Origin: Emticicia sp. C21
GTDB taxonomy: Bacteria; Bacteroidota; Bacteroidia; Cytophagales; Spirosomataceae
Length of the DNA stretch: 64,000 nucleotides
Reading direction: 5' to 3'
Assembly (NCBI RefSeq): GCF_003418935.1
Contig: NZ_QVMT01000003.1
Coordinates: 186,001 to 250,000, forward strand
The position numbers and the translations under genes were made by a program. Positions 1-64,000 of this stretch are shown here, one piece after another; position 1 is the stretch's first letter, and each line of letters opens with the position of its first letter. Under the pieces are notes generated by a model. The model was not told where the DNA came from. It saw only the letters and a list, made by a program, of their open reading frames with translations, and did no database searches.

Positions 1-501
1 TTACATACCAAACCCGGTTTTAAATGGCAATCTTTTGTGCAGGCGGCTAATTATTGCATGCAAAACAATGTAGCATTAGAACAGGCACTTGCCTGGGCTG
101 ATGAGGCTATTACAGCACGTTTTGTAGGCCAAAAGAATTTTCAGACTTTAAGTACCAAAGCTGGTGTATTAGCCAGACTAAACAGACTGGGAGAAGCCAA
201 AGCCTTAATGGATGAAGCGGTTCCGATGGGCAGTATGGTTGAATTACATCAGTATGGTCGGGTTTTAATAGGAATGAAACAATCGCAGGAGGCACTGAAA
301 GTTTTTAAAACTAATTATGACAAAAATCCAAATCAATTTACTACCAATGTTGGTTTAGGTAGAGGATACTCAGCTGCAGGAGATTATAAAAAGGCATTGG
401 AACACATGAAGGTAGCCCTGACCCAAGCACCGGATGATTTGAATAAGAACAGTGTAGAGGGAATGATAAAGAAGCTGGAAGAGGGAAAGGATGTTAATTG
501 A
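1..501 (+). CDS. DUF2911 family protein, C-terminal TPR part (5' partial)
   Basis: The reading frame is open from base 1, so the gene starts before the window. The visible 166 residues contain an aromatic-rich stretch (GFKWQSFVQAANYC) followed by a helical region with TPR-like helix pairs (alanine/leucine/tyrosine spacing, e.g. GLGRGYSAAGDYKKALEHM). This matches the C-terminal half of Bacteroidota DUF2911 proteins, usually secreted proteins with an N-terminal beta domain and C-terminal TPRs. The molecular role of that family is not established. The N-terminus and signal peptide cannot be seen. The call rests on recalled family similarity. Confidence 0.75.
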   Translation, partial: LHTKPGFKWQSFVQAANYCMQNNVALEQALAWADEAITARFVGQKNFQTLSTKAGVLARLNRLGEAKALMDEAVPMGSMVELHQYGRVLIGMKQSQEALKVFKTNYDKNPNQFTTNVGLGRGYSAAGDYKKALEHMKVALTQAPDDLNKNSVEGMIKKLEEGKDVN

Positions 502-533
502 TTAATAACAGGCTACTAAAATTTATTGTGTTT

Positions 534-683
534 CGTAGAGATGTAACGGTTCGCCGCGCGATGCATTACGTCTCCATTAGCCTGTGCGCATAAAAATGAT
601 TGTTTATGCTTTTGATTCAGTCATATAAACATATTTGTATGATTAGACAGTCCCTAGGAGACGTATCGCAATACGTCTCTACG
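534..683. repeat. Paired palindromic repeat, family D copy 1
   Basis: Left arm 534-573 has the outer palindrome GTAA/TGCATTACGTCT split by a 15-bp GC-rich insert (547-561). Right arm 657-683 is a related palindrome around GACGTATCGCAATACGTC. The pair fills the 310-bp gap between the DUF2911 gene and the M61 peptidase gene. Related pairs lie at 27973-28140 and 63126-63259. There is no coding content. Confidence 0.75.
547..561 (+). repeat. GC-rich 15-bp micro-insert, copy 1
   Basis: CGGTTCGCCGCGCGA lies between GTAA and TGCATTACG. Without it the flanks would form the uninterrupted palindrome around AATGCATT seen at 63126 and 63236. The same 15 bases recur in the same context at 27986-28000. 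Confidence 0.7.
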
Positions 684-727
684 AATGCATTCTTATATAT
701 TCAATAATCCTTTGCTTTTTCAGTCTA

Positions 728-758
728 TTTTATAGTCTCATACGATTTGGTAACTTTA
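728..758 (+). promoter_or_regulatory. Candidate Bacteroidota promoter for the M61 peptidase gene
   Basis: TTTT at 728-731, a 19-bp spacer, then TAACTTTA at 751-758. This fits the -33 TTTG / -7 TAnnTTTG pattern except for the last base. It lies 54 bp before the start codon. Confidence 0.4.
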
Positions 759-811
759 CACGTTTTTATGAACTAAGTGAGTTTTATTTATTACAAATTA
801 TATAATTATCT

Positions 812-2692
812 ATGAAAAAAATAGCATATATGCTTCTGACTATGGCCGTAATGACGGCTTGTACCAGAAAAGCATCTGTAAGTTCTTCAACCTCCACACA
901 AAAAGATAACCTCTATCAATTCTCTGTTGATTTGACCAAAGTTGAAAACGATAAATTAGAGGTGACTTTAGTTGCGCCGAAAATTAATACAGACCAGATA
1001 ACTTATTTCCTGCCTAAGATTGTACCGGGTACTTATGCCAATTATGATTTTGGCCGTTATGTATCAGATTTTAAGGCATTTAATGCGAAAGGAGAAGCAT
1101 TGCCTGTTGATAAAGCCGATGTTAATAGCTGGACTATCAGAAATGCTCAAAGTCTTAGCAAAATTACCTATAAAGTAGATGATACCTGGGATTCTCCGGA
1201 AATTAAAGGTGAGAAAATTTTTGAGCCAGCCGGAAGTGATATTGATGCCAATAAGAAATTTGCGATCAACACTTTCTGTTTCTTCGGCTATTTTGATGGT
1301 ATGAAAAAATTACCTTATCAGATTTCCTTCACCAAGCCTACAGGATTCTACGGAGCTACTTCAATGAACTTTGCTTCTACTACGGCAACCAGAGATGTAT
1401 TCGAAGCAGCTAATTACATGGATTTATCTGATGCGCCAATCCTTTATACGCAACCAGATACAACTGTGTTGAAAATCGGTGGTGCTGATATATTAGTCTC
1501 GGTATTTTCTCCTAACAAAGAGGCTAATTCTAAAGAAATCGCTGCCAATATCAATTCCCTGCTTAATGCACAGAAAGAATACCTGGGTGGTAAATTGCCT
1601 ATTCAAAAATATGCTTTCCTGATTGTATTATCTGATAATCCGAATCTGATGAGTTATGGCGCCTTAGAGCATTCATATTCATCATTCTACTATTTACCTG
1701 AGGGCACTTCTAAAGAGCTTTCGCAAACTGTGAAAGACGTGGCATCGCATGAATTTTTCCATATTGTTACGCCTTTAAGTATCCACTCAGAAGAAATAGG
1801 TGATTTTGATTACAATACACCTAAAATGTCGAAACACTTATGGTTATATGAGGGACTAACAGAATATGCTGCCGGACATATGCAGATTAAATATGGTTTG
1901 ATAGAGATGCCTCAGTATCTGGATATGTTGCGCCAGAAAATGACAACCATGAAGATGATGAACGATAAGCTACCATTTACTGAAATGAGCTTAGGGGTAT
2001 TAGATAAATATAAAAACCAATACATGAACGTGTATAACAAAGGTGCTTTGATAGGTTTGTGCTTAGACATTAAACTACGTCAACTATCAGATGGTAAAGC
2101 CGGTACGCAAACATTAATGCGTGAACTGGCAAAAACCTATGGTAAAACGCAGTCATTCAAAGACAATGAATTGTTTGCTAAGATTACTTCTTTGACTTAT
2201 CCTGAAATTGGTAATTTCTTTGATAAATATGTAGATGGCCCTGAGCCATTGCCATTGACTGAAACTTTGCAATTAGTGGGTATTGAATATTTACCGGAGG
2301 CTACTATTAAAAAAATCAGCTTAGGAGGTATCAGCTTAGGATTCAATGCGCAAACCAAACGTATTAAAATTGGTAATGTAAGCAAAATCAATGAGTTTGG
2401 TAAGAAAATGGGTTACCAGTTGAATGATGAAATCGTATCATTAAACGGACAGGCATTTGATGTTCAGAAAGCACAGCATATTCTGGATGAGTATAATAAC
2501 AATACCAAGGAGGGAGACGTGGTAACTATGGAAGTTGCCCGCAAAAACAGTGAAGGTAAAGAAGAAATTATTAAATTGTCTTCACCAGCAATGGTAGTTG
2601 ATGTAACCGAGAAAAACGTATTGAAACTGGTTGATAATCCGACTCCGGCACAATTAAAAGTAAGAAAAGACTGGTTAAGTACAGAAAAGTAA
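812..2692 (+). CDS. M61 family metallopeptidase, lipoprotein
   Basis: A zinc aminopeptidase of the M61 (glycyl aminopeptidase) family, 626 aa. The N-terminus is a lipoprotein signal with the lipobox ending MTAC (Cys17), so the mature protein should be membrane-anchored in the envelope. An all-beta N-terminal domain is followed by the catalytic domain with the zinc motif HEFFH at residues 313-317 and the third ligand Glu347 in WLYEGLTEY. Residues of about 495-610 look like a PDZ domain, the usual M61 arrangement. Length is normal for the family. It is a single gene with a probable promoter at 728-758 and a hairpin terminator at 2729-2757. Substrate is unknown, but peptide scavenging or envelope proteolysis is likely. 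Confidence 0.9.
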   Translation: MKKIAYMLLTMAVMTACTRKASVSSSTSTQKDNLYQFSVDLTKVENDKLEVTLVAPKINTDQITYFLPKIVPGTYANYDFGRYVSDFKAFNAKGEALPVDKADVNSWTIRNAQSLSKITYKVDDTWDSPEIKGEKIFEPAGSDIDANKKFAINTFCFFGYFDGMKKLPYQISFTKPTGFYGATSMNFASTTATRDVFEAANYMDLSDAPILYTQPDTTVLKIGGADILVSVFSPNKEANSKEIAANINSLLNAQKEYLGGKLPIQKYAFLIVLSDNPNLMSYGALEHSYSSFYYLPEGTSKELSQTVKDVASHEFFHIVTPLSIHSEEIGDFDYNTPKMSKHLWLYEGLTEYAAGHMQIKYGLIEMPQYLDMLRQKMTTMKMMNDKLPFTEMSLGVLDKYKNQYMNVYNKGALIGLCLDIKLRQLSDGKAGTQTLMRELAKTYGKTQSFKDNELFAKITSLTYPEIGNFFDKYVDGPEPLPLTETLQLVGIEYLPEATIKKISLGGISLGFNAQTKRIKIGNVSKINEFGKKMGYQLNDEIVSLNGQAFDVQKAQHILDEYNNNTKEGDVVTMEVARKNSEGKEEIIKLSSPAMVVDVTEKNVLKLVDNPTPAQLKVRKDWLSTEK

Positions 2693-2728
2693 TTCGTCCA
2701 TTCCAACCTTTTTAATCAATTGTCAGTC

Positions 2729-2762
2729 AAGGGTGTAAAAGCGATTTTACACCCTTGTTTAT
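2729..2762 (+). terminator. Rho-independent-type terminator after M61 gene
   Basis: Stem AAGGGTGTAAAA / TTTTACACCCTT with a 4-base loop (GCGA), followed by a T-rich tail. It is 36 bp past the stop codon. Confidence 0.75.
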
Positions 2763-2880
2763 TTATAGCATAATCTGGTCGAACTATTGGATTATATGAA
2801 GAATATCAGAGGGGTATAAAATTAAAATCGTCAGACACCGTTAATCATTTTTTGAATTTTGCCTTTACACCCCAAAGATT

Positions 2881-3573
2881 GTGAGTAAATTTTTTAAGAA
2901 AAGCCTCCTTTATTCCCTTATCGGAATAGCTGCTGTAGCCTGTACCAATGTAGTTCCTACGCCTGTTTATTTTGAATCTCCAAATAAGCAGTTAGCTGCC
3001 AGAGGAGGGGGTAAACCCTCTATAAAGCCTCTAGTTAAAAATGGTGATGACTTAGTAGTTCAGCCTGACACGCTGACAACAGAGGTAATAAAAAATGCAC
3101 AAGGTGAAGCAGGCGTGCATATCTTTGATTTTCGTGAGGTTACGCCACCGGATATTAATTTCGATTTCCCATCACATAGTGTTGTGATGATGCCCGTTAC
3201 TTATGTAGGTGTTGATAAGGGCGTAGCCAATAGTTTTTGTGAGTATTGGCTCTATACCAAATCGGGCGAATTGGTTTGCTATTGCAAAAACACTATAAGT
3301 GGTTTGCATCCGGTTTATGGGAATAGTTTTAATGCCAACAATCACCTGCCTGCATTTACGAAAAAGATTGGTTATGGAGAGTATAGACTAGTATATAAGA
3401 ATATCTCTTCAGCACCCGTAAAACAGGATTTGATTTTTGGCCTGATTGCCAATAACGGCAAAGACCAAATTAATACAAAAGTATTAAGTGGAGAAACCAA
3501 AGAGTATTGGATTACTATTTATCCTTCAACTAGTGAGTTTAAGATGAATAATAATAATAAGGAACCGATGTGA
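2881..3573 (+). CDS. Hypothetical lipoprotein
   Basis: 230 aa, GTG start; no better in-frame ATG lies upstream. The N-terminus is a clear lipoprotein signal with the lipobox ending AVAC (Cys21), preceded by two lysines and a hydrophobic stretch. The rest is beta-rich with alternating hydrophobic residues and ends in a basic, asparagine-rich tail. I do not recognise the family. It stands alone between a terminator on the left and repeat family B on the right. Export and lipid anchoring are supported, but function is unknown. Confidence 0.7.
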   Translation: MSKFFKKSLLYSLIGIAAVACTNVVPTPVYFESPNKQLAARGGGKPSIKPLVKNGDDLVVQPDTLTTEVIKNAQGEAGVHIFDFREVTPPDINFDFPSHSVVMMPVTYVGVDKGVANSFCEYWLYTKSGELVCYCKNTISGLHPVYGNSFNANNHLPAFTKKIGYGEYRLVYKNISSAPVKQDLIFGLIANNGKDQINTKVLSGETKEYWITIYPSTSEFKMNNNNKEPM

Positions 3574-3601
3574 GATAGGGACAAATTATAATGACGAATA
3601 T

Positions 3602-3750
3602 GTATCCCGTAGGGATGTTATATCGGTAGTAGAGCTATCCAAATAGATAATACGAGTCCCGTAGGGACGATATATTAATATACCGTCCCTACGGGACTCA
3701 ACTCTTAAACTTTTCTTATTTTCTACCGATATAGCATCCCTACGGGATAC
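3602..3750. repeat. Nested inverted repeat, family B copy 1
   Basis: Outer arms 3602-3629 and 3723-3750 are near-perfect reverse complements (ATCCCGTAGGGATG... against ...CATCCCTACGGGAT). Between them sits a separate 46-bp palindrome (3654-3699) built on AGTCCCGTAGGGACG and its complement. It lies between the convergent lipoprotein and hisC genes and could act as a two-way terminator. The same three-part layout recurs at 42777-42942. Confidence 0.85.
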
Positions 3751-3761
3751 ATCTCTATCTA

Positions 3762-4808
3762 CTAGTATGCTTTCAACGCCTCAACCAAAACTTCATTCTC
3801 GGCATCGGTTCCAATGGATATACGGATACAACCTTCGCATAACTGCACATTCGAACGGTCTCGGGTAATGATTTTTCTATCAATCAGGTATTTGAAAACA
3901 CCTTTGGCATCATCAAATTTTACTAATAGCTGATTAGAGTCTGTCGGATAAATATATTTCACTACAGATAAATTGCCTAAAAGATTAACCAGATTAGTAC
4001 GGGCTTTTAGAATCTCCTGCACATAGTTATTTTTCTTCTTTTCATTATCCAATGCCTCCAGAATCAAGGCTTGTGTAACGGCATTGAGGTTATAAGGATA
4101 TTTGATTTTATTCAGAATCTTAATCAAATCTTCCGAAGCAAAGGCCATTCCGAAACGGAGTGCTGCCAATCCCCATGCTTTTGAGAAAGTTTGTAATACT
4201 ACTAGGTTCGGATAAGTGTCTAATAGCTTCGTAAATGATTCTTCTTCTGTAAAATCAATATAGGCTTCATCAACAATGACTAAACCTGTTTTGAAATTAT
4301 CCAGAATGGCAATAACAGATTCCCGTTTGGCTAAATTGCCTGATGGGTTATTAGGCGAACAAACCCAAATGAGTTTAGTATGTTCATTAACAGCCGCTAA
4401 TAATTCATCAACCCGAATCTGAAAATCAGAGGTAAGCGATACCTGTATTACAGGGGTATTCTGAATATCAGCACATACTTTATACATGCCATAAGTGGGT
4501 GGCATCGTAATGATATTATCTTCTTTCGGCTCACAAGTAGCACGGATTAACAAGTCGATAGCCTCATCAGAACCATTTCCCAAAAAAATCTGTCCTGGGC
4601 GAACACTCTTAATAACGGCCAGTTTTTCTTTGATTTCAGCCTGATAGGGGTCTGGATAACGATTATAATTACCAGCGATAACAGCCCCGAATGGGTTTTC
4701 GTTGGCATCTAAAAAAATGCCTTCTTTTCCGGTATACTCATCACGAGCCGAAGCATAAGGTGTTAAGGTCAGGATATGAGGACGAATGATATTGTCTAGT
4801 GAGAACAT
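3762..4808 (-). CDS. hisC: Histidinol-phosphate aminotransferase
   Basis: A PLP-dependent class II aminotransferase that converts imidazole-acetol phosphate and glutamate to histidinol phosphate in histidine synthesis (cytosol). It is 348 aa, the usual HisC length. Visible features are DANENPFG near residue 35, SPNNPSG (Asn154), DEAY (Asp180) and the PLP lysine Lys210 in TFSKAWGLAALRFG. No other his gene is next to it; its neighbour on the same strand is an SDR gene separated by a repeat, so it is not in a his operon here. HisC-like enzymes can also act on aromatic amino acids, so the substrate call is by family resemblance. Confidence 0.9.
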   Translation of the reverse strand: MFSLDNIIRPHILTLTPYASARDEYTGKEGIFLDANENPFGAVIAGNYNRYPDPYQAEIKEKLAVIKSVRPGQIFLGNGSDEAIDLLIRATCEPKEDNIITMPPTYGMYKVCADIQNTPVIQVSLTSDFQIRVDELLAAVNEHTKLIWVCSPNNPSGNLAKRESVIAILDNFKTGLVIVDEAYIDFTEEESFTKLLDTYPNLVVLQTFSKAWGLAALRFGMAFASEDLIKILNKIKYPYNLNAVTQALILEALDNEKKKNNYVQEILKARTNLVNLLGNLSVVKYIYPTDSNQLLVKFDDAKGVFKYLIDRKIITRDRSNVQLCEGCIRISIGTDAENEVLVEALKAY

Positions 4809-4811
4809 GAG

Positions 4812-4948
4812 AATAATTGAGTGATTGAGTGATTGAGTGAATTAGTGATTTTATTCAATTGACTCTAAATGGGTGTTAGCTAAACTATTAATCACCGTAT
4901 GCGGCGACTAATCACTCATTCACTCAATCACTAATTCACTCATTAAAT
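4812..4948. repeat. Heptad-type inverted repeat pair, family A copy 1
   Basis: Left arm 4812-4850 and right arm 4907-4948 are made of 8-bp units such as ATTGAGTG and AATTAGTG in opposite orientation. A GC-rich micro-insert in minus orientation (TCGCCGCATACGG, 4895-4907) sits at the inner edge of the right arm. The pair separates hisC from the SDR gene. A single further arm of the same units lies at 5721-5758, upstream of the SDR gene. Confidence 0.75.
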
Positions 4949-5715
4949 TATTTCGGTGCCATCCTGATAGCTCCATCTAAACGAATTACTTCGCCGTTGA
5001 GCATGGTATTTTCTACGATGCTTTGGACTAATTGAGCATATTCATCCGGACGACCTAAACGTGGTGGAAATGGTACTTGTTGACCTAATGATTGTTGTGC
5101 TTCTTCCGGTAGGGAGGCCATTAGAGGTGTTTTGAAAATACCAGGTGCTATAGTCATTACTCTTATGCCGTTTCTTGATAAATCACGGGCTATGGGTAGC
5201 GTCATGGCTACAATACCACCTTTAGAGGCAGCATAGGCCGCTTGTCCGATTTGCCCGTCATAGGCTGCTACCGAGGCTGTATTGATAATAATGCCTCTTT
5301 CACCGTCTTCGTTCGGCGTATTGTTCGACATCTCAAAAGCTGCCAGACGAATCATATTAAATGAACCTACCAGATTGATATTGATAATCTTCTGAAAATG
5401 AGCCAGTGAATGAGGCCCCTCTTTGCCAACTGTGCGGGCAGGTGGTGCAATTCCGGCACAGTTAACCAGAATATGAATGGCCTGAAATCTGGCTAGTGCC
5501 TGATTCATGACATTTTGTGCATCCTGTTCAGAAGAGACGTCGCATTTCACGAATTCAGCTACCGTGCCTAATTCATCTGCTAATGCTTTGCCTTTTTCCT
5601 CGTTTACATCCACAATAATGGCATTAGCACCTGCTTTTACGAATCTTCTTACTACGGCTTCTCCTAATCCTGATGCCCCTCCTGTAACTATGGCTGTTAA
5701 TCCTTTTAGTTGCAT
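4948..5715 (-). CDS. SDR family 3-hydroxyacyl-CoA dehydrogenase-like oxidoreductase
   Basis: A 255-aa NAD-dependent short-chain dehydrogenase. It has the TGGASGLG cofactor loop at residues 11-18, Asp36 after the second strand (favours NAD over NADP), the NNAG-equivalent NCAG near 85-88, and the catalytic triad Ser148, Tyr161 and Lys165 (YAASK). The sequence style ([27 protein letters not shown]) resembles type 2 3-hydroxyacyl-CoA dehydrogenases of the HSD17B10 group, so a role in fatty-acid or branched-chain acyl oxidation is likely but not proven. The stop codon directly abuts repeat family A. Confidence 0.8.
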
Positions 5716-5833
5716 ATAATCATTGAATGATTGAGTGAATGTGTGATTTAGTGATTACTAAACATCAGTCAATATTTTACCTATCTCTACTAGATAAAAA
5801 AGAAATTTTCTATTAGTAGCTGTTTATTGTCGC

Positions 5834-5841
5834 TAAATTTG
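5834..5841 (+). promoter_or_regulatory. Candidate -7 element of hemF promoter
   Basis: TAAATTTG matches the Bacteroidota -7 consensus TAnnTTTG and lies 24 bp before the hemF start codon. The -33 box is weak: TTTT at 5806-5809 gives a long spacer. Confidence 0.4.
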
Positions 5842-5864
5842 TCACAAAATTTGAAAAGAATCTT

Positions 5865-6761
5865 ATGTTATCCAAAGAAAATATTGCCGAATACTTCAAG
5901 ACCCTTCAAAATAATATTTGTGAAGCCATAGAAAATACAGATGGCAAAGGAAAGTTTCGTGAAGATCTCTGGCAGCACCATAGTGGCGGTGGAGGAAGAA
6001 CCCGCGTCATAACAGACGGAAATATCATTGCCAAAGGTGGAGTAAATTTCTCGGCTGTTTCGGGTGAGGTATCCGATGCACTGCAAAAACAATTGAATCT
6101 GACAGAAAAGTCAAACTATTTTGCCACTGGAGTTTCGATTGTGCAACATCCTGTGAGTCCAATGGTGCCTATTATTCATATGAATGTGCGTTATTTTGAG
6201 TTAGAAAACGGTATTTGTTGGTTTGGTGGGGGTATTGATCTGACTCCCCATTATGTGGTTGAGGAAGATGCCCGTTGGTTTCATCAACAATTAAAAACGG
6301 CTTGCGATAAACACTCTGTCGAGTACTATCTAAAATATAAAGAATGGGCAGATAATTACTTCTTTATTCCACATAGAAATGAAACCCGTGGGGTGGGGGG
6401 GATATTCTTTGATTATCTGAAACCAAAAGACGAAACACCAAAAGAAGATATATTTGCCTTTGTGCAATCGGTAGGAGAGAGTTTTGCTCCCACTTATACG
6501 CACTTGATGGCAAAGAATAGCCTTTTGCCTTACAGAGAACGTGAAACTAACTGGCAGATGCTTCGTCGTGGTCGCTATGTAGAATTTAATCTGGTATGGG
6601 ATAGAGGTACCAAGTTTGGCTTAGAGACCAATGGACGTACAGAATCTATCTTAATGAGTTTACCTCCGGTTGCTAATTGGGTATATGATTACCAGCCCGA
6701 AGCAGGGAGTGAGGAAGAAAAGACTCTGGGCTTATTGAAAAAGGGGATTGATTGGGTATGA
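5865..6761 (+). CDS. hemF: Oxygen-dependent coproporphyrinogen III oxidase
   Basis: Catalyses the oxidative decarboxylation of coproporphyrinogen III to protoporphyrinogen IX in haem synthesis, using oxygen; cytosolic homodimer in known members. The 298-aa protein has full family length and the family's conserved blocks: GGGGRTRVITDG near residue 40, HMNVRYFE, WFGGGIDLTPHY near 120-131, HRNETRGVGGIFFDY and RGRYVEFNLVWDRGTKFGL. It is monocistronic, with a promoter-like box just upstream and repeat family C directly after it. Its presence suggests aerobic growth. Another haem gene, hemL, is in the window but not adjacent. Confidence 0.96.
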   Translation: MLSKENIAEYFKTLQNNICEAIENTDGKGKFREDLWQHHSGGGGRTRVITDGNIIAKGGVNFSAVSGEVSDALQKQLNLTEKSNYFATGVSIVQHPVSPMVPIIHMNVRYFELENGICWFGGGIDLTPHYVVEEDARWFHQQLKTACDKHSVEYYLKYKEWADNYFFIPHRNETRGVGGIFFDYLKPKDETPKEDIFAFVQSVGESFAPTYTHLMAKNSLLPYRERETNWQMLRRGRYVEFNLVWDRGTKFGLETNGRTESILMSLPPVANWVYDYQPEAGSEEEKTLGLLKKGIDWV

Positions 6762-6766
6762 TAGCC

Positions 6767-6919
6767 TACCGTGTCACGCTTCTACTCGGACTCAAAAGAG
6801 CGTGGCACGGTTAGCCTGGGAATATAGTGCCATTATTAGCAATCTATCCTTAACAGGTATAAATTCTTAAATTATTGAAAAAGTAGAAAGTCCTCTGAGT
6901 GCCGAAGCGTGCCACACTT
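6767..6919. repeat. Inverted repeat pair, family C copy 1
   Basis: Left element 6767-6810 contains GTGTCACGCTTCTACTCGG and GAGCGTGGCACGG. The right partner at 6890-6919 (GCCGAAGCGTGCCACAC) is a shorter, degenerate inverse copy. It sits between the convergent hemF and DUF885 genes. A fuller pair is at 50882-51076. Confidence 0.65.
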
Positions 6920-6922
6920 GAT

Positions 6923-8665
6923 TTACTCCTTCGTTTTCTTATTCAATTCTTCATCAATATACTTATCTACCATTTTCTCTAAGATAGACATCGTAACTGT
7001 TCCCTGAGAAAGTACTAAGTCATGAAAGGCTCTTACATCAAATTTATCTTTTAATAGCATTTCTGCTTTTTTGCGTTGAGTTTTAATCGTTATTTCTCCG
7101 ATTTTGTAGGCTAGTGCCTGTCCCGGCCATGAGATGTATCTGTTAATTTCTGTATTCACTTCATGAAGTGATAGGGCGGTGTTATCTGCAAGGAAACTAA
7201 CGGCCTGGTCTCTTGTCCAGTCTTTATCGTGAATACCTACATCTATTACTAATCTACAGGCGCGCCACATTTCATAAGTTAGCCGACCGAAGAGGCTGTA
7301 AGGGTCTTTATATAAGCCTAATTCATAGCCCAGAAACTCTCCATATAATCCCCAACCTTCGCCATAGGCATTTACGTAAAGGTTTCTCCTGAACTCCGGA
7401 AGGTTTTCTAATTCCTGTGTTAAAGCTATTTGTAAATGATGGCCAGGTACAGCTTCGTGTAAAGTCAATGCTTCAAGTGTATAGAGCGTACGGCTTGGTA
7501 GATTATACAAATTTACCCAGTAGTTACCTGAGCTTTTTGATTTGATATTTGCTCCGCTGTATCTTCCTGCTGTATAAGTAGGGGCAAGGTAATCAGGCAC
7601 TTGCACAACGCCATAAGGCTGACGAGGTAATTTACCAAACAGGAGAGGAAGCTTGCCATCAATTTTTTTTGCGATAAAAGAAGCTTCTTTTAATAATTGC
7701 TCACCTGAGGTTGGGTAAAATTTAGGATCATTTCTTAAATAGTTGATGAAGTCTTTGATTGAGCCTTTGAATTTTACATCATCCAGCACCTGTTGCATTT
7801 CTTTTTTGATGCGCTCTACTTCTTTCAAACCAATATTATAGACTTCATCCGGAGTCATATTGGTAGTGGTATAATGCTTTACTTTTTCGGCATAATACTT
7901 TTTGCCATTCGGGAAATGCGAAGCCCCTAAGGTAGTTCGCGTTTTGGGGTGATATTCTTTCTCAAAGAAATCGCTTATTTTTTGAAAGCTCGGAATCACA
8001 CTTTGTTCAATCTGCTTTTTGCCCTCGGCTTGCAATTGTGCCCAGTCGGTATCTGAAATAGCAGTGGGCTTTACCTTAAATGGTTGCCAGAAACCTGATT
8101 TTTCATAACTATCTACAATCTGACTATTATAGGTGGCTTCATAACCTTTTAGCGATACACTGGGTTGCGAAATACCTAAAGCCAAGCCCTTTCTCATTAA
8201 GTCCAGATTTTCGTCTACAAACAGGCGGATACCTTTTAAGGAATTAATATAACGGTCAAATTCCTTTTTGGTGGAATAAGTACGAGAGCCCATACCGGGT
8301 AAACCTGTATGAAAACCTGCATCGGCCAGAATAGGGTTAAGATATTCTTTGTATTCATAAGAAATCAACTCATCGTTAACAGTGTATTTCAGTAGGGCAA
8401 TATTTATCTGATCGTCAAAACTGAGGTCTTTTTCGTTAATGCTATTCAGTTTATCCCATTCCTTTTTATAGAACTGGTATCTGCGCAGAAAATCTTCTTC
8501 ACGATTTTTACCAAAAGGATAGGGTGAGGTATCTTCATCACCAGTAGATTCCTGCTTGTTAAATGTCTTTATGTCTTCCAGCACAGTTTTAATAACTGCA
8601 TTCGTTTGAGAGAAAGCCGATGAAGTATAAATACATATCCATATCAGGAGTAAACATTTTTTCAT
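6923..8665 (-). CDS. DUF885 family protein, probable secreted metallo-hydrolase
   Basis: 580 aa with an N-terminal signal peptide (MKKCLLLIWICIYTSSAFSQ), so it is exported. DUF885 proteins are a large family of predicted zinc peptidases. The diagnostic motif HEAVPGHH is present around residue 407, preceded by TLEALTLHEA, and the downstream block NAYGEGWGLYGEFLG is also typical. Length is normal. It is a single gene, with an AraC-type regulator gene upstream on the same strand. Substrates are unknown for most members; peptidase activity is an inference from the motif. Confidence 0.85.
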   Translation of the reverse strand: MKKCLLLIWICIYTSSAFSQTNAVIKTVLEDIKTFNKQESTGDEDTSPYPFGKNREEDFLRRYQFYKKEWDKLNSINEKDLSFDDQINIALLKYTVNDELISYEYKEYLNPILADAGFHTGLPGMGSRTYSTKKEFDRYINSLKGIRLFVDENLDLMRKGLALGISQPSVSLKGYEATYNSQIVDSYEKSGFWQPFKVKPTAISDTDWAQLQAEGKKQIEQSVIPSFQKISDFFEKEYHPKTRTTLGASHFPNGKKYYAEKVKHYTTTNMTPDEVYNIGLKEVERIKKEMQQVLDDVKFKGSIKDFINYLRNDPKFYPTSGEQLLKEASFIAKKIDGKLPLLFGKLPRQPYGVVQVPDYLAPTYTAGRYSGANIKSKSSGNYWVNLYNLPSRTLYTLEALTLHEAVPGHHLQIALTQELENLPEFRRNLYVNAYGEGWGLYGEFLGYELGLYKDPYSLFGRLTYEMWRACRLVIDVGIHDKDWTRDQAVSFLADNTALSLHEVNTEINRYISWPGQALAYKIGEITIKTQRKKAEMLLKDKFDVRAFHDLVLSQGTVTMSILEKMVDKYIDEELNKKTKE

Positions 8666-8743
8666 GGAGTAGTTTGTTAAGGGAGTTTTTAGAATCCGAA
8701 GATAAGGAAAAAAATGATGGATTGAAGAGAAAGAGAATGTTTA

Positions 8744-9580
8744 TCAATCCCTTTTCCTAAAAGCCGTTGGCGTTTCACCTGTAAATTTTTTAAACTGCTT
8801 GCAGAAATGGCTTTCATCAGTATACCCAAATTCATCAGCAATTTCTGTAATGGTCAGCTGACTAAATAGCAAACGTGCTTCAATGAGTTTCATTTTATGT
8901 TTGGTAATGTATTGTTTGAGGGATTCGCCCGTATGTTTTTTAAAGAATATACTAATGTAGTCAGGAGCATAATTAAAAACATCGGCTAAATGTTCGATAC
9001 TTAATTCTGCCGGATTATGTATATGTTGCTTAATGTACATAAAAATAGCTTCTACCGAATCTTTCAGTATCGGACTGTTAGGTATTTGTCCAAATAGATT
9101 TCTTGCCAGAATAATCATCATACTTCGCATGATACTGTTCCGAATCAGTTCAAAATATTGAGATTGCTGATTTTCATATTCTTCTTCCAGCACCCACAGT
9201 AGATTATGTAGCTTTTTTCGTTCATGCTTATCATATACTATTGTACCTCTGCTTTGTGATGATGTATATAACAGCGTTTTCATAATCTGCTGCCAGGTAT
9301 GCTCTTTATGCTCAGTTGGCACATTATAAATCGACTCATTGAAGCGAATAAAGCAAAACTCAGTTATTTCGGCAATTTCAAAATGGTGGTAATCTTCAGG
9401 ACCTAATAAAAACACATCTCCGTCTGAATACGCATAGGTATTCCCATTGATATTATGGATTCCATTTCCTCTCAAAACGAAAATAATCTCAAAATAGGTA
9501 TGCTTATGCACAGAGTGTACCCAGGTACTCGCCTCAAAATGATAAATGCTAAAGGGGGTATGTAAAACATATCTTCTCAT
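8744..9580 (-). CDS. AraC family transcriptional regulator with cupin sensor domain
   Basis: 278 aa. The N-terminal part (about 1-100, FSIYHFEASTWVHSVHKHTYFEIIFVLRG) is the cupin-type ligand-binding domain with histidine-rich strands. The C-terminal 100 residues form the two-helix-turn-helix AraC domain (LSIEHLADVFNYAPDYISIFFKKHTGESLKQYITKHKM; ITEIADEFGYTDESHFCKQFKKFTGETPTAFRK). It is divergently placed to the DUF1080-Dabb pair across a 117-bp gap, so those genes and its own promoter are the most likely targets. The ligand is unknown, but a sugar is common for the family. Confidence 0.9.
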   Translation of the reverse strand: MRRYVLHTPFSIYHFEASTWVHSVHKHTYFEIIFVLRGNGIHNINGNTYAYSDGDVFLLGPEDYHHFEIAEITEFCFIRFNESIYNVPTEHKEHTWQQIMKTLLYTSSQSRGTIVYDKHERKKLHNLLWVLEEEYENQQSQYFELIRNSIMRSMMIILARNLFGQIPNSPILKDSVEAIFMYIKQHIHNPAELSIEHLADVFNYAPDYISIFFKKHTGESLKQYITKHKMKLIEARLLFSQLTITEIADEFGYTDESHFCKQFKKFTGETPTAFRKRD

Positions 9581-9697
9581 AATCTTACAACTACATAGAA
9601 AAGCACCAAGATATATTGGATTTTTACAATAAGCAAGCGTCTATTTCAAACTAGTTTTGCATTGTTAACCTGATTGAATAATTAAATAAACACGCAC

Positions 9698-10570
9698 ATG
9701 AAATACCTGTATCTGCCTTTATTGGTAGTTTTTTCGATTGTCCTGTTTCCTTCTATGAATAAACCTGATGAATGGACACTCTTGTTAGATAAGGATTTAA
9801 GCCAATGGGAGAACTATTTAAGTTATGCGCATAAGGACAATTATAATGGAAAAATACCGACTGATGCATCAGGTAATCCTATTCAGCCTATTGGGTATAA
9901 TAAAGATAAATCAGGTGTGTTTTCAGTGTTAAATGAGAAAGAAGGCCCTGTATTGCGTGTAAGCGGCGAGATATATGGTTGCTTATTTACCCGCAAAACG
10001 TATGAAAACTATCATCTGAAATTGCAGGTAAAATGGGGAAAACAAAAGTATGAACCAAGACTCAATAAGTTACGGGATTCGGGTATACTCTACCATTCTA
10101 TAGGTGAAGCGGGTGCGGAGTACTTTCGCTCATGGATGCTCTCGCAGGAATTTCAGATTATGGAGGGGCATATGGGCGATTTCTGGTGTCAGGCCAATTC
10201 AGCGATTGATATACGCTCTTTCCAGTCAGAAGGGGTTATGAATAGAGTCGCTGACCATAAACAGCCATTCGGCACATTTAAAAGCAAAAGCGATTATTAT
10301 TGTATGCGTTCAGGCAACTATGAAAGCCCTGCCGGAGAATGGACTACGCTCGAACTCATTTGTTACAATGGTAAAAGCCTGCACATTGTGAATGGGCATG
10401 TAGTTATGGTGCTGCAAAACTCACGCTACATACAACCTGATGGAAAAGAGATTCCTATGACCAGTGGTAAAATACAATTGCAAAGCGAGGCCGCAGAGGT
10501 ATTCTATCGTGATATAAAAATAAAACCTCTCACAGCAATGCCTAAAACCTATGAGAACCTGTTTCTCTGA
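9698..10570 (+). CDS. DUF1080 (3-keto-disaccharide hydrolase-type) secreted protein
   Basis: 290 aa with a short hydrophobic N-terminus that looks like a signal peptide (YLYLPLLVVFSIVLFPS). The block WTLLLDKDLSQWENYL, the central GCLFTRKTYENYHLKLQVKW and the C-terminal FYRDIKIKPL are typical of DUF1080, a concanavalin-like beta-sandwich family linked to keto-sugar and glycoside breakdown. It starts a two-gene unit with the Dabb gene 32 bp downstream and faces an AraC-type regulator, which suggests induction by a carbohydrate. The exact substrate cannot be read from the sequence. Confidence 0.85.
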   Translation: MKYLYLPLLVVFSIVLFPSMNKPDEWTLLLDKDLSQWENYLSYAHKDNYNGKIPTDASGNPIQPIGYNKDKSGVFSVLNEKEGPVLRVSGEIYGCLFTRKTYENYHLKLQVKWGKQKYEPRLNKLRDSGILYHSIGEAGAEYFRSWMLSQEFQIMEGHMGDFWCQANSAIDIRSFQSEGVMNRVADHKQPFGTFKSKSDYYCMRSGNYESPAGEWTTLELICYNGKSLHIVNGHVVMVLQNSRYIQPDGKEIPMTSGKIQLQSEAAEVFYRDIKIKPLTAMPKTYENLFL

Positions 10571-10602
10571 ATGAATAACAAAAGACTTAAATCAAATAAT
10601 CA

Positions 10603-11013
10603 ATGAAAATTACAACACGTAGAAAATTCCTGAAAACAACTGCCCTTGCCTCAGTTGTTGCTGCTCCGGTTTTTGCTTCTGATGAGAACAAAGCCAAAGA
10701 ACTATTTGTGCATCATGTGTACTTCTATTTGAAGAATCCGGGTAATGAAGCTGATAAAGCTAAATTGATAGAAGGATTAAACATTTTATCAAAAGTACCT
10801 GAAATCAAAATGGTACATATCGGTATACCTGCAAGCACTAACCGTAGTGTAATTGAGCGTGGCTATGCCGTTTCGTGGTTATTGTTTTTTGATAATCTGG
10901 AAGAAGAAGAAATCTATCAGAAACACCCGATTCACTTGAAATTCATTGAAGATTACTCACACCTCTGGGAGAAAGTGATTGTGTATGATTCAATAGGACC
11001 AAAAAGGTCATAA
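10603..11013 (+). CDS. Dabb (stress-responsive A/B barrel) protein with Tat-type signal
   Basis: 136 aa. The N-terminus has a twin-arginine-like motif (TTRRKFLKTTALA) followed by a hydrophobic segment and an AXA-like cleavage site, so export by Tat is likely. The rest matches the Dabb alpha/beta-barrel family (LFVHHVYFYLKNPGNEADKAKLIEGL; HPIHLKFIEDY near the C-terminus). It follows the DUF1080 gene by 32 bp and is probably co-transcribed with it. The function of bacterial exported Dabb proteins is not established. Confidence 0.85.
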   Translation: MKITTRRKFLKTTALASVVAAPVFASDENKAKELFVHHVYFYLKNPGNEADKAKLIEGLNILSKVPEIKMVHIGIPASTNRSVIERGYAVSWLLFFDNLEEEEIYQKHPIHLKFIEDYSHLWEKVIVYDSIGPKRS

Positions 11014-11086
11014 ATCTAATAAGCTTAATAGTCTCCTGTTCTGAGAAATTGGAATAGGAGACTATCAAACACTTATTGACAGCTGC

Positions 11087-12649
11087 TTAACCATGCGACC
11101 CCTTTCCGCCCAGATAGGGATTATCCAATAACTTCTGAAAGCCTTCAAATTTTACCGGAGTTTTCTGGTATAGATAGGTGCTACGCAGCGATTGCGTACG
11201 GTTATTGTCGCCCATAGCAACGTCCACATCGTCCATCATAAACTGGCTGGGGTGTTCGTAGCCACAGGCGTGGCATATCTCCAAAATCTCTTTGGTCAGA
11301 GTTTTTAGGTAATTATAGAGCCTTTCACTTTTTAAGGTCGGGTCTATTCCTGATTGAAGCCATTTGTTTTGGGTTGCTACCCCTGTAGGACAGGTATTAT
11401 TATGACAAACCTGTGCCTGAATACAACCAATAGATAACATGGCTTCACGGGCAACATTAATTACATCTACACCCATAGCAAAGGCCATCACGGCGGTATC
11501 AGGTAAGCCCAACTTCCCGGCACCCATAAAGGTAATTTTTTCTGTTAAATCTCTTTTCTGAAAAATCCGGTAAACCGATGAAAACGCATAAACAAATGGC
11601 AATGAAACATGATCGGCAAAACTTGGGGGAGCTGCTCCCGTACCTCCCTCGCCACCATCAATATTAATAAAATCAGGCCCTTTTCCGGTTTTCTTCATCA
11701 GATCTGCTAATTCTTCCCACATTTCCAGTTTACCAACGGCCGATTTAATGCCTACGGGTAAGCCGGTGGCCGCTGCCATTTTTTCAATGAAATCGACCAT
11801 TTCGGGAATATTGGAAAAAGCACTATGGCTGGCAGGAGAAATCACATCTTTGCCCATAGGCACGTGACGGATTTCGGCTAATTCAAGCGTTACTTTAGAA
11901 GCAGGTAATACACCTCCTTTGCCTGGTTTAGCTCCTTGCGAGAGTTTCAGTTCAATCATTTTGACTGAAGGGTTATTCTGGCAAAGCTTCACCAGTTTTT
12001 CCATCACAAAATTGCCGTTGTCGTCCCGCACACCGAAATAAGCCGTTCCGATATTAACCACTACATCGGCCCCTTTTTTATGATAGGCTGATACGCCTCC
12101 CTCACCTGTATTATGATAGCACCCAAACTTGTTAGCACCTACATTCAGTGCCTCAATAGCTGGTGCTGATAAAGAGCCAAAACTCATACCAGATATATTG
12201 ATAACTGACTTCGGTAGATAGGGGTGCTTGCGTTTATGATATTCGCCGATAACCTTGGCCGATGGACATAGATAAGGGTTCGCTATATTCGGATGCCCTG
12301 CGGGTAATTTAAACGGCAACATAGCAGGTTTAATAAAGTTGTAGCCTGCGCTATGCATATCCTGGTCGGTTCCAAAGCCCTGAAAATTGTTTTCTTTTTT
12401 AGAAGAAGCATACACCCACGAGCGTTGGCGACGGTTGAAGGGGAGCTCTTCTCTATTGTTGGCAACAATATACTGGCGGAATTCAGGGCCAACACTTTCA
12501 ATAAAATAGCGCAAATGTCCGACTATCGGAAAGTTATGAACAATGGTATGTTTCTTCTGTAGAATATCTCTTAATGCTAATAAAATAAGTATCAATAGCA
12601 GATATGCCCACCAGGGAATACTCCCTAAAAATTCTAGCACGGCCTCCAT
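11087..12649 (-). CDS. FMN-binding glutamate synthase family protein
   Basis: 520 aa. An N-terminal transmembrane helix (about residues 13-27, WWAYLLLILILLALRDIL) is followed by a GltB-type FMN-binding TIM barrel. Visible blocks are INISGMSFGSLSAPAIEALN, GEGGVSAYHKKGAD, ELKLSQGAKPGKGG, NIDGGEGGTGAAPPSFADHVSLPF and the cysteine cluster CIQAQVCHNNTCPTGVATQ, which in glutamate synthase binds a 3Fe-4S cluster. The glutaminase domain of GltB is absent, so it is a stand-alone synthase-domain homologue. Physiological reaction is uncertain. It is monocistronic. Confidence 0.9.
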   Translation of the reverse strand: MEAVLEFLGSIPWWAYLLLILILLALRDILQKKHTIVHNFPIVGHLRYFIESVGPEFRQYIVANNREELPFNRRQRSWVYASSKKENNFQGFGTDQDMHSAGYNFIKPAMLPFKLPAGHPNIANPYLCPSAKVIGEYHKRKHPYLPKSVINISGMSFGSLSAPAIEALNVGANKFGCYHNTGEGGVSAYHKKGADVVVNIGTAYFGVRDDNGNFVMEKLVKLCQNNPSVKMIELKLSQGAKPGKGGVLPASKVTLELAEIRHVPMGKDVISPASHSAFSNIPEMVDFIEKMAAATGLPVGIKSAVGKLEMWEELADLMKKTGKGPDFINIDGGEGGTGAAPPSFADHVSLPFVYAFSSVYRIFQKRDLTEKITFMGAGKLGLPDTAVMAFAMGVDVINVAREAMLSIGCIQAQVCHNNTCPTGVATQNKWLQSGIDPTLKSERLYNYLKTLTKEILEICHACGYEHPSQFMMDDVDVAMGDNNRTQSLRSTYLYQKTPVKFEGFQKLLDNPYLGGKGSHG

Positions 12650-12909
12650 AAGTCAAGATTTATAGTAATGAGTTTAACCTGTTTTTAGTCTGAATCAATA
12701 GTGAATGTATAAGTTTTTATCAGATGGATAGTAATATATTGTATTAAATTCGTATTAATCTATGATATTTGAGAAATATTCATCTTTTATTTATTGAGCG
12801 TAACCAGCCAAACACGTAAAGCATATTTGATCCTTTATACGAATCCGATAACTATACGTTTCCGGCTAGACGTTCCCAAATACTATTCATTTAAAAACTA
12901 TTGATTCCT

Positions 12910-13938
12910 ATGAAACTTCAACACCTATTTATTCTGATTTGTTTATTGTGCGTTAAAAATAGTTTTTCCCAGAGCCCTATCCTGAAAAAGGAAAATATTT
13001 TTGAGAATCCTCCCACCCCTGAGTGCCATGCCTCTACCATTGTAGAATTATCGAAAGGTAAAATGCTGGCTGCCTGGTTTGCCGGTACCCGTGAGTCTAA
13101 CCCTGATGTATGTATCTGGACTGCGAGATATGAAGATGGCAAGTGGTCGGCACCTGAAAAGGTTGCGGATGGTGTGATTGACGATAAGTTAAGATACCCA
13201 ACCTGGAATCCGGTATTGTTTAAAACTAACGAAGGTAAATTGTTTCTTTACTATAAAGTAGGAAAGAACCCGAGAGAATGGTGGGGAGAAATGAAAACAT
13301 CGGCTGATAATGGTGTAACATGGTCGAAAGCGGAAAAACTACCAGAGGGCATGCTAGGGCCAATTAAAAACAAACCAATTCAATTGGCAAACGGAGATAT
13401 TCTGTATCCGACAAGTACCGAGAGTGTGAAAGGAAATATCTGGCATATCCATTTAGAAAAGTCAGATAAGAATGCCAAAAACTGGACGAAGATTCCGATT
13501 GAAAACGATACCTTTAGTGTAATTCAGCCAAGTATCCTGCAATATGCTGATGGCAGTATGCAATTGCTTTGTCGCAGTAAACAAAACTATGTGGTAGAGA
13601 CCTGGTCAAAAGACGGTGGTAAAACATGGGGTCCATTGAAAACTACAAGCTTATTGAATCCAAACTCTGGTACTGATGCGGTAACCTTGAAAAATGGCAA
13701 GCAGGTAATTGTGTATAATCCCTTAACCAGAGGTAAACAATGGTCGAATGGCCGTCAGAAACTGAATGTAGCGGTTTCAACCGATGGGGTGAACTGGAAA
13801 GACATATGCGTACTTGAAGACGAGCCTAAAGGTGAATTCAGCTACCCTGCTATCATTCAATCAAGCGATGGATTGGTACACATCACCTATACCAACGATC
13901 GCAAGAAAGTGCGATATGTAGTGTTGGATGTGAAGTAA
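12910..13938 (+). CDS. Sialidase/BNR-repeat family secreted protein
   Basis: 342 aa from the ATG at 12910; a TTG three codons earlier is in frame but less likely. A signal peptide (LQHLFILICLLCVKNSFSQ) indicates export. Several Asp-box/BNR-like turns are visible (SADNGVTWSKAEKLP, SKDGGKTWGPL, STDGVNWKD) and the pattern of beta blades fits a six-bladed propeller as in exo-alpha-sialidase and related glycoside hydrolases. The early block STIVELSKGKMLAAWFAGTRE is shared with sialidase-family proteins of environmental Bacteroidota. True sialic acid specificity is not shown. A strong hairpin terminator follows it. Confidence 0.8.
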   Translation: MKLQHLFILICLLCVKNSFSQSPILKKENIFENPPTPECHASTIVELSKGKMLAAWFAGTRESNPDVCIWTARYEDGKWSAPEKVADGVIDDKLRYPTWNPVLFKTNEGKLFLYYKVGKNPREWWGEMKTSADNGVTWSKAEKLPEGMLGPIKNKPIQLANGDILYPTSTESVKGNIWHIHLEKSDKNAKNWTKIPIENDTFSVIQPSILQYADGSMQLLCRSKQNYVVETWSKDGGKTWGPLKTTSLLNPNSGTDAVTLKNGKQVIVYNPLTRGKQWSNGRQKLNVAVSTDGVNWKDICVLEDEPKGEFSYPAIIQSSDGLVHITYTNDRKKVRYVVLDVK

Positions 13939-13963
13939 AATTTCGCATATAATATCTCTTAAA

Positions 13964-13996
13964 AAAAAGCAGATATAGCTACTATATCTGCTTTTT
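13964..13996 (+). terminator. Terminator after the sialidase-like gene
   Basis: Stem AGCAGATATA / TATATCTGCT (13968-13977 and 13983-13992) with a 5-base loop, an A-run before and a T-run after it. It is likely to work in both directions. Confidence 0.8.
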
Positions 13997-14213
13997 ATTT
14001 ACACCTGTATTCCTGCCAAATATCGGATAATTCTGCCACTTATCCAAAATAAACTACCAGTTAACTTTATATTGCTGCCAATTACCGGAAAAATACTTCC
14101 AAAAAGGTTTCATTTTATGCAGTTCATCGAAAAAGGGGCATTCAATCTTTAAAACAAGTATAAATTTGTATTAACAAAACGGAACAACGCAAAAGACCGC
14201 TAGTTAAATGTTT

Positions 14214-14633
14214 TAGCTATTAGAGTGCAAAAGTTTAGAGTACAATTGCTATTGAGTGGCCGCCACGCGGTGAGAAAAAATTACCAGAAAGTACCATTGC
14301 TATTAATTGAGATTGAAACAATTGCTATAAAGTAAAGAATCCCAAAAAGTACCCGCTGTTGAGTTTAGGTCCAAAAAGTTGATAATACAATTGCTATTGA
14401 AAAAATTAAGTCGTCCAAACTGCTGTTTCTAAAAGTTTAATGATGAGGTTGAATAGAAAGACAATTGCTATTGAGAGAATTTAACACTAAAAACAAACTG
14501 CTGTAATTTTATTTGAGAATTGAGTAAGAAGGATTTTAAAAGCACGTTGAGTACACCCAAAGAGTAGAAAGTAATTAAAAAAGAAAAGTGGAGTTGAAAA
14601 TCGACTCCACTTTTACTGACAATTGCTATTGAG
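14214..14633 (+). repeat. Degenerate direct-repeat cluster with core ACAATTGCTATTGAG
   Basis: Clear copies of the core start at 14242, 14318, 14387, 14461 and 14619 (spacings 76, 69, 74 and 158). Weaker related copies (GCTATTAGAG, ACCATTGCTATTAA, CCGCTGTTGAG, AACTGCTGTT) lie between them at about 14218, 14293, 14351, 14416 and 14503. The intervening DNA is also partly similar, so this looks like a decayed tandem array with a period near 70-76 bp, not a CRISPR with unique spacers. A GC-rich micro-insert interrupts the first unit. No protein-coding frame is apparent. Confidence 0.6.
14584..14614 (+). terminator. Terminator-like hairpin inside the repeat cluster
   Basis: Stem AAAAGTGGAGT / ACTCCACTTTT with a 9-base loop. 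It is a classic two-way terminator shape with no annotated gene in front of it, so it may end a non-coding transcript from the repeat cluster. Confidence 0.55.
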
Positions 14634-14799
14634 TGAATATTCTTAATACATATTGATTATATATAAATCGATCTGTAAATCTTGTTGAGAAAAGAGAAAT
14701 TGTATTTTTCTAATAACATCAGAAAAGATATATTCCCGGAACCGAAAAGATTTGATACGTAAGATATACCGATTACGAACCGTCCCCCTAGAGTTTTAA

Positions 14800-14883
14800 T
14801 CACTTCCAACACCTCCCTACAATGAGCATCTTTACACATTAATAGGAGAGCAAAAATGCTCATTCACGGGAGGGTTGGAGTGA
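14800..14883. repeat. Long imperfect hairpin
   Basis: Arms 14800-14829 and 14856-14883 pair over about 28 positions with a few mismatches: TCACTTCCAAC..CCTCCC..ATGAGCAT against ATGCTCAT..GGGAGGGTTGGAGTGA. The loop is 26 bp. It could be the remnant of a small mobile repeat or a structured RNA. No related copy was noticed elsewhere. Confidence 0.55.
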
Positions 14884-15249
14884 CCATTACGATGTCCCAC
14901 AAATATCTAAGAAATAATCATACCAAAACCTTGTAAATAAGGCAAATTGTATTTATTTTTGTTTATAGGTACTTCAGAATTAGCTAAAAAGTGTTGTGTT
15001 TTTTGCTGATTTTATGCCGCTTAATAACAAAGACAAACTTTTGCTACCTTTTGATAATTTTATGAGAAAAGAAAAAAAATCTGTTTTCAGATTATCAAAA
15101 TTTTAAAAACAAATTAAAAACTTATCGAACGGTAGCAGGAGGAAAATTCAAAAAAAATGGTATGAAATTTGTTAGCGTGCGAAACCATTTTTCCCGGATT
15201 TAATTTGTACTTTTTTACGTGACATAAATTCCATAAACCCAACATACAG
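14884..15249. other. AT-rich non-coding stretch
   Basis: Part of the 1.3-kb gap between the sialidase-like gene and the DUF4835 gene. It holds short A/T runs and no convincing gene, RNA or palindrome that I can support. Confidence 0.5.
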
Positions 15250-15471
15250 ATGAAAACATCTACAAAGAATACTTTGAATACTATTGAGGAAGTCTTAACT
15301 GAAATTAACAATTTAATTGCTCAAAAAGAGAAAGAAGACTACGCCAGAATTTTTATTAAGCGCAATAATCTGTCATGCACCTATCAGTCAAATGAATATT
15401 TGACTATCATGGATACAAGCTCGACACTTTTTCATAAAAGTATCACATGGCAAGCTGACTTCAGCTTATAA
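15250..15471 (+). CDS. Small hypothetical protein
   Basis: 73 aa with an ATG start. The N-terminal third (NTLNTIEEVLTEINNLIAQKEKED) looks like an amphipathic or coiled-coil helix; the rest has no recognisable motif, no signal peptide and no membrane segment. It is isolated in a repeat-rich gap and on the opposite strand to the next gene. Helix-like composition and clean start favour a real gene, but no family is recognised and it could be chance. Confidence 0.4.
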   Translation: MKTSTKNTLNTIEEVLTEINNLIAQKEKEDYARIFIKRNNLSCTYQSNEYLTIMDTSSTLFHKSITWQADFSL

Positions 15472-15546
15472 TAGAAAGCATGTTAAATTACTGATTCTTA
15501 TTCAAAGACTATACCAAAATAGGACAAAACGCAGTTTTATTTTTGT

Positions 15547-16452
15547 CTATTTCACTAATTTACGGTAAAGTTCCGTTTTTGATGGGTCAATAGAAGAAAG
15601 CACCTGAAATGCTTTTTGTTTTTCGTCCTTTGTTGCTTCTGAAAAAATATTTACCAGCTCTTGCCCTTTTGCATCTAAAAAACTATTCATTAATACCGAG
15701 TTAGTTCTCGACTGCTGTAAAGTTTTAATTGAGTTCATGAACTCAAGTACTTGTCTGCGCCCATTACCCGGGTCGTTGGTAAAATTATCTAATACCAATC
15801 TATGATAGGTATAGAAGCCCTCACGGAAAGGTAATAACTGCTGATTCTGTAAATTCTCCACTAACCAATAGCGATTTCTCACATCACCTGTTTGCTCCCA
15901 ACCAGATACTCCTGAACTAAAAGCCATATTAGCTACATTATAGGCACGGGTAAGAAATTGAGCACCTCCTGTTTTTGAAAAACTATCATAATCAAGCGTC
16001 AGTGCAATCAACGAATAAAAACCTAGTATAGAAGTCAGGTTATTGGTAAAAGATTGTTCGTTGAAATTCATCTGACGGTCTTCCGGCGAAAATGTGATAT
16101 TGAAGTTCCTGTCAACATATTGAAGCAACAAAGTTTCATAGGTTGTATTATATACAGGCCTGATTACCTGAAATTGCGCATTCCCCTGAAACACATTCTG
16201 TTGTGGCGACTTTGTAAACGTAATAATAAGATTACATTTTATACGCTCTTCCTGAGAGTAGATGTCGTTTGTCCATCTCTTATTATTCATAAAGTCACTA
16301 ATAGCCATTTTCATATCCACAAACACCTGCTTTTCAGCAGCCTGCTGTGCATTAATCTGATCAGATATAATGGTTACATTACAATTGAGTTCCTGTGCAT
16401 AGCTTGCTACAGAACAACAAACAACCGATAATAAACTTAGTATTTTCTTCAT
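15547..16452 (-). CDS. DUF4835 family protein (PorD-type, gliding/secretion-linked)
   Basis: 301 aa from the ATG at 16452, which begins a good signal peptide (MKKILSLLSVVCCSVASYAQ); an ATG five codons earlier would spoil the signal. The mature protein begins ELNCNVTIISDQINAQ, typical of DUF4835, a Bacteroidota-specific exported family that some resources label PorD of the type IX secretion system; I am not certain of that label. It follows coaBC by 29 bp on the same strand, an arrangement that I recall as common in the phylum. Usually recN follows, but here a repeat-rich gap does. Confidence 0.8.
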   Translation of the reverse strand: MKKILSLLSVVCCSVASYAQELNCNVTIISDQINAQQAAEKQVFVDMKMAISDFMNNKRWTNDIYSQEERIKCNLIITFTKSPQQNVFQGNAQFQVIRPVYNTTYETLLLQYVDRNFNITFSPEDRQMNFNEQSFTNNLTSILGFYSLIALTLDYDSFSKTGGAQFLTRAYNVANMAFSSGVSGWEQTGDVRNRYWLVENLQNQQLLPFREGFYTYHRLVLDNFTNDPGNGRRQVLEFMNSIKTLQQSRTNSVLMNSFLDAKGQELVNIFSEATKDEKQKAFQVLSSIDPSKTELYRKLVK

Positions 16453-16481
16453 ATCTATTTTAATCACAGGTTATAACCTGA

Positions 16482-17681
16482 TTAATGCATTTTTTCAACA
16501 ACCATATTCAATATATCCTCCGCCACTTCCTGTTTCGATTTCAAATCAAAATCATAGAGATTGCCTGCCCGGTCTATAATTTTGATTTTGTTGGTATCAT
16601 AACGAAAACCAGCCCCTTTATCTTGTAATGAGTTGAGTACTATCAAATCAAAATTTTTCCGTTCGAGTTTTCCTTTGGCATTTTCCAGTTCGTTGTCAGT
16701 TTCCAAAGCAAAACCTACAATAAACTGACTAGCTTTTTTCTGCTTGCCTAAAGTCGCTGCAATGTCGATGGTTTTGGTCAGTTCTATATTAAAAACGTCT
16801 TCTTTTTTCTTGATTTTTTTATCGGCTACGTGCATGGGTGTATAGTCTGCCACGGCTGCAGCCAGAATCACAATATCACTTTCGGCGAATTGTTTCTCTA
16901 CTGCTTCATACATTTGCTGGGCCGAGAAAACTTTTTCAACTTTTATGCCAATCGGTGTTGGAATCGAAACCGGGCCACTAACAATACTTACTTCGGCACC
17001 AGCCATTCTAAAGGCTTCGGCTATGGCAAATCCCATTTTACCTGACGAATGATTGCTGATGAATCGAACAGGGTCAATAGGTTCTTGCGTTGGTCCTGCA
17101 GTAATCAATACTTTTTTCCCTTTCAGCGCAGGATTCTTTAAGAAATGACGTTGCAGTTCATGAACAATATGCTCAGGCTCTGCCAAACGGCCTTCGCCTA
17201 CCAGACCACTGGCTAATTCTCCATATTCGGCATTAACAATCTGGTTGCCATAAGATACCAGTTTTTCTAAATTGCCCAGGGTACTTGGATGCTTATACAT
17301 ATCTAAATCCATAGCCGGAGCGAAAAAGACAGGGCACCTGGCTGAAAGATAGGTAGCTACCAATAGATTGTCTGCAATACCGTTGGTGCATTTGGCAATT
17401 GTATGTGCAGAGGCAGGGGCAATAAGCATCACATCAGGCCAGAGGCCCAACTCCACATGATTGTTCCATTCGCCTGTTTCATTTTTGGTGAATGATGACA
17501 AGACGGGATTTTTGGATAAAGTAGCCAGTGTAAGTGGTGTAATAAATTCTTTGGCCGATTCGGTGATTATCACGCGTACCTGTGCTCCGTCTTTTACTAG
17601 TAAACGTATAAGCATAGCGGCTTTATAAGCAGCAATGCTACCGGTGATCCCTAGCAATATTTTTTTATCTTTTAAACTCAA
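16482..17681 (-). CDS. coaBC: Bifunctional phosphopantothenoylcysteine decarboxylase / phosphopantothenate-cysteine ligase
   Basis: Carries out two steps of coenzyme A synthesis. The N-terminal CoaC flavoprotein domain (about 1-180) shows ILLGITGSIAAYK, the active-site histidine in NHVELGLW, the PASAHTIAKCTNGIADNLL block and PAMDLDMYKHP. The C-terminal CoaB domain (about 185-399) shows ITAGPTQEPIDPVRFISNHSSGKMG, AAAVADYTP and NSLQDKGAGF, and ends with the KKEDVF..IELTKTIDI nucleotide-site region. Length (399 aa) is standard. Upstream, where rpoZ and bamD often lie in this phylum, the divergent tamB-tamA genes intervene. Confidence 0.97.
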   Translation of the reverse strand: MSLKDKKILLGITGSIAAYKAAMLIRLLVKDGAQVRVIITESAKEFITPLTLATLSKNPVLSSFTKNETGEWNNHVELGLWPDVMLIAPASAHTIAKCTNGIADNLLVATYLSARCPVFFAPAMDLDMYKHPSTLGNLEKLVSYGNQIVNAEYGELASGLVGEGRLAEPEHIVHELQRHFLKNPALKGKKVLITAGPTQEPIDPVRFISNHSSGKMGFAIAEAFRMAGAEVSIVSGPVSIPTPIGIKVEKVFSAQQMYEAVEKQFAESDIVILAAAVADYTPMHVADKKIKKKEDVFNIELTKTIDIAATLGKQKKASQFIVGFALETDNELENAKGKLERKNFDLIVLNSLQDKGAGFRYDTNKIKIIDRAGNLYDFDLKSKQEVAEDILNMVVEKMH

Positions 17682-17815
17682 TGCCTTAGACTTTGGTATG
17701 ATTTTTTACTAATGTAGAATATTACACAACAAAAATAGAAAACATCAGATTAAGTCTTTGATATTTTCGTTAAAAGTATATAGTTTTAAAAATCGAGACG
17801 TCCAAATAGATATTG

Positions 17816-20800
17816 ATGAAACGACTTGCACGCATCTTTTTATGGTTGATTGTTGGAATCTTTGCGCTGGTTGGGCTGGTAGTTCTATTTGTGCAATCTC
17901 CTGCCGGACAAGACTTCCTGACCAAACAAGCCGTATCATATCTTCGCAAAAAATTAGGTACAAATATCGTTGTAGACAAAGTTCGTTTCAGTGTTCCTGA
18001 CTGGATAACGCTGGAAGGTGTTTACGTACCGGACCTCAAAAAAGATACATTATTAGCAGGTAAACGTTTGTTTGTAGATTTAGACATGCTTGGTTTGCTA
18101 AGTAACAATGTAAAACTCAACCAGATTGAGCTAGAGGGTATACGGGTAAAGGTTAATCGTACGTTGCCGGATACAGTTTTCAATTTCAACTACATTCTGG
18201 ATGCTTTTATGTCAAAGGAGCCCGTGGATACCACTTCGTCTTCTGATCCATTTGACATCAGCTTGAAAAAGGTAAAATTGAACAACGTAAAAATTACGTA
18301 TAATGATGCTATTATAGGTACTGATGCTGACTTCTATGTGAAAGACTTAACCACTGAGTTTAAGGAGTTTAACATCGCCAAGTCACAATATCACTTTGCC
18401 AATGTGAATGCCAACACCGGGTCGGCAAAGTTAAGATTGTATAAGTCTGTGAAGCCTAGTCTGGTTGCCCCACCAGATACATTAGACCCCGAAGTTGCTG
18501 CCGCTGATACACTCGATTTGAACGTAGGAACAGTTACATTGGCTAATTTCAACTGGTTATTAGAGAGCGAAGATGGATTAAGAAACGGCGTTAAATTAGG
18601 AAAACTGGAACTGGAAGGTGATAAAATTTATGTGAACGGGCAAAAGGTAATCTTCAAAAAAGTAGCCTTAGAAAATACTGAAGCCTTTGTTGAAATGGCT
18701 AATAAACCTGAACCTCAAACTGCTAAAAGCCCTGCCAAAAAGCCGGAGGAAAATAATACAGATACTGGCCCGGGCTGGGCGGCTATTATAGGCAATATTG
18801 AGGTAAATAAAATAAGGGTCAGATATGACGACAAGTATGCACCACGCCAATTAAAAGGATTGGATTATGGCCATCTTGACATTAATAATATGGCATTGGT
18901 ATTAAGAAATTTTGTCTATAGCTCATCTAATATCTCAGGACAATTAGCGAAAAGCACTTTTACTGAGCAAAGCGGATTGAACCTGCAAAGCTTGACTACC
19001 AACTTCACGTATACCAATAAAGAAATCGGACTGAGGAATTTATTTCTCAAAACTCCCCAAACTGTGATTCGTGATGAGGTTGTGATGCAATATGATACCA
19101 TTGCTGATTTAAGCAATAATTTAGGAAGTGTGCGAGTAAAAGCCAGTATCAAACAAAGCCAGGTGGCCATGAGGGATATACTGATATTGGTTCCTGATCT
19201 GGCTAAAAATCCGACATTCAGAGATAATCAGAATGATATTATCAAAGCTGATGGAATTATTGCCGGAAGGGTAAACAATCTGGCTATTCCAAAGCTTTCT
19301 ATTACTGGGTTTGGAGCTACCAAAGTCATTGCCAAAGGTAATATCACAGGTTTGCCTGATGCCAATAAACTTGGCTTCAATTTAGATATTGATGAGGTAT
19401 CAACCACCAAGCAGGATATTATTAAACTGGCAGGAAAAGATGCTATACCTGAGTCGATTGAGCTACCAGAAAAGATAACTGTCAGAGGTAAATTAAGAGG
19501 AAAGGCCAATGACCTGAACGCTGATGCCTCGCTTAACTCTGATTTTGGGGTAGCTGTGTTTACAGGAAATCTAAAGAACTTCGTAACGGGTAAAAATCAA
19601 GCCTACGATGGCAAACTAACTCTGGAAGATTTTGATGCAGGAAAACTGATTAAACAACCTGAGAATGTTGGGAAACTGACTCTTGAAGTGAATGCCAAAG
19701 GCACGGGTATTGACCCTAAAACTATGAATGCTACTATTGATGGTACAGCCAAAAAAGCAGTGATAAAAGGCTATGAATACAATAATCTGATATTGCGAGG
19801 AGATATTCATAATCAGATTGCCAATATAAATGCGAATTTAGATGACCCTAACGCCGACTTTAAATTAGTTGCCAAAGCTGATTTCTCGCAACCTTATCCT
19901 GCAGTTGAGGGTAATGTCTCAATTAATAGTCTTGATTTGAAAAAACTGAATTTGTATGCTGAAGATTTGAAGATAAAGGGAGATATAAAAGTAGACTTAG
20001 CGTCAACTGACCCTAAAAATCCAACGGGAACGGTATCAATTAATCAGGCAGTTATTGAAACAGGTGGCAAAGTTATTCCAATAGATACAACCAATCTGAT
20101 TATTCAGAATGCGGCTGATGGACATCATATAGTACTGAAATCGCCGGTGGCAAATGCTGAGGTAGAAGGTAATTTTGATTATACCCGCCTGTTGGATATG
20201 GTATTGACAGAAGTGAATAAATACTTTAAGATCTCTGATGTACCTTATACACCGGTCACAGAAACCTACGATATACATATTGATGCCAAGGTGAACCAAC
20301 ACCCGATTATTCAGAGCTTTGTGCCTGAATTAACCAGATTGGGAACAGTAACGCTGAAAGCAGAAATGGATAATAAAAAAGATACAACCTTGCAGGCAAC
20401 TGTGATTGTACCTTTAGTAGAGTATGATTCTTCTATAGTACGAAATGCAAATCTGAAGCTCTATGCAGTAGGTAATAAAGCTACTTATAATGGTGCAATC
20501 AGTGAGATTAATGTATCAGATTTCAGTATTAAACGCACAACACTTAATGGTGAAATAGCCGATAATACACTTACTGCCAATATAGCATTGAAAGATTCGG
20601 TGAATAAAGAGCGCTTTGCCTTTAATACGAGAGTACAGTCTATTGAAGATAAGTATCGTATTAATCTTAGCAACAGAGGTACTTTGATTGATTATAAAGA
20701 ATGGCGTTCTGACTCGACCGGGTATATTGAATATGGGAAACAGGGATTATTGGTAAAGCAATTTTTACTAGAGCAAAGCGGACAAAAACTATTAGTAAAC

Positions 20801-22774
20801 AGCACTACCAATGAACCAAACTCACCAATTACGGTTGAAGTAGATAGCCTGGATATTAAGCCATTTGTTACCATTGCGACAATGGACTCAACATTGGCAG
20901 GAGGAAAGCTGAATGGTAATTTCAAGCTATCAAACTATATGGCTGCTAGCCCTGCCTTTACCGGTGATCTGGTAATTAATAATTTTACGCTTACCCAGAT
21001 TCCTGTCGGCACTGTGACAGTAAACGCCAATAACGAAACAGCAGATAGAATTGCTACAAAGGCATCAATCACCAGTGATAAAAATGATATTCAGCTGACA
21101 GGGAATTATATTCTGAAGCCTAAAGGCACACTTGATTTCGATGTTGACATCAAGAAGCTTGGCGCTGAAACCGTGCAGGCATTCAGCTTTGGGCAATTGA
21201 AAAATGCTAAAGGAAACCTGAGCGGAGACCTGACATTGAAAGGTGAACCTACCAAACCTTTGATAAGCGGCTCTCTTAAATTTGATGATGTATCGTTGAG
21301 TTTGACACAATTAGGCTCAAAATATATTTTCAATAACCAGACGCTTACTTTTGTTAATAGTGATATCAAGTTCAACAACTTTGTAATAGCTGACACCTTA
21401 GGTCAAAAATTAACAGTAAATGGTAATCTGAACATTCAGAACATTCCGAATTTCAGCTATAAATTAGATGTCGATGCCCGAAACTTTATGGTGCTGAATG
21501 GCAGCAGAAAAGACAATGATTTCTTCTATGGCAAAGGCTTTATAGATGCAGATCTGAATGTAACGGGAGTAGGAGCAACCCCTTCTATAGATGGTAACGT
21601 GAAGTTGAAAGAGGGAAGTGATATTACAGTAATTCTGCCTGATGCCTCTGTGGGCGAAACCGAAACAGACGGTATAGTTGAGTTTATCAATATGAAGAAT
21701 CCGGCTGCGGCTGATTCTTTAGCAAAGGATAGCACTGTTGTAACCAACTTTAGTGATGTAGCCTCAGAAATGGCATTGAACATAGAAGTAGACGATAAAT
21801 CTCAATTAAGTATTGTTATAGACGAAGTGAATGGAGATGCGCTGAAAATTAAAGGGAATGCGCAATTAAACACAGGTATTACACCAAGTGGGGAGTTCTA
21901 TATTTTTGGTTTATATGAGCTTACTTCGGGTCAGTATGATTTGACTTTTGAGGTACTGAAAAGACAGTTCGTGATAGAAAAAGGTAGTAATCTCTTATGG
22001 ACAGGCGACCCTATGAAGGCGCAGATAGATATTACAGCCGCTTACCCAATTAGTGTTGATCTTACTTCTTTAAATGAGTCAGCCAGATTATATGGTAAGG
22101 TTCCGGTAAAAGTATTATTGAAAATGCAGGGAAATCTATCTAGCCCTGATATTACTTTTGATATTGTATTGGATGAAAGACTGGCGTCGAGCGATGTGAA
22201 GAATTTTGTTGAAACCAACTCGGTATTTACCAGTTTCAGACAAGACCCTGTTGCTATGAATAAAGAGGTATTCTCCTTGTTGATATTAAATCGTTTTTCA
22301 GGCCAGCAGTCTTCCGATTTCTTTTCTGGTACCAATGCAGAGGCTATTGCCCGTCAGAGTGTAAGCAAGTTATTAACCGATCAGTTAAATGTATTGGCCG
22401 GAGACTTGATTAAAGGTGTGAAACTTGATTTCAATCTGAATTCAAACTTTCAACCGGCTCAGTCAGGCACAGGTGTAAGAACCGACCTGAATGTAGGTTT
22501 AAGTAAGGCCTTTTTAAATGATCGTTTAACCGTATCAGTTGGCCGCAATTTCCAGATTGAAAATACTACGGGTATACAAAAAAGCTCAACTGAAATTTTC
22601 GATAACATTGCCTTGAACTATAACCTGACCAAAGACGGACGCTATCTATTTAGAGCGTATCGTAAGAACGAATTCTTTATTCTAGACGGATATGTGCAGG
22701 AAACAGGGGTTAGTTTTGCCCTTACTTTAAATTACGAAACATTTAAGGAATTATTCAGTAAACAAAAGAAATGA
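17816..22774 (+). CDS. tamB: TamB-like translocation and assembly module protein (DUF490)
   Basis: A very large (1652 aa) inner-membrane-anchored envelope protein. An N-terminal transmembrane helix (RIFLWLIVGIFALVGLVVLFVQS) is followed by the block AGQDFLTKQAVSYLRKKLGTNIVVDKVRF, long repetitive beta strands rich in L.L..V.L, and the conserved C-terminal DUF490 domain (GEFYIFGLYELTSGQYDLTFEVLKRQF, LTVSVGRNFQI). It probably bridges the periplasm and moves lipids or helps outer-membrane protein insertion. The ATG at 17816 is preferred over the TTG just before it. Its TGA overlaps the start of the next gene (ATGA), so the two are translationally coupled. Confidence 0.93.
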   Translation: MKRLARIFLWLIVGIFALVGLVVLFVQSPAGQDFLTKQAVSYLRKKLGTNIVVDKVRFSVPDWITLEGVYVPDLKKDTLLAGKRLFVDLDMLGLLSNNVKLNQIELEGIRVKVNRTLPDTVFNFNYILDAFMSKEPVDTTSSSDPFDISLKKVKLNNVKITYNDAIIGTDADFYVKDLTTEFKEFNIAKSQYHFANVNANTGSAKLRLYKSVKPSLVAPPDTLDPEVAAADTLDLNVGTVTLANFNWLLESEDGLRNGVKLGKLELEGDKIYVNGQKVIFKKVALENTEAFVEMANKPEPQTAKSPAKKPEENNTDTGPGWAAIIGNIEVNKIRVRYDDKYAPRQLKGLDYGHLDINNMALVLRNFVYSSSNISGQLAKSTFTEQSGLNLQSLTTNFTYTNKEIGLRNLFLKTPQTVIRDEVVMQYDTIADLSNNLGSVRVKASIKQSQVAMRDILILVPDLAKNPTFRDNQNDIIKADGIIAGRVNNLAIPKLSITGFGATKVIAKGNITGLPDANKLGFNLDIDEVSTTKQDIIKLAGKDAIPESIELPEKITVRGKLRGKANDLNADASLNSDFGVAVFTGNLKNFVTGKNQAYDGKLTLEDFDAGKLIKQPENVGKLTLEVNAKGTGIDPKTMNATIDGTAKKAVIKGYEYNNLILRGDIHNQIANINANLDDPNADFKLVAKADFSQPYPAVEGNVSINSLDLKKLNLYAEDLKIKGDIKVDLASTDPKNPTGTVSINQAVIETGGKVIPIDTTNLIIQNAADGHHIVLKSPVANAEVEGNFDYTRLLDMVLTEVNKYFKISDVPYTPVTETYDIHIDAKVNQHPIIQSFVPELTRLGTVTLKAEMDNKKDTTLQATVIVPLVEYDSSIVRNANLKLYAVGNKATYNGAISEINVSDFSIKRTTLNGEIADNTLTANIALKDSVNKERFAFNTRVQSIEDKYRINLSNRGTLIDYKEWRSDSTGYIEYGKQGLLVKQFLLEQSGQKLLVNSTTNEPNSPITVEVDSLDIKPFVTIATMDSTLAGGKLNGNFKLSNYMAASPAFTGDLVINNFTLTQIPVGTVTVNANNETADRIATKASITSDKNDIQLTGNYILKPKGTLDFDVDIKKLGAETVQAFSFGQLKNAKGNLSGDLTLKGEPTKPLISGSLKFDDVSLSLTQLGSKYIFNNQTLTFVNSDIKFNNFVIADTLGQKLTVNGNLNIQNIPNFSYKLDVDARNFMVLNGSRKDNDFFYGKGFIDADLNVTGVGATPSIDGNVKLKEGSDITVILPDASVGETETDGIVEFINMKNPAAADSLAKDSTVVTNFSDVASEMALNIEVDDKSQLSIVIDEVNGDALKIKGNAQLNTGITPSGEFYIFGLYELTSGQYDLTFEVLKRQFVIEKGSNLLWTGDPMKAQIDITAAYPISVDLTSLNESARLYGKVPVKVLLKMQGNLSSPDITFDIVLDERLASSDVKNFVETNSVFTSFRQDPVAMNKEVFSLLILNRFSGQQSSDFFSGTNAEAIARQSVSKLLTDQLNVLAGDLIKGVKLDFNLNSNFQPAQSGTGVRTDLNVGLSKAFLNDRLTVSVGRNFQIENTTGIQKSSTEIFDNIALNYNLTKDGRYLFRAYRKNEFFILDGYVQETGVSFALTLNYETFKELFSKQKK

Positions 22775-25140
22775 GAGCAGCCAGATACATATTATTATTG
22801 AGTATGATTGGCTTATGGAGCTGTTCGGTAACAAAACATATACCAGCCGGAGAGAGTTTGTATACAGGAGCAGACATAAAAATCCAGACAGATTCTACAG
22901 TAAAAGTCAGCAAAGTTGAAGCTAAAGCACTTGAGGAACAGATTGAGGAAATCATTCGTCCGAAGCCAAATGCTACTATTTTCGGCTGGCCTTATAAAGT
23001 GTCTTTCTATTATTTGTTCGGAGAGCCAAAAAAGGAAAAAGGGTTCAGAAGTTTTTTTAGAAAACGATTCGGAGAAGCACCAGTATTAGCTAATAAAAGG
23101 GCTGTTACTACCAGTTCGGCTATTATTGCCAATACCCTACAGAATGAAGGCTATTTCCGTTCTACTGCCAGTGGTGAGTTGATAGTAAAAGGGAAAAAAG
23201 CAAGAGGCGTTTATACCGCATATCTTAAGCCACGATATACAATTAATGAGACGCAGTTTATTATAAAAGACAGCACTATATTCCAGAAGAGCTTCAGACT
23301 TTCTGAACGAAGGACCTTATTACGAAAAGATGACCCCTATCGATTTGAGGTTATAAAAATGGAACGTGAGCGTATTGACCAGTTTCTGAAACGAAGAGGC
23401 TTCTATTTTTTCCGCCCTGATTATCTGATTGTGAAGGTAGATACCAACCTGAGTACCTATAAGGTAAATTTATATGTGGATTTAAAGCCCAATGTCAATC
23501 AGACTTCAATTAAACAATATCGTATCAATGATATATATGTCAATACGGATGCTACTGATACGACCAATAGAAATTATGTGCAACAAGAGTTTATGAAGAT
23601 CTCAGACCTGAGCCGCTCATATAAACCACGCGTTTTTAACGATGCCGTCGGCTTCCGTTCAGGCATGATTTACAGTAGTACCGTGCATGATGCTTCCTTA
23701 TCAAGACTTATCAACCTTCGCAATTTTAAATTTGTCAGGAATCGTTTTGAATTAGTGCCACGCTCAGACTCTGCACTGATAGATGTGCATTATGACATGA
23801 CCCCTCTGAAAAAGAAAGCGCTTCGCGCAGATATAACAGGTGCTTCTAAATCTAATGGTTTATTAGGTTTTCAATTAGGGCTTAATTGGTCGAACAGAAA
23901 TATGTTCAGAGGGGCAGAGATGCTACAAATAGGGGCAAATATCGGAACTGATATTCAGGTAAGTGGCAGAAAAAACTATAACCTGAATAATTATCGTAGA
24001 TATGGCCTTACGCTTGATCTCTCTTTTCCAAGATTTGTTTTCCCTTTTTACAGAATCAATCCAGCACGGAATCAGGCTTTACCTAAAACAAACCTGAACC
24101 TAAGCTATAGTTGGTTGCAACAGAGAGGAGTAGCTTATAATGATGATAGTACTACTTATGCTTATACGCAGTATGTGCTCACTTCAATTCAGGGGTCATG
24201 GGGCTATGAGTGGAGACCTAATCCGAGAGTAATACATACACTCACGCCATTTTATGCGAATGTGGTAAAGCCAAAGAATATCAGTGAAGAATTTGTTGAG
24301 AAGATTTTTAACAGCCCTAATACATCTGATATTGTACGTTATTTAGATGTATTAAGAAACAGACTTATATTAGGCGGGCAATACAATATTACTTATACAC
24401 CGCAGCAACGAAACAACAAACGCCATTTTCTTTATCTGTCAGGTGGGGTTGATGTAGCTGGTAATCTGGCTAGTTTATTTGGCAAAAAAGGCTCTGACGA
24501 GACTGCTCCTAAAACCCTTTTTGGTATATCTTATGACCAATTTGTTCGTTTTGATGGAGAAGTAAGATATTATTACGACTTATCGCCAAGTTTACGTATT
24601 GCAAACAGATTGATAATAGGGTATGGTATTCCATATGGAAACTCCAATGAGCTGCCACAAATCAAACAATATTTTGTAGGGGGTAGTAATAGCATGAGAG
24701 GATTCAGAGCTCGCTCGGTGGGGCCGGGTACTTATTATGCCGATTCATTGACCGTATCTATTTTTGGTTTCCGCTCATTTGGTGATATAAAACTGGAAGG
24801 TAATACAGAAATACGTTATAAAGCAACCGACATTTTTAATCTGGCGCTCTTTGTGGATGCAGGTAACGTATGGTTGAAAAAATATGACCCTAATACCTCT
24901 TTTTATACAGAGGGCTCTCAATTTGGCAAAGACTTTTATAAACAATTGGCCATAAGTGGTGGAATAGGACTTCGTCTCGATTTCAGTTATATCAAACTAC
25001 GTTTTGATTTAGCCACCCCATTCAGAAAACCGTGGCTGGAAGAGGGGAGCAGATGGGTGTTAAAGGATGTTTCACTTTCAAGAAAAGCCTGGCGACAGGA
25101 AAACCTGATTCTGAATATTGCTGTGGATTATCCGTTTTGA
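22771..25140 (+). CDS. tamA: TamA/BamA-family outer membrane assembly protein
   Basis: 789 aa. The N-terminus has a signal with a lipobox-like end (LWSC) followed by SVTKHIPAGESLY, a feature I recall from Bacteroidota members. POTRA-like repeats occupy roughly 100-350 and a C-terminal Omp85 barrel follows (GMRGF-like MRGFRARSVGPGTY; final DYPF typical of barrel ends). It is probably the outer-membrane partner of TamB and is read from an overlapping ATGA. A two-way hairpin terminator separates it from the convergent rpoZ gene. Confidence 0.92.
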   Translation: MRAARYILLLSMIGLWSCSVTKHIPAGESLYTGADIKIQTDSTVKVSKVEAKALEEQIEEIIRPKPNATIFGWPYKVSFYYLFGEPKKEKGFRSFFRKRFGEAPVLANKRAVTTSSAIIANTLQNEGYFRSTASGELIVKGKKARGVYTAYLKPRYTINETQFIIKDSTIFQKSFRLSERRTLLRKDDPYRFEVIKMERERIDQFLKRRGFYFFRPDYLIVKVDTNLSTYKVNLYVDLKPNVNQTSIKQYRINDIYVNTDATDTTNRNYVQQEFMKISDLSRSYKPRVFNDAVGFRSGMIYSSTVHDASLSRLINLRNFKFVRNRFELVPRSDSALIDVHYDMTPLKKKALRADITGASKSNGLLGFQLGLNWSNRNMFRGAEMLQIGANIGTDIQVSGRKNYNLNNYRRYGLTLDLSFPRFVFPFYRINPARNQALPKTNLNLSYSWLQQRGVAYNDDSTTYAYTQYVLTSIQGSWGYEWRPNPRVIHTLTPFYANVVKPKNISEEFVEKIFNSPNTSDIVRYLDVLRNRLILGGQYNITYTPQQRNNKRHFLYLSGGVDVAGNLASLFGKKGSDETAPKTLFGISYDQFVRFDGEVRYYYDLSPSLRIANRLIIGYGIPYGNSNELPQIKQYFVGGSNSMRGFRARSVGPGTYYADSLTVSIFGFRSFGDIKLEGNTEIRYKATDIFNLALFVDAGNVWLKKYDPNTSFYTEGSQFGKDFYKQLAISGGIGLRLDFSYIKLRFDLATPFRKPWLEEGSRWVLKDVSLSRKAWRQENLILNIAVDYPF

Positions 25141-25174
25141 TGTTTTTTTGCTCATAGATGCACTATATAAAACC

Positions 25175-25213
25175 AAAAAAAGCGTTGCACTTATCAAACT
25201 GCAACGCTTTTTT
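25175..25213. terminator. Two-way terminator between tamA and rpoZ
   Basis: Stem AAAAAAGCGTTGCA / TGCAACGCTTTTTT with an 11-base loop between two convergent genes. The A-run on one side and T-run on the other make it functional for both strands. Confidence 0.85.
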
Positions 25214-25231
25214 ATATGGGGTATAGACCAA

Positions 25232-25537
25232 TTATTCTTCGTCTTTCCAACGATATTCCACTTTTTCTTCTGTGAATTCGTCTAATGCAATAGACGTTGG
25301 TTTCGGTTGGCGCTCATAGAAACGTGAGATTTCGATTTGCTCACGGTTTTCAAAAATTTCTTCTAAATTGTCGATATTCGAAGCAAATTCTGCTAGTTTT
25401 TGCGTTAATTCTTCTTTGGTCTTAACAGCCACCTGTTTCGCACGTTGCGAAACAATAAATACAGACTCATAAACATTGCCTGTTTTTGCGGCAAGTTTAT
25501 CTACGTCTCTTGTTACTATTGAAGGATTTACTGCCAT
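25232..25537 (-). CDS. rpoZ: DNA-directed RNA polymerase omega subunit
   Basis: 101 aa, the usual size for the Bacteroidota omega/Rpb6-type subunit, which helps RNA polymerase assembly. It shows TRDVDKLAAKTGNVYESVFIVSQRAKQVA (helical core that clasps beta prime) and an acidic C-terminal tail (EEKVEYRWKDEE). It lies 90 bp downstream of bamD on the same strand, a pairing common in the phylum. Confidence 0.93.
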   Translation of the reverse strand: MAVNPSIVTRDVDKLAAKTGNVYESVFIVSQRAKQVAVKTKEELTQKLAEFASNIDNLEEIFENREQIEISRFYERQPKPTSIALDEFTEEKVEYRWKDEE

Positions 25538-25627
25538 AATAGAAAGACCCCGGCCTCTGAAGGGGATTGAGTTTATATGTAATGATTGCAGATAAGCAAG
25601 TCTTATTAGAGGCTTCAGACTATGTGC

Positions 25628-26527
25628 TTACCCTTTGGTTGCAGTATCTGCTTTTTGAGCTTCAGCTGCCTGTTTTGTTTTTAATTCTTTTAATTCCTGT
25701 TCGCGCTTAGCCAGTTGTTCCAGACCTTTATTGGCACCGTCGTAGGCTCTTTGCGCTTGTTTAATATACTTGCTCTTCGGATAAGCATCTATAAATACTT
25801 CATAGAATTTCAATACTTCTAAGAAACGCTCTTTCTGTTTGTGCTCAAAACTCACCATCGCGTAATCGTACTGCGACTGCACTTTCAGATAAGCTAATTC
25901 TTCGTTATATTGTGAATCCGGAAAATCTTTCTGAAAATTATCAATGCTTACTACCGCTGCCTTAAAATTGGCAATGGTTACACCACTGGTTTTGAAATAC
26001 AACTTTGCCTTTTCGTAAGCTTTCTCTTCCAATCTATGTCTTAAATCAATCAGATGCTCATTACAGTTCTGCGCATACTTACTATCCGGGAAACTATTGA
26101 TAAATGTCTGTAAGGCATCAATAGCTGTAATCGTATTTGTCTGGTCGAGGTTATAGTTCGGAGAATCTTTATACATCGAATAAGCATACATATAAAATGC
26201 TTCCTCAGCCAATGGGCTATTCGCATAAGTAGCATAGAAACTCTTGAACAAATAAGAACTCATGCTATATTGCTTTTGCTGAAATTGCGAATAAGCATTA
26301 TAAAACTGCGCATTCTCCGCCAATGAATCTCCCTTCAATAACGGTATAATCTCCTCAAAAAGTAGACCAGCTTTGTAATAATCTCCCTTTTTGTAGTATT
26401 CGTTGGCCGCTTTGTATTTTTCTTCAGTTGTACCTTTTTTCTGCAATCTGGCAAATTTTGCCGAGCAAGCCGAAGATAATACAATTACTACAAATAAAAG
26501 GGCGGTATATGGTCTTTTCAAAAACAT
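25628..26527 (-). CDS. bamD: Outer membrane protein assembly factor BamD
   Basis: 299-aa lipoprotein of the BAM complex. The signal ends in the lipobox SSAC (Cys21). The mature part is made of TPR-like helix pairs: YKAANEYYKKGDYYKAGLLFEEI, AENAQFYNAYSQFQQKQYSMSSYLFKSFYATYANSPLAEEAFYM, ITAIDALQTFINSFPDSKYAQNC. It ends in a charged, glutamine-rich helix. It should scaffold BamA at the inner face of the outer membrane. It lies 73 bp downstream of hemL and upstream of rpoZ. Confidence 0.93.
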   Translation of the reverse strand: MFLKRPYTALLFVVIVLSSACSAKFARLQKKGTTEEKYKAANEYYKKGDYYKAGLLFEEIIPLLKGDSLAENAQFYNAYSQFQQKQYSMSSYLFKSFYATYANSPLAEEAFYMYAYSMYKDSPNYNLDQTNTITAIDALQTFINSFPDSKYAQNCNEHLIDLRHRLEEKAYEKAKLYFKTSGVTIANFKAAVVSIDNFQKDFPDSQYNEELAYLKVQSQYDYAMVSFEHKQKERFLEVLKFYEVFIDAYPKSKYIKQAQRAYDGANKGLEQLAKREQELKELKTKQAAEAQKADTATKG

Positions 26528-26600
26528 GGGTGCAAAGATAATAAAAAATATATGCTTTCAGAACGAAAAATTTTGCATAATTATTCTTTATTAACAATTA

Positions 26601-27893
26601 TTAAGACATAACTTCTTTCAAACTTTCTTCATTCGCCTGTAGGATGGCCTGAATATGCTCATCGGTAAGTGCAGTGGACAAGAAAAGCGCTTCATACTGC
26701 GATGGTGCCAGATAGATTCCGCGCTCAAGCATAGCATGAAAATATCTGCCAAATCTCGGAATATCAGAGGTCTTGGCTGTTTCAAAATCAACCACAGGGG
26801 TAGCAGTGAAGAATAAACTATACATCGAACCTATATGGTTAATCTGATAGTTTAAGTTCAGTTTTTTCAGTATTTCTTTGATACCTCCTACAATCTTATT
26901 TCCGGTATTTTCTAGTTGCGTATATACCTCAGGGTGTTCGTTCAGATAAGTCAGCATAGTATAACCTGCCGCCATCGCAATCGGATTGCCCGACAAAGTA
27001 CCTGCCTGATAAACAGGGCCTTGCGGAGACACGCAATCCATGATTTCTTTTCGTCCGCCATAAGCACCTACAGGCATACCACCACCTATGATTTTGCCAA
27101 GAGTTGTTATATCAGCCTTGATGTTGAAACGTTCTTGTGCACCACCTTTAGCCAGACGGAAGCCTGTCATTACCTCATCAAAAATCAAAACGATTCCCTC
27201 TTTGGTACACAATTCACGCAGACTTTCCAGAAAGCCCTCTTGTGGTAATACAGTACCCATATTACCCACCACAGGTTCTAATATTAAAGCGGCAATCTGG
27301 TTTTTGTTGGCATCAACCAATTGTTGTACTGCCGCAAGATTATTGAATGGCGCAGTAAGGGTATCATTCGCCACTCCTTTCGTTACACCCGGACTATCTG
27401 GAACACCCATCGTCACAGCTCCACTCCCTGCTGCAATCAGGAACGAATCACCATGTCCATGATAGCATCCTTCGAACTTAATAATTTTATCACGACCTGT
27501 AAACCCACGTGCCACTCTGATAGCCGACATTGTGGCTTCCGTACCTGAATTAACCATTCTTACTTTTTCGATTGAAGGCACCATATCGATAATCAATTCG
27601 GCCATCTCTACCTCTCTGCGGGTTGGTGCACCGAAAGAGAAGGAGTTCTGGATAGCTGCTCTAACGGCTTCTTCTACAGGCTCGTAGGCATGACCTAAAA
27701 TCATAGGCCCCCACGAATTAATCAGCTCTATATATTGGTTATCGTCTTCGTCGAAAATATAAGCGCCTTTTGCTTTTTTAATAAAGATAGGGTGGCCACC
27801 TACCGATTTAAACGCTCTTACCGGAGAGTTTACCCCACCTGGAATAAAGTTTTTGGCCTTAGCAAAAAGAGCTTCACTGTTTGTATGTATCAT
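26601..27893 (-). CDS. hemL: Glutamate-1-semialdehyde 2,1-aminomutase
   Basis: PLP enzyme that forms 5-aminolevulinate from glutamate-1-semialdehyde in the C5 haem pathway. The ATG at 27893 gives the standard 430-aa protein (MIHTNSEALFAKAKNFIPGGVNSPVRAF); an in-frame ATG 57 bp upstream adds a non-homologous tail. Motifs: NSGTEATMSAIRVARG, YHGHGDSFL, FDEVMTGFR and the PLP lysine Lys267 in TTLGKIIGGGMPVGAYGG. It probably heads a transcript with bamD and rpoZ. Repeat family D lies in its upstream gap. Confidence 0.97.
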   Translation of the reverse strand: MIHTNSEALFAKAKNFIPGGVNSPVRAFKSVGGHPIFIKKAKGAYIFDEDDNQYIELINSWGPMILGHAYEPVEEAVRAAIQNSFSFGAPTRREVEMAELIIDMVPSIEKVRMVNSGTEATMSAIRVARGFTGRDKIIKFEGCYHGHGDSFLIAAGSGAVTMGVPDSPGVTKGVANDTLTAPFNNLAAVQQLVDANKNQIAALILEPVVGNMGTVLPQEGFLESLRELCTKEGIVLIFDEVMTGFRLAKGGAQERFNIKADITTLGKIIGGGMPVGAYGGRKEIMDCVSPQGPVYQAGTLSGNPIAMAAGYTMLTYLNEHPEVYTQLENTGNKIVGGIKEILKKLNLNYQINHIGSMYSLFFTATPVVDFETAKTSDIPRFGRYFHAMLERGIYLAPSQYEALFLSTALTDEHIQAILQANEESLKEVMS

Positions 27894-27972
27894 TGATTGA
27901 GGAATTTTTATTCTGGCTGCAAAGTTCGTGAAGAAATGGGTAGGATGCAATGGGAATGTAGAGGAATGAATT

Positions 27973-28140
27973 CGTAAAGACGTAACGGTTCGCCGCGCGA
28001 TGCATTACGTCTTCATAGGTATATCGAATCCAGAAAATGGTATTAGAGAGATAAAACAATTAAAACACTATCATTTAACCTCCTAGAGAGTTTGTCTGAT
28101 ATTCATAGGCCAATGAGAAGTAATGCATTACATCTCTATG
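27973..28140. repeat. Paired palindromic repeat, family D copy 2
   Basis: Left arm 27973-28012 has the AATGCATT-type palindrome interrupted by the 15-bp GC insert at 27986-28000. Right arm 28120-28140 is an uninterrupted short palindrome (GTAATGCATTAC). The pair occupies the gap between hemL and the Lrp-type regulator gene, both minus strand. Confidence 0.75.
27986..28000 (+). repeat. GC-rich 15-bp micro-insert, copy identical to 547-561
   Basis: CGGTTCGCCGCGCGA between GACGTAA and TGCATTACGTC. Removing it restores a perfect 18-bp palindrome. Confidence 0.75.
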
Positions 28141-28158
28141 AAAAAACAGATTTATCTC

Positions 28159-28614
28159 CTAAATCGGCAAAACCGTAGTACTCTTCACTTCAGACATTAC
28201 AAAAAAGCTATGAATCAATGAGACACTGGGAAGAACTGAGAGTTTTTGCTGGTGGAATTGGTGGTAACTCTCCATATCAGGTACCACAATTTTAAGCAGA
28301 TAATCGAAACTGCCGGAGACGAAGTCGCAGCTGATGATTTCGGGCAGGTCTAAAATTGACTGATTAAAATCTTCGGAGGTGTCGTGGGTTTGTTTGATGA
28401 GCGTTACTTGGCAATAGACCGTCAGGTTTTTACCTAATTTCTTTTTATTCAGAATTGAAACATACTTTTCTATAATGCCCTCCTGCTCCATGCGCTTGAC
28501 ACGGTCGTGGACGGGTGTCAGTGAAAGATTAATATGTTGAGCAATTTCTTTGAAGGTCAAATGAGCATTGCTCTGCAATAAGCGCAGAATTTTTCTGTCA
28601 GTTTCGTCTATCAT
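28159..28614 (-). CDS. Lrp/AsnC family transcriptional regulator
   Basis: 151 aa. An N-terminal helix-turn-helix (DRKILRLLQSNAHLTFKEIAQHINLSLTPVHDRVKRMEQEGIIEKY) is followed by the RAM ligand-binding domain (LPEIISCDFVSGSFDYLLKIVVPDMESYHQF). It is divergent from the alanine dehydrogenase gene with a 295-bp gap, which is the classic arrangement of an Lrp-type regulator with its target. An amino acid such as alanine is the likely effector; this is inferred from context. Confidence 0.93.
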   Translation of the reverse strand: MIDETDRKILRLLQSNAHLTFKEIAQHINLSLTPVHDRVKRMEQEGIIEKYVSILNKKKLGKNLTVYCQVTLIKQTHDTSEDFNQSILDLPEIISCDFVSGSFDYLLKIVVPDMESYHQFHQQKLSVLPSVSLIHSFFVMSEVKSTTVLPI

Positions 28615-28770
28615 TTTTATACAGTTTAAGGCATAAAGCCGCGAGTCTTTATAAATGTGAGAAGTGTAGGCAGAAAAATTTTCTTTCGGGCATAGGAAAT
28701 GCTATGGGAGAAAGAAATAATTTTTGCAAATATAGGGTTTCAAGTAAACAATTTCTTATTTTTTCAGAGA

Positions 28771-28802
28771 TTGAAAAAATATTTTCTTTATGTCTAATTT
28801 TG
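28771..28802 (+). promoter_or_regulatory. Candidate promoter of ald
   Basis: TTG at 28771-28773, a 21-bp spacer and TAATTTTG at 28795-28802, which fits TAnnTTTG. It is about 107 bp before the ald start, leaving room for Lrp-type operator sites in the AT-rich gap. Confidence 0.45.
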
Positions 28803-28909
28803 TCGTGCAATTATACTTCATCAATAAACTATAAACTGATTCAATCATTACAGCCTATCGGGCTGCTCCAGTAGATTGAACCACTTCATCAACAAACCTT
28901 ACAGAGAGA

Positions 28910-30022
28910 ATGATTATCGGCGTACCTAAGGAAATCAAAAACAACGAAAATAGAGTAGCCCTTACACCTGCAGGGGTAGCTGAATTCAAGAAACACGGAC
29001 ATACAGTATATGTACAGTCGACGGCCGGCGAAGGCAGTGGTTTTAAAGACGAAGAATATGCCAAAGCAGGCGCTACTATGTTGGCAACGATAGAAGAGGT
29101 ATATGGCATCGCCGAAATGATTGTAAAAGTAAAAGAGCCTATCGCTTCTGAGTACGATCTCATCAAAAAAGACCAGTTATTATTCACTTACTTCCACTTT
29201 GCTTCGTCAGAAGAACTCACGCATGCCATGATTAAAAAGGGGGCAGTGTGTCTGGCTTATGAAACAGTAGAAAAGGCTGACCGTAGCCTGCCTCTATTAG
29301 TACCTATGTCGGAAGTTGCCGGACGTATGGCGATTCAGGAAGGTGCGAAGTATTTAGAGAAACCATTGAAAGGAAAAGGTATTCTTTTAGGTGGTATACC
29401 GGGTGTGCCTCCTGCAAAAGTATTGGTATTAGGTGGTGGAATTGTAGGTACCCAAGCTGCCAAAATGGCGGCCGGTTTAGGTGCAAGAGTAGTGATTATG
29501 GATGTAAGCTTACCACGTTTAAGATATTTGTCGGACACTATGCCGCAAAACGTGGTAACAATTATGTCGAATGAATATAATATCCGTGAGGCTATCACCG
29601 AAGCAGATTTGATTGTAGGTGCGGTCTTGATTCCGGGAGCAAAAGCGCCTCACCTCATTACAAGAGATATGTTGAAAACGATGCGTCCGGGGACGGTAGT
29701 AGTTGACGTAGCCGTTGACCAAGGAGGTTGTATTGAAACCTGTACACCAACTACGCACGAAAACCCAACGTTTATTATTGACGATGTAGTTCATTATTGC
29801 GTGGCCAATATGCCGGGCGCAGTACCTTATACGTCTACCTTGGGTTTAACAAATGCTACTTTGCCTTATGCGATTCAGTTAGCCAATAAAGGCTGGAAAA
29901 AAGCATGTGCCGAGAATGAAGAATTGAAAAAAGGATTGAACGTAGTGAACGGGAAAGTAGTTTACAAAGGCGTAGCAGATGCCTGGAACTTAACTTTTGA
30001 AAGTGTAGAAACAGTTTTGTAA
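28910..30022 (+). CDS. ald: Alanine dehydrogenase
   Basis: NAD-dependent reversible oxidative deamination of L-alanine to pyruvate and ammonia. The 370-aa length is standard. Visible blocks are MIIGVPKEIKNNENRVALTPAGV, KVKEPIASEYDLI, YFHFASSEELTHAM, the Rossmann motif VLVLGGGIVGTQAAKMAAGLGARVVIMD and DVAVDQGGCIETCTPTTHENPTF. It is divergent from an Lrp/AsnC regulator, which probably controls it, and is followed by a hairpin terminator. It could serve alanine catabolism or ammonium assimilation. Confidence 0.97.
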   Translation: MIIGVPKEIKNNENRVALTPAGVAEFKKHGHTVYVQSTAGEGSGFKDEEYAKAGATMLATIEEVYGIAEMIVKVKEPIASEYDLIKKDQLLFTYFHFASSEELTHAMIKKGAVCLAYETVEKADRSLPLLVPMSEVAGRMAIQEGAKYLEKPLKGKGILLGGIPGVPPAKVLVLGGGIVGTQAAKMAAGLGARVVIMDVSLPRLRYLSDTMPQNVVTIMSNEYNIREAITEADLIVGAVLIPGAKAPHLITRDMLKTMRPGTVVVDVAVDQGGCIETCTPTTHENPTFIIDDVVHYCVANMPGAVPYTSTLGLTNATLPYAIQLANKGWKKACAENEELKKGLNVVNGKVVYKGVADAWNLTFESVETVL

Positions 30023-30048
30023 CAAACGCCGGATTGCTTTTATATATG

Positions 30049-30078
30049 ACCTCTTCCTGCAAAGGGAGAGGTTTTTTA
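30049..30078 (+). terminator. Terminator after ald
   Basis: Stem ACCTCTTCC / GGGAGAGGT (one G-U pair) with a 6-base loop, then a run of T. It is 27 bp past the stop codon. Confidence 0.8.
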
Positions 30079-30143
30079 ATGCTCAATCCTCACTAAATCA
30101 TGTATAGGTTTTCCTTTTTTATATAAAATTTGCAATTTGCAGC

Positions 30144-30776
30144 ATGGAAAAGAAACCGAAATTTTATACTGTATGGGAGGGTCGTAAAGCAGGTGTTTAC
30201 GACTCATGGGATGATTGTAAAAAACAGGTAGAAGGTGTAGCAGGAGCGAAGTATAAGTCTTTCGACAGTAAAAAGGAAGCAGAAGCGGCATTGAAAGAAA
30301 ATTACTGGAAATATACCCAGACCCAAAGCGCTGCAAAACAAACCAAAATCCCGGCTTCGGCTTTTCCTCCACCCATTCAAGAATCAATTGTAGTTGATGC
30401 TGCCTGGAACTCGGTGAAAAAAGATATGGAGTATCAGGGATTTTATCTGAAAACCAAAGAATTGATTTTTCATAAAGGTCCTTTCCCAAAGGCTACTAAT
30501 AATATTGGTGAATTTCTGGCTATTGTTCATGCTTTAGCTTATCTGAAAAATCGTAACTCTAATCTCCCTATCTATTCAGATTCCCGCACGGCCATTAGTT
30601 GGGTACGCAACAAAAAAGCGAATACCAAACTCGATGAAGCCGATGGTAATCCTGAGGTTTTTGAATTACTGGACAGAGCCGAAAAATGGTTGAAAGCTAA
30701 TCCCTATCCTAATAAGGTATTGAAATGGGAAACAGATTATTGGGGTGAAAATCCTGCGGATTTTGGACGGAAATAA
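30144..30776 (+). CDS. rnhA: Ribonuclease H1 with N-terminal viroplasmin (hybrid-binding) domain
   Basis: Degrades the RNA strand of RNA-DNA hybrids. 210 aa: residues of about 4-48 form the hybrid-binding domain (KFYTVWEGRKAGVYDSWDDCKKQVEGV...KSFDSKKEAEAAL), then a linker, then the RNase H fold from about 75. The catalytic acids are visible as VVDAA, GEFLAI, YSDSRTA and the C-terminal ENPADFGRK. The family name in this phylum is often ribonuclease H1 or ribonuclease HI-like; the gene symbol is by analogy. It stands alone with a palindromic terminator after it. Confidence 0.92.
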   Translation: MEKKPKFYTVWEGRKAGVYDSWDDCKKQVEGVAGAKYKSFDSKKEAEAALKENYWKYTQTQSAAKQTKIPASAFPPPIQESIVVDAAWNSVKKDMEYQGFYLKTKELIFHKGPFPKATNNIGEFLAIVHALAYLKNRNSNLPIYSDSRTAISWVRNKKANTKLDEADGNPEVFELLDRAEKWLKANPYPNKVLKWETDYWGENPADFGRK

Positions 30777-30801
30777 AATGTATATATGCTATTAATATCT
30801 T

Positions 30802-30830
30802 GTAGGGGTTTAAAATTTTGAACCCCTACG
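30802..30830. terminator. Palindrome acting as two-way terminator (family G)
   Basis: GTAGGGGTT and AACCCCTAC flank an AAAATTTT centre between the convergent rnhA and SDR genes. A weaker relative (GTTCAAAATTTTGAAC) lies at about 33153-33170. Confidence 0.6.
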
Positions 30831-30851
30831 TTTAAAGAAAAGAATTGATTG

Positions 30852-31595
30852 CTAATCCCCCAACGAATTAATCTTCCTGATAGCAAACCCCGGTGCAATT
30901 CGCGATAACCAATAAAGGATATTTACCCCTCCGATTCTGATTTCAAGGCTATTCCCTTTCTCTAATTTTCGTAAAACTTCCTCAACTACTTTTTCAACCG
31001 AAATAGCTATTTTGGGTGGATTCCCTTTATGCCAGGGAGTATCTACTACAGGTAATAATATCTCAATGACTTTAATCGGTTCGTTTCTTAGCTGTAATCT
31101 TAGTGTTTGTGTAAATGAATGTAGTGCTGCTTTGGTCGCATTATAAAAAGGGTATACTGAACGGGGTGCGTAGACTAATCCAGTAGAGATATTGATGAGT
31201 TGAGCCTTTGGATTCTTTAATAATAAGGGCAGGAACAATTTACTCAACCGGATGGGGGCTAAGATATTGGTCTGAAATTCTTCATGCGCTTTTTCTATGG
31301 CTTTGCCGTCATTCAGAAAGTTGGTCTTGTGTACAATAGCAGCATTATTAATGAGGATATTGCAGCCAGGATGATTGGTTTTTACCCATTCATAAAGTAA
31401 GGCACATTCTTTTTCGGAGGAAATATCACAGGGAAAGATTTGTACGTGTGGTAGGAGTTGTTTAGCCTCTTCCAGTTTTTCTTTTGAGCGACCGCAGATT
31501 AAAACGGTATTACCTTTTTCTAGCAGCCTTTTGGCTAATTCCAACCCGACTCCGGAGCTTCCGCCTGTAATGAGTATCGTATTGTTTGTGAGCAT
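30852..31595 (-). CDS. SDR family oxidoreductase (DltE-like)
   Basis: 247-aa short-chain dehydrogenase. It shows the cofactor loop TGGSSGVGLELAKRL, ICGRSKEKL after the second strand (arginine favours NADPH), NNAAIVHKTNF and the catalytic YNATKAALH with Ser upstream (ISTGLVY). The C-terminal extension is hydrophobic (NILYWLSRIAPGFAI), as in DltE/acyl-type SDRs. It is the last of three minus-strand genes: SDR, Crp/Fnr regulator, SDR. Substrate unknown. Confidence 0.82.
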   Translation of the reverse strand: MLTNNTILITGGSSGVGLELAKRLLEKGNTVLICGRSKEKLEEAKQLLPHVQIFPCDISSEKECALLYEWVKTNHPGCNILINNAAIVHKTNFLNDGKAIEKAHEEFQTNILAPIRLSKLFLPLLLKNPKAQLINISTGLVYAPRSVYPFYNATKAALHSFTQTLRLQLRNEPIKVIEILLPVVDTPWHKGNPPKIAISVEKVVEEVLRKLEKGNSLEIRIGGVNILYWLSRIAPGFAIRKINSLGD

Positions 31596-31656
31596 CTTTT
31601 GGTTTGTTTAATAGCACAAAACAAAAGGATTCCTGATCGGAAAACATTAACATAGG

Positions 31657-32232
31657 TTAATGCGCCAGTTTATTTCTGATTCTGCTTAACGAAATAGGAG
31701 AGATACCCAGATAAGAGGCTATCAGATGTTGCTTAATCCGGTTTTCAAGTGTCGGAAATTCTTTTTTGAAAATATCATACCGCTCCTGTGCTTCCAATAA
31801 TAATAAATCCCGTTCACGGATTTCCTTAGTGGAGAAAGCTTTTTCTAATATTACTACCAGAAACTGATTCCAGCATTGATGCCCCTTTTTCAGTTCAAGC
31901 CAATCATTGTAACTAATGTCGTAGACATAGCTATCTTCCAAAGCTTCGATAAACATCCGAGAGGGCTGCTGACTAATCATTGCTGAATAGGCCGAAATGA
32001 AATTGTTTTCCAGAATGAAGTTCTTAGTAAATTCTGTGCCCTTATTATTAATATACAAGTACCTGAAAAGTCCCTTTTCAATAAAAGCAAACTTTTTAGG
32101 TACTTGCCCTTCTCTGATGTAATACTCACCCTTAACGATTTTTATGGGCTTGAGCAATTCCAAAACCTTTGCTTCCTCTGATTCGGGTAAGTAAACGATT
32201 CGTTTTACGAATGAGATGAATGGGTGAACCAT
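31657..32232 (-). CDS. Crp/Fnr family transcriptional regulator
   Basis: 191 aa. The N-terminal cyclic-nucleotide-binding-like beta roll (VKGEYYIREGQVPKKFAFIEKGLFRYLYINNKGTEFTKNFI) and the C-terminal winged helix (LENRIKQHLIASYLGISPISLSRIRNKL) are clear. No cysteine cluster typical of FNR is present. The DNA-recognition helix ISPISLSRIR resembles the short Crp-like regulators of Bacteroidota. It lies between two SDR genes on the same strand, so one or both may be targets. Confidence 0.9.
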   Translation of the reverse strand: MVHPFISFVKRIVYLPESEEAKVLELLKPIKIVKGEYYIREGQVPKKFAFIEKGLFRYLYINNKGTEFTKNFILENNFISAYSAMISQQPSRMFIEALEDSYVYDISYNDWLELKKGHQCWNQFLVVILEKAFSTKEIRERDLLLLEAQERYDIFKKEFPTLENRIKQHLIASYLGISPISLSRIRNKLAH

Positions 32233-32248
32233 TGAAATATCTTATTTT

Positions 32249-32300
32249 GCCACAATGTAAACGAAAACACAGAGACGCCCAGTTAATGTTACACGATTTT
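32249..32300. repeat. Composite repeat related to families F and H
   Basis: GCCACAATGTA and AATGTTACAC match the two ends of the arm at 38528-38562. Between them, instead of the 12 bp found there, is an insert with CACAGAGACGCCCAGTT, a sequence that recurs at 41822 and 55753-55790. It fills the gap between the Crp/Fnr gene and the upstream SDR gene. Confidence 0.5.
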
Positions 32301-32308
32301 GAAGACAT

Positions 32309-33055
32309 TTATCTCCCGCCGGATACATCTAAGGTGGCACCTGTTATATAAGAAGCATCATCAGATAATAGCCATAAGATGGCTTTGGCTACTTCTTCCG
32401 GTAATCCACCCCGTTTCATTGGTATAAATTCTTTGACTCTCTCTACACGACCGGGTTCTCCGGCTTTCCCATGAATATCAGTCTGAATAGTACCCGGCCG
32501 AACCACATTCACTCTTATCTGGTCTTCTGCTACTTCTTTTGATAACCCGACAGTCATTGAGTCAATGGCACCTTTGGTAGCTGCATAATCTATATATTCG
32601 AAAGGAGCACCTAAACGAGACGCCATTGACGAAATATTAACAATACTACCGCCATTACCCTGATTTTTTACTGACATGCGTTTGATGGCTTCTCTGGCAC
32701 ATAAAAAACTCCCGATTACGTTTACAGCAAAGATTTTATGCAATCGTTCTGCCGACATATCAACCAGTTTTTGTTGTGATTCAATAATCCCGGCATTATT
32801 CACTAAGGCATTAATTCGGCCTACTTGATTATCAATAGCTGCGAACATGTCTACCACCTCCGATTCTACCGATACATCTGCCTGAAAGGCATAGGCTAGC
32901 CCGCCTTCGTCGTTGATTTTTTCTATAATCTGGTTGGCTGCAATATGGTTTTGTCTGTAGTTGATACAAACGGTATATCCTTGTTTGGCCGCTAATTCAG
33001 CAGTTGATGCACCGATTCCGTCGCTGCCGCCTGTAATTAATAGTATTTTGCTCAT
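32309..33055 (-). CDS. SDR family oxidoreductase
   Basis: 248 aa. It has the cofactor loop TGGSDGIGASTAELAAKQG, the INYRQN stretch after the second strand (arginine; NADPH likely), NNAGIIESQQKLVDM, catalytic Ser in NISSMASRLGAP and YAATK, and the PGTIQTDIH motif. It resembles glucose 1-dehydrogenase or YgfF-type SDRs. Product specificity cannot be read. It is the first of three co-oriented genes with the Crp/Fnr regulator. Confidence 0.85.
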   Translation of the reverse strand: MSKILLITGGSDGIGASTAELAAKQGYTVCINYRQNHIAANQIIEKINDEGGLAYAFQADVSVESEVVDMFAAIDNQVGRINALVNNAGIIESQQKLVDMSAERLHKIFAVNVIGSFLCAREAIKRMSVKNQGNGGSIVNISSMASRLGAPFEYIDYAATKGAIDSMTVGLSKEVAEDQIRVNVVRPGTIQTDIHGKAGEPGRVERVKEFIPMKRGGLPEEVAKAILWLLSDDASYITGATLDVSGGR

Positions 33056-33181
33056 GTGGCTTGTTGATGATTTTTACTAGTGGCAAAATAATAAAAATGG
33101 GTGAAGGTTAATAAAATTGATGGAAGAAATATTAGAGACCAAACCAGTAGGCGTTCAAAATTTTGAACTCCTGCACAAATA

Positions 33182-33215
33182 AAAAGGTCAGGCTTTCATG
33201 AAGACCTGACCTTTT
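33182..33215 (-). terminator. Terminator of the PfkB kinase gene
   Basis: Stem AAAAGGTCAGG / CCTGACCTTTT with a 12-base loop, located 22 bp beyond the stop of the minus-strand kinase gene, with a T-run on that strand. Confidence 0.8.
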
Positions 33216-33236
33216 CTATTATTATATAATTTCTCC

Positions 33237-34154
33237 TTAATTCAATTCAAAACTTGCCAGTTTTTTGAATTCATTGATGCGGCTCGTAATCTCTTCCTGA
33301 GTAAGATTCTGGATTCTGTCAGAACCAAATTTCTCTACGCAATAAGAGGCCATTGCTGAACCATATATAATGGCGCGTTTCATGTTCTCAAAACTTAAAT
33401 CATCGGTTTTGGCAAGGTATGAAATAAACCCACCAGCAAAAGTATCTCCTGCTCCGGTCGGGTCAAATACCTCTTCTAATGGAAGGGCAGGACAGAAGAA
33501 GATATTATCATCCTGAAACAATAAAGCCCCATGTTCACCTTTTTTAATGATTAGGGTCTTAGGTCCCATTGCCATAATGGTTTTAGCCGCTCTGCGAAGC
33601 GAGTAATCACCCGAAAGCATACGTGCTTCTTCGTCATTAATAGTCAAGCAATCTACTTCTTTCAATAAAGCTTTCAAATCGCTGTTGGCAATTTCAATCC
33701 AAAGATTCATCGTATCAACCATCACAAACTTAGGTCTGTTGTGCAAACGGGTTAATACACGCATCTGAATTTCAGGGGAAGTATTACCTAGCATCAGATA
33801 TTTACAATCCTGATATGATTCCGGGATTTTCGGGTCAAAATCACCCATTACATTTAGTTGGGTTTCCAGGCTATCGCGCGAGTTCATATCGTTATGATAG
33901 CGTCCTGACCAGAAAAATGTTTTTCCACCTTCTACAATTTCCAGACCATCTGTATTTACACCGTGAGACTGAAGTACATCAATCATGCTTTGTGGGAAAT
34001 CTTCGCCAACTACGGCTACAAGGTTATTTTCTTTAACAAAATAAGAAGCAGTAAGGGTAATAAAAGTAGCTGCGCCGCCAATGATTTTATCTGTTTTTCC
34101 GAAAGGTGTTTCAATTTTATCGAATGCCACCGAACCAACTGTAAGTAAAGACAT
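33237..34154 (-). CDS. PfkB family carbohydrate kinase
   Basis: 305-aa ribokinase-fold kinase. Key signatures: an early GG motif (KIIGGAATFITLTASYF), VVGEDFP, the TINDEEARML block, IKKGEHGALLF and the ATP/anion-hole motif DPTGAGDTFAGGF with the catalytic aspartate. Substrate specificity cannot be told; ribokinase, adenosine kinase and fructokinase are all possible. It is monocistronic, with a hairpin terminator and, upstream, repeat family A. Confidence 0.9.
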   Translation of the reverse strand: MSLLTVGSVAFDKIETPFGKTDKIIGGAATFITLTASYFVKENNLVAVVGEDFPQSMIDVLQSHGVNTDGLEIVEGGKTFFWSGRYHNDMNSRDSLETQLNVMGDFDPKIPESYQDCKYLMLGNTSPEIQMRVLTRLHNRPKFVMVDTMNLWIEIANSDLKALLKEVDCLTINDEEARMLSGDYSLRRAAKTIMAMGPKTLIIKKGEHGALLFQDDNIFFCPALPLEEVFDPTGAGDTFAGGFISYLAKTDDLSFENMKRAIIYGSAMASYCVEKFGSDRIQNLTQEEITSRINEFKKLASFELN

Positions 34155-34273
34155 AAATGCTGAATCCCATTATAGAAGATGGGTAAGTTTATTTTTTAGA
34201 ATGAAAAATATGAAATCTAACTATTGTTTTGTAGCAAAAACGGTGCAAAATTAATAAAAATGTTGAGATATGT

Positions 34274-34406
34274 TATTGAGTGATTAGTGAATTAGTGATT
34301 GAGTGAATGAGAACAAACTTTCTGCTCATATAAAGGCTAGACTACAAAATAAAGAATTTTAAATATGGAGGAAAGGAAAATTTAATTAATCACTCAATCA
34401 CTCAAT
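34274..34406. repeat. Heptad-type inverted repeat pair, family A copy 2
   Basis: Left arm 34274-34311 and right arm 34384-34406 consist of ATTGAGTG/AATTAGTG units in opposite orientation, between the PfkB and GNAT-like genes. Confidence 0.7.
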
Positions 34407-34407
34407 T

Positions 34408-35592
34408 TTAAATTACTGGGTGCCGTTTAAACTCCTTCGTATGGTCAAACAGATAACGATAGGTAATGTAGGTTTTGAATTTTTTAGCTCCAAGTAACTG
34501 AGTTACTTTAAGCATTTTCGGGTTAAAATCACCTATCCAGTTTAATTCTATGATTTTGTATTGATAATCAGGTTTCCAGCAGGCTCTTGAAAAAGCTAAA
34601 GTAATAGCTGATTCTATTCCTCGCCCCTGATATTCTGGAATTACCCCGAAAATGACTCCACGGGCTTTATGGTTTGTCTTTCTTAATGTATGATACAACC
34701 ATTTAAGTTTACCAATCCAGTTCAGTTTTCCGTTCAGATGCTTAATTATTTGATTCAACTCCGGAATCATGATGGAAAAAGCAATAGGCTCATTGTTATG
34801 ATATCCAAACCACATCAGTTCTTCTTCCAGAATAGGTTTCATCATCTGCATAATGGCTTCGGCGCGCTCGGCAGTCATTTCGCCTGCTGCCATATTTTTT
34901 GCCCATGCTTTATTATAAATGATTCGGAAATCCTGAGCGAATTTGGATAATTGTTTTTTATCGACATGCCTGAAATCATATCCCGGTGTATTATAAATCC
35001 GGTTGGCGATTTCAAAAAGAGCAGGGCGTACTACCTTACGGGCTTCTTTTTCTTCAAGCGGTAGCAGAAATGTATATTGCTGAAAATAATCCTGAAACCC
35101 GTAATCTTCAAAGAATTTGCGGTAATAATCATAATGATACAACATCGACCACGTAGGTTCGGCATCGTAGGGGTCAGCTAATAGTCCCCACCAATTATCT
35201 CGCTCGCCAAAATTAATGGGGCCATCCATAGCTTCCATCCCTCTGGCTTTCAGCCATGATTTACACTGGTCAAACATCGCAAAAGCTACTTTTTCATCGT
35301 TTATACACTCAAAAAATCCCATACCCCCGGTAGGTTGGTCGTTGCTATGAATAACCGTAAGCGGATTAATAAAGGCAGCTACCCGGGCTATTGTTTGGCC
35401 GAGTTCATCTATTGCCAGCCATCTGATGCAGTTATCGCCTTGTAGGAGAGGATTTTTTTCAGGGTCGAATACTTTTTCAATATCAACATCTAAAGGGCGA
35501 ATCCAGTAAGGATTCCCTCGATAGAGTCTCGCCGGAAAAGCTAAAAATTCTTTCTGAAGTTTCCGGTTATTTCCAACTTCAATAATCTGCAT
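34408..35592 (-). CDS. GNAT-like N-acetyltransferase family protein
   Basis: 394 aa, larger than a single GNAT domain. N-terminal blocks (FLAFPARLYRGNPYWIRPLDVDIEKVFDPEKNP) and central FGERDNWWGLLADPY belong to a conserved Bacteroidota family usually labelled GNAT-like or hypothetical. The acetyl-CoA-binding GNAT pattern is recognisable in GVIFGVIPEYQGRGIESAITLAFSRAC (R/Q-x-x-G-x-G/A loop). It is probably cytosolic. Substrate unknown. Confidence 0.7.
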   Translation of the reverse strand: MQIIEVGNNRKLQKEFLAFPARLYRGNPYWIRPLDVDIEKVFDPEKNPLLQGDNCIRWLAIDELGQTIARVAAFINPLTVIHSNDQPTGGMGFFECINDEKVAFAMFDQCKSWLKARGMEAMDGPINFGERDNWWGLLADPYDAEPTWSMLYHYDYYRKFFEDYGFQDYFQQYTFLLPLEEKEARKVVRPALFEIANRIYNTPGYDFRHVDKKQLSKFAQDFRIIYNKAWAKNMAAGEMTAERAEAIMQMMKPILEEELMWFGYHNNEPIAFSIMIPELNQIIKHLNGKLNWIGKLKWLYHTLRKTNHKARGVIFGVIPEYQGRGIESAITLAFSRACWKPDYQYKIIELNWIGDFNPKMLKVTQLLGAKKFKTYITYRYLFDHTKEFKRHPVI

Positions 35593-35854
35593 AGAAAGTT
35601 TCTCATCTTTTACTCATACAAAGGTAATGCAATATTAAGAAGCAATTGAAATTGAAAGAAATTTTACGACGAGGCATTATTTGCCCGCCGTTCAATAAAT
35701 TTTTCGCATATTTTCATCTTATGAATACAACTTATGGTAGAAAAAATCAGTCATTTAGTCAGTATTAAGGAATTATTAAGCAGATGTTACGTGTCCTTTT
35801 TCGGAAATTTACGTCTTATTAATAGTAATGTTTTATTCAGTAAAAAAGTAAAAA

Positions 35855-36445
35855 ATGAAAAAACACCAATTTTTAAAGTTAGTTGCCTTGTTTTTGCTTG
35901 TCGTGACACATGAATCATTCGCACAAAAAGTAAATTTAGAAAGTTTGTTAGCACGTGCTGTTAGTCTTTCAGAAAGCGGGAAGACTGCAGAATTAGTAGA
36001 GACGCTGAAATCGGGAAGTTTTGCATTGGAAAGTGAGGCCAATACCAGAGGCAATGAGATGAAAGACAAATTGCTTGGTCAGACAGAGGCTTTAAAAAGT
36101 CTTATTCCGTTAGCTACGGCAGGGACTTTGAAAACAGATGAGTTAAGTAAAGTTGTGAATACCATCAGATTATTGGTGGGTGCCAATCGGATAAATAACT
36201 TATTAGGCGAGGGTAAAGAGGCTCTATTGGGTAATGCAGAAGAGCTTACAACAAGCATAAGCATGTTACAATCAGGTAAAGCCATTTTAGATAGTAAACA
36301 GCAAGATAAGTTAGGTAGTTTATTAGATGCTGCTTCTGAACCAGTTAAGAAATTAGACGACGAAGACAATGGAGCCAAAGTGGCCGCTTCGGCTGTCAAG
36401 AAAACTTTAGGGAAAATAGTTGATTTAGTAAAAGAAGCTGTTTAG
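35855..36445 (+). CDS. Hypothetical exported protein
   Basis: 196 aa with a signal peptide (MKKHQFLKLVALFLLVVTHESFAQ). The mature part is helical, rich in leucine, glutamate and lysine (LLARAVSLSESGKTAELVETLKSG; LLVGANRINNLLGEGKEALLG), without cysteines or TPR signature. No family is recognised. A strong terminator follows it, so it is monocistronic. Confidence 0.7.
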   Translation: MKKHQFLKLVALFLLVVTHESFAQKVNLESLLARAVSLSESGKTAELVETLKSGSFALESEANTRGNEMKDKLLGQTEALKSLIPLATAGTLKTDELSKVVNTIRLLVGANRINNLLGEGKEALLGNAEELTTSISMLQSGKAILDSKQQDKLGSLLDAASEPVKKLDDEDNGAKVAASAVKKTLGKIVDLVKEAV

Positions 36446-36472
36446 TCTCCCTTCACTAAGACGTCACGACGA

Positions 36473-36505
36473 GAGCCACCTTTTGCGAAGAAGGTGGCTC
36501 TTTTT
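36473..36505 (+). terminator. Terminator
   Basis: Stem GAGCCACCTT / AAGGTGGCTC with an 8-base loop, then TTTTT. It ends the transcript of the exported helical protein. Confidence 0.85.
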
Positions 36506-36543
36506 ATGAAAAAACTGGTATATTGCATAAAAAATTGTAATCA

Positions 36544-36813
36544 ATGAAAGTTCGCTGTCCTAAATGCTCATGGGAACCTGATGGAGGAGAATACTGGCAG
36601 TGCCACTGTGGGCATATCTGGAATACCTTCGAAACCATCGGACGTTGTCCTTCCTGCCATCACCAGCATGAATATACTCAATGTGTACCTCATGCCGGGG
36701 GGTGCGATAAACATTCTCCACATCTTGACTGGTACGAGGGTCTAGATAAAATTATAGAAGAACTACTGGAAGAGGTATTTGCAGAAGAAGAGGTGTATTA
36801 TCCTAAAAAGTAA
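36544..36813 (+). CDS. Small zinc-ribbon-like protein
   Basis: 89 aa with a dense set of metal-binding pairs: CPKC near residue 4, CHCGH at about 20-24, CPSCHHQH at about 35-42, and a further HAGGCDKHSPH stretch. It is probably a double zinc-ribbon with an acidic C-terminal helix (IIEELLEEVFAEEEV). No signal peptide, so cytosolic. Its function is unknown; RNA, DNA or protein binding are all possible. It stands alone between a terminator and the NIPSNAP gene. Confidence 0.75.
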   Translation: MKVRCPKCSWEPDGGEYWQCHCGHIWNTFETIGRCPSCHHQHEYTQCVPHAGGCDKHSPHLDWYEGLDKIIEELLEEVFAEEEVYYPKK

Positions 36814-36855
36814 TTTTTACTATAGATTGCTATAAAAATATCACATGGTTATTCG

Positions 36856-36884
36856 TTGAATTATCCATGAATGAAATACCTTTG
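36856..36884 (+). promoter_or_regulatory. Candidate promoter of the NIPSNAP gene
   Basis: TTG at 36856-36858, an 18-bp spacer and TACCTTTG at 36877-36884, a full match to TAnnTTTG. It lies about 20 bp before the start codon. Confidence 0.55.
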
Positions 36885-36904
36885 TAATCTAATCAACCTC
36901 ATCT

Positions 36905-37651
36905 ATGAAAACATTATTCACCCTATTTATTGCCATTTCCCTTACTATGGCAGCTTTCGCCCAAAAACAAGATACGCGCTATTATGAAATGCGCATCTAC
37001 TATTGCCACCCTGATAAATTACCCGATTTATTGACTCGTTTCCGTAACCACACTACCAAGATTTTCGAACGTCATGGCATGACAAACGTAGGTTACTGGG
37101 TACCCACTGATAATAAAGAGAATGCGCTTTACTATGTATTATCATACCCAAGCAAAGAAGCAAGAGCCGATTCGTGGAAAGCTTTTGGTGCTGACCCTGA
37201 ATGGAAAACCGTAGCTGCCGAATCGGAGAAAAATGGTAAAATTGTAGCCAAAGTAACATCCATATTCATGAATCTGGCAGATTTCTCTCCGGCAGTAAAA
37301 GCGCAAAAGAAAGACCCTGAACGCGTTTTTGAACTAAGAACCTATACTGCCAGTCCTGGCAAACTGGGTGATTTACAGACTCGTTTCCGTGACCATACCC
37401 TGAAACTTTTTAAGAAACATGGCATGGAAAACGTTGCTTACTGGACAACCATTGAGAAGGATACGACTCAGCCTAAATTAGTATATATTTTAGCTCATAA
37501 AAGCGAAGAGGCGGGTAAAGCTTCATTTGATGCATTCAGAAAAGATTTGAAATGGGTAAAAGCCCGTGATGAATCGGAGAAAAATGGTAAACTAACCGTA
37601 GAGGTAAAATCTATGTACATGAAACCAACCGATTTCTCTGAGATCAAATAA
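36905..37651 (+). CDS. NIPSNAP family exported protein with two domains
   Basis: 248 aa. A signal peptide (LFTLFIAISLTMAAFAQ) precedes two tandem NIPSNAP domains, each starting YEMRIYYCHPDKLPDLLTRF and FELRTYTASPGKLGDLQTRF, with internal NVGYW/NVAYW and PEW/LKW motifs (WKTVAAESEKNGKI; WVKARDESEKNGKL). This is a ferredoxin-like fold. Members in bacteria are often exported and of unknown role. It has a promoter-like box before it and a terminator after it. Confidence 0.9.
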   Translation: MKTLFTLFIAISLTMAAFAQKQDTRYYEMRIYYCHPDKLPDLLTRFRNHTTKIFERHGMTNVGYWVPTDNKENALYYVLSYPSKEARADSWKAFGADPEWKTVAAESEKNGKIVAKVTSIFMNLADFSPAVKAQKKDPERVFELRTYTASPGKLGDLQTRFRDHTLKLFKKHGMENVAYWTTIEKDTTQPKLVYILAHKSEEAGKASFDAFRKDLKWVKARDESEKNGKLTVEVKSMYMKPTDFSEIK

Positions 37652-37685
37652 GATTTTTAACAATTGACTTATAGGGTTAAGCGAA

Positions 37686-37726
37686 AAGGTGTGCTATAGC
37701 TTTAAGCTATAACACACCTTTTTGTT
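37686..37726 (+). terminator. Terminator after the NIPSNAP gene
   Basis: Stem AAGGTGTGCTATAGCTT / AAGCTATAACACACCTT (one mismatch), nearly no loop, then a T-run. Confidence 0.8.
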
Positions 37727-37867
37727 TAAAACAAAGCTCGCAAAGGGCCTGCCTACTCAACGGTTTTTGATAAAAGGTCTATTTCCTATTTTAATAGCGT
37801 GCTAAAAACCGTATTTCAAGCGTTTTGTGCAGTGATAATACCTACGTACTAAACCAGAAATTATGCA

Positions 37868-38446
37868 ATGAAAAACACCTCTACTTTCGTAACGCTCTTG
37901 TTAGTATTAAGCTTTTTATACTTAAAAGGCTATTCTCAGAATAATACTCTGACGTTTAATCCTAACAAGGAAATCAGTGCTCAGAATTCAAAAAATCCGT
38001 TTAGAAAGTTTATCGGAGAATGGACTTTAAAAAACGATAGCTGGTCTCAGAACTGGGGAGGGAAAGATGAGCATATAAAAATACCGAATCATCATACTAT
38101 CTGCTCTGCAATTAATACGGATAATAGTTTGCTTGCTATTATTGATGGTGCACCACCACACGGGCATATCTTCTGGTCATATAATCCCGCAAAGAAAGAA
38201 GTAGATCATTTATCAAGCTTTGGCAATTCAAGGGCAGGAGTTGGTAAAGGAACTGTCAATGAAAATGGGGATGTCTACTTAAAAATATCGTTTGCCGACG
38301 AACCAGCAGGCACTTATAGAAGATACTCTTATAAATGGATTACAGATGATACTTACGAATTAAAGTCTGTTCAATACGACGCAAACGATAAGCCAACAGG
38401 ATTTTTTTATGGTGGGGTGTTTATGAGAGTTAAGAATAAGAAATAG
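37868..38446 (+). CDS. Hypothetical exported protein, DUF1579-like
   Basis: 192 aa with a signal peptide (FVTLLLVLSFLYLKGYSQ). The block NPFRKFIGEWTLKNDSW, the later WSYNPAKKEVDHLSSFGNSRAGVGKG and WITDDTYELKSVQYDANDKPTG form a lipocalin/calycin-like pattern as in DUF1579-type proteins. Role unknown; exported or periplasmic location is likely. A 35-bp perfect inverted repeat follows it. Confidence 0.65.
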   Translation: MKNTSTFVTLLLVLSFLYLKGYSQNNTLTFNPNKEISAQNSKNPFRKFIGEWTLKNDSWSQNWGGKDEHIKIPNHHTICSAINTDNSLLAIIDGAPPHGHIFWSYNPAKKEVDHLSSFGNSRAGVGKGTVNENGDVYLKISFADEPAGTYRRYSYKWITDDTYELKSVQYDANDKPTGFFYGGVFMRVKNKK

Positions 38447-38480
38447 TCATAGCACATTTGGCTTTTACATATTAAATGGA

Positions 38481-38562
38481 TTGTGTAACATTGAGTACAT
38501 AGTGTACATTGTGGCAAAATAAAAAGAGCCACAATGTACACTATGTACTCAATGTTACACAA
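38481..38562. repeat. Perfect 35-bp inverted repeat (family F)
   Basis: Arms 38481-38515 and 38528-38562 are exact reverse complements separated by 12 bp. It lies between the convergent calycin-like and M20 genes and will form a very stable hairpin in either transcript, so it probably doubles as a terminator. The arm ends also occur at 32249-32300. Confidence 0.9.
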
Positions 38563-38567
38563 TTTTA

Positions 38568-40190
38568 CTACTTCTTCGCTGATTCTTCTTTTACAGTTGG
38601 ATACTTAATCCCTAATTGCTCTAAATACGTTTTATATTTAGTTGGGTCATAATAATACTTACTCATTTCAGGACGGAATTTCTCCATAATTTCTTTATTC
38701 AGCTGAATGGCAGGTTTATCATCTTTTGAAATCAATGGAGTATATTTAATTTCTTTAGTTTGATCTTTATTATAATAATCCCACGCTTTCTGAATGATTT
38801 CTGGCTTGAAAAGCATATCCAATACCGTCAATGCCTCTACTTTTGCTCCGGCTGTGCAGCCTTTATGCGCAATTGGTGTAGCCATCGTAATGGCATTGGC
38901 CCAGTGATGCCCCGGCATGCCCGGCATATTGGATGGATAACGAAGCACAACTGTAGGCAAAGACCATGAAATATCAGCAATATCATCAGAACCTCCCTGA
39001 CGGATAATGTTAGGTGAGTAAACAGGCTCGGCTATTGTATCTAATTTGACCGCCAAACCCTCTGCTTTGGGTGCCTGTAGTTCTTTCTGACTGGCTTTAG
39101 CCAATAACTGGTCTTCTTCTGACCATTTCGGCAAACCAATCCGTTTAATATTTGTATATACAGTTTCAGCAATAGGTTTGTTGAAATGCCCCGGCCAGGC
39201 ACTGCCTAATATTTCGTAAGTGAATTTGGTATCAGTCATAATCGACGCACCTTGTGCCATTTTAATTCCATTTTCAAATAGATTTTTGATTTTCGGATAG
39301 GTGCGTTCACGGAAATAATACCATACAGTAGCTTTTGAAGGCACGACATTGGGTTGATCACCTCCATCTGAAATCACATAGTGCGAGCGTTGCGTAGTTT
39401 CTAAGTGCTCCCGTTTATAGTTCCAGGCAATGTTCATTAACTCTACAGCATCCAGTGCGCTTCTGCCTCGCCAGGGTGCACCTGCCGCATGAGCTGCGGC
39501 ACCTTCGAAATGGAATTTTACAGATACTAATCCTGTATTTCCGGCATCACCCCATGATACACCCAGATTATCACCAACGTGGGTGAAGATGCAGGCATCG
39601 ACATCTTTAAAGTAACCATCACGTACATAAATGGCTTTTGCCCCAACCTGTTCTTCTGCAATACCCGGCCATAGCATTAAGGTGCCTGATATTTTTTCAC
39701 GCTCCATAATTTCCTTTAAGGCAAGCATAGCTGTGATATTCAGGGCTTGTCCAGAATTATGGCCTTCTCCATGCCCGGGAGCGCCTTCTACAATCGGGTC
39801 TTTGTAGGCTACACCGGGTTTCTGAGAAGCTTTCGGAATACAGTCTACGTCAGAACCAATGGCAATCACTGGTTTGCCTGAGCCCCATTTGGCTATCCAG
39901 GCTGTGGGCATTCCGGCAACGCCGCGTTCAATTGTAAAACCATTTTTCTCTAATAGATTAGTCAGATACTTAGTGGTTTCAAATTCCTGAAAACCTAATT
40001 CACCAAAGCTGAAAATCTGGTCGTTGACTTCTTGTGTGAATTTCTGGCGTTCATCAATTTTCCTGATGACTTCCTGTTTCAGTAATTCCAATTTGTCGGG
40101 TGCAGGATTAGATTCTTTTTTCTTTTTTTGAGAAAAAGCGATGCCACTGCTCAAAATTAATGTAAGAGCGAAGATGAAGTGTTTCTTCAT
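38568..40190 (-). CDS. Exported amidohydrolase of the M20/AbgB type
   Basis: 540 aa with a signal peptide (FIFALTLILSSGIAFSQ). The M20 fold is visible: VIAIGSDVDCIP, GHGEGHNSGQALNI (metal site), LWPGIAEEQVGAKAIYVRDG, the dimerisation part GAAAHAAGAPWRGRSALDAVELMN, and SDDIADISWSLP near the C-terminus. The closest type is p-aminobenzoyl-glutamate hydrolase subunit B and related aminoacylases. Exported location suggests use of external amides or peptides. It lies 22 bp after the next amidohydrolase gene on the same strand, so they are one operon. Confidence 0.88.
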   Translation of the reverse strand: MKKHFIFALTLILSSGIAFSQKKKKESNPAPDKLELLKQEVIRKIDERQKFTQEVNDQIFSFGELGFQEFETTKYLTNLLEKNGFTIERGVAGMPTAWIAKWGSGKPVIAIGSDVDCIPKASQKPGVAYKDPIVEGAPGHGEGHNSGQALNITAMLALKEIMEREKISGTLMLWPGIAEEQVGAKAIYVRDGYFKDVDACIFTHVGDNLGVSWGDAGNTGLVSVKFHFEGAAAHAAGAPWRGRSALDAVELMNIAWNYKREHLETTQRSHYVISDGGDQPNVVPSKATVWYYFRERTYPKIKNLFENGIKMAQGASIMTDTKFTYEILGSAWPGHFNKPIAETVYTNIKRIGLPKWSEEDQLLAKASQKELQAPKAEGLAVKLDTIAEPVYSPNIIRQGGSDDIADISWSLPTVVLRYPSNMPGMPGHHWANAITMATPIAHKGCTAGAKVEALTVLDMLFKPEIIQKAWDYYNKDQTKEIKYTPLISKDDKPAIQLNKEIMEKFRPEMSKYYYDPTKYKTYLEQLGIKYPTVKEESAKK

Positions 40191-40212
40191 GAGACTATAT
40201 TTAGTTTAGGTA

Positions 40213-41355
40213 TTACTTAGGAAACTGGCTCTTGTCCAAACCAGGTACAATTTTGAGGGCGTTTTTATAATACACTTTCTTCAATACTTCATCTGATAGC
40301 CCCAAACCATACATTCTCCAGTAAGCATGGTATTTTTTGTGGTAAGGGAAGTATTCATCTTCTGATTCCAGGACACGGAAGTAAGTCTGATATTCGTCAG
40401 GAACCCATGAGTCTTTACCAAATAAGATACGATCCTGACGTTTTTCGAAGAATTTCTTGGCTGTGCGAGGCTGACGACCCAACTCTGCAATTACGGCTCC
40501 GATTTCGGCATACATATTCGGAAAAGCATCCATCAGGCTATCCAGTTTTGCCAGATTGTTAGGGTACCAACCCATATGGGCATTAATGAAGATAGTCTTA
40601 GGATTTTTTCTGAAAACATTGTGTTGTTGCTCAATCAATTGCTCCCAGGTAAATTCTTTACCACCTGAGGCATCGCGTTTACGACCCGGGTGCGTTTTTA
40701 ACTCTAACCAACGTTCGTTTTGGGCATTCAACGGATCCCAGAAAGAAGAAGGGTCGGCTGTATGAATCAATACCGGAATGCCTAATTCACCTGCTTTTTT
40801 CCAGATAGGGTCAATGCGAGGATCATCCACAGGTACTACTTTACCATTGTCTTTTACACTAAATCCTAAGCTTTTATAGATTTTCAAGCCTTTGGCACCG
40901 CGTAGTTTTACATCGTCTTCCAATGTTTTTACCGCTTTGGCTGTCCAACCCGGCTCGTTGATATTATTGAAATCGATATTAGTGAAGATAGCGAAGCGGG
41001 TCGGATAATAGTTTTTTACGCTTTCAATCTGTTTTACCAGACCTGCTGTACTTCTGGCTTCATCCTGATTAAATCCACGTCCACTTAAATTGACCATAAG
41101 ACCCATGTTCATTTTATCCATTTCTGCAACAAGCTTATTCAGATCTTCCTTACCATTCATTTCCCATTGATGGTTATGAATATCGATAAAAGGGAATTTA
41201 GCGCGGGTAATTGCTTTGCCGGGAACGACGAGTGTAGATTTTGGTTCGTATTCCTCAAAGGTAATGACTCCGGCGTTGTCTCCGATTTTCACTTGTTGAG
41301 CATATAATTGACTAACAGTCAGTAAGGCAGTAGCGGCCAATGCAAACTTTTTCAT
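40213..41355 (-). CDS. Exported amidohydrolase-2-like metal-dependent hydrolase
   Basis: 380 aa with a signal peptide (FALAATALLTVSQLYAQ). The TIM-barrel metal-dependent hydrolase features are FIDIHNHQWEMNG (HxH-like), GAKGLKIYKSLGFS, PVLIHTADPSSFWDP, FINAHMGWYPNNL and ILFGKDSWVPDEYQTY. This is the PF04909-type superfamily, which includes decarboxylases and lactonases. The product is uncertain. It is the first gene of a two-gene operon with the M20 hydrolase. Confidence 0.87.
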   Translation of the reverse strand: MKKFALAATALLTVSQLYAQQVKIGDNAGVITFEEYEPKSTLVVPGKAITRAKFPFIDIHNHQWEMNGKEDLNKLVAEMDKMNMGLMVNLSGRGFNQDEARSTAGLVKQIESVKNYYPTRFAIFTNIDFNNINEPGWTAKAVKTLEDDVKLRGAKGLKIYKSLGFSVKDNGKVVPVDDPRIDPIWKKAGELGIPVLIHTADPSSFWDPLNAQNERWLELKTHPGRKRDASGGKEFTWEQLIEQQHNVFRKNPKTIFINAHMGWYPNNLAKLDSLMDAFPNMYAEIGAVIAELGRQPRTAKKFFEKRQDRILFGKDSWVPDEYQTYFRVLESEDEYFPYHKKYHAYWRMYGLGLSDEVLKKVYYKNALKIVPGLDKSQFPK

Positions 41356-41540
41356 TAATTATCTTAGGGAGTTTTATAAATGATTTATGCAATATAATCA
41401 AAAAGACAAAATTCCGATAGAAGAATGGCATCTTTCAAGACCATAGCACTTAAATTGATGATAAAGTTCAATAAAAACTTTTTAATCTACTAATTTTATA
41501 GACTATTTAATTAAATGATGAACTTGTTTAACTTTTTAAT

Positions 41541-41843
41541 TTAACTACAATAAAAGGTTACTACCATATTGGTAACCTTTTCTGGACTGGTAACCTTTTT
41601 CTGCTTCTTTTTCATAGTTTCTACTTTTACAGACTCCTCGTTCAAAAAGGTTCCCACCATATTGGTAACCTTTTCAGGTGCTGTTTTAGTGGTTATTACT
41701 TTGATGAAGTCCACTTTAAAAAAGGTATTCACCATATTGACTGCCTTTTCTAATGCCGATTGAGTGACTGGTATGTAGTCAGTTATGCTTCTGCCAACTG
41801 CATTTATCATATTCTTTCTTCGGAGACGCCCAGTCTCAGCCAT
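41541..41843 (-). CDS. Small repeat protein, uncertain
   Basis: 100 aa at most, with three copies of an E-K-x-x-N-M-V-x-T-F unit: EKAVNMVNTFFKV, EKVTNMVGTFLNE and EKVTNMVVTFYC. The DNA units (41555, 41645 and 41719) each carry a partial palindrome AAAGGTTACC..ATATGG..AACCTTT. The first 12 codons overlap the intergenic repeat GAGACGCCCAGT, so the true start may be the internal ATG of MINAVG. It could be a real small amphipathic-repeat protein or just palindromic repeat DNA that stays open. The opposite strand is also open over part of the region. No family is recognised. Confidence 0.35.
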   Translation of the reverse strand: MAETGRLRRKNMINAVGRSITDYIPVTQSALEKAVNMVNTFFKVDFIKVITTKTAPEKVTNMVGTFLNEESVKVETMKKKQKKVTSPEKVTNMVVTFYCS

Positions 41844-41954
41844 AAATTTATTATTATGTGGATTCTAATTTGATAAATTTCCGTCTTTACATCAGATTTT
41901 CAAAGGGTTTCGAGAGTTTTGCATAGAATCATACTGTTAAGGAGAAGAATCTAG

Positions 41955-41966
41955 TGGCCGCTGCGG
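41955..41966 (+). repeat. GC-rich micro-insert, short copy
   Basis: TGGCCGCTGCGG followed by TAACAG in an otherwise AT-rich 294-bp gap. No uninterrupted counterpart was found for this site. Confidence 0.5.
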
Positions 41967-42137
41967 TAACAGAAGCAATAAGTTTAAATCAGTCTGGTAA
42001 TAAACCTTATACTATTAGCTACTCATTTTTTGTTATCTGTTTTATAAAATATACATTAATTGACGCACAGAATATATTTTGTATTAACATTAATCTTATT
42101 TTTATAGACTTATTTAATAGTGCTTCATGTTGAAATT

Positions 42138-42776
42138 ATGAAAAAGAAAAAACTTATTATCTGGTCTTTGCTAGTATTACTCATTTTATCAATAACATCT
42201 ATTTTTATCTGCGATGGCATCATTAAAGACAATGCTCAAGGAAAACTCTATTCAAATGTCAATGATATTCCGTTTAGAAAGGTAGGGTTGTTATTGGGTA
42301 CGAGCAGAAATAGTAAACTGGGAGGTTTTAATCCTTATTATTTCAATAGAATCAACGCAGCGGCTGATTTGTTAAAAGCAGGTAAAATAAAATATCTGGT
42401 TATCAGTGGTGATAATAGCAAGAAAGACTATAATGAGCCCGAAATGATGCGAGAGGACTTATTAAGGACAGGAGTCGATTCCACCCGCCTTTATCTGGAT
42501 TATGCCGGATTCAGAACCTTTGATTCGATGGTCCGTCTCAAAGAAATTTTCGGCCAGGATTCTGTCACTGTCGTCTCGCAATTATTCCATAATGAACGGG
42601 CACTCTATCTTGCCTCGAAAGAAAATATTGCGGCTATAGGCTTTAATGCCAAAGACAGACCAGGCGGTGAGGGTTTCTATCTGAGAGAAAAGCTCGCCAG
42701 AGTTAAAGTATTTGTTGATTATCTGATTGCTACCGAACCTAAATTTTTAGGGGATAAGGTGGTGATACCGGATTGA
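42138..42776 (+). CDS. SanA/YdcF-type (DUF218) membrane protein
   Basis: 212 aa from the ATG at 42138; a GTG six codons earlier is in frame but less likely. An N-terminal membrane anchor (KLIIWSLLVLLILSITSIFIC) precedes a DUF218 domain: KVGLLLGTSRN, INAAADLLKAGKIKYLVISGDNSKKDYNEPEMMREDLLRTGVD, LDYAGFRTFDSMVRLKEIFG and VVSQLFHNERALYLA. SanA in enteric bacteria affects envelope barrier function. The stop codon is directly followed by repeat family B. Confidence 0.88.
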   Translation: MKKKKLIIWSLLVLLILSITSIFICDGIIKDNAQGKLYSNVNDIPFRKVGLLLGTSRNSKLGGFNPYYFNRINAAADLLKAGKIKYLVISGDNSKKDYNEPEMMREDLLRTGVDSTRLYLDYAGFRTFDSMVRLKEIFGQDSVTVVSQLFHNERALYLASKENIAAIGFNAKDRPGGEGFYLREKLARVKVFVDYLIATEPKFLGDKVVIPD

Positions 42777-42942
42777 ATCCCGTAGGGATGATATATTGGC
42801 GGCCGCCGTTGCGGTAGATAAATTTAATTCGATTAAAATTTAAGTCCCGTAGGGACGATATATTGAATCGATATATCGTCCCTACGGGACTTTTCTTGAG
42901 ATTGCGATAGGCATTTCTACCAATATATCATCCCTACGGGAT
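42777..42942. repeat. Nested inverted repeat, family B copy 2, with micro-insert
   Basis: Outer arms 42777-42817 and 42917-42942 match (ATCCCGTAGGGATGATATATTGG..TAG), with a 49-bp inner palindrome (42843-42891) built on AGTCCCGTAGGGACGATATAT. The left outer arm alone carries a 15-bp insert at 42800-42814, so the arms give a direct before/after comparison. Confidence 0.9.
42800..42814 (+). repeat. GC-rich 15-bp micro-insert
   Basis: CGGCCGCCGTTGCGG between ATATATTGG and TAG. The opposite arm (42917-42942) lacks it, so insertion or excision is directly visible, with a one-base ambiguity at the border. Confidence 0.85.
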
Positions 42943-42969
42943 TTAATTATCATTTACTCCTTTAACCAG

Positions 42970-43449
42970 TTAGCTTTTATAAATCAAAGCAATCGCATGC
43001 GCCTCCAGCCCTTCTTTTCTGCCTACAAAACCCATTTCTTCGGTAGTGGTAGCTTTGATAGATATGCAGTTTTCGGGTAATTTGGTTACTTCGGCTATGG
43101 CCTTAATCATTTCTGGGATGTATTTGCCGATTTTAGGTTCCTGCAAACAAACAGTTGAATCAATATTGCCAATTTTATAGCCTTCTTTTTCGAGCATTTC
43201 TGATACGATTTTTAACAAGATTTTGCTGTCAATCCCTTTCCATTGAGGGTCTGTGTTTTTGAAATGTTTACCAATATCTCCCATAGCGGCAGCGCCCAGT
43301 AGAGCATCGCACATGGCATGTAATAGTACGTCGGCATCTGAATGGCCTACTGAGCCTACTGTATGAGGAATCTTTACACCGCCTAGCCATAAATCATAAC
43401 CCTCACCTAACTGGTGTACATCATACCCTTGTCCGACTCTGATATTCAT
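42970..43449 (-). CDS. ispF: 2-C-methyl-D-erythritol 2,4-cyclodiphosphate synthase
   Basis: Cyclises CDP-methylerythritol phosphate to the 2,4-cyclodiphosphate in the MEP isoprenoid pathway (cytosolic trimer). 159 aa, the usual length. It shows the zinc ligands Asp10, His12 and His44 (GQGYDVH; HSDADVLLHAMCDALLGA), DIGKHF and the C-terminal TTEEMGFVGRKEGLEAHAIALI. The ispD gene is not adjacent. It is monocistronic. Confidence 0.97.
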   Translation of the reverse strand: MNIRVGQGYDVHQLGEGYDLWLGGVKIPHTVGSVGHSDADVLLHAMCDALLGAAAMGDIGKHFKNTDPQWKGIDSKILLKIVSEMLEKEGYKIGNIDSTVCLQEPKIGKYIPEMIKAIAEVTKLPENCISIKATTTEEMGFVGRKEGLEAHAIALIYKS

Positions 43450-43692
43450 ACGTATAGTCTTATTATTTTACCTGTTTTAAAATCGGGGTAAAACTAAGTA
43501 AATTTCATGAGATTCCTAGTTTGCGGAGAACTCTAAAAACAATTCAGTTGCGAGGATAAAAGCACGGGCTAGGCTTTTACGTATATAGGTATCGTAAGCG
43601 AAATTTTGTAAGAAGCAGTTTGTAGATATTGCTTGTGTGGATATTCAACTCAGAATGCACTGCGAAAAAGGTTTCGTCCTTAGAAACACAAA

Positions 43693-44322
43693 TCAGAGTG
43701 CTTTTCCCCAGAAAATCTGCCAATGAATTTTAGTAATTTCCCAGGTAGAAAAAGGTCTGCCGGTATCTTCCCATTTTACTTTATCAAAAACTTTTTCGGC
43801 ATTTTTAGCTTGTCCGTCTTGTAGATAAGCTACAACCAACATCCATTTAGCTTCGTTCTGATAGTTTTTACTAACATTTTCGTCAGCTTTCAGGCGTTCT
43901 AAAATCTTAATAGCTTCAGCAGGATTTTCTCCTGACTCCACCAGACGAGTGGCTTTTTCATAATCGTTGGCACGTGTTTGCGTCTCGGCACTTAAAGAAA
44001 CGCCATCTCCACGATAATTAAATTCCTTAGGAGAGAACGTGATAGATGTTGAAAGGAGGAAAAGTACAATAGCCGCAGCTGCACCGAATGAGCCTAATAC
44101 GTAGGTTAAACCTTTTTTAGGTTTATGTATATATTCACGAGCGTTAGCAACATTGGCACGAACTTTGGCACGTAACATGGCTTCACGCAAGCGGGTAAGA
44201 TCTTCTATTTGTTGTTGTAGATTCAGATCATTTTTAATTTGTTTTTCAAATTCCAGCTTAGTTTTTTCAGGCATTATTCCCGTCACATAGTCTTCAATCT
44301 GATTTTGCAGAATATCGTCCAT
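43693..44322 (-). CDS. Membrane protein, probable anti-sigma factor
   Basis: 209 aa. The N-terminus (about 1-70) is helical and acidic/basic (NQIEDYVTGIMPEKTKLEFEKQIKNDLNLQQQIEDLTRLREAM), as in cytoplasmic sigma-binding domains of Bacteroidota anti-sigma factors. One transmembrane helix follows (about 92-112, VLGSFGAAAAIVLFLLSTSITF). The exported C-terminal half is TPR-like (EKATRLVESGENPAEAIKILERLKA; NEAKWMLVVAYLQDGQAKNAEKVF). It starts 15 bp after the sigma gene ends and is co-transcribed with it. No HxxxCxxC zinc motif is present, so it is not a ZAS-type protein. Confidence 0.75.
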   Translation of the reverse strand: MDDILQNQIEDYVTGIMPEKTKLEFEKQIKNDLNLQQQIEDLTRLREAMLRAKVRANVANAREYIHKPKKGLTYVLGSFGAAAAIVLFLLSTSITFSPKEFNYRGDGVSLSAETQTRANDYEKATRLVESGENPAEAIKILERLKADENVSKNYQNEAKWMLVVAYLQDGQAKNAEKVFDKVKWEDTGRPFSTWEITKIHWQIFWGKAL

Positions 44323-44337
44323 AGTGTTAAAAAATAT

Positions 44338-44943
44338 TTATTGATGATTAGAGGTGATCATTTCCATTATTCGTTTCAGGCACTTGCTCTTCGCATTTCT
44401 CACGGTCTGGTCATTTTCAAAAGTACCATTTGCTATCAGTTTCTGTGAGATTTCCTGCATTGATAAGCCATCCACGAGGCGCATATCTAAAATTTGCCGG
44501 CAATTCTTGCCCAATTTACTAACAAGATTTATATAATGCTCCCAATTTTCTTTTTCTATCAGCATATCGCTAACATCATCTTCCAGCTTATCCCACTCAG
44601 CCATATACCGATTCTGACGCTCCTCTCTGGAAGCCTCTTGCGAAATATATCTAAACCATAAATTTTTACAAATACTTTTCAGGTAAGTTTCTAAAGTAGC
44701 ATCTTTGAGAGTAAAGGTACCCTTTTTTACGTTCACAACAAAAGCCTCAATGGCTTCCCAAATAATATCCTCCGGTTGTTTTGCATAATCCCTCCCCGTG
44801 CTTCTATGGATAATGAACCTTTCCAAAGAAACATGAAATTTCTTATACAACGCTATTAACGCCTCATGTTCTTTACGTCCACCTGCCAGAATCCCCTCTA
44901 CAATCGCTTCATCTGACGGGTGTTTAGATAAACCAAGGATCAT
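44338..44943 (-). CDS. ECF-type RNA polymerase sigma factor
   Basis: 201 aa. Region 2 is visible around residues 25-100 (EHEALIALYKKFHVSLERFIIH; ATLETYLKSICKNLWFRYI) and region 4 near the C-terminus (LGKNCRQILDMRLVDGLSMQEISQKL; VRNAKSKCLKRIMEMI). There is an in-frame TAG two codons before the ATG, so the start is secure. It forms an operon with the anti-sigma candidate and is divergent from the secreted-protein/CHAT operon. A motif (GGTTACA-N15-GATATTAAT) just before its start is repeated twice in front of the divergent operon, which suggests autoregulation. Confidence 0.88.
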   Translation of the reverse strand: MILGLSKHPSDEAIVEGILAGGRKEHEALIALYKKFHVSLERFIIHRSTGRDYAKQPEDIIWEAIEAFVVNVKKGTFTLKDATLETYLKSICKNLWFRYISQEASREERQNRYMAEWDKLEDDVSDMLIEKENWEHYINLVSKLGKNCRQILDMRLVDGLSMQEISQKLIANGTFENDQTVRNAKSKCLKRIMEMITSNHQ

Positions 44944-44952
44944 ATTCTAGTT

Positions 44953-44983
44953 ATTAATATCAATAGCCCCCTGTTATGTAACC
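44953..44983 (-). promoter_or_regulatory. Predicted sigma-factor promoter or operator, copy 1
   Basis: On the minus strand: GGTTACA (44983-44977), 15-bp spacer, GATATTAAT (44961-44953). The second block lies only about 10 bp before the sigma gene ATG, so transcription from it would make an almost leaderless mRNA; an operator role is an alternative. Confidence 0.6.
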
Positions 44984-45155
44984 TTATACAGGATTTTTTT
45001 TTAGAAGGACTCTTTTCAGTAAGGAAATCACTCAGAGGTAATTGAAAACTATTGTTTTTAATGGATTGGGTGTGAATAGCTTATTAAGCAAAAACTATGC
45101 AAAACAACCCACTATTATCGGTAACAAAAAAAAAATAAAAAAAATAAAAAATCGA

Positions 45156-45185
45156 GGTTACAAAGTTACGTCGGCTGATATTAAT
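45156..45185 (+). promoter_or_regulatory. Predicted sigma-factor promoter, copy 2
   Basis: GGTTACA (45156-45162), a 14-bp spacer and GATATTAAT (45177-45185), on the strand of the secreted-protein/CHAT operon. It is about 374 bp before the first start codon. Confidence 0.55.
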
Positions 45186-45282
45186 GTTCAAAGTTTGTTG
45201 CTAACTAAATCTACACAAAGCCTATTTTTATTTCACTGAAAAGGGCGTTGATGTCCGGATGAAAAAAAAATATAAGCTTTGT

Positions 45283-45313
45283 GGTTACAAATTACTACTT
45301 AGAAGATATTAAT
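45283..45313 (+). promoter_or_regulatory. Predicted sigma-factor promoter, copy 3
   Basis: GGTTACA (45283-45289), a 15-bp spacer and GATATTAAT (45305-45313), 246 bp before the secreted-protein start. The leader downstream contains a small CCCCCT/AGGGGG hairpin (about 45396-45425) and long A/T runs. Confidence 0.6.
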
Positions 45314-45558
45314 ACACACAATTTAACTCTATAGCCATAAAACAAAACCCCTCACCCAAAATTTTACTAGGGTTAGGGTTAATTAGCTCAAGATTCCCCC
45401 TCATTTTTGAATAAAAAATAGGGGGATATTGACTTTGTTCAAAGTTATATGTAAAAAAATTGGCAACAAAGTTTTTCTTACAACAAAAATTGGAGATATT
45501 TGTTAGCTTACGTAAATTTTTGCCAAAGTCTATACTATATTTAATCAATGAAGTTGTA

Positions 45559-46704
45559 ATGAAAAATATTTACTCTACTTTATTCTTACTATTTACACTT
45601 ATAACCGGCGCTTTTGCGCAATCAACGACAATTACTGCTGGCCAAACTGCAAACGTTCAATTACCTGTACTTAAAAACGAAGATATCACTGCAATCCAGT
45701 CTCCGAAAGCAGGTATGATGGTGTTTGACCAGACGTTTAGTGTTGTCAGAGTTTATAACGGCTCTACCTGGACTTGTATCGGCTGTAGCGAGCAAGTATA
45801 TTCTAGTGTGCAACTGGCAAGTGTCGAATCTTTCACACTTGGCAACACAAAAGTTGGTACCAACACCGTTTATACTGCTAATGGTTTAGGAACATTCAAG
45901 ATTAGTGATAACGGAATTGGTAATGTGAAACCAGTTTTAAGTAACGGGAACGGTAATGCACAACCCAACGGATTTCTGATGGATAATCAGGATGTTATCG
46001 TATTCGAAAGCACGCTTCCGTGGCAATTGCAGATTCTTCCGCAATTTGATTTGTTAAATATTATTAATAAATGTCAGTGGGTTAATCCTTATACGTATAC
46101 ACAGCCCGTTGATGTAATTACGAGTGCAGATTCTGTTAATCTTATTTATACGGTAAGAGAAGCAGGGAGTTTTGAGCGTAGAGAAAGTAATATTTTTGGT
46201 ATGAAAGCTTATCGTTTCAGAAACAAAGTATTCACAGAAAAATACGCACCCTTTAAAAGCTTTTTTGATAAGTTGATTACAGCTAATACATCGGTCGATT
46301 TGTATGCGGCCATGAATGTTAGTCCACAGGCTTATAATATTATCAGTACGTCTCCTTGGTTTGCTGTGAATGATGGTATTCTTACATTTCCCAGATCAGC
46401 TACGAAGCCACAGAGTAATTACGGGCTTATCTATTTCATAGCTAAGTCTAATAATCTGCCTAGCTTCCGCATGCGAATATTCACACATCGTCCAAGTAGA
46501 ACAAGCATTGACCAGTATTTTGATGCTAATGGCAACATTCGCAACCGCTCTAGCTATCTGGAGAATTACTATTATAATACCATGAATACTGATATGCCTG
46601 CCGCGTTGAATTTCTCAACAACGTCCCCTAAGTTAAGATTAGCGGGTGATCCTCCATCTAAAAAAGAAGTACCACCACCAACTGCAGGTACTGAAGATTT
46701 ATAG
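45559..46704 (+). CDS. Secreted surface-type protein of unknown function
   Basis: 381 aa from the ATG at 45559, which begins a good signal peptide (NIYSTLFLLFTLITGAFAQ); an earlier in-frame start would add 33 residues before it and hide it. Residues of about 36-75 (LPVLKNEDITAIQSPKAGMMVFDQTFSVVRVYNGSTWTCIG) have the 'GMxVFD...VYNGSxW' pattern common in Bacteroidota surface and fibre-like proteins. The rest is unrecognised and ends in a proline-rich tail. It precedes the CHAT gene by 43 bp and is probably co-transcribed with it, downstream of two predicted sigma-dependent promoters. Confidence 0.75.
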   Translation: MKNIYSTLFLLFTLITGAFAQSTTITAGQTANVQLPVLKNEDITAIQSPKAGMMVFDQTFSVVRVYNGSTWTCIGCSEQVYSSVQLASVESFTLGNTKVGTNTVYTANGLGTFKISDNGIGNVKPVLSNGNGNAQPNGFLMDNQDVIVFESTLPWQLQILPQFDLLNIINKCQWVNPYTYTQPVDVITSADSVNLIYTVREAGSFERRESNIFGMKAYRFRNKVFTEKYAPFKSFFDKLITANTSVDLYAAMNVSPQAYNIISTSPWFAVNDGILTFPRSATKPQSNYGLIYFIAKSNNLPSFRMRIFTHRPSRTSIDQYFDANGNIRNRSSYLENYYYNTMNTDMPAALNFSTTSPKLRLAGDPPSKKEVPPPTAGTEDL

Positions 46705-46747
46705 GGAAGGATTGAAAGGTATTTAGTCATAAAGCTAATGTTTTAAT

Positions 46748-49528
46748 ATGAGAAAAAGTCTTCTTATATCTCTTTTTGCTATACTTGTTTTGAACGCAAT
46801 GGCGCAGTCGAATGACATCACATTGCAGATAAATGCCATGAGAGATGAAGCTTACCGGAAGCTGAGTAACCATCAGATTACCACTGAACAAGCATTAAAA
46901 AGTTATAAGAATTTTCAGAAAAAACTTCTTGAAAAGAAGGATTATGATAATTACTATAATCTGTTCATGTTAGCAGCTGTAGATTTGTATATTCCGAACG
47001 ACGATTATGAAAACGCAGCAAAAGTAATTTCAGAGGGCCTTGATGCGTTAAAATATGTGAGTGGCGAGAAAAAAGACTTAATGTTCTTTGAGTTAAATGC
47101 AGAGATTTCGGAATATTACCGACGGATACCAAGTAAACTGAATCTGGCAGAAAAACACTTCAAAAAAGGCTACGATTTTTTCTTACAACATAAAGACCTT
47201 CAGAAAAAACTACCTGCTTTTGTTATTACTTTTCTAAGCAACTATGGCCGCTTGATAGATGACCTGGGCGATACCGAGCAAAGCTTCTATTATTTTCAGC
47301 AAGCCAGACAAATAGCCAAACAAGAGAAAATTACACTGAACCAATATGCGGTTTTGAGTAATATGGCCAAGTATTACCGTGAAAAGAAACAATACGAAAA
47401 TGCGTTAAGTTTTCTGAAAGAGGCGTTGCCATTATCTGCCGACGATGATAAAATAGCTATTGTTCATTTGTCGATAGGTCGTTGTTATAATCAGATGAAA
47501 CAACCTGCCGATGCTTTGAAAGCATTTGCAGAGGCAGAAAAATTCTATAGAAAGGCAGAAGAGTCTCAACCAAGACTCTGGATAAATATTCAGACCAACA
47601 GAGCCGAATCATATTTGCAGCTGGGAGATTTGGCTAAAGCCGAAGGTACTTATAAGAATGCACTGAAAGATTTTGCAAGTAGTTTCCATCATTTGCAGGG
47701 TATCCAGGTCGCTAAGATAGAGAATGGTTTAAGTGAGATTTACGAGAAAAAGGGTAATTTTAAAGAAGCACTGATACATAGCCAAAAAGCGATGATAGCA
47801 GCTGATACTTCCTATACTCAACTCAGCGTAAAATCTAATCCTACTTTTGAGGCCGTAAATGCTCCACAGGAATTATTCATTGCCCTGAACCAAAAAGCCG
47901 ACTTACTCTCAAGTTCTGACCCTGCTTTATCGGCTGATACCTATATTACGGCTATTAAGTTTGCTACACATCTGCGCAAGACTTTTGATATGCCAGAGTC
48001 GAAACTGTTTTATAGCGAAAAGGTATATCCTGTCTACGAAAAAGCCTTATCGAAGATATTTGAACAATGGAAAGCCAAACAGTCGCAAGAGTGGGCAGAG
48101 AAATTTTTCTATACTTTAGAGGCCAGCAAATCGGCTACTTTGTGGGATGCTGTGAAAGAACAAAAGATACGTCCGAAAGTGTTAGATGAAGATTTGTTAA
48201 TTCAGGAAGCGTCTTTACGCCAGAAGATTGTTAAGCTTCAAATCAGACTATTAGAAGCAGGCAACGAAAAAACGCTTTCTGATTTATCTGATGCTAAAAT
48301 ACAGTTAGGCCATCTGACCAAAAAAATCGAGCAGGAGTCAAAGAATTATTATAAACTAAAATATGATAATTACCTGATTTCACTGAAAGAAACACAACAA
48401 AAAATTGATAAAAGTTCGGCCTTTATTAGCTATTTTCTGGGTGAGAATGTATTGTATTACCTAGTGGTAGACAAAGAGTCGTATAATATTGTTAAGAAAG
48501 AGGATGCTTCTGCCATACACAATCTGGCGCTTAGCCTTTACGCCAAAATTAATACTCCTCCAAATATTGATGCTTACAAAGGACATGATCTGGCCAAGAA
48601 AACCTACGATGTTTTATTAGCACCAGTTGAGGGAATGTTGAAAAAATCTAAGAAACTGATTATTGCTCGTCATGATATTTTAGGCTTTTTGCCATTCGAG
48701 ATATTAGAGAAAAAAGGCAAATCAGACTATCTTTTGTTTGATTATACGATTTCTTATGCCAATTCGGCCTCCTTACAGTTTGATTACAACATTACCAAGC
48801 CACAGAGCGATATTATTGCCTATGCGCCATTCAGCAATGGTAAGCAATCGGGTATATTCAGAGATAAGGGTTTTAAGACCTTGCCTGCCTCTATCAATGA
48901 AATGGGAGAAATTAACGGTCAGATTTTTCAGGATAATAAAGCTACCAAACTGAATTTTCAGGAAACCTACCGGAACAAAGGAATCATTCATTTTGCCACA
49001 CACGCACAGGTAAACGATGCCGAACCTTTGAAGTCGTTTATCGCCTTATATCCTGAGGGAAAAGATTTTAAATTATATACGCCAGAACTCTATAACCTTT
49101 CGTTAGAAAATACCCAACTGGTAGTACTAAGTGCCTGTGAAACAGGTAAAGGACAAATCAGAAAAGGAGAGGGGATTATCAGTCTGGCAAGGGCCTTTCA
49201 GTTTGCGGGTTGCCCGTCAGTAATCACAACTTTATGGAATGCCCACGACGAAAGTATTGCCAAATTATCAGAGAAATTCTACTACTATCTGAAAAAAGGC
49301 CACCCTACCGATGAAGCCATCCGCTTATCAAAAATAGATTTGATTCAAACCGAATCAGATCATCCGTTCTATTGGTCGAACTTTGTATTGATTGGTAAAT
49401 CTTCGGTAATTCCGATTGCCTCCAATAATTTTATTTATCTGTGGTTAGGACTATTTGCAGCAGTTATGGTCGGCATGTATCTGTTCAGAGCCAGAATCGC
49501 TGCTTTTTTTTCTAATCTTTCAAGATAA
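46748..49528 (+). CDS. TPR-CHAT domain membrane protein (caspase-like)
   Basis: 926 aa. A signal-like N-terminus (SLLISLFAILVLNAMAQ) is followed by many TPR helices (about 60-370, e.g. AVLSNMAKYYREKKQYENALSFLKEAL), a long coiled region (about 470-540), then a C-terminal CHAT peptidase domain (about 590-885). The caspase-type dyad is His752 in IIHFATHAQV and Cys797 in VVLSACETGKG, followed by GEGIISLARAFQFAGCPSVITTLWNAHDE. A last transmembrane helix (about 890-912, IYLWLGLFAAVMVGMYLF) anchors it with the CHAT domain on the same side as the TPRs, probably the periplasm. CHAT proteins are cysteine proteases; some take part in cell-death or effector systems. The target here is unknown. Confidence 0.9.
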   Translation: MRKSLLISLFAILVLNAMAQSNDITLQINAMRDEAYRKLSNHQITTEQALKSYKNFQKKLLEKKDYDNYYNLFMLAAVDLYIPNDDYENAAKVISEGLDALKYVSGEKKDLMFFELNAEISEYYRRIPSKLNLAEKHFKKGYDFFLQHKDLQKKLPAFVITFLSNYGRLIDDLGDTEQSFYYFQQARQIAKQEKITLNQYAVLSNMAKYYREKKQYENALSFLKEALPLSADDDKIAIVHLSIGRCYNQMKQPADALKAFAEAEKFYRKAEESQPRLWINIQTNRAESYLQLGDLAKAEGTYKNALKDFASSFHHLQGIQVAKIENGLSEIYEKKGNFKEALIHSQKAMIAADTSYTQLSVKSNPTFEAVNAPQELFIALNQKADLLSSSDPALSADTYITAIKFATHLRKTFDMPESKLFYSEKVYPVYEKALSKIFEQWKAKQSQEWAEKFFYTLEASKSATLWDAVKEQKIRPKVLDEDLLIQEASLRQKIVKLQIRLLEAGNEKTLSDLSDAKIQLGHLTKKIEQESKNYYKLKYDNYLISLKETQQKIDKSSAFISYFLGENVLYYLVVDKESYNIVKKEDASAIHNLALSLYAKINTPPNIDAYKGHDLAKKTYDVLLAPVEGMLKKSKKLIIARHDILGFLPFEILEKKGKSDYLLFDYTISYANSASLQFDYNITKPQSDIIAYAPFSNGKQSGIFRDKGFKTLPASINEMGEINGQIFQDNKATKLNFQETYRNKGIIHFATHAQVNDAEPLKSFIALYPEGKDFKLYTPELYNLSLENTQLVVLSACETGKGQIRKGEGIISLARAFQFAGCPSVITTLWNAHDESIAKLSEKFYYYLKKGHPTDEAIRLSKIDLIQTESDHPFYWSNFVLIGKSSVIPIASNNFIYLWLGLFAAVMVGMYLFRARIAAFFSNLSR

Positions 49529-49641
49529 AATTACTTCTTACATTTTGGAACCCCATCGAAACCTTACATTTGTGATTGGTGTTATACCAGAATATGCTTA
49601 ATCGTGCGTTAAGGATAGACTAAAGAACAAATCACAACCTG

Positions 49642-50877
49642 ATGATTAGCTACGAGCATTTTACTTTGAAAAACGGCCTGGGGGTATATGTGCATGAAGA
49701 CCATACTACCCCGATGGCAGCCGTGAATATATTATATAATGTAGGGTCAAGAGACGAAGACGAGAAGAAAACGGGTTTTGCCCATCTTTTTGAGCACCTG
49801 ATGTTTGGTGGTTCAAAAAATATTCCGAGCTACGATGAACCTCTTCAAAAAGTTGGCGGAGAAAACAATGCCTTTACCTCGCCGGATATTACCAATTATT
49901 ATATTACGCTTCCGTCTAAAAATATCGAGACGGCTTTCTGGCTGGAATCAGACCGGATGATGAGTCTTTCATTTGATGATAAGGTCTTGGAAGTGCAACG
50001 CAAAGTAGTGATTGAAGAGTTTAAACAACGCTATCTGAATCAGCCTTATGGTGATGTGTGGTTGAAACTTCGCCCATTAGTATATGAGAAACACCCGTAT
50101 CGTTGGGCGACTATCGGTAAGGAAATCAGCCATATTGAAGAAGCTACAATGGATGATGTGAAAGGGTTTTTCTTCAAATATTATCTGCCTAATAATGCCA
50201 TATTGGTAGTAGCAGGTGATGTTACGGTGGCACAGGTAAAATATTTGTGCGAGAAATGGTTTGAGCCGATTCCGGCGGGTGAGAAGTATATCAGAAATCT
50301 GCCGCAAGAGACTTTACAGACCGAAGCTAAATTTCTGGAAACTTCGGCAAAAGTACCTTTAAATGGTATTTACAAGGCTTACCATATGCCGGGCCGCTTT
50401 GACCCAGAATTTTATAATGCCGATTTGCTAAGTGATCTGTTAGGTAGAGGGAAATCGTCAAGATTGTATACCAAACTCGTGAAAGAAAAGCAGTTGTTCA
50501 ATAATATTTCGGCTTATATCACTGCTTCACTTGACCCCGGGTTATTGATGGTTCAGGGCAATCTGAACGAGGGTGTGGCTTTAGAGGAGGCTGATGCGGC
50601 TATTGGAGAAATACTCAGCGAATTGATTGATAATAAAGTAGAAGAGTCAGAGTTACAAAAGGTAAAGAACCAGAGTGAATCCACTTTGGCCTTTGCAGAG
50701 GTTGAACTATTGAACAGAGCCATGAATCTGGCCTTTGCAGCTAATGCAGGCAATGCAGACTGGTGTAATCAGGATGCAGAGAAAATAGCTGCTGTAACAC
50801 CTGAATCATTACAGGTAATGGCGAAACATATATTAAGAAAAGAGAATAGCTCAACAATGTATTATCGGGCAAACTAG
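49642..50877 (+). CDS. M16 family zinc metallopeptidase
   Basis: 411 aa, the size of a single M16B subunit. The inverted zinc motif HLFEH is at residues 48-52 (GFAHLFEHLMFGGS), with the third ligand in VVIEEFKQRYLNQPYG (about 125-126). The R/Y pair of the C-terminal half is not clear by eye. No signal peptide is visible, so it is cytosolic or exported by another route. M16B enzymes often act in pairs; the partner is not adjacent here. It is monocistronic and followed by repeat family C. Confidence 0.92.
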   Translation: MISYEHFTLKNGLGVYVHEDHTTPMAAVNILYNVGSRDEDEKKTGFAHLFEHLMFGGSKNIPSYDEPLQKVGGENNAFTSPDITNYYITLPSKNIETAFWLESDRMMSLSFDDKVLEVQRKVVIEEFKQRYLNQPYGDVWLKLRPLVYEKHPYRWATIGKEISHIEEATMDDVKGFFFKYYLPNNAILVVAGDVTVAQVKYLCEKWFEPIPAGEKYIRNLPQETLQTEAKFLETSAKVPLNGIYKAYHMPGRFDPEFYNADLLSDLLGRGKSSRLYTKLVKEKQLFNNISAYITASLDPGLLMVQGNLNEGVALEEADAAIGEILSELIDNKVEESELQKVKNQSESTLAFAEVELLNRAMNLAFAANAGNADWCNQDAEKIAAVTPESLQVMAKHILRKENSSTMYYRAN

Positions 50878-50881
50878 GGTC

Positions 50882-51076
50882 TGCGTGGCACGCCTATACT
50901 CGGACTCAAAAGGGCGTGTCACGCTTATTTCCTGGGAGGTCTCGGATAATTAGAGAGTGTAAAAACAAATTAGTTTGAAAGACTATATTGCCTGATTGAT
51001 AATTCACAAAGCGCCTAAGCGTGCCACCCGCGGCGGCGGCCGGGCCTTTCTCGGACGAGTATAGCCGTGCCACGCT
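50882..51076. repeat. Inverted repeat pair, family C copy 2
   Basis: Left element 50882-50927 (GCGTGGCACGCCTATACTCGG..GGGCGTGTCACGC) and right element 51016-51076 are inverted copies about 90 bp apart. The right element has a 16-bp GC insert (51028-51043) between GTGCCAC and GCCTTT, which the left element lacks. It lies between the convergent M16 and IscA-type genes. Confidence 0.75.
51028..51043 (-). repeat. GC-rich 16-bp micro-insert, minus orientation
   Basis: On the minus strand it reads CCGGCCGCCGCCGCGG. The left partner (50882-50927) is uninterrupted at the matching position. Confidence 0.75.
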
Positions 51077-51091
51077 GGTCAATGAAAACAA

Positions 51092-51125
51092 AATAGCCAC
51101 GCTTTATTATAAAAGCGTGGCTATT
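51092..51125 (-). terminator. Terminator of the IscA-type gene
   Basis: Stem AATAGCCACGCTTT / AAAAGCGTGGCTATT with a 5-base loop, 20 bp beyond the stop, with T-rich tail on the minus strand. Confidence 0.75.
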
Positions 51126-51144
51126 CATATGTATTCTAAGAGTA

Positions 51145-51471
51145 TCAGACTGCGAAACTTTCTCCACAACCACAAGTACGGGTTGCATTAGGATTTTTAA
51201 ACTGGAATCCTTTTCCGTTCAAGCCATCTGAGAAGTCTAATTCAGTACCAATCAGATATAAAAGGCTTTTCTTGTCTACAAAAACTTTGATTCCGTTGTC
51301 TTCAAAAATATGGTCGTTTGGACGCGTCTCAAAATCAAATTTCAAATCATACATCAAGCCCGAACAACCACCGCCTTCAACTGCTACGCGCACGCCATGC
51401 TCACCTGTTAAGCCATCCTTTTCTCTTAATTCAATGATTTTATTCTTTGCTATTTCTGTTACTGTTACCAT
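51145..51471 (-). CDS. Iron-sulfur cluster assembly accessory protein (IscA/HesB family)
   Basis: 108 aa from the ATG at 51471, the normal start of the family (MVTVTEIAKNKIIEL); a longer in-frame start at 51519 adds an unrelated tail. The three ligand cysteines are present: Cys36 in GGGCSGLMYDLKF and Cys100 and Cys102 in TRTCGCGESF. It acts as an A-type carrier in Fe-S cluster transfer in the cytosol. It is not next to a suf or isc operon here. Confidence 0.95.
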   Translation of the reverse strand: MVTVTEIAKNKIIELREKDGLTGEHGVRVAVEGGGCSGLMYDLKFDFETRPNDHIFEDNGIKVFVDKKSLLYLIGTELDFSDGLNGKGFQFKNPNATRTCGCGESFAV

Positions 51472-51584
51472 GACCTTAATTATAATTATTTGTATGCTGA
51501 TATGAAAACGTCGTTCCAAGCCGAAAAGTTTCGCAAATAGTCAATTATGTAAATGGGTTGAATAGTTTTGCAGTTTTTTGAAGT

Positions 51585-51773
51585 AATTGAGCGGCCCGCC
51601 GCTGCGGTGAATTAGTGATTTAGTGAATGAGTGATTAGATTCAATTTTTTTTTCAACCATCGCTTTTAATTGTGCTTAGTGTATTTGTTTAGCTATATTT
51701 AGTATAAGGTATTTTACCGTTAATCACTCATTCACTAAATCACTAATTCACCGCAGCGGCGGGCCGCTCAATT
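51585..51773. repeat. Perfect 53-bp inverted repeat, family A copy 3, with two micro-inserts
   Basis: Arms 51585-51637 and 51721-51773 are exact reverse complements with an 83-bp centre. Each arm consists of heptad units plus the 16-bp GC insert (51592-51607 and 51751-51766). Family A arms elsewhere lack the insert (e.g. ATTGAGTGAATTAGTG at 4827-4842). It separates the IscA-type gene and the GT39 gene and fills this 306-bp gap. Confidence 0.9.
51592..51607 (+). repeat. GC-rich 16-bp micro-insert
   Basis: CGGCCCGCCGCTGCGG between ATTGAG and TGAATTAG. A second, reverse-complement copy lies at 51751-51766 in the mirror arm. Confidence 0.8.
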
Positions 51774-51777
51774 CTTT

Positions 51778-53310
51778 CTAAAACGGACTTTCCAATCCTA
51801 CCACTCTCTCAAACCAGAACTCACTAAAATTGCTTCTCGGATTCCGGCAAAGATATACTTGTGTGCCATATTCCCGAGCCAAAGGGTCAGATATTTCTCC
51901 GACTAATTGTATATCAGTAAAGAGTTTTTTAATGTCTTCTCCTAGTTCATCATTGACATATATGAAAGTATCGGTTGTAGCTGGTATTTTTCTTGGTGCC
52001 CAGTAATAGTAATTATCTGAGAAACTGACTGGTTCGGGTAAACCGTACTTTTTGCCTAAGATATTGATAGCTGAGGCTTGTCCGTAATTTTCGCAGTAGA
52101 GTAATACATTGTTTTTATCTGATACTTGCTGGTAGGCAGTATCAGTGATTTTAGCTAATTCTTCCCAGCCTATCATATCGGCATAGTCTTGTGGGAGAGA
52201 ATGAATCTTGCCGTCTTCGTGTCTTAACATACCATCCATGCCATATTTTTCAGAGAAATCTTTGAAATGAATAGCTAATTTTTCGGGCTTATAGATGGGT
52301 ACACCTATGGGAAGTAAGAAGAGGGATAAGCCCATTAATACATCGACTAAAACAAATCTGAAAAACCATTGTTCCACAAAATCTTCCCACCAAACGGACC
52401 CTGCTGCTAAAGCTAACGGAAAAATGCCTGCGGTATAATAACCTTTACCTTTGGCTACAAAGAGAATACCTATCACAAGTAATATGGTTATCCCTAAGAC
52501 CCGATACTTACTCATTTTTTGACTAAATAATAGCGCTAGTAATCCGGCGGTAGTGAGTAGCATAAAAATGCCGGGCATCAATAATTGTTCTTTCAGAAAA
52601 TTAATTCTGTTTAAGTGTGTCAACTGATGTTTATTAAGCGCGCCTAAATGCCTGACACTTGAAAGACCGTGATTGAGTTGCCAGATGATGTTCGGTAAAG
52701 CGATTATTATACAAAGCAAAATAGCAAACCAGAATGATTTTTGGGTAAGGACTTTTCTCTCTGAACTTAACAGAAATGCAATAAACAAAGAGCCTAATTG
52801 CAATACCACCAGATGCTTATTGAGTATGGCAAACCCTGCCGCGATACCCAGATAAAGCAGGTAATTATTCTGACGGGTATTCAGATAGCGGATGGCAAAA
52901 TAGAATATAAGCGTCCAGAAGAAAATATCAAAGCATACGGGTTGATACAAATAAAACGGACGTACAAAGATAGGCGCTATGAAGATGCCCAAGGCTGTGA
53001 GCAATTGCGCAAACCAGTTGCCGCCCAGTTCTTCGGTAATTTTAGCTGTCAGCCAAATCATGATTCCTCCTAAAATTGCTGGTAAAATTTTGATGGCAAA
53101 AGCTGAAAAGCCGATGGTTTTCATCAATAGAAACGCCAGTATTCCAATCATGGGTGGGACTGAGGCATAACCACTGTCCGGATGAGTACCCAGTGAAAAA
53201 TAAAGGAGCTCGTCGCGGTGAGGTTCGAGCATGTTATAAAAGTATAAATGAAAAGCTATTTTAAGCAGGGCCAGGAAGAGTATCAGCCATTTAAGGTGCT
53301 TAGCTTGCAT
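51778..53310 (-). CDS. Glycosyltransferase family 39 (PMT-like) membrane protein
   Basis: 510 aa. Multiple transmembrane helices (about 10-12) follow a short N-terminus, with the catalytic-type acidic motif in the first periplasmic loop (MLEPHRDELLYFSLGTHPDSGYASVPPM). This is the PMT_2/GT39 or ArnT-like family, which transfers a sugar from a lipid-linked donor. A soluble C-terminal domain follows from about 360 (IHFKDFSEKYGMDGMLRHEDG...). The acceptor is unknown. It stands alone. Confidence 0.85.
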   Translation of the reverse strand: MQAKHLKWLILFLALLKIAFHLYFYNMLEPHRDELLYFSLGTHPDSGYASVPPMIGILAFLLMKTIGFSAFAIKILPAILGGIMIWLTAKITEELGGNWFAQLLTALGIFIAPIFVRPFYLYQPVCFDIFFWTLIFYFAIRYLNTRQNNYLLYLGIAAGFAILNKHLVVLQLGSLFIAFLLSSERKVLTQKSFWFAILLCIIIALPNIIWQLNHGLSSVRHLGALNKHQLTHLNRINFLKEQLLMPGIFMLLTTAGLLALLFSQKMSKYRVLGITILLVIGILFVAKGKGYYTAGIFPLALAAGSVWWEDFVEQWFFRFVLVDVLMGLSLFLLPIGVPIYKPEKLAIHFKDFSEKYGMDGMLRHEDGKIHSLPQDYADMIGWEELAKITDTAYQQVSDKNNVLLYCENYGQASAINILGKKYGLPEPVSFSDNYYYWAPRKIPATTDTFIYVNDELGEDIKKLFTDIQLVGEISDPLAREYGTQVYLCRNPRSNFSEFWFERVVGLESPF

Positions 53311-53463
53311 AGGAGGTTTTTTGGTCTTAGCTGTGAAAATACAATATTATACATTGGGAAGGAAATGTCTACTCGATTTTATGATAAATGGTTTTTCCAG
53401 GCCTTAAATGAAGGCTTTTGAGCCATCGGGGAAAATCGTCCATCTCATTGCGGGAATCATCCA

Positions 53464-53494
53464 TTTTAAGGCAATGAAGGCTGCTATACCTTTG
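53464..53494 (+). promoter_or_regulatory. Candidate promoter of the AhpD-like operon
   Basis: TTTT at 53464-53467, a 19-bp spacer and TACCTTTG at 53487-53494, an excellent match to the Bacteroidota consensus. The first start codon is 39 bp downstream. Confidence 0.6.
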
Positions 53495-53533
53495 TATCAT
53501 CAAAACAGCATTACAATTTAAATCACAAAAGAG

Positions 53534-54139
53534 ATGAAAACTTTCGTAGTTCCAACCAGAGAAGAAGTAACACCTGCCAATCAGGAAATTTTTGATAACC
53601 TTAAAAAATCATTGGGTTTTGTTCCTAATTTATACGCGACGATGGCTTATTCGAATAATGGTCTTGCCAGATTCTTAGCCTACTCAAATGCCAGAACCTC
53701 ACTAAATAATAAAGAAAAAGAAGCCGTTAACTTAATAGTGAGTCAGTTAAATGGCTGTATTTACTGTCTGAGCGCCCATACCGCGATAGGTAAAATGAAT
53801 GGATTTACAGACGAGCAGATATTAGATTTCAGAAGAGGAAAAAGTGAAAATCCGAAATTGAATGCATTAGTGCAATTGGCGGGAGATATTATCAAAAACA
53901 AAGGAAGAGCGTCGGAAGAAGTGATAAATGCTTTTTACGCACAAGGATATACTAACGAAAACCTGATAGATGTAATCTTGTTAATATCTGATAAAACAGC
54001 TATGAACTATATTCATAATCTGACACAGGTTCCGGTAGATTTTCCTGTTGCCCCAGCTTTATCAGAAGAACCAGTTATTATGCCGGATGAATGTGGAGAT
54101 ACCCTTTGGGATGCAGTGTTGGCACAACATAATAATTAA
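53534..54139 (+). CDS. Carboxymuconolactone decarboxylase / AhpD-like peroxidase-related protein
   Basis: 201 aa. The redox motif Cys75-x-x-Cys78-x3-His82 (CIYCLSAHTAIG) is that of AhpD-type alkylhydroperoxidase proteins. The helical body (NQEIFDNLKKSLGFVPNLYATMAYS; EAVNLIVSQLNG; LIDVILLISDKTAMNYIHNLT) fits the family. It heads a three-gene unit with the frameshifted PNPOx-type gene (12 bp on) and an AraC regulator. Role in peroxide or reactive-compound detoxification is likely. Confidence 0.9.
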   Translation: MKTFVVPTREEVTPANQEIFDNLKKSLGFVPNLYATMAYSNNGLARFLAYSNARTSLNNKEKEAVNLIVSQLNGCIYCLSAHTAIGKMNGFTDEQILDFRRGKSENPKLNALVQLAGDIIKNKGRASEEVINAFYAQGYTNENLIDVILLISDKTAMNYIHNLTQVPVDFPVAPALSEEPVIMPDECGDTLWDAVLAQHNN

Positions 54140-54151
54140 ACAGAAAAGACC

Positions 54152-54753
54152 ATGAGTTACTACGGGGAAATTGCTTTTGGCGAAGCTGCCAAAGCCTTGC
54201 AGGAAGAAGCAGGAAGCAGACCAATCTATGTGAGAATAGAAAGGATGGCTTAAGCACCTATGAAGCATCGTTCATTGCGCAGAGGGATAGCTTTTATATG
54301 GCCAGTATTACCGAAAGCGGTTTTCCTTATATTCAGCACCGGGGAGGGCCAAAAGGTTTTCTGAAAGTGTTAGATGCTAAACGAATAGGATTTATTGATT
54401 TCGCAGGAAACAAACAATATGTTTCGGTGGGTAATTTTGAAACTAATCGGAATGTTTCTCTATTTTTGATGGATTATGTGCACAAAATCAGATTAAAGAT
54501 TTTTGCCAGGGTAGAGGTGGTGGAATTAGAGGAAGATAGTGAATTATATAAAAAACTGGACATAAAAGATTATAAATTCAGACCAGAGAGAATGATGGTT
54601 TTTCATGTAGAGTCTTTTGACTGGAATTGTCCGCAACACATTACACCCAGATATACAGTCGAAGAAATTGAACTAATGATGAAACCGCAACGAGAGTATA
54701 TTGCGCAATTAGAAGCCGAAATAGAACGACTTAAAGCAACTACAAATACCTAA
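54152..54753 (+). pseudogene. Pyridoxamine 5'-phosphate oxidase family protein, frameshifted
   Basis: The ATG at 54152 opens MSYYGEIAFGEAAKALQEEAG, then stops at TAA after RIERMA. The remaining, longer part (DGLSTYEASFIAQRDSFYMASITESGFPYIQHRGGPKGFLKV...) continues in the +1 frame to 54753. The shift maps to an A-run near 54239-54243: one extra A (giving GAAAAGG) would restore a single reading frame of about 200 aa with the family layout. It is an FMN-binding split-barrel family. It may be a pseudogene, a sequencing error in the homopolymer, or a case of programmed slippage. An internal start at 54298 could still make a 151-aa truncated protein. Confidence 0.75.
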
Positions 54754-54754
54754 T

Positions 54755-55630
54755 ATGCTTAATCAGGATACTTTTACACTGGTTGACCCACTCAACGGGA
54801 ATCTCGCTTTTAAACTTTTTTCTTTTACGGGAAACAGCCATTTTGACCATGTACAACGCCTGAATTATTTCTCGGTCATCTGGATACAACAAGGAAGTGG
54901 CAAAGCAAAAGTTGATTTTTCGGAGTATGAATTTGAGAAAGACGATATGTTTTTCTTTACGCCTTATCAACCATTTATGATACAAGGAATTAAAGAATTA
55001 GAAGGAATAGTGTTAGATTTTCACCCGAATTTCTTTTGTATTCATAGACACCATCAGGAAATAGCGTGTAACGGTGTGTTGTTTAATAATATTTACAATC
55101 CGCCTTTTGTAAAGGTAGATGAAATAGCCAGACAGACCTTTGAAGTGGTATTGACCCAGATGAAGCTGGAATTGCAGGCGCCTGCTTTGGCTCAGTACGA
55201 ACAATTAGTCGCCTACCTGAAAATTTTCCTGATAACGGCATCCAGATTAAAAGTGGCTCAACAACCACAAGCCCAACAAGACTATGCTGATAAGAAAGAG
55301 CCTTTTATCTTGCAGAATCTGAAAGACTTTATCGAAATCCATTTTAAAACAAAACATTCAGCCAGCGACTATGCTGATATGCTTAATATCTCACCCAAGA
55401 CATTAGCTAAAATCGCTAAAACGCATTTCAATAAAACGGTAACTGATTTAATTTCGGAGAGAATTGTCATTGAGGCGAAGCGGGAGTTATATCTCACCAA
55501 TAAATCAGTAAAAGAAATTGCACACGACCTGGGGTATGACGATGAATATTATTTCAGCAGGTTTTTTAAGAATAATGCCGATGTCTCGCCACAGATGTAT
55601 CGGGAGACCGTGGGTTTTGCCAGGGGGTAG
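54755..55630 (+). CDS. AraC family transcriptional regulator
   Basis: 291 aa. An N-terminal cupin-like sensor (FTGNSHFDHVQRLNYFSVIWIQQGSGKAKVDFSEYEFEKDDMFFFTPYQPFM) and a C-terminal double helix-turn-helix (HSASDYADMLNISPKTLAKIAKTHFNKTVTDLISERIVIEAKREL; SVKEIAHDLGYDDEYYFSRFFKNNADVSPQMYRE) are clear. It starts one base after the stop of the PNPOx-type gene, so it is in the same operon and probably controls it. Confidence 0.92.
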   Translation: MLNQDTFTLVDPLNGNLAFKLFSFTGNSHFDHVQRLNYFSVIWIQQGSGKAKVDFSEYEFEKDDMFFFTPYQPFMIQGIKELEGIVLDFHPNFFCIHRHHQEIACNGVLFNNIYNPPFVKVDEIARQTFEVVLTQMKLELQAPALAQYEQLVAYLKIFLITASRLKVAQQPQAQQDYADKKEPFILQNLKDFIEIHFKTKHSASDYADMLNISPKTLAKIAKTHFNKTVTDLISERIVIEAKRELYLTNKSVKEIAHDLGYDDEYYFSRFFKNNADVSPQMYRETVGFARG

Positions 55631-55667
55631 GTATAGATATTTGGTATTAAGTGATTGGATAAAAAAC

Positions 55668-55698
55668 AAAGGCCACTCTTATCAGAAGAGCGGCCTTT
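55668..55698 (-). terminator. Terminator-like hairpin
   Basis: Stem AAAGGCCACTCTT / AAGAGCGGCCTTT (one mismatch), 5-base loop. The T-run is on the minus strand, after the M42 peptidase gene; it may serve both convergent transcripts. Confidence 0.65.
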
Positions 55699-55746
55699 AG
55701 CTTATTTCATATCAATAAGGCAAAATAAAACAATTGATAACAATTT

Positions 55747-55882
55747 ACCACGGAGCAACACAGAGCGACCGACGCCCAGGTTAGCATTGAGTTTCACAGA
55801 GTAAATTTGTCGAATTGGCGATGGCCATTAACTTACAATAATTCTAATCACTCAATCGCTCATTCACTAAATCACTAAATAA
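55747..55882. repeat. Mixed short repeats: family H and a single family A arm
   Basis: 55747-55802 contains CCACGGAGCAACACAGAG, a GC block with ACGCCCAG, then TTTCACAGAG: the common 'cacagag' intergenic repeat with an internal insert like that at 32265-32285. At 55848-55882 is one heptad-type (family A) arm that runs up to the M42 stop codon. Confidence 0.6.
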
Positions 55883-56953
55883 TCACTTTATATACCTGAA
55901 ATCCTGTCCGGCTTCTAGTTTTAGCAAAATTTCGTAATACAAATCAATACAAGACTGAATGTCTTCTTTGTGGCACGTTTCTACTGTGGTGTGCATATAC
56001 TTCTGCGGTAATGAGATTAATGCAGATGCTACACCCTCTGCCGAATAAGCAAAAGAATCGGTATCTGTGCCCGTTGAGCGGCTTGCGGCTGCTCTTTGGA
56101 AAGGGATAGATTTTTCTGCCGCCACCTCAATCATAAAGTTGAGCAGGTTGTTTTGCACCGCCGGACCGTAGGTCAATACAGGGCCTCTACCACAGGCTAT
56201 ATCTCCATCCAGTTTTTTATTATACATCGGCGATTGTGTATCGTGAGTCACATCACAACAGATAGCCACATCCGGTTTCAATCTTCTTGAAATCATTTCG
56301 GCCCCACGTAGTCCTATTTCTTCCTGCACCGAGTTTACCACATACAATGTATAAGGCAATTGGATATTGTTTTCTTTCAGTTTACGCGCCACTTCTGCAA
56401 TGATATATCCACCGATGCGGTTGTCTAGCGCACGTCCTACATAGAATTTATTATTCAATTCCATCAGGGTATCTTCAAAAGTAATCACACAGCCTACATG
56501 GATTCCCATTTCTTCTACCTCAGCTTTTTTCGCTGCACCCACATCAATGAAGATATTTTTAAGTGTTGGTCTTTCTTCTGTAGCAGATTCACGCACGTGA
56601 ATGGCGGGCCAGCCAAAAATACCTTTAACAATACCTTTACGTGTGTGGATATTGACTCTTTTGGATGGTGCAATCTGATGGTCAGAACCACCGTTACGGC
56701 GCACATAAATATACCCATCTTCTGTAATATAGTTCACAAACCACGAAATCTCGTCAGAGTGACCCTCAATTACCACTTTATAAGGTTGGCCGGGATTAAT
56801 AACCCCAACGGCTGTTCCATAAACATCAATCAGTTGCGTGTCTATGTATGGCTTTATGTAATCGAGCCATATTTGTTGTCCTGATGCTTCAAAACCAGTA
56901 GGAGAAGCATTGTTTAAATACTTGTAAAGAAATTCAATATTTGGTTCTGCCAT
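55883..56953 (-). CDS. M42 family metallopeptidase (glutamyl aminopeptidase/endoglucanase type)
   Basis: 356 aa, cytosolic. Metal-ligand motifs are VVIEGHSDEISWFV (His), GRALDNRIGGY (Asp), SVQEEIGLRGAEM (Glu pair), CCDVTHDTQSP (Asp) and the final HTTVETCHKED (His). This is the tetrahedral-aminopeptidase/FrvX-like family. The last codon AAG runs into TGA, which belongs to the adjoining heptad-type repeat. Peptide trimming is the probable role. Confidence 0.93.
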   Translation of the reverse strand: MAEPNIEFLYKYLNNASPTGFEASGQQIWLDYIKPYIDTQLIDVYGTAVGVINPGQPYKVVIEGHSDEISWFVNYITEDGYIYVRRNGGSDHQIAPSKRVNIHTRKGIVKGIFGWPAIHVRESATEERPTLKNIFIDVGAAKKAEVEEMGIHVGCVITFEDTLMELNNKFYVGRALDNRIGGYIIAEVARKLKENNIQLPYTLYVVNSVQEEIGLRGAEMISRRLKPDVAICCDVTHDTQSPMYNKKLDGDIACGRGPVLTYGPAVQNNLLNFMIEVAAEKSIPFQRAAASRSTGTDTDSFAYSAEGVASALISLPQKYMHTTVETCHKEDIQSCIDLYYEILLKLEAGQDFRYIK

Positions 56954-57007
56954 AATTCTCTTACCCTTTGGTGAAAAATTTGTGCAAAGGTAGAGAAATT
57001 ATGGAAT

Positions 57008-57157
57008 AATTGAGTGATTTAGTGATTGAGTGATTGAGTGAATAATTTATTAATAAATTTTGAAATCTAGACCTGATTTCTCCACGTATTTCATGTCCTT
57101 TAGTATGATGCTCTAATTTTAATCACTCATTCACTAAATCACACAATCACTCAATTC
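57008..57157. repeat. Heptad-type inverted repeat pair, family A copy 4
   Basis: Left arm 57008-57043 and right arm 57120-57157 in opposite orientation between the M42 and esterase genes. The right arm includes the TGA stop codon of the esterase gene. Confidence 0.75.
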
Positions 57158-58005
57158 TTCTTATAAAACTCCTGTAAAGCCCGACTAAAGGTTATCATCG
57201 CCACATCCATATGGTCTAAATCGGTGTAGATAGCTTGATGCACATTCAGGTTTGAGACATGAGCATTAGTAATATCAGTACTTAGTTTTTTAAGCGGATT
57301 GATATTCCAGGTTGGGTCTTCTAATCCTCCGGCAGTCAGATAAATATTTAATGAGTCTGGTGTTTTTTTGCTTTGGAGTTTGGCAGTTAGTTGATTGAGG
57401 TAATAATTATTGTACCACAAAGATGGGCTTGCTGAGGCAATATTTTTGAAAGTTGTCTGATTGCTTTCAATCTGATTTAATAGGGCATAGAGGCTAAAAT
57501 AACCACCAAATGAATGTCCCATGAGTGAGCGATTGCTTGTCTCAGTTCTGAATTCTTTGTCAATATATGGAATCAGTTGATTCACTATAAAACTATTAAA
57601 GTTTTTACCACCACCTACAGCTTTCATTTCGTCGGAAGGTATAGAGGCAGGGTAAAGATAATCACGTTCACGTAGAGAATCCATAGCCGCAAAAGATTTA
57701 TAGCCTATCCCAACTAAAATTACAGGAGGCAAAAGTCCTGCTATTTCGTGTTGTTTTACCGTTTCTGCCAACATTGGAAAATAAAAATTGGCATCTACGA
57801 TATAGACTGTCGGGTACTTTAGGTCTGGTTTTTCATAATACTTTTTAGGTAATTGAACAGATAGATAAAATGAATCTTTGATAGCTTCTGAATAGAGATT
57901 GATTTTTTTATCAAGGGTTTGAATCGGCTCAGTGCTCTTAGTACTTGACATTGTGCAAGAATAGGCAAAAAGGACGCTTAGGACTAGGAAAAATTGCTTT
58001 TTCAT
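57151..58005 (-). CDS. Alpha/beta-hydrolase esterase, lipoprotein
   Basis: 284 aa with a lipoprotein signal ending YSC (Cys17). The Esterase-D/Fes-like fold is visible: FYLSVQLPKKYYEKPDLKYPTVYIVDANFYF, nucleophile Ser165 in LMGHSFGGYFSL, and a C-terminal histidine in LDHMDVAM. It resembles IroE/Fes-type trilactone or putative esterases (PF00756). The substrate is not known. The stop codon (AAT TGA) lies inside the repeat. Confidence 0.88.
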   Translation of the reverse strand: MKKQFFLVLSVLFAYSCTMSSTKSTEPIQTLDKKINLYSEAIKDSFYLSVQLPKKYYEKPDLKYPTVYIVDANFYFPMLAETVKQHEIAGLLPPVILVGIGYKSFAAMDSLRERDYLYPASIPSDEMKAVGGGKNFNSFIVNQLIPYIDKEFRTETSNRSLMGHSFGGYFSLYALLNQIESNQTTFKNIASASPSLWYNNYYLNQLTAKLQSKKTPDSLNIYLTAGGLEDPTWNINPLKKLSTDITNAHVSNLNVHQAIYTDLDHMDVAMITFSRALQEFYKKN

Positions 58006-58078
58006 ATGATTGTTGGGTGAAATATATTAACTGGTTATTCTTAAATATACTAATATGGATTACAATAGTAGATACTCA

Positions 58079-59224
58079 TCAAAGACCTATAGCTACGCGT
58101 AAACCAACGGGTGATTGTTTGCTGAAAAGGTTGATTTCCGGTTGAATTCTGAGAAAAGGTGTAGCCTGATACCAGCCAAATAATTTGATTGACTTTTCGG
58201 CATAGCCGGCAAATATGCCCGCTTTTAAATCTATATCATTGCTCTTTTCTTTCTTCTTAAAAAATGTCATCCCGACAAAGGGCATATATTTAGTGCTGAA
58301 TTGAAAAGTATTGTCAGCTTTGCGTTCATGTGGGAAATAGGCTTGCGCGCCAATTACAAATCCTCTTTTTAAATACCTGCCTGATACCAGACTTATGCCT
58401 AAACTAGCCGAGGGAATAATCTTATCCTGATAAGTACCTACGCCAATATCACCATGAAATTCGAGGAAGTCTAATAGGGCTGCTCCGACTGTTTGAGACT
58501 TGATTTTCTGATTTACCACATCGTTTTCAACTTTTACCATTTTCCAGGGATAGGTACTTTTTCTTTCGTTTTTCAATCGTTCTACTGCTTCAATTATAGT
58601 TTGATTGATGTTGAGTTCGAGAATATCGCTGATATCGTCCAGACTATTCAACACAAACGTAAATTGCTGGTGCGGATAAGTTTTGAAAACGTGGTTATGG
58701 GATTTTAGTAATTCTGATTGTGCTACATTCTGATAATTAACCAAAACCAATGTGTCTTGTAGCAATTGCACTAATTGAACCTCGCGATCTTTAGTAATTT
58801 GTAAAACTTCTTTTTGCGGATGATAGATAATATCAATCAGGGGATTACCATTAACGTAGCGATTTCTGCCAAAGTAGGTAATTTTCTTAGTGGCATCTTT
58901 TTTAAAGCTGCCTTTTACCAATTGGTAATCTTGCCAGAAGTTTCTCAGTAATGAATCTGCATTGATTGTTAAATCGTATGATGAACCTTGAAAGTCTATC
59001 AAAAGTCTGTTTTTATTGCCGAAATCAATCGTTATTTTATTGCTGTTTTTAGTTACTTCTTCAACTAAAAATACATCTGAACGTTTACCGAAAGTATTGA
59101 GTAGGATAGGGGGACGAATACTTTCCAGTACATTCATGGTATCGTATTTGGCTCGGGTCTGGCATATAGTTCCCCCGGCAATGCCCGTCAGGAGCATTGA
59201 TAAAACAATGATGGTTCGTAACAT
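58079..59224 (-). CDS. Exported protein with probable C-terminal outer-membrane barrel
   Basis: 381 aa with a signal peptide (TIIVLSMLLTGIAGGTICQT). The first 220 residues are mixed; from about 260 on the sequence alternates hydrophobic and polar residues and aromatic-rich turns (IIPSASLGISLVSGRYLKRGFVIGAQAYFPHE; YMPFVGMTFFKKK; GIFAGYAEKSIKLFGWYQATPFLRIQPEINLF; GLRVAIGL), typical of a small barrel. It is the last gene of an operon with a sigma factor and a membrane protein. Function unknown. Confidence 0.7.
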   Translation of the reverse strand: MLRTIIVLSMLLTGIAGGTICQTRAKYDTMNVLESIRPPILLNTFGKRSDVFLVEEVTKNSNKITIDFGNKNRLLIDFQGSSYDLTINADSLLRNFWQDYQLVKGSFKKDATKKITYFGRNRYVNGNPLIDIIYHPQKEVLQITKDREVQLVQLLQDTLVLVNYQNVAQSELLKSHNHVFKTYPHQQFTFVLNSLDDISDILELNINQTIIEAVERLKNERKSTYPWKMVKVENDVVNQKIKSQTVGAALLDFLEFHGDIGVGTYQDKIIPSASLGISLVSGRYLKRGFVIGAQAYFPHERKADNTFQFSTKYMPFVGMTFFKKKEKSNDIDLKAGIFAGYAEKSIKLFGWYQATPFLRIQPEINLFSKQSPVGLRVAIGL

Positions 59225-59248
59225 TATATTATGTTTTAGATATATGAG

Positions 59249-59809
59249 TTAATTCTGACTCCTTGCGGCAAATCTGATTTTGAATTTTGGTTGTGGTATA
59301 GGTGGTTTCTCAGAGGTCGAAATCTCGTTGACATGAATAGTCTTGAACTGTGGTTTGGCTTCTGCCACTATAAGCGGTTTAAAATAAATTGAATCCTGTT
59401 TAATAGCGGGAGTCTGCATGGGTGAAGTATTTACCTTTACGGCTAACTGCTCGACCTCAATCTCTAATTCTTTTTTAGGCTCAATGATTGCCTTTTTCTT
59501 TAGCTTGGGCTTTGTTGGCTTAATTTTTTGAGGAACTATCGCTAATACAGGAATTGGCTCAGATCTAAGTTCATGGATAATTAAAGGAGTTTTAGGTGTT
59601 TTCTTTGAAATAGAAACTACCCACAATACCAATCCCCCTAAACAAGCGGCCACGGCCACCCATCTCCACCAGCCTTTGCGTTGGGGTCTATCAAGATTCT
59701 TCTGTAGTGAGTTCCAGAATAACTCCTCATCGAAAGCGGAATTTTCTGATAGACTATCTTCTACATCATCGATCTTTCTACGAAAAAAGTTATCCAGTTT
59801 ATGTTCCAT
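59249..59809 (-). CDS. Membrane protein, probable anti-sigma factor
   Basis: 186 aa. An acidic/basic cytosolic N-terminus (KLDNFFRRKIDDVEDSLSENSAFDEELFWNSLQKNL), one transmembrane helix (about 45-64, WVAVAACLGGLVLWVVSI) and a proline- and lysine-rich exported tail. It overlaps the sigma gene by 11 bp, so translation is coupled. The arrangement is that of an anti-sigma factor, but no anti-sigma signature motif is seen. Confidence 0.65.
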   Translation of the reverse strand: MEHKLDNFFRRKIDDVEDSLSENSAFDEELFWNSLQKNLDRPQRKGWWRWVAVAACLGGLVLWVVSISKKTPKTPLIIHELRSEPIPVLAIVPQKIKPTKPKLKKKAIIEPKKELEIEVEQLAVKVNTSPMQTPAIKQDSIYFKPLIVAEAKPQFKTIHVNEISTSEKPPIPQPKFKIRFAARSQN

Positions 59810-60353
59810 AGTTATATCCTAATTTCGTCAGTTCTGCTTGTAATAGTAATCGGGCTTTGTACAGTTGGGTTTTAGAAGTATTTTCACTAATGCGTAATTG
59901 AGCAGCTATTTCTTTATGACTAAAGCCTTCAATTGCATAAAGGTTGAAAACCGTTCGGTAGCCATCAGTCAACTTCAAAACCAATTGATAGATTTCTTCT
60001 TCCTCAAGATGTTCATAGGCTGAAAAATCGCTTATGGGTTCATCATCGGCTATTTCTTCCATCAGCACCCAGGTTACTTTTCTTTGCCTGATAAACATCA
60101 GACACTCGTTTATCATCAGTTTTTTCAGATAAGGCTCCAGGGTGTTTTCACCGCGATACTCGATTTTGCTGACTGAGTTAAAAAATTTCAAAAAGCCATT
60201 CATTAACATTTCCTGTGCATCTGCTTCAATCTTTACATAACGGAGACATAGCCTGAACATTCGTTTCACGAAACGGTCGTAGACTCGTTTCTGTACAAAC
60301 GGATTCTGTTTCTGTAGCTCCTGAATGAGTTGAAGTTCCTGCATTAATAACAA
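59799..60353 (-). CDS. RNA polymerase sigma factor (ECF type)
   Basis: 184 aa. Region 2 (QNPFVQKRVYDRFVKRMFRLCLRYVKIEADAQEMLMNGFLKFF) and region 4 (LVLKLTDGYRTVFNLYAIEGFSHKEIAAQLRISENTSKTQLYKARLLLQAEL) are both clear. It starts an operon with a coupled membrane protein and an exported barrel-like protein. It is distinct in sequence from the sigma factor at 44338-44943 and its upstream region lacks that motif. Confidence 0.93.
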   Translation of the reverse strand: MLLMQELQLIQELQKQNPFVQKRVYDRFVKRMFRLCLRYVKIEADAQEMLMNGFLKFFNSVSKIEYRGENTLEPYLKKLMINECLMFIRQRKVTWVLMEEIADDEPISDFSAYEHLEEEEIYQLVLKLTDGYRTVFNLYAIEGFSHKEIAAQLRISENTSKTQLYKARLLLQAELTKLGYNYGT

Positions 60354-60474
60354 TGATTGTGGCTTTCAATAGTATATATGCTAAATGTAAAGAAGAAGTT
60401 GTCTGAAGTGAGATTTTTTTTTTAGAATTTATTTGTGATTTAATCATTATTATAGTTTTGGCTATGCCTTGGTA

Positions 60475-60596
60475 ACAGCGACTGAAGTCGCCGCCTAAGA
60501 CAACAAAGGTTATTTTAGTATACAACGCCCGACTTAAGTCGGGCTTACATAAGAAATAAATCCTTTGTTTATATAGGCGGCGACTTCAGTCGCTGT
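60475..60596. repeat. Nested inverted repeat, family E
   Basis: Outer arms 60475-60509 and 60562-60596 (ACAGCGACTGAAGTCGCCGCCTA and complement) flank an inner palindrome GCCCGACTTAAGTCGGGC (60527-60544). It has the same 'outer pair plus centre palindrome' plan as family B but with different sequences. It fills the gap between the sigma gene and the PorE-like gene. Confidence 0.85.
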
Positions 60597-60621
60597 CATG
60601 AAGGGTTATGCTAATACACAA

Positions 60622-60652
60622 AAAAGCATTGCTAAAAACTAGCAATGCTTTC
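60622..60652 (-). terminator. Terminator of the PorE-like gene
   Basis: Stem AAAGCATTGCT / AGCAATGCTTT with a 7-base loop and a T-run on the minus strand, 55 bp past the stop. Confidence 0.75.
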
Positions 60653-60706
60653 CGGAATAATAAACCCTAAACTATGAAAAAAAACTACTCTTTGATTGCT
60701 TGTTAA

Positions 60707-63016
60707 TTATCGGCTACTGACTGCCACCGATAAGATTTTAAACTCTGTTCTGCGATTAGCCTGATGCTGTGCTTCTGAACAAGCTGCGCCGTTATCGCAA
60801 TTATTTAATAATTCACTCTCGCCATATCCCTTTGCTTCTATTCTTGCAATTTCTATGCCACGTGTTAATAAATAATCAACTACTGCTCTTGCCCTGTTTT
60901 CAGACAGTTTTGCGTTGAATGCATCACTCGAACGGCTATCTGTATGTGACCGGATTTCGATACGCATTTCAGGATATTTTTTTAATAAAGGCACCAGTTT
61001 CGTTTCTAATTCTTTGGCGGCGTCCGGCCGGATAAAGAATTGTCCGTAGTTGTAGTAGATATTCTCTAATCTGAAAATATCACCTTCGCCCACCAGACCT
61101 AAATTCTGTTCTAAAGATTTTGGTCCTTTTTTGGTTGGTTTTACTTTGCCAAGATTTTCGGTGTTTACTGCATATTTATCTTTAATAGCTGTTACGCTAT
61201 AGTCCCCTTCTTTTTTAGGTTGAAACTCGTATTTGCCATCTACACCCGTTACTACAGTTTCTATCGAGCCATCTTTTTCGTTTTCAAGGGTAACAGTAGC
61301 ACCCTCAATAGGCACCTGATTTACTTCGGCTACGATCGTTCCTTTAATGATTGGTGGCGGTGTTTTAGACTTCTGCAGATACATCGTGATAGTTGTTCTG
61401 TTTTTCAATGAAGTAGCAAACGTACCATAGGTAATACTATTCGGCTCATAGCCCTCTTTCATAGCTTTGAATTCGAAATCAGTGCCTGCCTCCAGACAAA
61501 TTGAAACCTTGCCATCCGGGCCTGTTACAATCAGCTCTTTATTTAAACCATCTTTCAGTATACGTACATCAACACTTTCAATAGGTTTCTTGGTATCATT
61601 ATCATAAACCAATACATTCAACTGACGGCAACCATGAATGAAAGAATATAGATTATCATCATTGTACCCACGTTTGCGGTTTGAACTGAAATAGCCTCTG
61701 CTTCGACTTGCATCGGTAATAAGCCCGAAATCGTCTTTAGATGAGTTAATAGGGGCTCCTAAGTTTTTAACTTCACTCATCGGGATACCCTCTCTCAATT
61801 CTACATGAAATATATCCAGTCCGCCTAGGCCCTCATGTCCATCAGAAGCGAAATACATATCACCATTCTCATCAATAAACGGAAACATTTCGTTGCCCTC
61901 AGTATTGATTTCTCTGCCCAGATTTACCGGTGAACTCCATTGTCCGTCGCGGTATTCTGTCACATAAATATCTGTTCCGCCAAATCCACCGGGCATATCT
62001 GATACAAAATAGAGTTTGGTATCGTCTGGCGATAACGCCGGATGTCCGCACGAATATTCGTTGCTATTAAATGGTAAGTCGACTATATTGCCCCAGCCTT
62101 TGTTGGATTCGGAGGCCATATATAATTTGAGCTTGGTAATGCCATCTGAAGCTACCCGGTTTTTGCCCTTGCTGCGGTTATTACTTGTAAAAATTATTCT
62201 CTTATAATCTTTGAAGAACGTGGCCGGCCCTTCATGGTATTTTGAATTAAGGGTCTTGCTGAATTGCTCTACTTTCGTCAAAGGTTTTTCTTCTTTCTCC
62301 TCCTCTGCTTTTTCCAGATTGCCTAAAGATGAAGTAGAAATAGCCCCTGCACCTGCTTTCTTCATCGCTATATTGTCTTTTCTTAACTGGGTTGTATCAG
62401 GAAAGACAAAGAGGTCAAGAAAAGGCGTCTGGTTTTGCATAAAAACCCGTTTGATAATACCGCCTTCCTCGCGTGCCGATACAAAAACCAATGAGTTTTT
62501 ATAAAACATCGGACTAAAATCAGATTGACGGGAATTAAGCGCGTAGAGGTAATCTATTTTATAGGTTGACGAATCTTCAAAAAAACGGCTATTGTCCATA
62601 TAGGCCACAGTAAACTTACGACCACGCATGTCGGCGGTTTGTTCCTGTCCGTATTTGCTGTACATTTTTTGTGATTCTTTATACTTGCCGTTGTTGGCCA
62701 ATGCCTGTGCATAATAGAGGTACACTTCGCTTTCTACTTCATTGCCATAGGCACTGATTAAGTCGGCATAGGTAAGCTCGGCATTGCGTGAATCCTGAAC
62801 TTTACGGTAGCAGTAAGCCAGTTTGGTTAAGGCTTCTTTTACTTCGGGCGTTCCTTTTTTGACTGAGCGTAAATAGTCTTCATAATTACGGATAGCCTCA
62901 ATGTAACTGATATTCTCGAAGTTGCGGTTCGCTAATTTTAGTTTATTGTTTTGAGCAAAAGTATGTAGGACTATTAGGAAAGCAAATGCCGACAGCCCAA
63001 TTCTGGTTTTAATCAT
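60707..63016 (-). CDS. OmpA-family protein with TPR, PD40 propeller and regulatory domains (PorE-like)
   Basis: 769 aa with a signal peptide (IGLSAFAFLIVLHTFAQ). Domain order: TPR-like repeats (about 30-130), WD40/PD40 propeller (about 150-450, with SDMPGGFGGTDIY, PHSPFIDENGDMYFASDGHEGLGGLDIF-type blades), two carboxypeptidase-regulatory-like domains (about 470-545 and 555-625) and a C-terminal OmpA peptidoglycan-binding domain (EIRSHTDSRSSDAFNAKLSENRARAVVDYLL, GYGESELLNNC). This is the layout of PorE, the peptidoglycan-linked component of type IX secretion, but several paralogous proteins share it, so the exact role is not fixed. Confidence 0.85.
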   Translation of the reverse strand: MIKTRIGLSAFAFLIVLHTFAQNNKLKLANRNFENISYIEAIRNYEDYLRSVKKGTPEVKEALTKLAYCYRKVQDSRNAELTYADLISAYGNEVESEVYLYYAQALANNGKYKESQKMYSKYGQEQTADMRGRKFTVAYMDNSRFFEDSSTYKIDYLYALNSRQSDFSPMFYKNSLVFVSAREEGGIIKRVFMQNQTPFLDLFVFPDTTQLRKDNIAMKKAGAGAISTSSLGNLEKAEEEKEEKPLTKVEQFSKTLNSKYHEGPATFFKDYKRIIFTSNNRSKGKNRVASDGITKLKLYMASESNKGWGNIVDLPFNSNEYSCGHPALSPDDTKLYFVSDMPGGFGGTDIYVTEYRDGQWSSPVNLGREINTEGNEMFPFIDENGDMYFASDGHEGLGGLDIFHVELREGIPMSEVKNLGAPINSSKDDFGLITDASRSRGYFSSNRKRGYNDDNLYSFIHGCRQLNVLVYDNDTKKPIESVDVRILKDGLNKELIVTGPDGKVSICLEAGTDFEFKAMKEGYEPNSITYGTFATSLKNRTTITMYLQKSKTPPPIIKGTIVAEVNQVPIEGATVTLENEKDGSIETVVTGVDGKYEFQPKKEGDYSVTAIKDKYAVNTENLGKVKPTKKGPKSLEQNLGLVGEGDIFRLENIYYNYGQFFIRPDAAKELETKLVPLLKKYPEMRIEIRSHTDSRSSDAFNAKLSENRARAVVDYLLTRGIEIARIEAKGYGESELLNNCDNGAACSEAQHQANRRTEFKILSVAVSSR

Positions 63017-63125
63017 GGGACTTGACTTTTATTAAACGGGTTAAATAATATAACTTTTTGGGTTACATTTTAAGCCTGTCAAAAGCCGTGCCAAAAAGGG
63101 GATGGAGGGTGGAGAATTGTTTTTT

Positions 63126-63259
63126 CGTAGAGACGCAATGCATTGCGTCTTCGTTGGCCTATCCTATTTAATGAATTAGATTATGTGAGAATATTTAAAT
63201 GAAATTAAGATTCAAAGGATTTTATAGACCTCTGAAGACGCAATGCATTGCGTCTCTAC
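63126..63259. repeat. Paired palindromic repeat, family D copy 3 (uninterrupted)
   Basis: Arms 63126-63150 and 63236-63259 both hold AGACGCAATGCATTGCGTCT without any insert, in inverted order about 85 bp apart. They show the intact state of the palindrome that is broken at 547-561 and 27986-28000. Confidence 0.85.
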
Positions 63260-63269
63260 AAAATAACTA

Positions 63270-64000
63270 TTATACAGATAATACCTCCACTCGTACCACC
63301 TCCATCGTCCCATCCGTAATCTTAAACCGCTCATCCGTCCGTTGCCCAATTACCCAAACAATATCATCACTGGAACATAACAGGAAGGTACTCTTTTTCA
63401 GGTGCAAAGGCACTTTTTTATCTACCAGAAAATCACTAATTTTCTTTTTACCTTTCATGCCCAGAGGAATAAACCAGTCTCCTTCCTGCCAGGGACGGAT
63501 GCTGAGGGGATATTTGAGTTTGGAAGCATCAACCCAGAGAAGGTTGTGTTTTCTTTCGGTATTCAGATAGGCTTGCCAATCCTCTTTTGTAGCAGGACTC
63601 ATATGTAAGAATAAGTCATAATATTCAATATTTTGAATGCCCTTTTCAATGAATACTTCTTCAAAACTCTTTTCTTGTTTAGGGGTAATAATCAGATACT
63701 CCCGGTCTTTGATGAGAGTATGCGTAGCAGAATAAAAAGTTTTACCCGATGTCTTTTTGAGTGATTGATGGATTTCTTTCGATTGGAAATAGTTGAATCC
63801 AAACTCTTTCAATGTTTCTTCCAATAGATAAGAAGATGATTTCCAGTCTTGAATTATATTGATTTTTAAACAAAGCGCACCATTCTCTTCTTTGCAAACA
63901 GATTCCTTAAAGGTGTCCAGATTATTCTGAAAATTGCTTTCAATGGCTTGTAATCTTTCAATATTCCGGGCAAAAGTATGTTCTAAACCTGGATTAATTT
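63270..64000 (-). CDS. tilS: tRNA(Ile)-lysidine synthase, C-terminal part (5' partial)
   Basis: The frame is open to the window's right edge, so the gene starts outside. The visible 243 residues include NPGLEHTFARNIERLQAIESNF, a typical TilS linker, and the C-terminal substrate-specificity domain ending (RPWQEGDWFIPLGMKGKKKISDFLVDKKVPLHLKKSTFLL..IVWVIGQRTDERFKIT). The catalytic PP-loop domain (SGGVDS) lies beyond the window. TilS converts cytidine to lysidine at position 34 of one tRNA(Ile). Confidence 0.93.
   Translation of the reverse strand, partial: INPGLEHTFARNIERLQAIESNFQNNLDTFKESVCKEENGALCLKINIIQDWKSSSYLLEETLKEFGFNYFQSKEIHQSLKKTSGKTFYSATHTLIKDREYLIITPKQEKSFEEVFIEKGIQNIEYYDLFLHMSPATKEDWQAYLNTERKHNLLWVDASKLKYPLSIRPWQEGDWFIPLGMKGKKKISDFLVDKKVPLHLKKSTFLLCSSDDIVWVIGQRTDERFKITDGTMEVVRVEVLSV

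Follow-up and report, generated by a model that had tools for sequence, protein, structure and literature searches.

A family of 15-16-letter hairpins that appears to insert cleanly and repeatedly into repeats, jumping genes and tRNA genes of one environmental bacterial family

A hairpin of 15-16 letters appears to have been inserted cleanly and repeatedly into repeats, jumping genes and tRNA genes of one environmental family. With a probability of about 0.82, we consider these hairpins, most of them 15-16 nt long, to be members of one family of non-coding mobile micro-elements that are mobilised in trans. A sequence-only reading of the window, the 64,000-nucleotide stretch of Emticicia sp. 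C21 analysed here, had described the element from nine sites; that observation holds in the main and reaches far beyond the window, but it was confirmed only in part at the nine sites themselves.

Results

The canonical form, CGGCCGCCGCTGCGG, was found as an exact 15-mer in 231 copies distributed over 69 of the 222 genomes of the window's family, compared with 4 for the reversed control. The full-genome search that the sequence-only reading had proposed returned 29 matches with up to 2 mismatches in the window's genome, and 1 for the reversed pattern. Subfamily 2 has 28 copies in the 222 genomes (3 for its reversed control) and subfamily 3 has 37 copies in 11 genomes (0 reversed). These copy numbers, together with the filled and empty pairs described below, support the proposed nested micro-element with corrections: it is present in this Bacteroidota genome, but it is not confined to it, being family-wide and made up of several subfamilies united by the hairpin.

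At least three subfamilies share one plan, a CGG(T) leader, a 4-bp stem and a CGC(N) loop, and the CGG leader is kept across subfamilies except for CGA in one. The stems CCGC/GCGG, CCGT/ACGG, TCGC/GCGA and TCGT/ACGA fold alike, with paired changes that keep the pairing, and in this nearly palindromic element the loop is among the parts that vary. Length is 15-16 nt in the exact subfamilies and 12-16 nt when the window variants are included, the 12-nt short form having a stem of 3 bp. Folding scores of six variants against shuffles gave z values of -2.2 to -0.2, most of them unremarkable because the sequences are so short. Since the canonical form is 15 nt long and none of its six frames contains a stop codon, it leaves reading frames open. 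Head-to-tail tandem copies also exist. A scan of 1.02 Mb for leader, stem and loop hairpins gave a small excess of non-canonical tetraloop contexts (20 versus 5-14 in six permuted controls) and no excess of non-canonical triloops (6 contexts versus 7-10 in four controls), so most non-canonical forms in the scan list are probably due to chance. The window's genome has nine exact copies, of which none resembles a single master locus; octamer arrays contain seven, a palindrome holds the eighth and a 29-nt compound insert the ninth.

The nine sites of the window are as follows.

547..561, plus strand: subfamily 3 insert CGGTTCGCCGCGCGA at GTAA|TGCATTAC, in palindrome family A
4895..4907, minus strand: 13-nt variant TCGCCGCATACGG at TTAG|TGA, in an arm of an octamer array
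14257..14270, plus strand: 14-nt TGGCCGCCACGCGG; genome G001 carries a different 14-nt stretch in its place
27986..28000, plus strand: subfamily 3 insert CGGTTCGCCGCGCGA at GTAA|TGCATTAC, with an uninterrupted arm near 28110
41955..41966, plus strand: 12-nt short form TGGCCGCTGCGG at TAG|TAAC; orthologous site cleanly empty in G001
42800..42814, plus strand: subfamily 1 insert CGGCCGCCGTTGCGG, with a loop change only, in the CCCGTAGGGA palindrome element
51028..51043, minus strand: CCGGCCGCCGCCGCGG in the GTGGCACG palindrome; C, not G, precedes the 15-mer
51592..51607, plus strand: 16-nt variant CGGCCCGCCGCTGCGG in the left arm of an inverted octamer-array element, target TTGAG|TGA; G001 site empty
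51751..51766, minus strand: 16-nt variant CGGCCCGCCGCTGCGG, right arm of the 51592 element; empty in G001

All nine blocks are GC-rich and intergenic with respect to the listed ORFs (80 aa or longer), as first described, but only 4 of them match CGGCCGCCGCTGCGG within 3 mismatches; shuffles gave a mean of 0.23 such sites, and 0 of 100 reached the observed number. The nine occurrences are present, but they amount to fewer independent cases, since a single 46-bp repeat accounts for both 547 and 27986 (two copies, 93%) and 51592 and 51751 are both arms of one element with an identical 16-bp variant. The second arm at 547 is a related palindrome without insert. Comparison with congeners gave cleanly empty orthologous sites in G001 for 41955, 51592 and 51751, that is, for three of the nine. 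Relatives have no recognisable counterpart of the palindrome at 547, 27986 and 42800, the CCCGTAGGGA element of the latter being missing from G001, G008 and G002. The entire octamer-array element of 51592/51751 is absent from G008, and the ortholog of 51028 in that genome is filled by CGG plus the stem TCGT/ACGA, i.e. with two paired changes. The insert that had been claimed in a unit of the 14.2-kb cluster, at 14257, is not supported as an insertion, given the G001 sequence.

Filled and empty copies of the same site were found in IS256-type transposase genes, in IS3-type transposase genes and in a tRNA-Lys cluster. In aligned pairs the insertion is precise, all target bases are retained and the orientation of the insert is constant relative to the target. 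No target duplication of more than 1 base was seen in these pairs (window orthologs and transposase copies), and the 1-base direct repeat may reflect a 1-bp target duplication or pre-existing identity alike. Filled copies did not form one clade in either transposase set, some tree supports being low: filled L324 pairs with empty L325 (76%, versus 65-67% to other filled copies), filled L427 pairs with empty L430 (87%), and filled L426 pairs with empty L435 and L431 (82% and 80%, versus 76% to filled L428). This scattering in both sets indicates that the same nucleotide was probably entered more than once, and short gene conversion may be behind any single case of recurrence. The 15-mer is unchanged between transposase copies with flanks of only about 70-80% identity. 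In copies of one palindrome either subfamily 1 or subfamily 3 is present, or both together at two sites separated by 8 bp (a comparison from which control viral loci L327-L422 were excluded). Within a strain series, no case of transposition was observed.

The base before the insert is mostly the same as the insert's last base, and T usually comes next after the insert. Position -1 is G in 81 of 89 distinct cores of subfamily 1 and in 25 of 26 sites of subfamily 2, and A in 29 of 32 sites of subfamily 3, with 8, 1 and 3 exceptions, respectively; subfamilies ending in G thus enter mostly at G|T and the one ending in A mostly at A|T. Viral loci L094-L132, L061 and L173 are excluded from the site counts. 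The profile of the 89 cores, which retain exact matches resembling natural coding sequence in which -1 is not G (e.g. L072, L087, L191), shows a strong -1 G, a strong +1 T and a weak -2 A, and these cores have neither GTAG nor CGTC as a fixed tag beside the insert. Exceptions in the GTGGCACG palindrome are C before an insert with final G (window 51028, L018, L021) and G before one with final A (G008). The site ATTGAG/TGA, to which a preference had been attributed, survives as one common case of a more general target, mostly R|T.

The host contexts are unrelated and comprise several transposase families, tRNA-Lys, 7-mer arrays, 8-mer arrays and several palindromes. Open frames run through the insert in transposase genes, for which empty counterparts exist, and apparently in a few other genes. 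Because transposase genes (in frame) and tRNA genes also harbour the element, the suggested preference for repeat DNA stands as a bias but not as a requirement. Arrays of at least three heptamers account for 30 of 136 distinct sites, 29 of the 30 from genus g21, and 27 of these arrays have 1-2 units upstream of the insert; the mean upstream share (0.246) was lower than in all 20000 uniform placements, with arrays taken as independent. Such polarity was not present in the octamer arrays (12 sites). In genera g2 and g48 one long palindrome context recurs, covering 18 of the 135 distinct sites, and many copies share longer flanks, having moved with their host repeat. The 135 sites are the flank-profile total, without duplicates and sites with incomplete 20+20 flanks; L327-L422 were kept for this palindrome count, the heptamer placement test and the octamer check. 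A hidden tRNA at L019 around GGTCCGCCGCTGCGG was considered, and ARAGORN called none with the insert present or removed. Viral spread was also discarded: a 17-mer gave 39 stretches in viral contigs versus 96 for its reversed control, and as the real pattern is the rarer one, the viral matches are attributed to chance in GC-rich phages.

Y1_Tnp genes (Pfam PF01797) were present in 16 of 17 panel genomes, and the 15-mer, with up to 2 mismatches allowed, was absent from all 30 Y1 loci examined, a subset of the matches drawn from element-bearing and element-free genomes alike. G158 has 20 copies of the element but just one Y1 match, a weak one, whereas 8-10 Y1 matches occur in G003, G005 and G006, which have zero exact canonical 15-mers; a Y1/RAYT mobiliser was rejected for lack of association with the element in these 17 genomes and 30 loci. 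RVT_1 (PF00078) had no match in G201, G204, G096 and G241, which hold 25, 15, 12 and 8 copies, and a reverse transcriptase of this type was rejected as mobiliser since it is missing from some of the genomes richest in copies. Neither an enzyme that mobilises the element nor a donor locus came to light.

Discussion

In the reading that we favour, a putative trans-acting enzyme would insert or copy the hairpin in single-stranded form, be it RNA or DNA. Entry would take place at a nicked or single-stranded R|T step through one base of identity between target and element, and copies would also spread passively in the IS elements, palindromes and tandem arrays that harbour them. It is also conceivable, though rather unlikely, that a chromosomal enzyme of the family uses a short template to write an invariant sequence of 14-15 nt into R|T steps. 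The nicked 3' end of the target would then pair by its last base with the template start, and the template end would repeat that base. Such writing would explain the rule for position -1, the G|T or A|T targets of the subfamilies and the head-to-tail tandems, and fold-back copying would account for the paired stem changes; if true, this would be a telomerase-like or template-carrying sequence writer, not a classical transposon. Templated writing by RVT_1 is contradicted by the absence of this gene where the element is abundant (G201, G204, G096, G241).

Mobility of the element itself has to be weighed against simpler histories. The 15-mer could be immobile and have spread with a few repeats and IS elements by transposition, gene conversion and array expansion, as suggested by the single palindrome context of the g2 and g48 sites, by identical IS copies that carry it and by the common 16-nt variant of the 51592/51751 arms. 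We regard this as improbable, because the contexts are unrelated, from transposase families and tRNA-Lys to 7- and 8-mer arrays and palindromes, filled transposase copies do not form a single clade, the 15-mer is unchanged between diverged transposase flanks, and clean empty orthologs were found. The near-palindromic form with its variable loop would also suit a fixed scar of a larger transposon with CCGC/GCGG-type ends, after it left or lost its interior, but the transposase copies that were compared had no larger insert at the positions in question, and the retained leader and the tandem copies make such an origin very unlikely.

Mobilisation by a RAYT (Y1 transposase), as for a REP-like element, would agree with a short GC-rich hairpin in many copies with a duplication of at most 1 base, and with the wide presence of Y1_Tnp genes; the 0 of 30 Y1 loci with the 15-mer, Y1 numbers that do not follow copy numbers and the lack of a fixed GTAG/CGTC tag render it highly improbable. 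That ordinary GC-rich hairpin parts, e.g. of terminators, were matched by chance is scarcely credible. Five of the nine window sites are far from the consensus, the insertion at 14257 is unsupported and viral contigs show no excess, but chance is contradicted by the reversed controls in the family genomes and by the filled and empty pairs.

The small dispersed repeats (SDR) that Elhai et al. are said to have described in 2008 in Nostoc-type cyanobacteria are reportedly 21-27 nt long, share a hairpin with compensatory changes, lie nested in heptamer arrays and mini-elements, and are limited to one related group of cyanobacteria. By description, not by sequence, our element is alike in its tiny size, common hairpin with compensatory changes, heptamer arrays, nesting and occurrence in one related group, whereas it is shorter (15-16 versus 21-27 nt), belongs to Bacteroidota and has a last base|T target rule, in-frame copies in transposase genes and tRNA copies. 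Judged by this analogy, it works like the cyanobacterial SDR, but is smaller. Single-strand transposition of the IS200/IS605 type involves hairpin ends, no target duplication and a fixed orientation at a short target, and its members either encode a Y1 transposase in cis or have a full-length relative. The element shares the hairpin, the lack of target duplication and the fixed orientation, but no transposase or full-length parent with the 15-mer was found at the 30 Y1 loci. MITEs have terminal inverted repeats and a target duplication of at least 2 bp, whereas our filled and empty pairs show at most a 1-base repeat.

REP/REPIN sequences with RAYT, as presented in two papers (PMC3116915, PMC3733652), are likewise short palindromic repeats with many copies and no gene of their own. 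The element is shorter, has no GTAG/CGTC tag and no copy at 30 Y1 loci, and it is not restricted to extragenic DNA but also lies in coding DNA, where open frames of transposase genes run through it. Yeast mitochondrial GC clusters, according to another paper (PMC4478555), are GC-rich hairpins in AT-rich DNA with AG target nucleotides and changes concentrated in the loop, their amplification mechanism being open. These likenesses in hairpin, target nucleotides and loop changes are accompanied by differences, the yeast clusters being 42 nt long (GC42), organellar and associated with a putative target-site duplication. Titles and abstract openings in a literature covering few subscription journals contained nothing on this element, and the 15-mer string was matched there by a human HSPB8 paper alone.

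At 15 bp, the element would be one of the smallest DNA units for which repeated, site-specific insertion is well supported. Its last-base and target rule, together with subfamilies of differing specificity, makes the mechanism testable. Five-codon inserts in transposases and interrupted tRNA copies call for caution, as they may stem from the element. Bacteroidota would be the second phylum after cyanobacteria with such very small mobile hairpins, which could therefore be a general phenomenon.

Insertion of the micro-insert

The sequence-only reading had proposed a nested micro-element from nine GC-rich blocks lying between genes (547 to 51766). All nine are present and intergenic in the window (G000:C23:186001-250000), but the proposed consensus held for only part of them: four lie within 3 mismatches (0.23 expected) and the remaining five lie beyond that limit. 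The genome-wide search it had called for returned 29 matches with up to 2 mismatches in the 6.64 Mb genome, versus 1 with the reversed pattern, the same pattern spelled backwards.

The 15-mer family is inserted DNA. In a tRNA cluster of genome G034 (locus L054), two tRNA-Lys genes are intact and three further copies are interrupted by the 15-mer, which separates the T stem from TTCGAAT; once the insert was removed by script, ARAGORN called two of the three interrupted copies tRNA-Lys, and the total rose from 3 to 5. In Mutator/IS256-type transposases of genomes G002 and G008, alignment of copies with the insert (filled) to copies without it (empty) leaves a gap of exactly 15 nt at sites resembling TTG followed by TATAAA, and IS3-type integrase-core genes of genus g50 have filled and empty copies, the insert lying between codons and between TGG and TAYAA. 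Window 41955 reads AATCTAG, 12 nt, TAACAG, and its ortholog in G001 reads AATGTAGTAACTG. The inserts at window 51592 and 51751 are missing in G001, which retains the octamer arrays, and the orthologous place in G008 lacks the entire array element. This element (window 51588-51770, ~180 bp) is built from a pair of inverted octamer arrays that flank an AT-rich loop; it occurs in G001 and is missing in G008, and therefore the arrays themselves are an indel unit.

In trees built from flanks only, filled copies are interspersed with empty ones, which suggests that the same place was probably entered more than once. Filled L324 groups with empty L325 in the IS256-type tree; in the IS3-type tree filled L427 groups with empty L430, and filled L426 is nearest to empty L435 and L431. 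Some supports in the trees are low. Gene conversion of a short tract may account for any single mixed case.

Hairpin structure and target

The canonical 15-mer (subfamily 1) begins with a CGG leader and then folds into a hairpin whose 4-bp stem (CCGC/GCGG) closes the loop CGCT, and a 12-nt short form has a 3-bp stem. The stem is kept through paired changes in subfamilies 2 and 3, which are sequence variants on the same plan, and in the G008 ortholog of window 51028 (TCGT/ACGA). Folding energies were not exceptional against shuffled sequences. For subfamily 2, 13 of 222 genomes carry 28 copies between them, against 3 for the control. Subfamily 3, whose fourth loop base is variable or missing, counts 37 copies in 9 of the 11 genus genomes (control 0), including all four without an exact canonical 15-mer (G003, G005, G006 and G007). 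One palindrome family carries, at neighbouring sites, subfamily 3 alone (L488), subfamily 1 alone (L242) or both (L241).

The 182 site instances in the retrieved loci comprise 135 that differ in their 20+20 flanks; counted by 6+6 cores, 89 are distinct. In subfamily 1 the base directly before the insert is G in 81 of these 89 cores. It is mostly G in subfamily 2 (CGACCGTCGCTACGG; 25 of 26 sites) as well, and subfamily 3 (CGGTTCGCCGC(N)GCGA) has A at 29 of its 32 sites; the preceding base is therefore mostly the insert's own last base, across three subfamilies and two target types. The base directly after is T in 75% of the 89 subfamily 1 cores. Exceptions are the remaining sites of the three sets and the GTGGCACG palindromes, with C before the final G at window 51028, L018 and L021, and G before the final A in G008. 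This one-base identity may be a 1-bp target duplication. However, the final base is constant, G in 118 of 118 exact cores of subfamily 1 and A in 32 of 32 of subfamily 3 (counts partly conditioned by retrieval through exact match), which argues for a target chosen by the element and not for free duplication of a resident base.

Direct head-to-tail copies occur in subfamilies 2 and 3 (L463, L484, L501). At L478, L484, L487, L501 and L505, 16-nt subfamily 3 units run head to tail with a changing loop base, some units being strongly diverged. A paralog of the 41955 site (L003/L263, G000:C1 near 828029) has a 29-nt insert between TAG and TAA, made of the 14-nt CGAGGACACCCAGT and then the 15-mer; it is perhaps a compound of two micro-elements. 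At G000:C1:850415-850438 (L011/L012), two opposed 15-mer-like copies overlap into a 24-bp palindrome within a larger one.

Sequence contexts

Contexts of the 135 distinct sites (automatic sorting)
Heptamer arrays: 30
Octamer arrays: 13
Three palindrome types: 18, 6 and 5
IS3/IS256 genes: 7
tRNA-Lys: 2
Other: 54 (a class in which transposases, palindromes and heptamer-like sites remain, along with some coding matches that arose by chance)

Among the heptamer arrays, 29 of 30 come from genus g21 (G201, G202, G204; L183-L231; units TTTTGAG, TTTGGAG and TTGTTAG). In 27 of the 30 arrays one or two units precede the 15-mer, and as many as 26 units lie downstream; this strong polarity was not seen in octamer arrays.

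Ten open frames across the insert were compared with Pfam, and eight match transposase-type families, six above cut-off (Mutator, integrase core, IS1, DDE and two IS4/5) and two weakly (L048, L164). The other two match a TonB-dependent receptor and a molybdopterin oxidoreductase with reductase domain. Filled/empty alignment covers the Mutator and integrase-core cases among these. As read from the sequence, none of the six frames of the 15-mer contains a stop codon, and thus the insert keeps the frame.

Sequence matching the repeat region at 42.8 kb of the window recurs every 201 bases at 3, 204, 405, 606 and 807 of G008:C88 and at 38895, 39096, 39297 and 39498 of G008:C48, which suggests a 201-bp tandem repeat. 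Window 37220-37639 holds a repeated 69-bp stretch (74% identity) within one open reading frame.

Distribution

Of 222 family genomes, 69 carry the exact 15-mer, in 231 copies altogether, against 4 for the reversed control (summed over the per-genome table); copy numbers range from zero in some genera to 25 in one genome. A 17-mer with flanking G and T is present in 3 of 395 genomes of the phylum sample: the window's genome, G186 (same family) and G419 (other family, same class), where it lies inside GC-rich sequence. G051, of the same order outside the family, has three exact 15-mers, one between GCGGAG and TCGAA; with up to 1 mismatch its 10 matches nearly equal the 7 of the reversed control. 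A 22-letter pattern matched 7 contigs in a collection of 84,980 species that may leave out the window's own genome (Emticicia 3, from two species; Telluribacter 2; Streptomyces 1; MAG 1). Viral contigs showed no excess of the pattern over control. By these counts, the micro-insert is near-confined to this family and patchy within it. The family of our searches (f1) includes Emticicia and Telluribacter, both Spirosomataceae in GTDB; in the NCBI taxonomy Telluribacter likewise belongs to Spirosomataceae but Emticicia to Leadbetterellaceae. The Telluribacter loci L063/L064 share their flanks with L209/L186 (G241).

Discussion

The micro-insert lacks defining features of REP/RAYT elements and of MITEs, and works like the small dispersed repeats of cyanobacteria. 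It also resembles the GC clusters of yeast mitochondria, for which PMC4478555 reports AG target nucleotides and discusses both DNA and RNA routes. In a 17-genome panel, neither Y1 transposases nor RVT_1 tracked copy number.

Here, we demonstrated that insertion is precise, oriented and subject to a one-base rule, and it is apparently recurrent. The size and structure of the micro-insert, its paired changes and the absence of target duplication point to mobilisation by a trans-acting enzyme, for which the intermediate would be a single-stranded hairpin.
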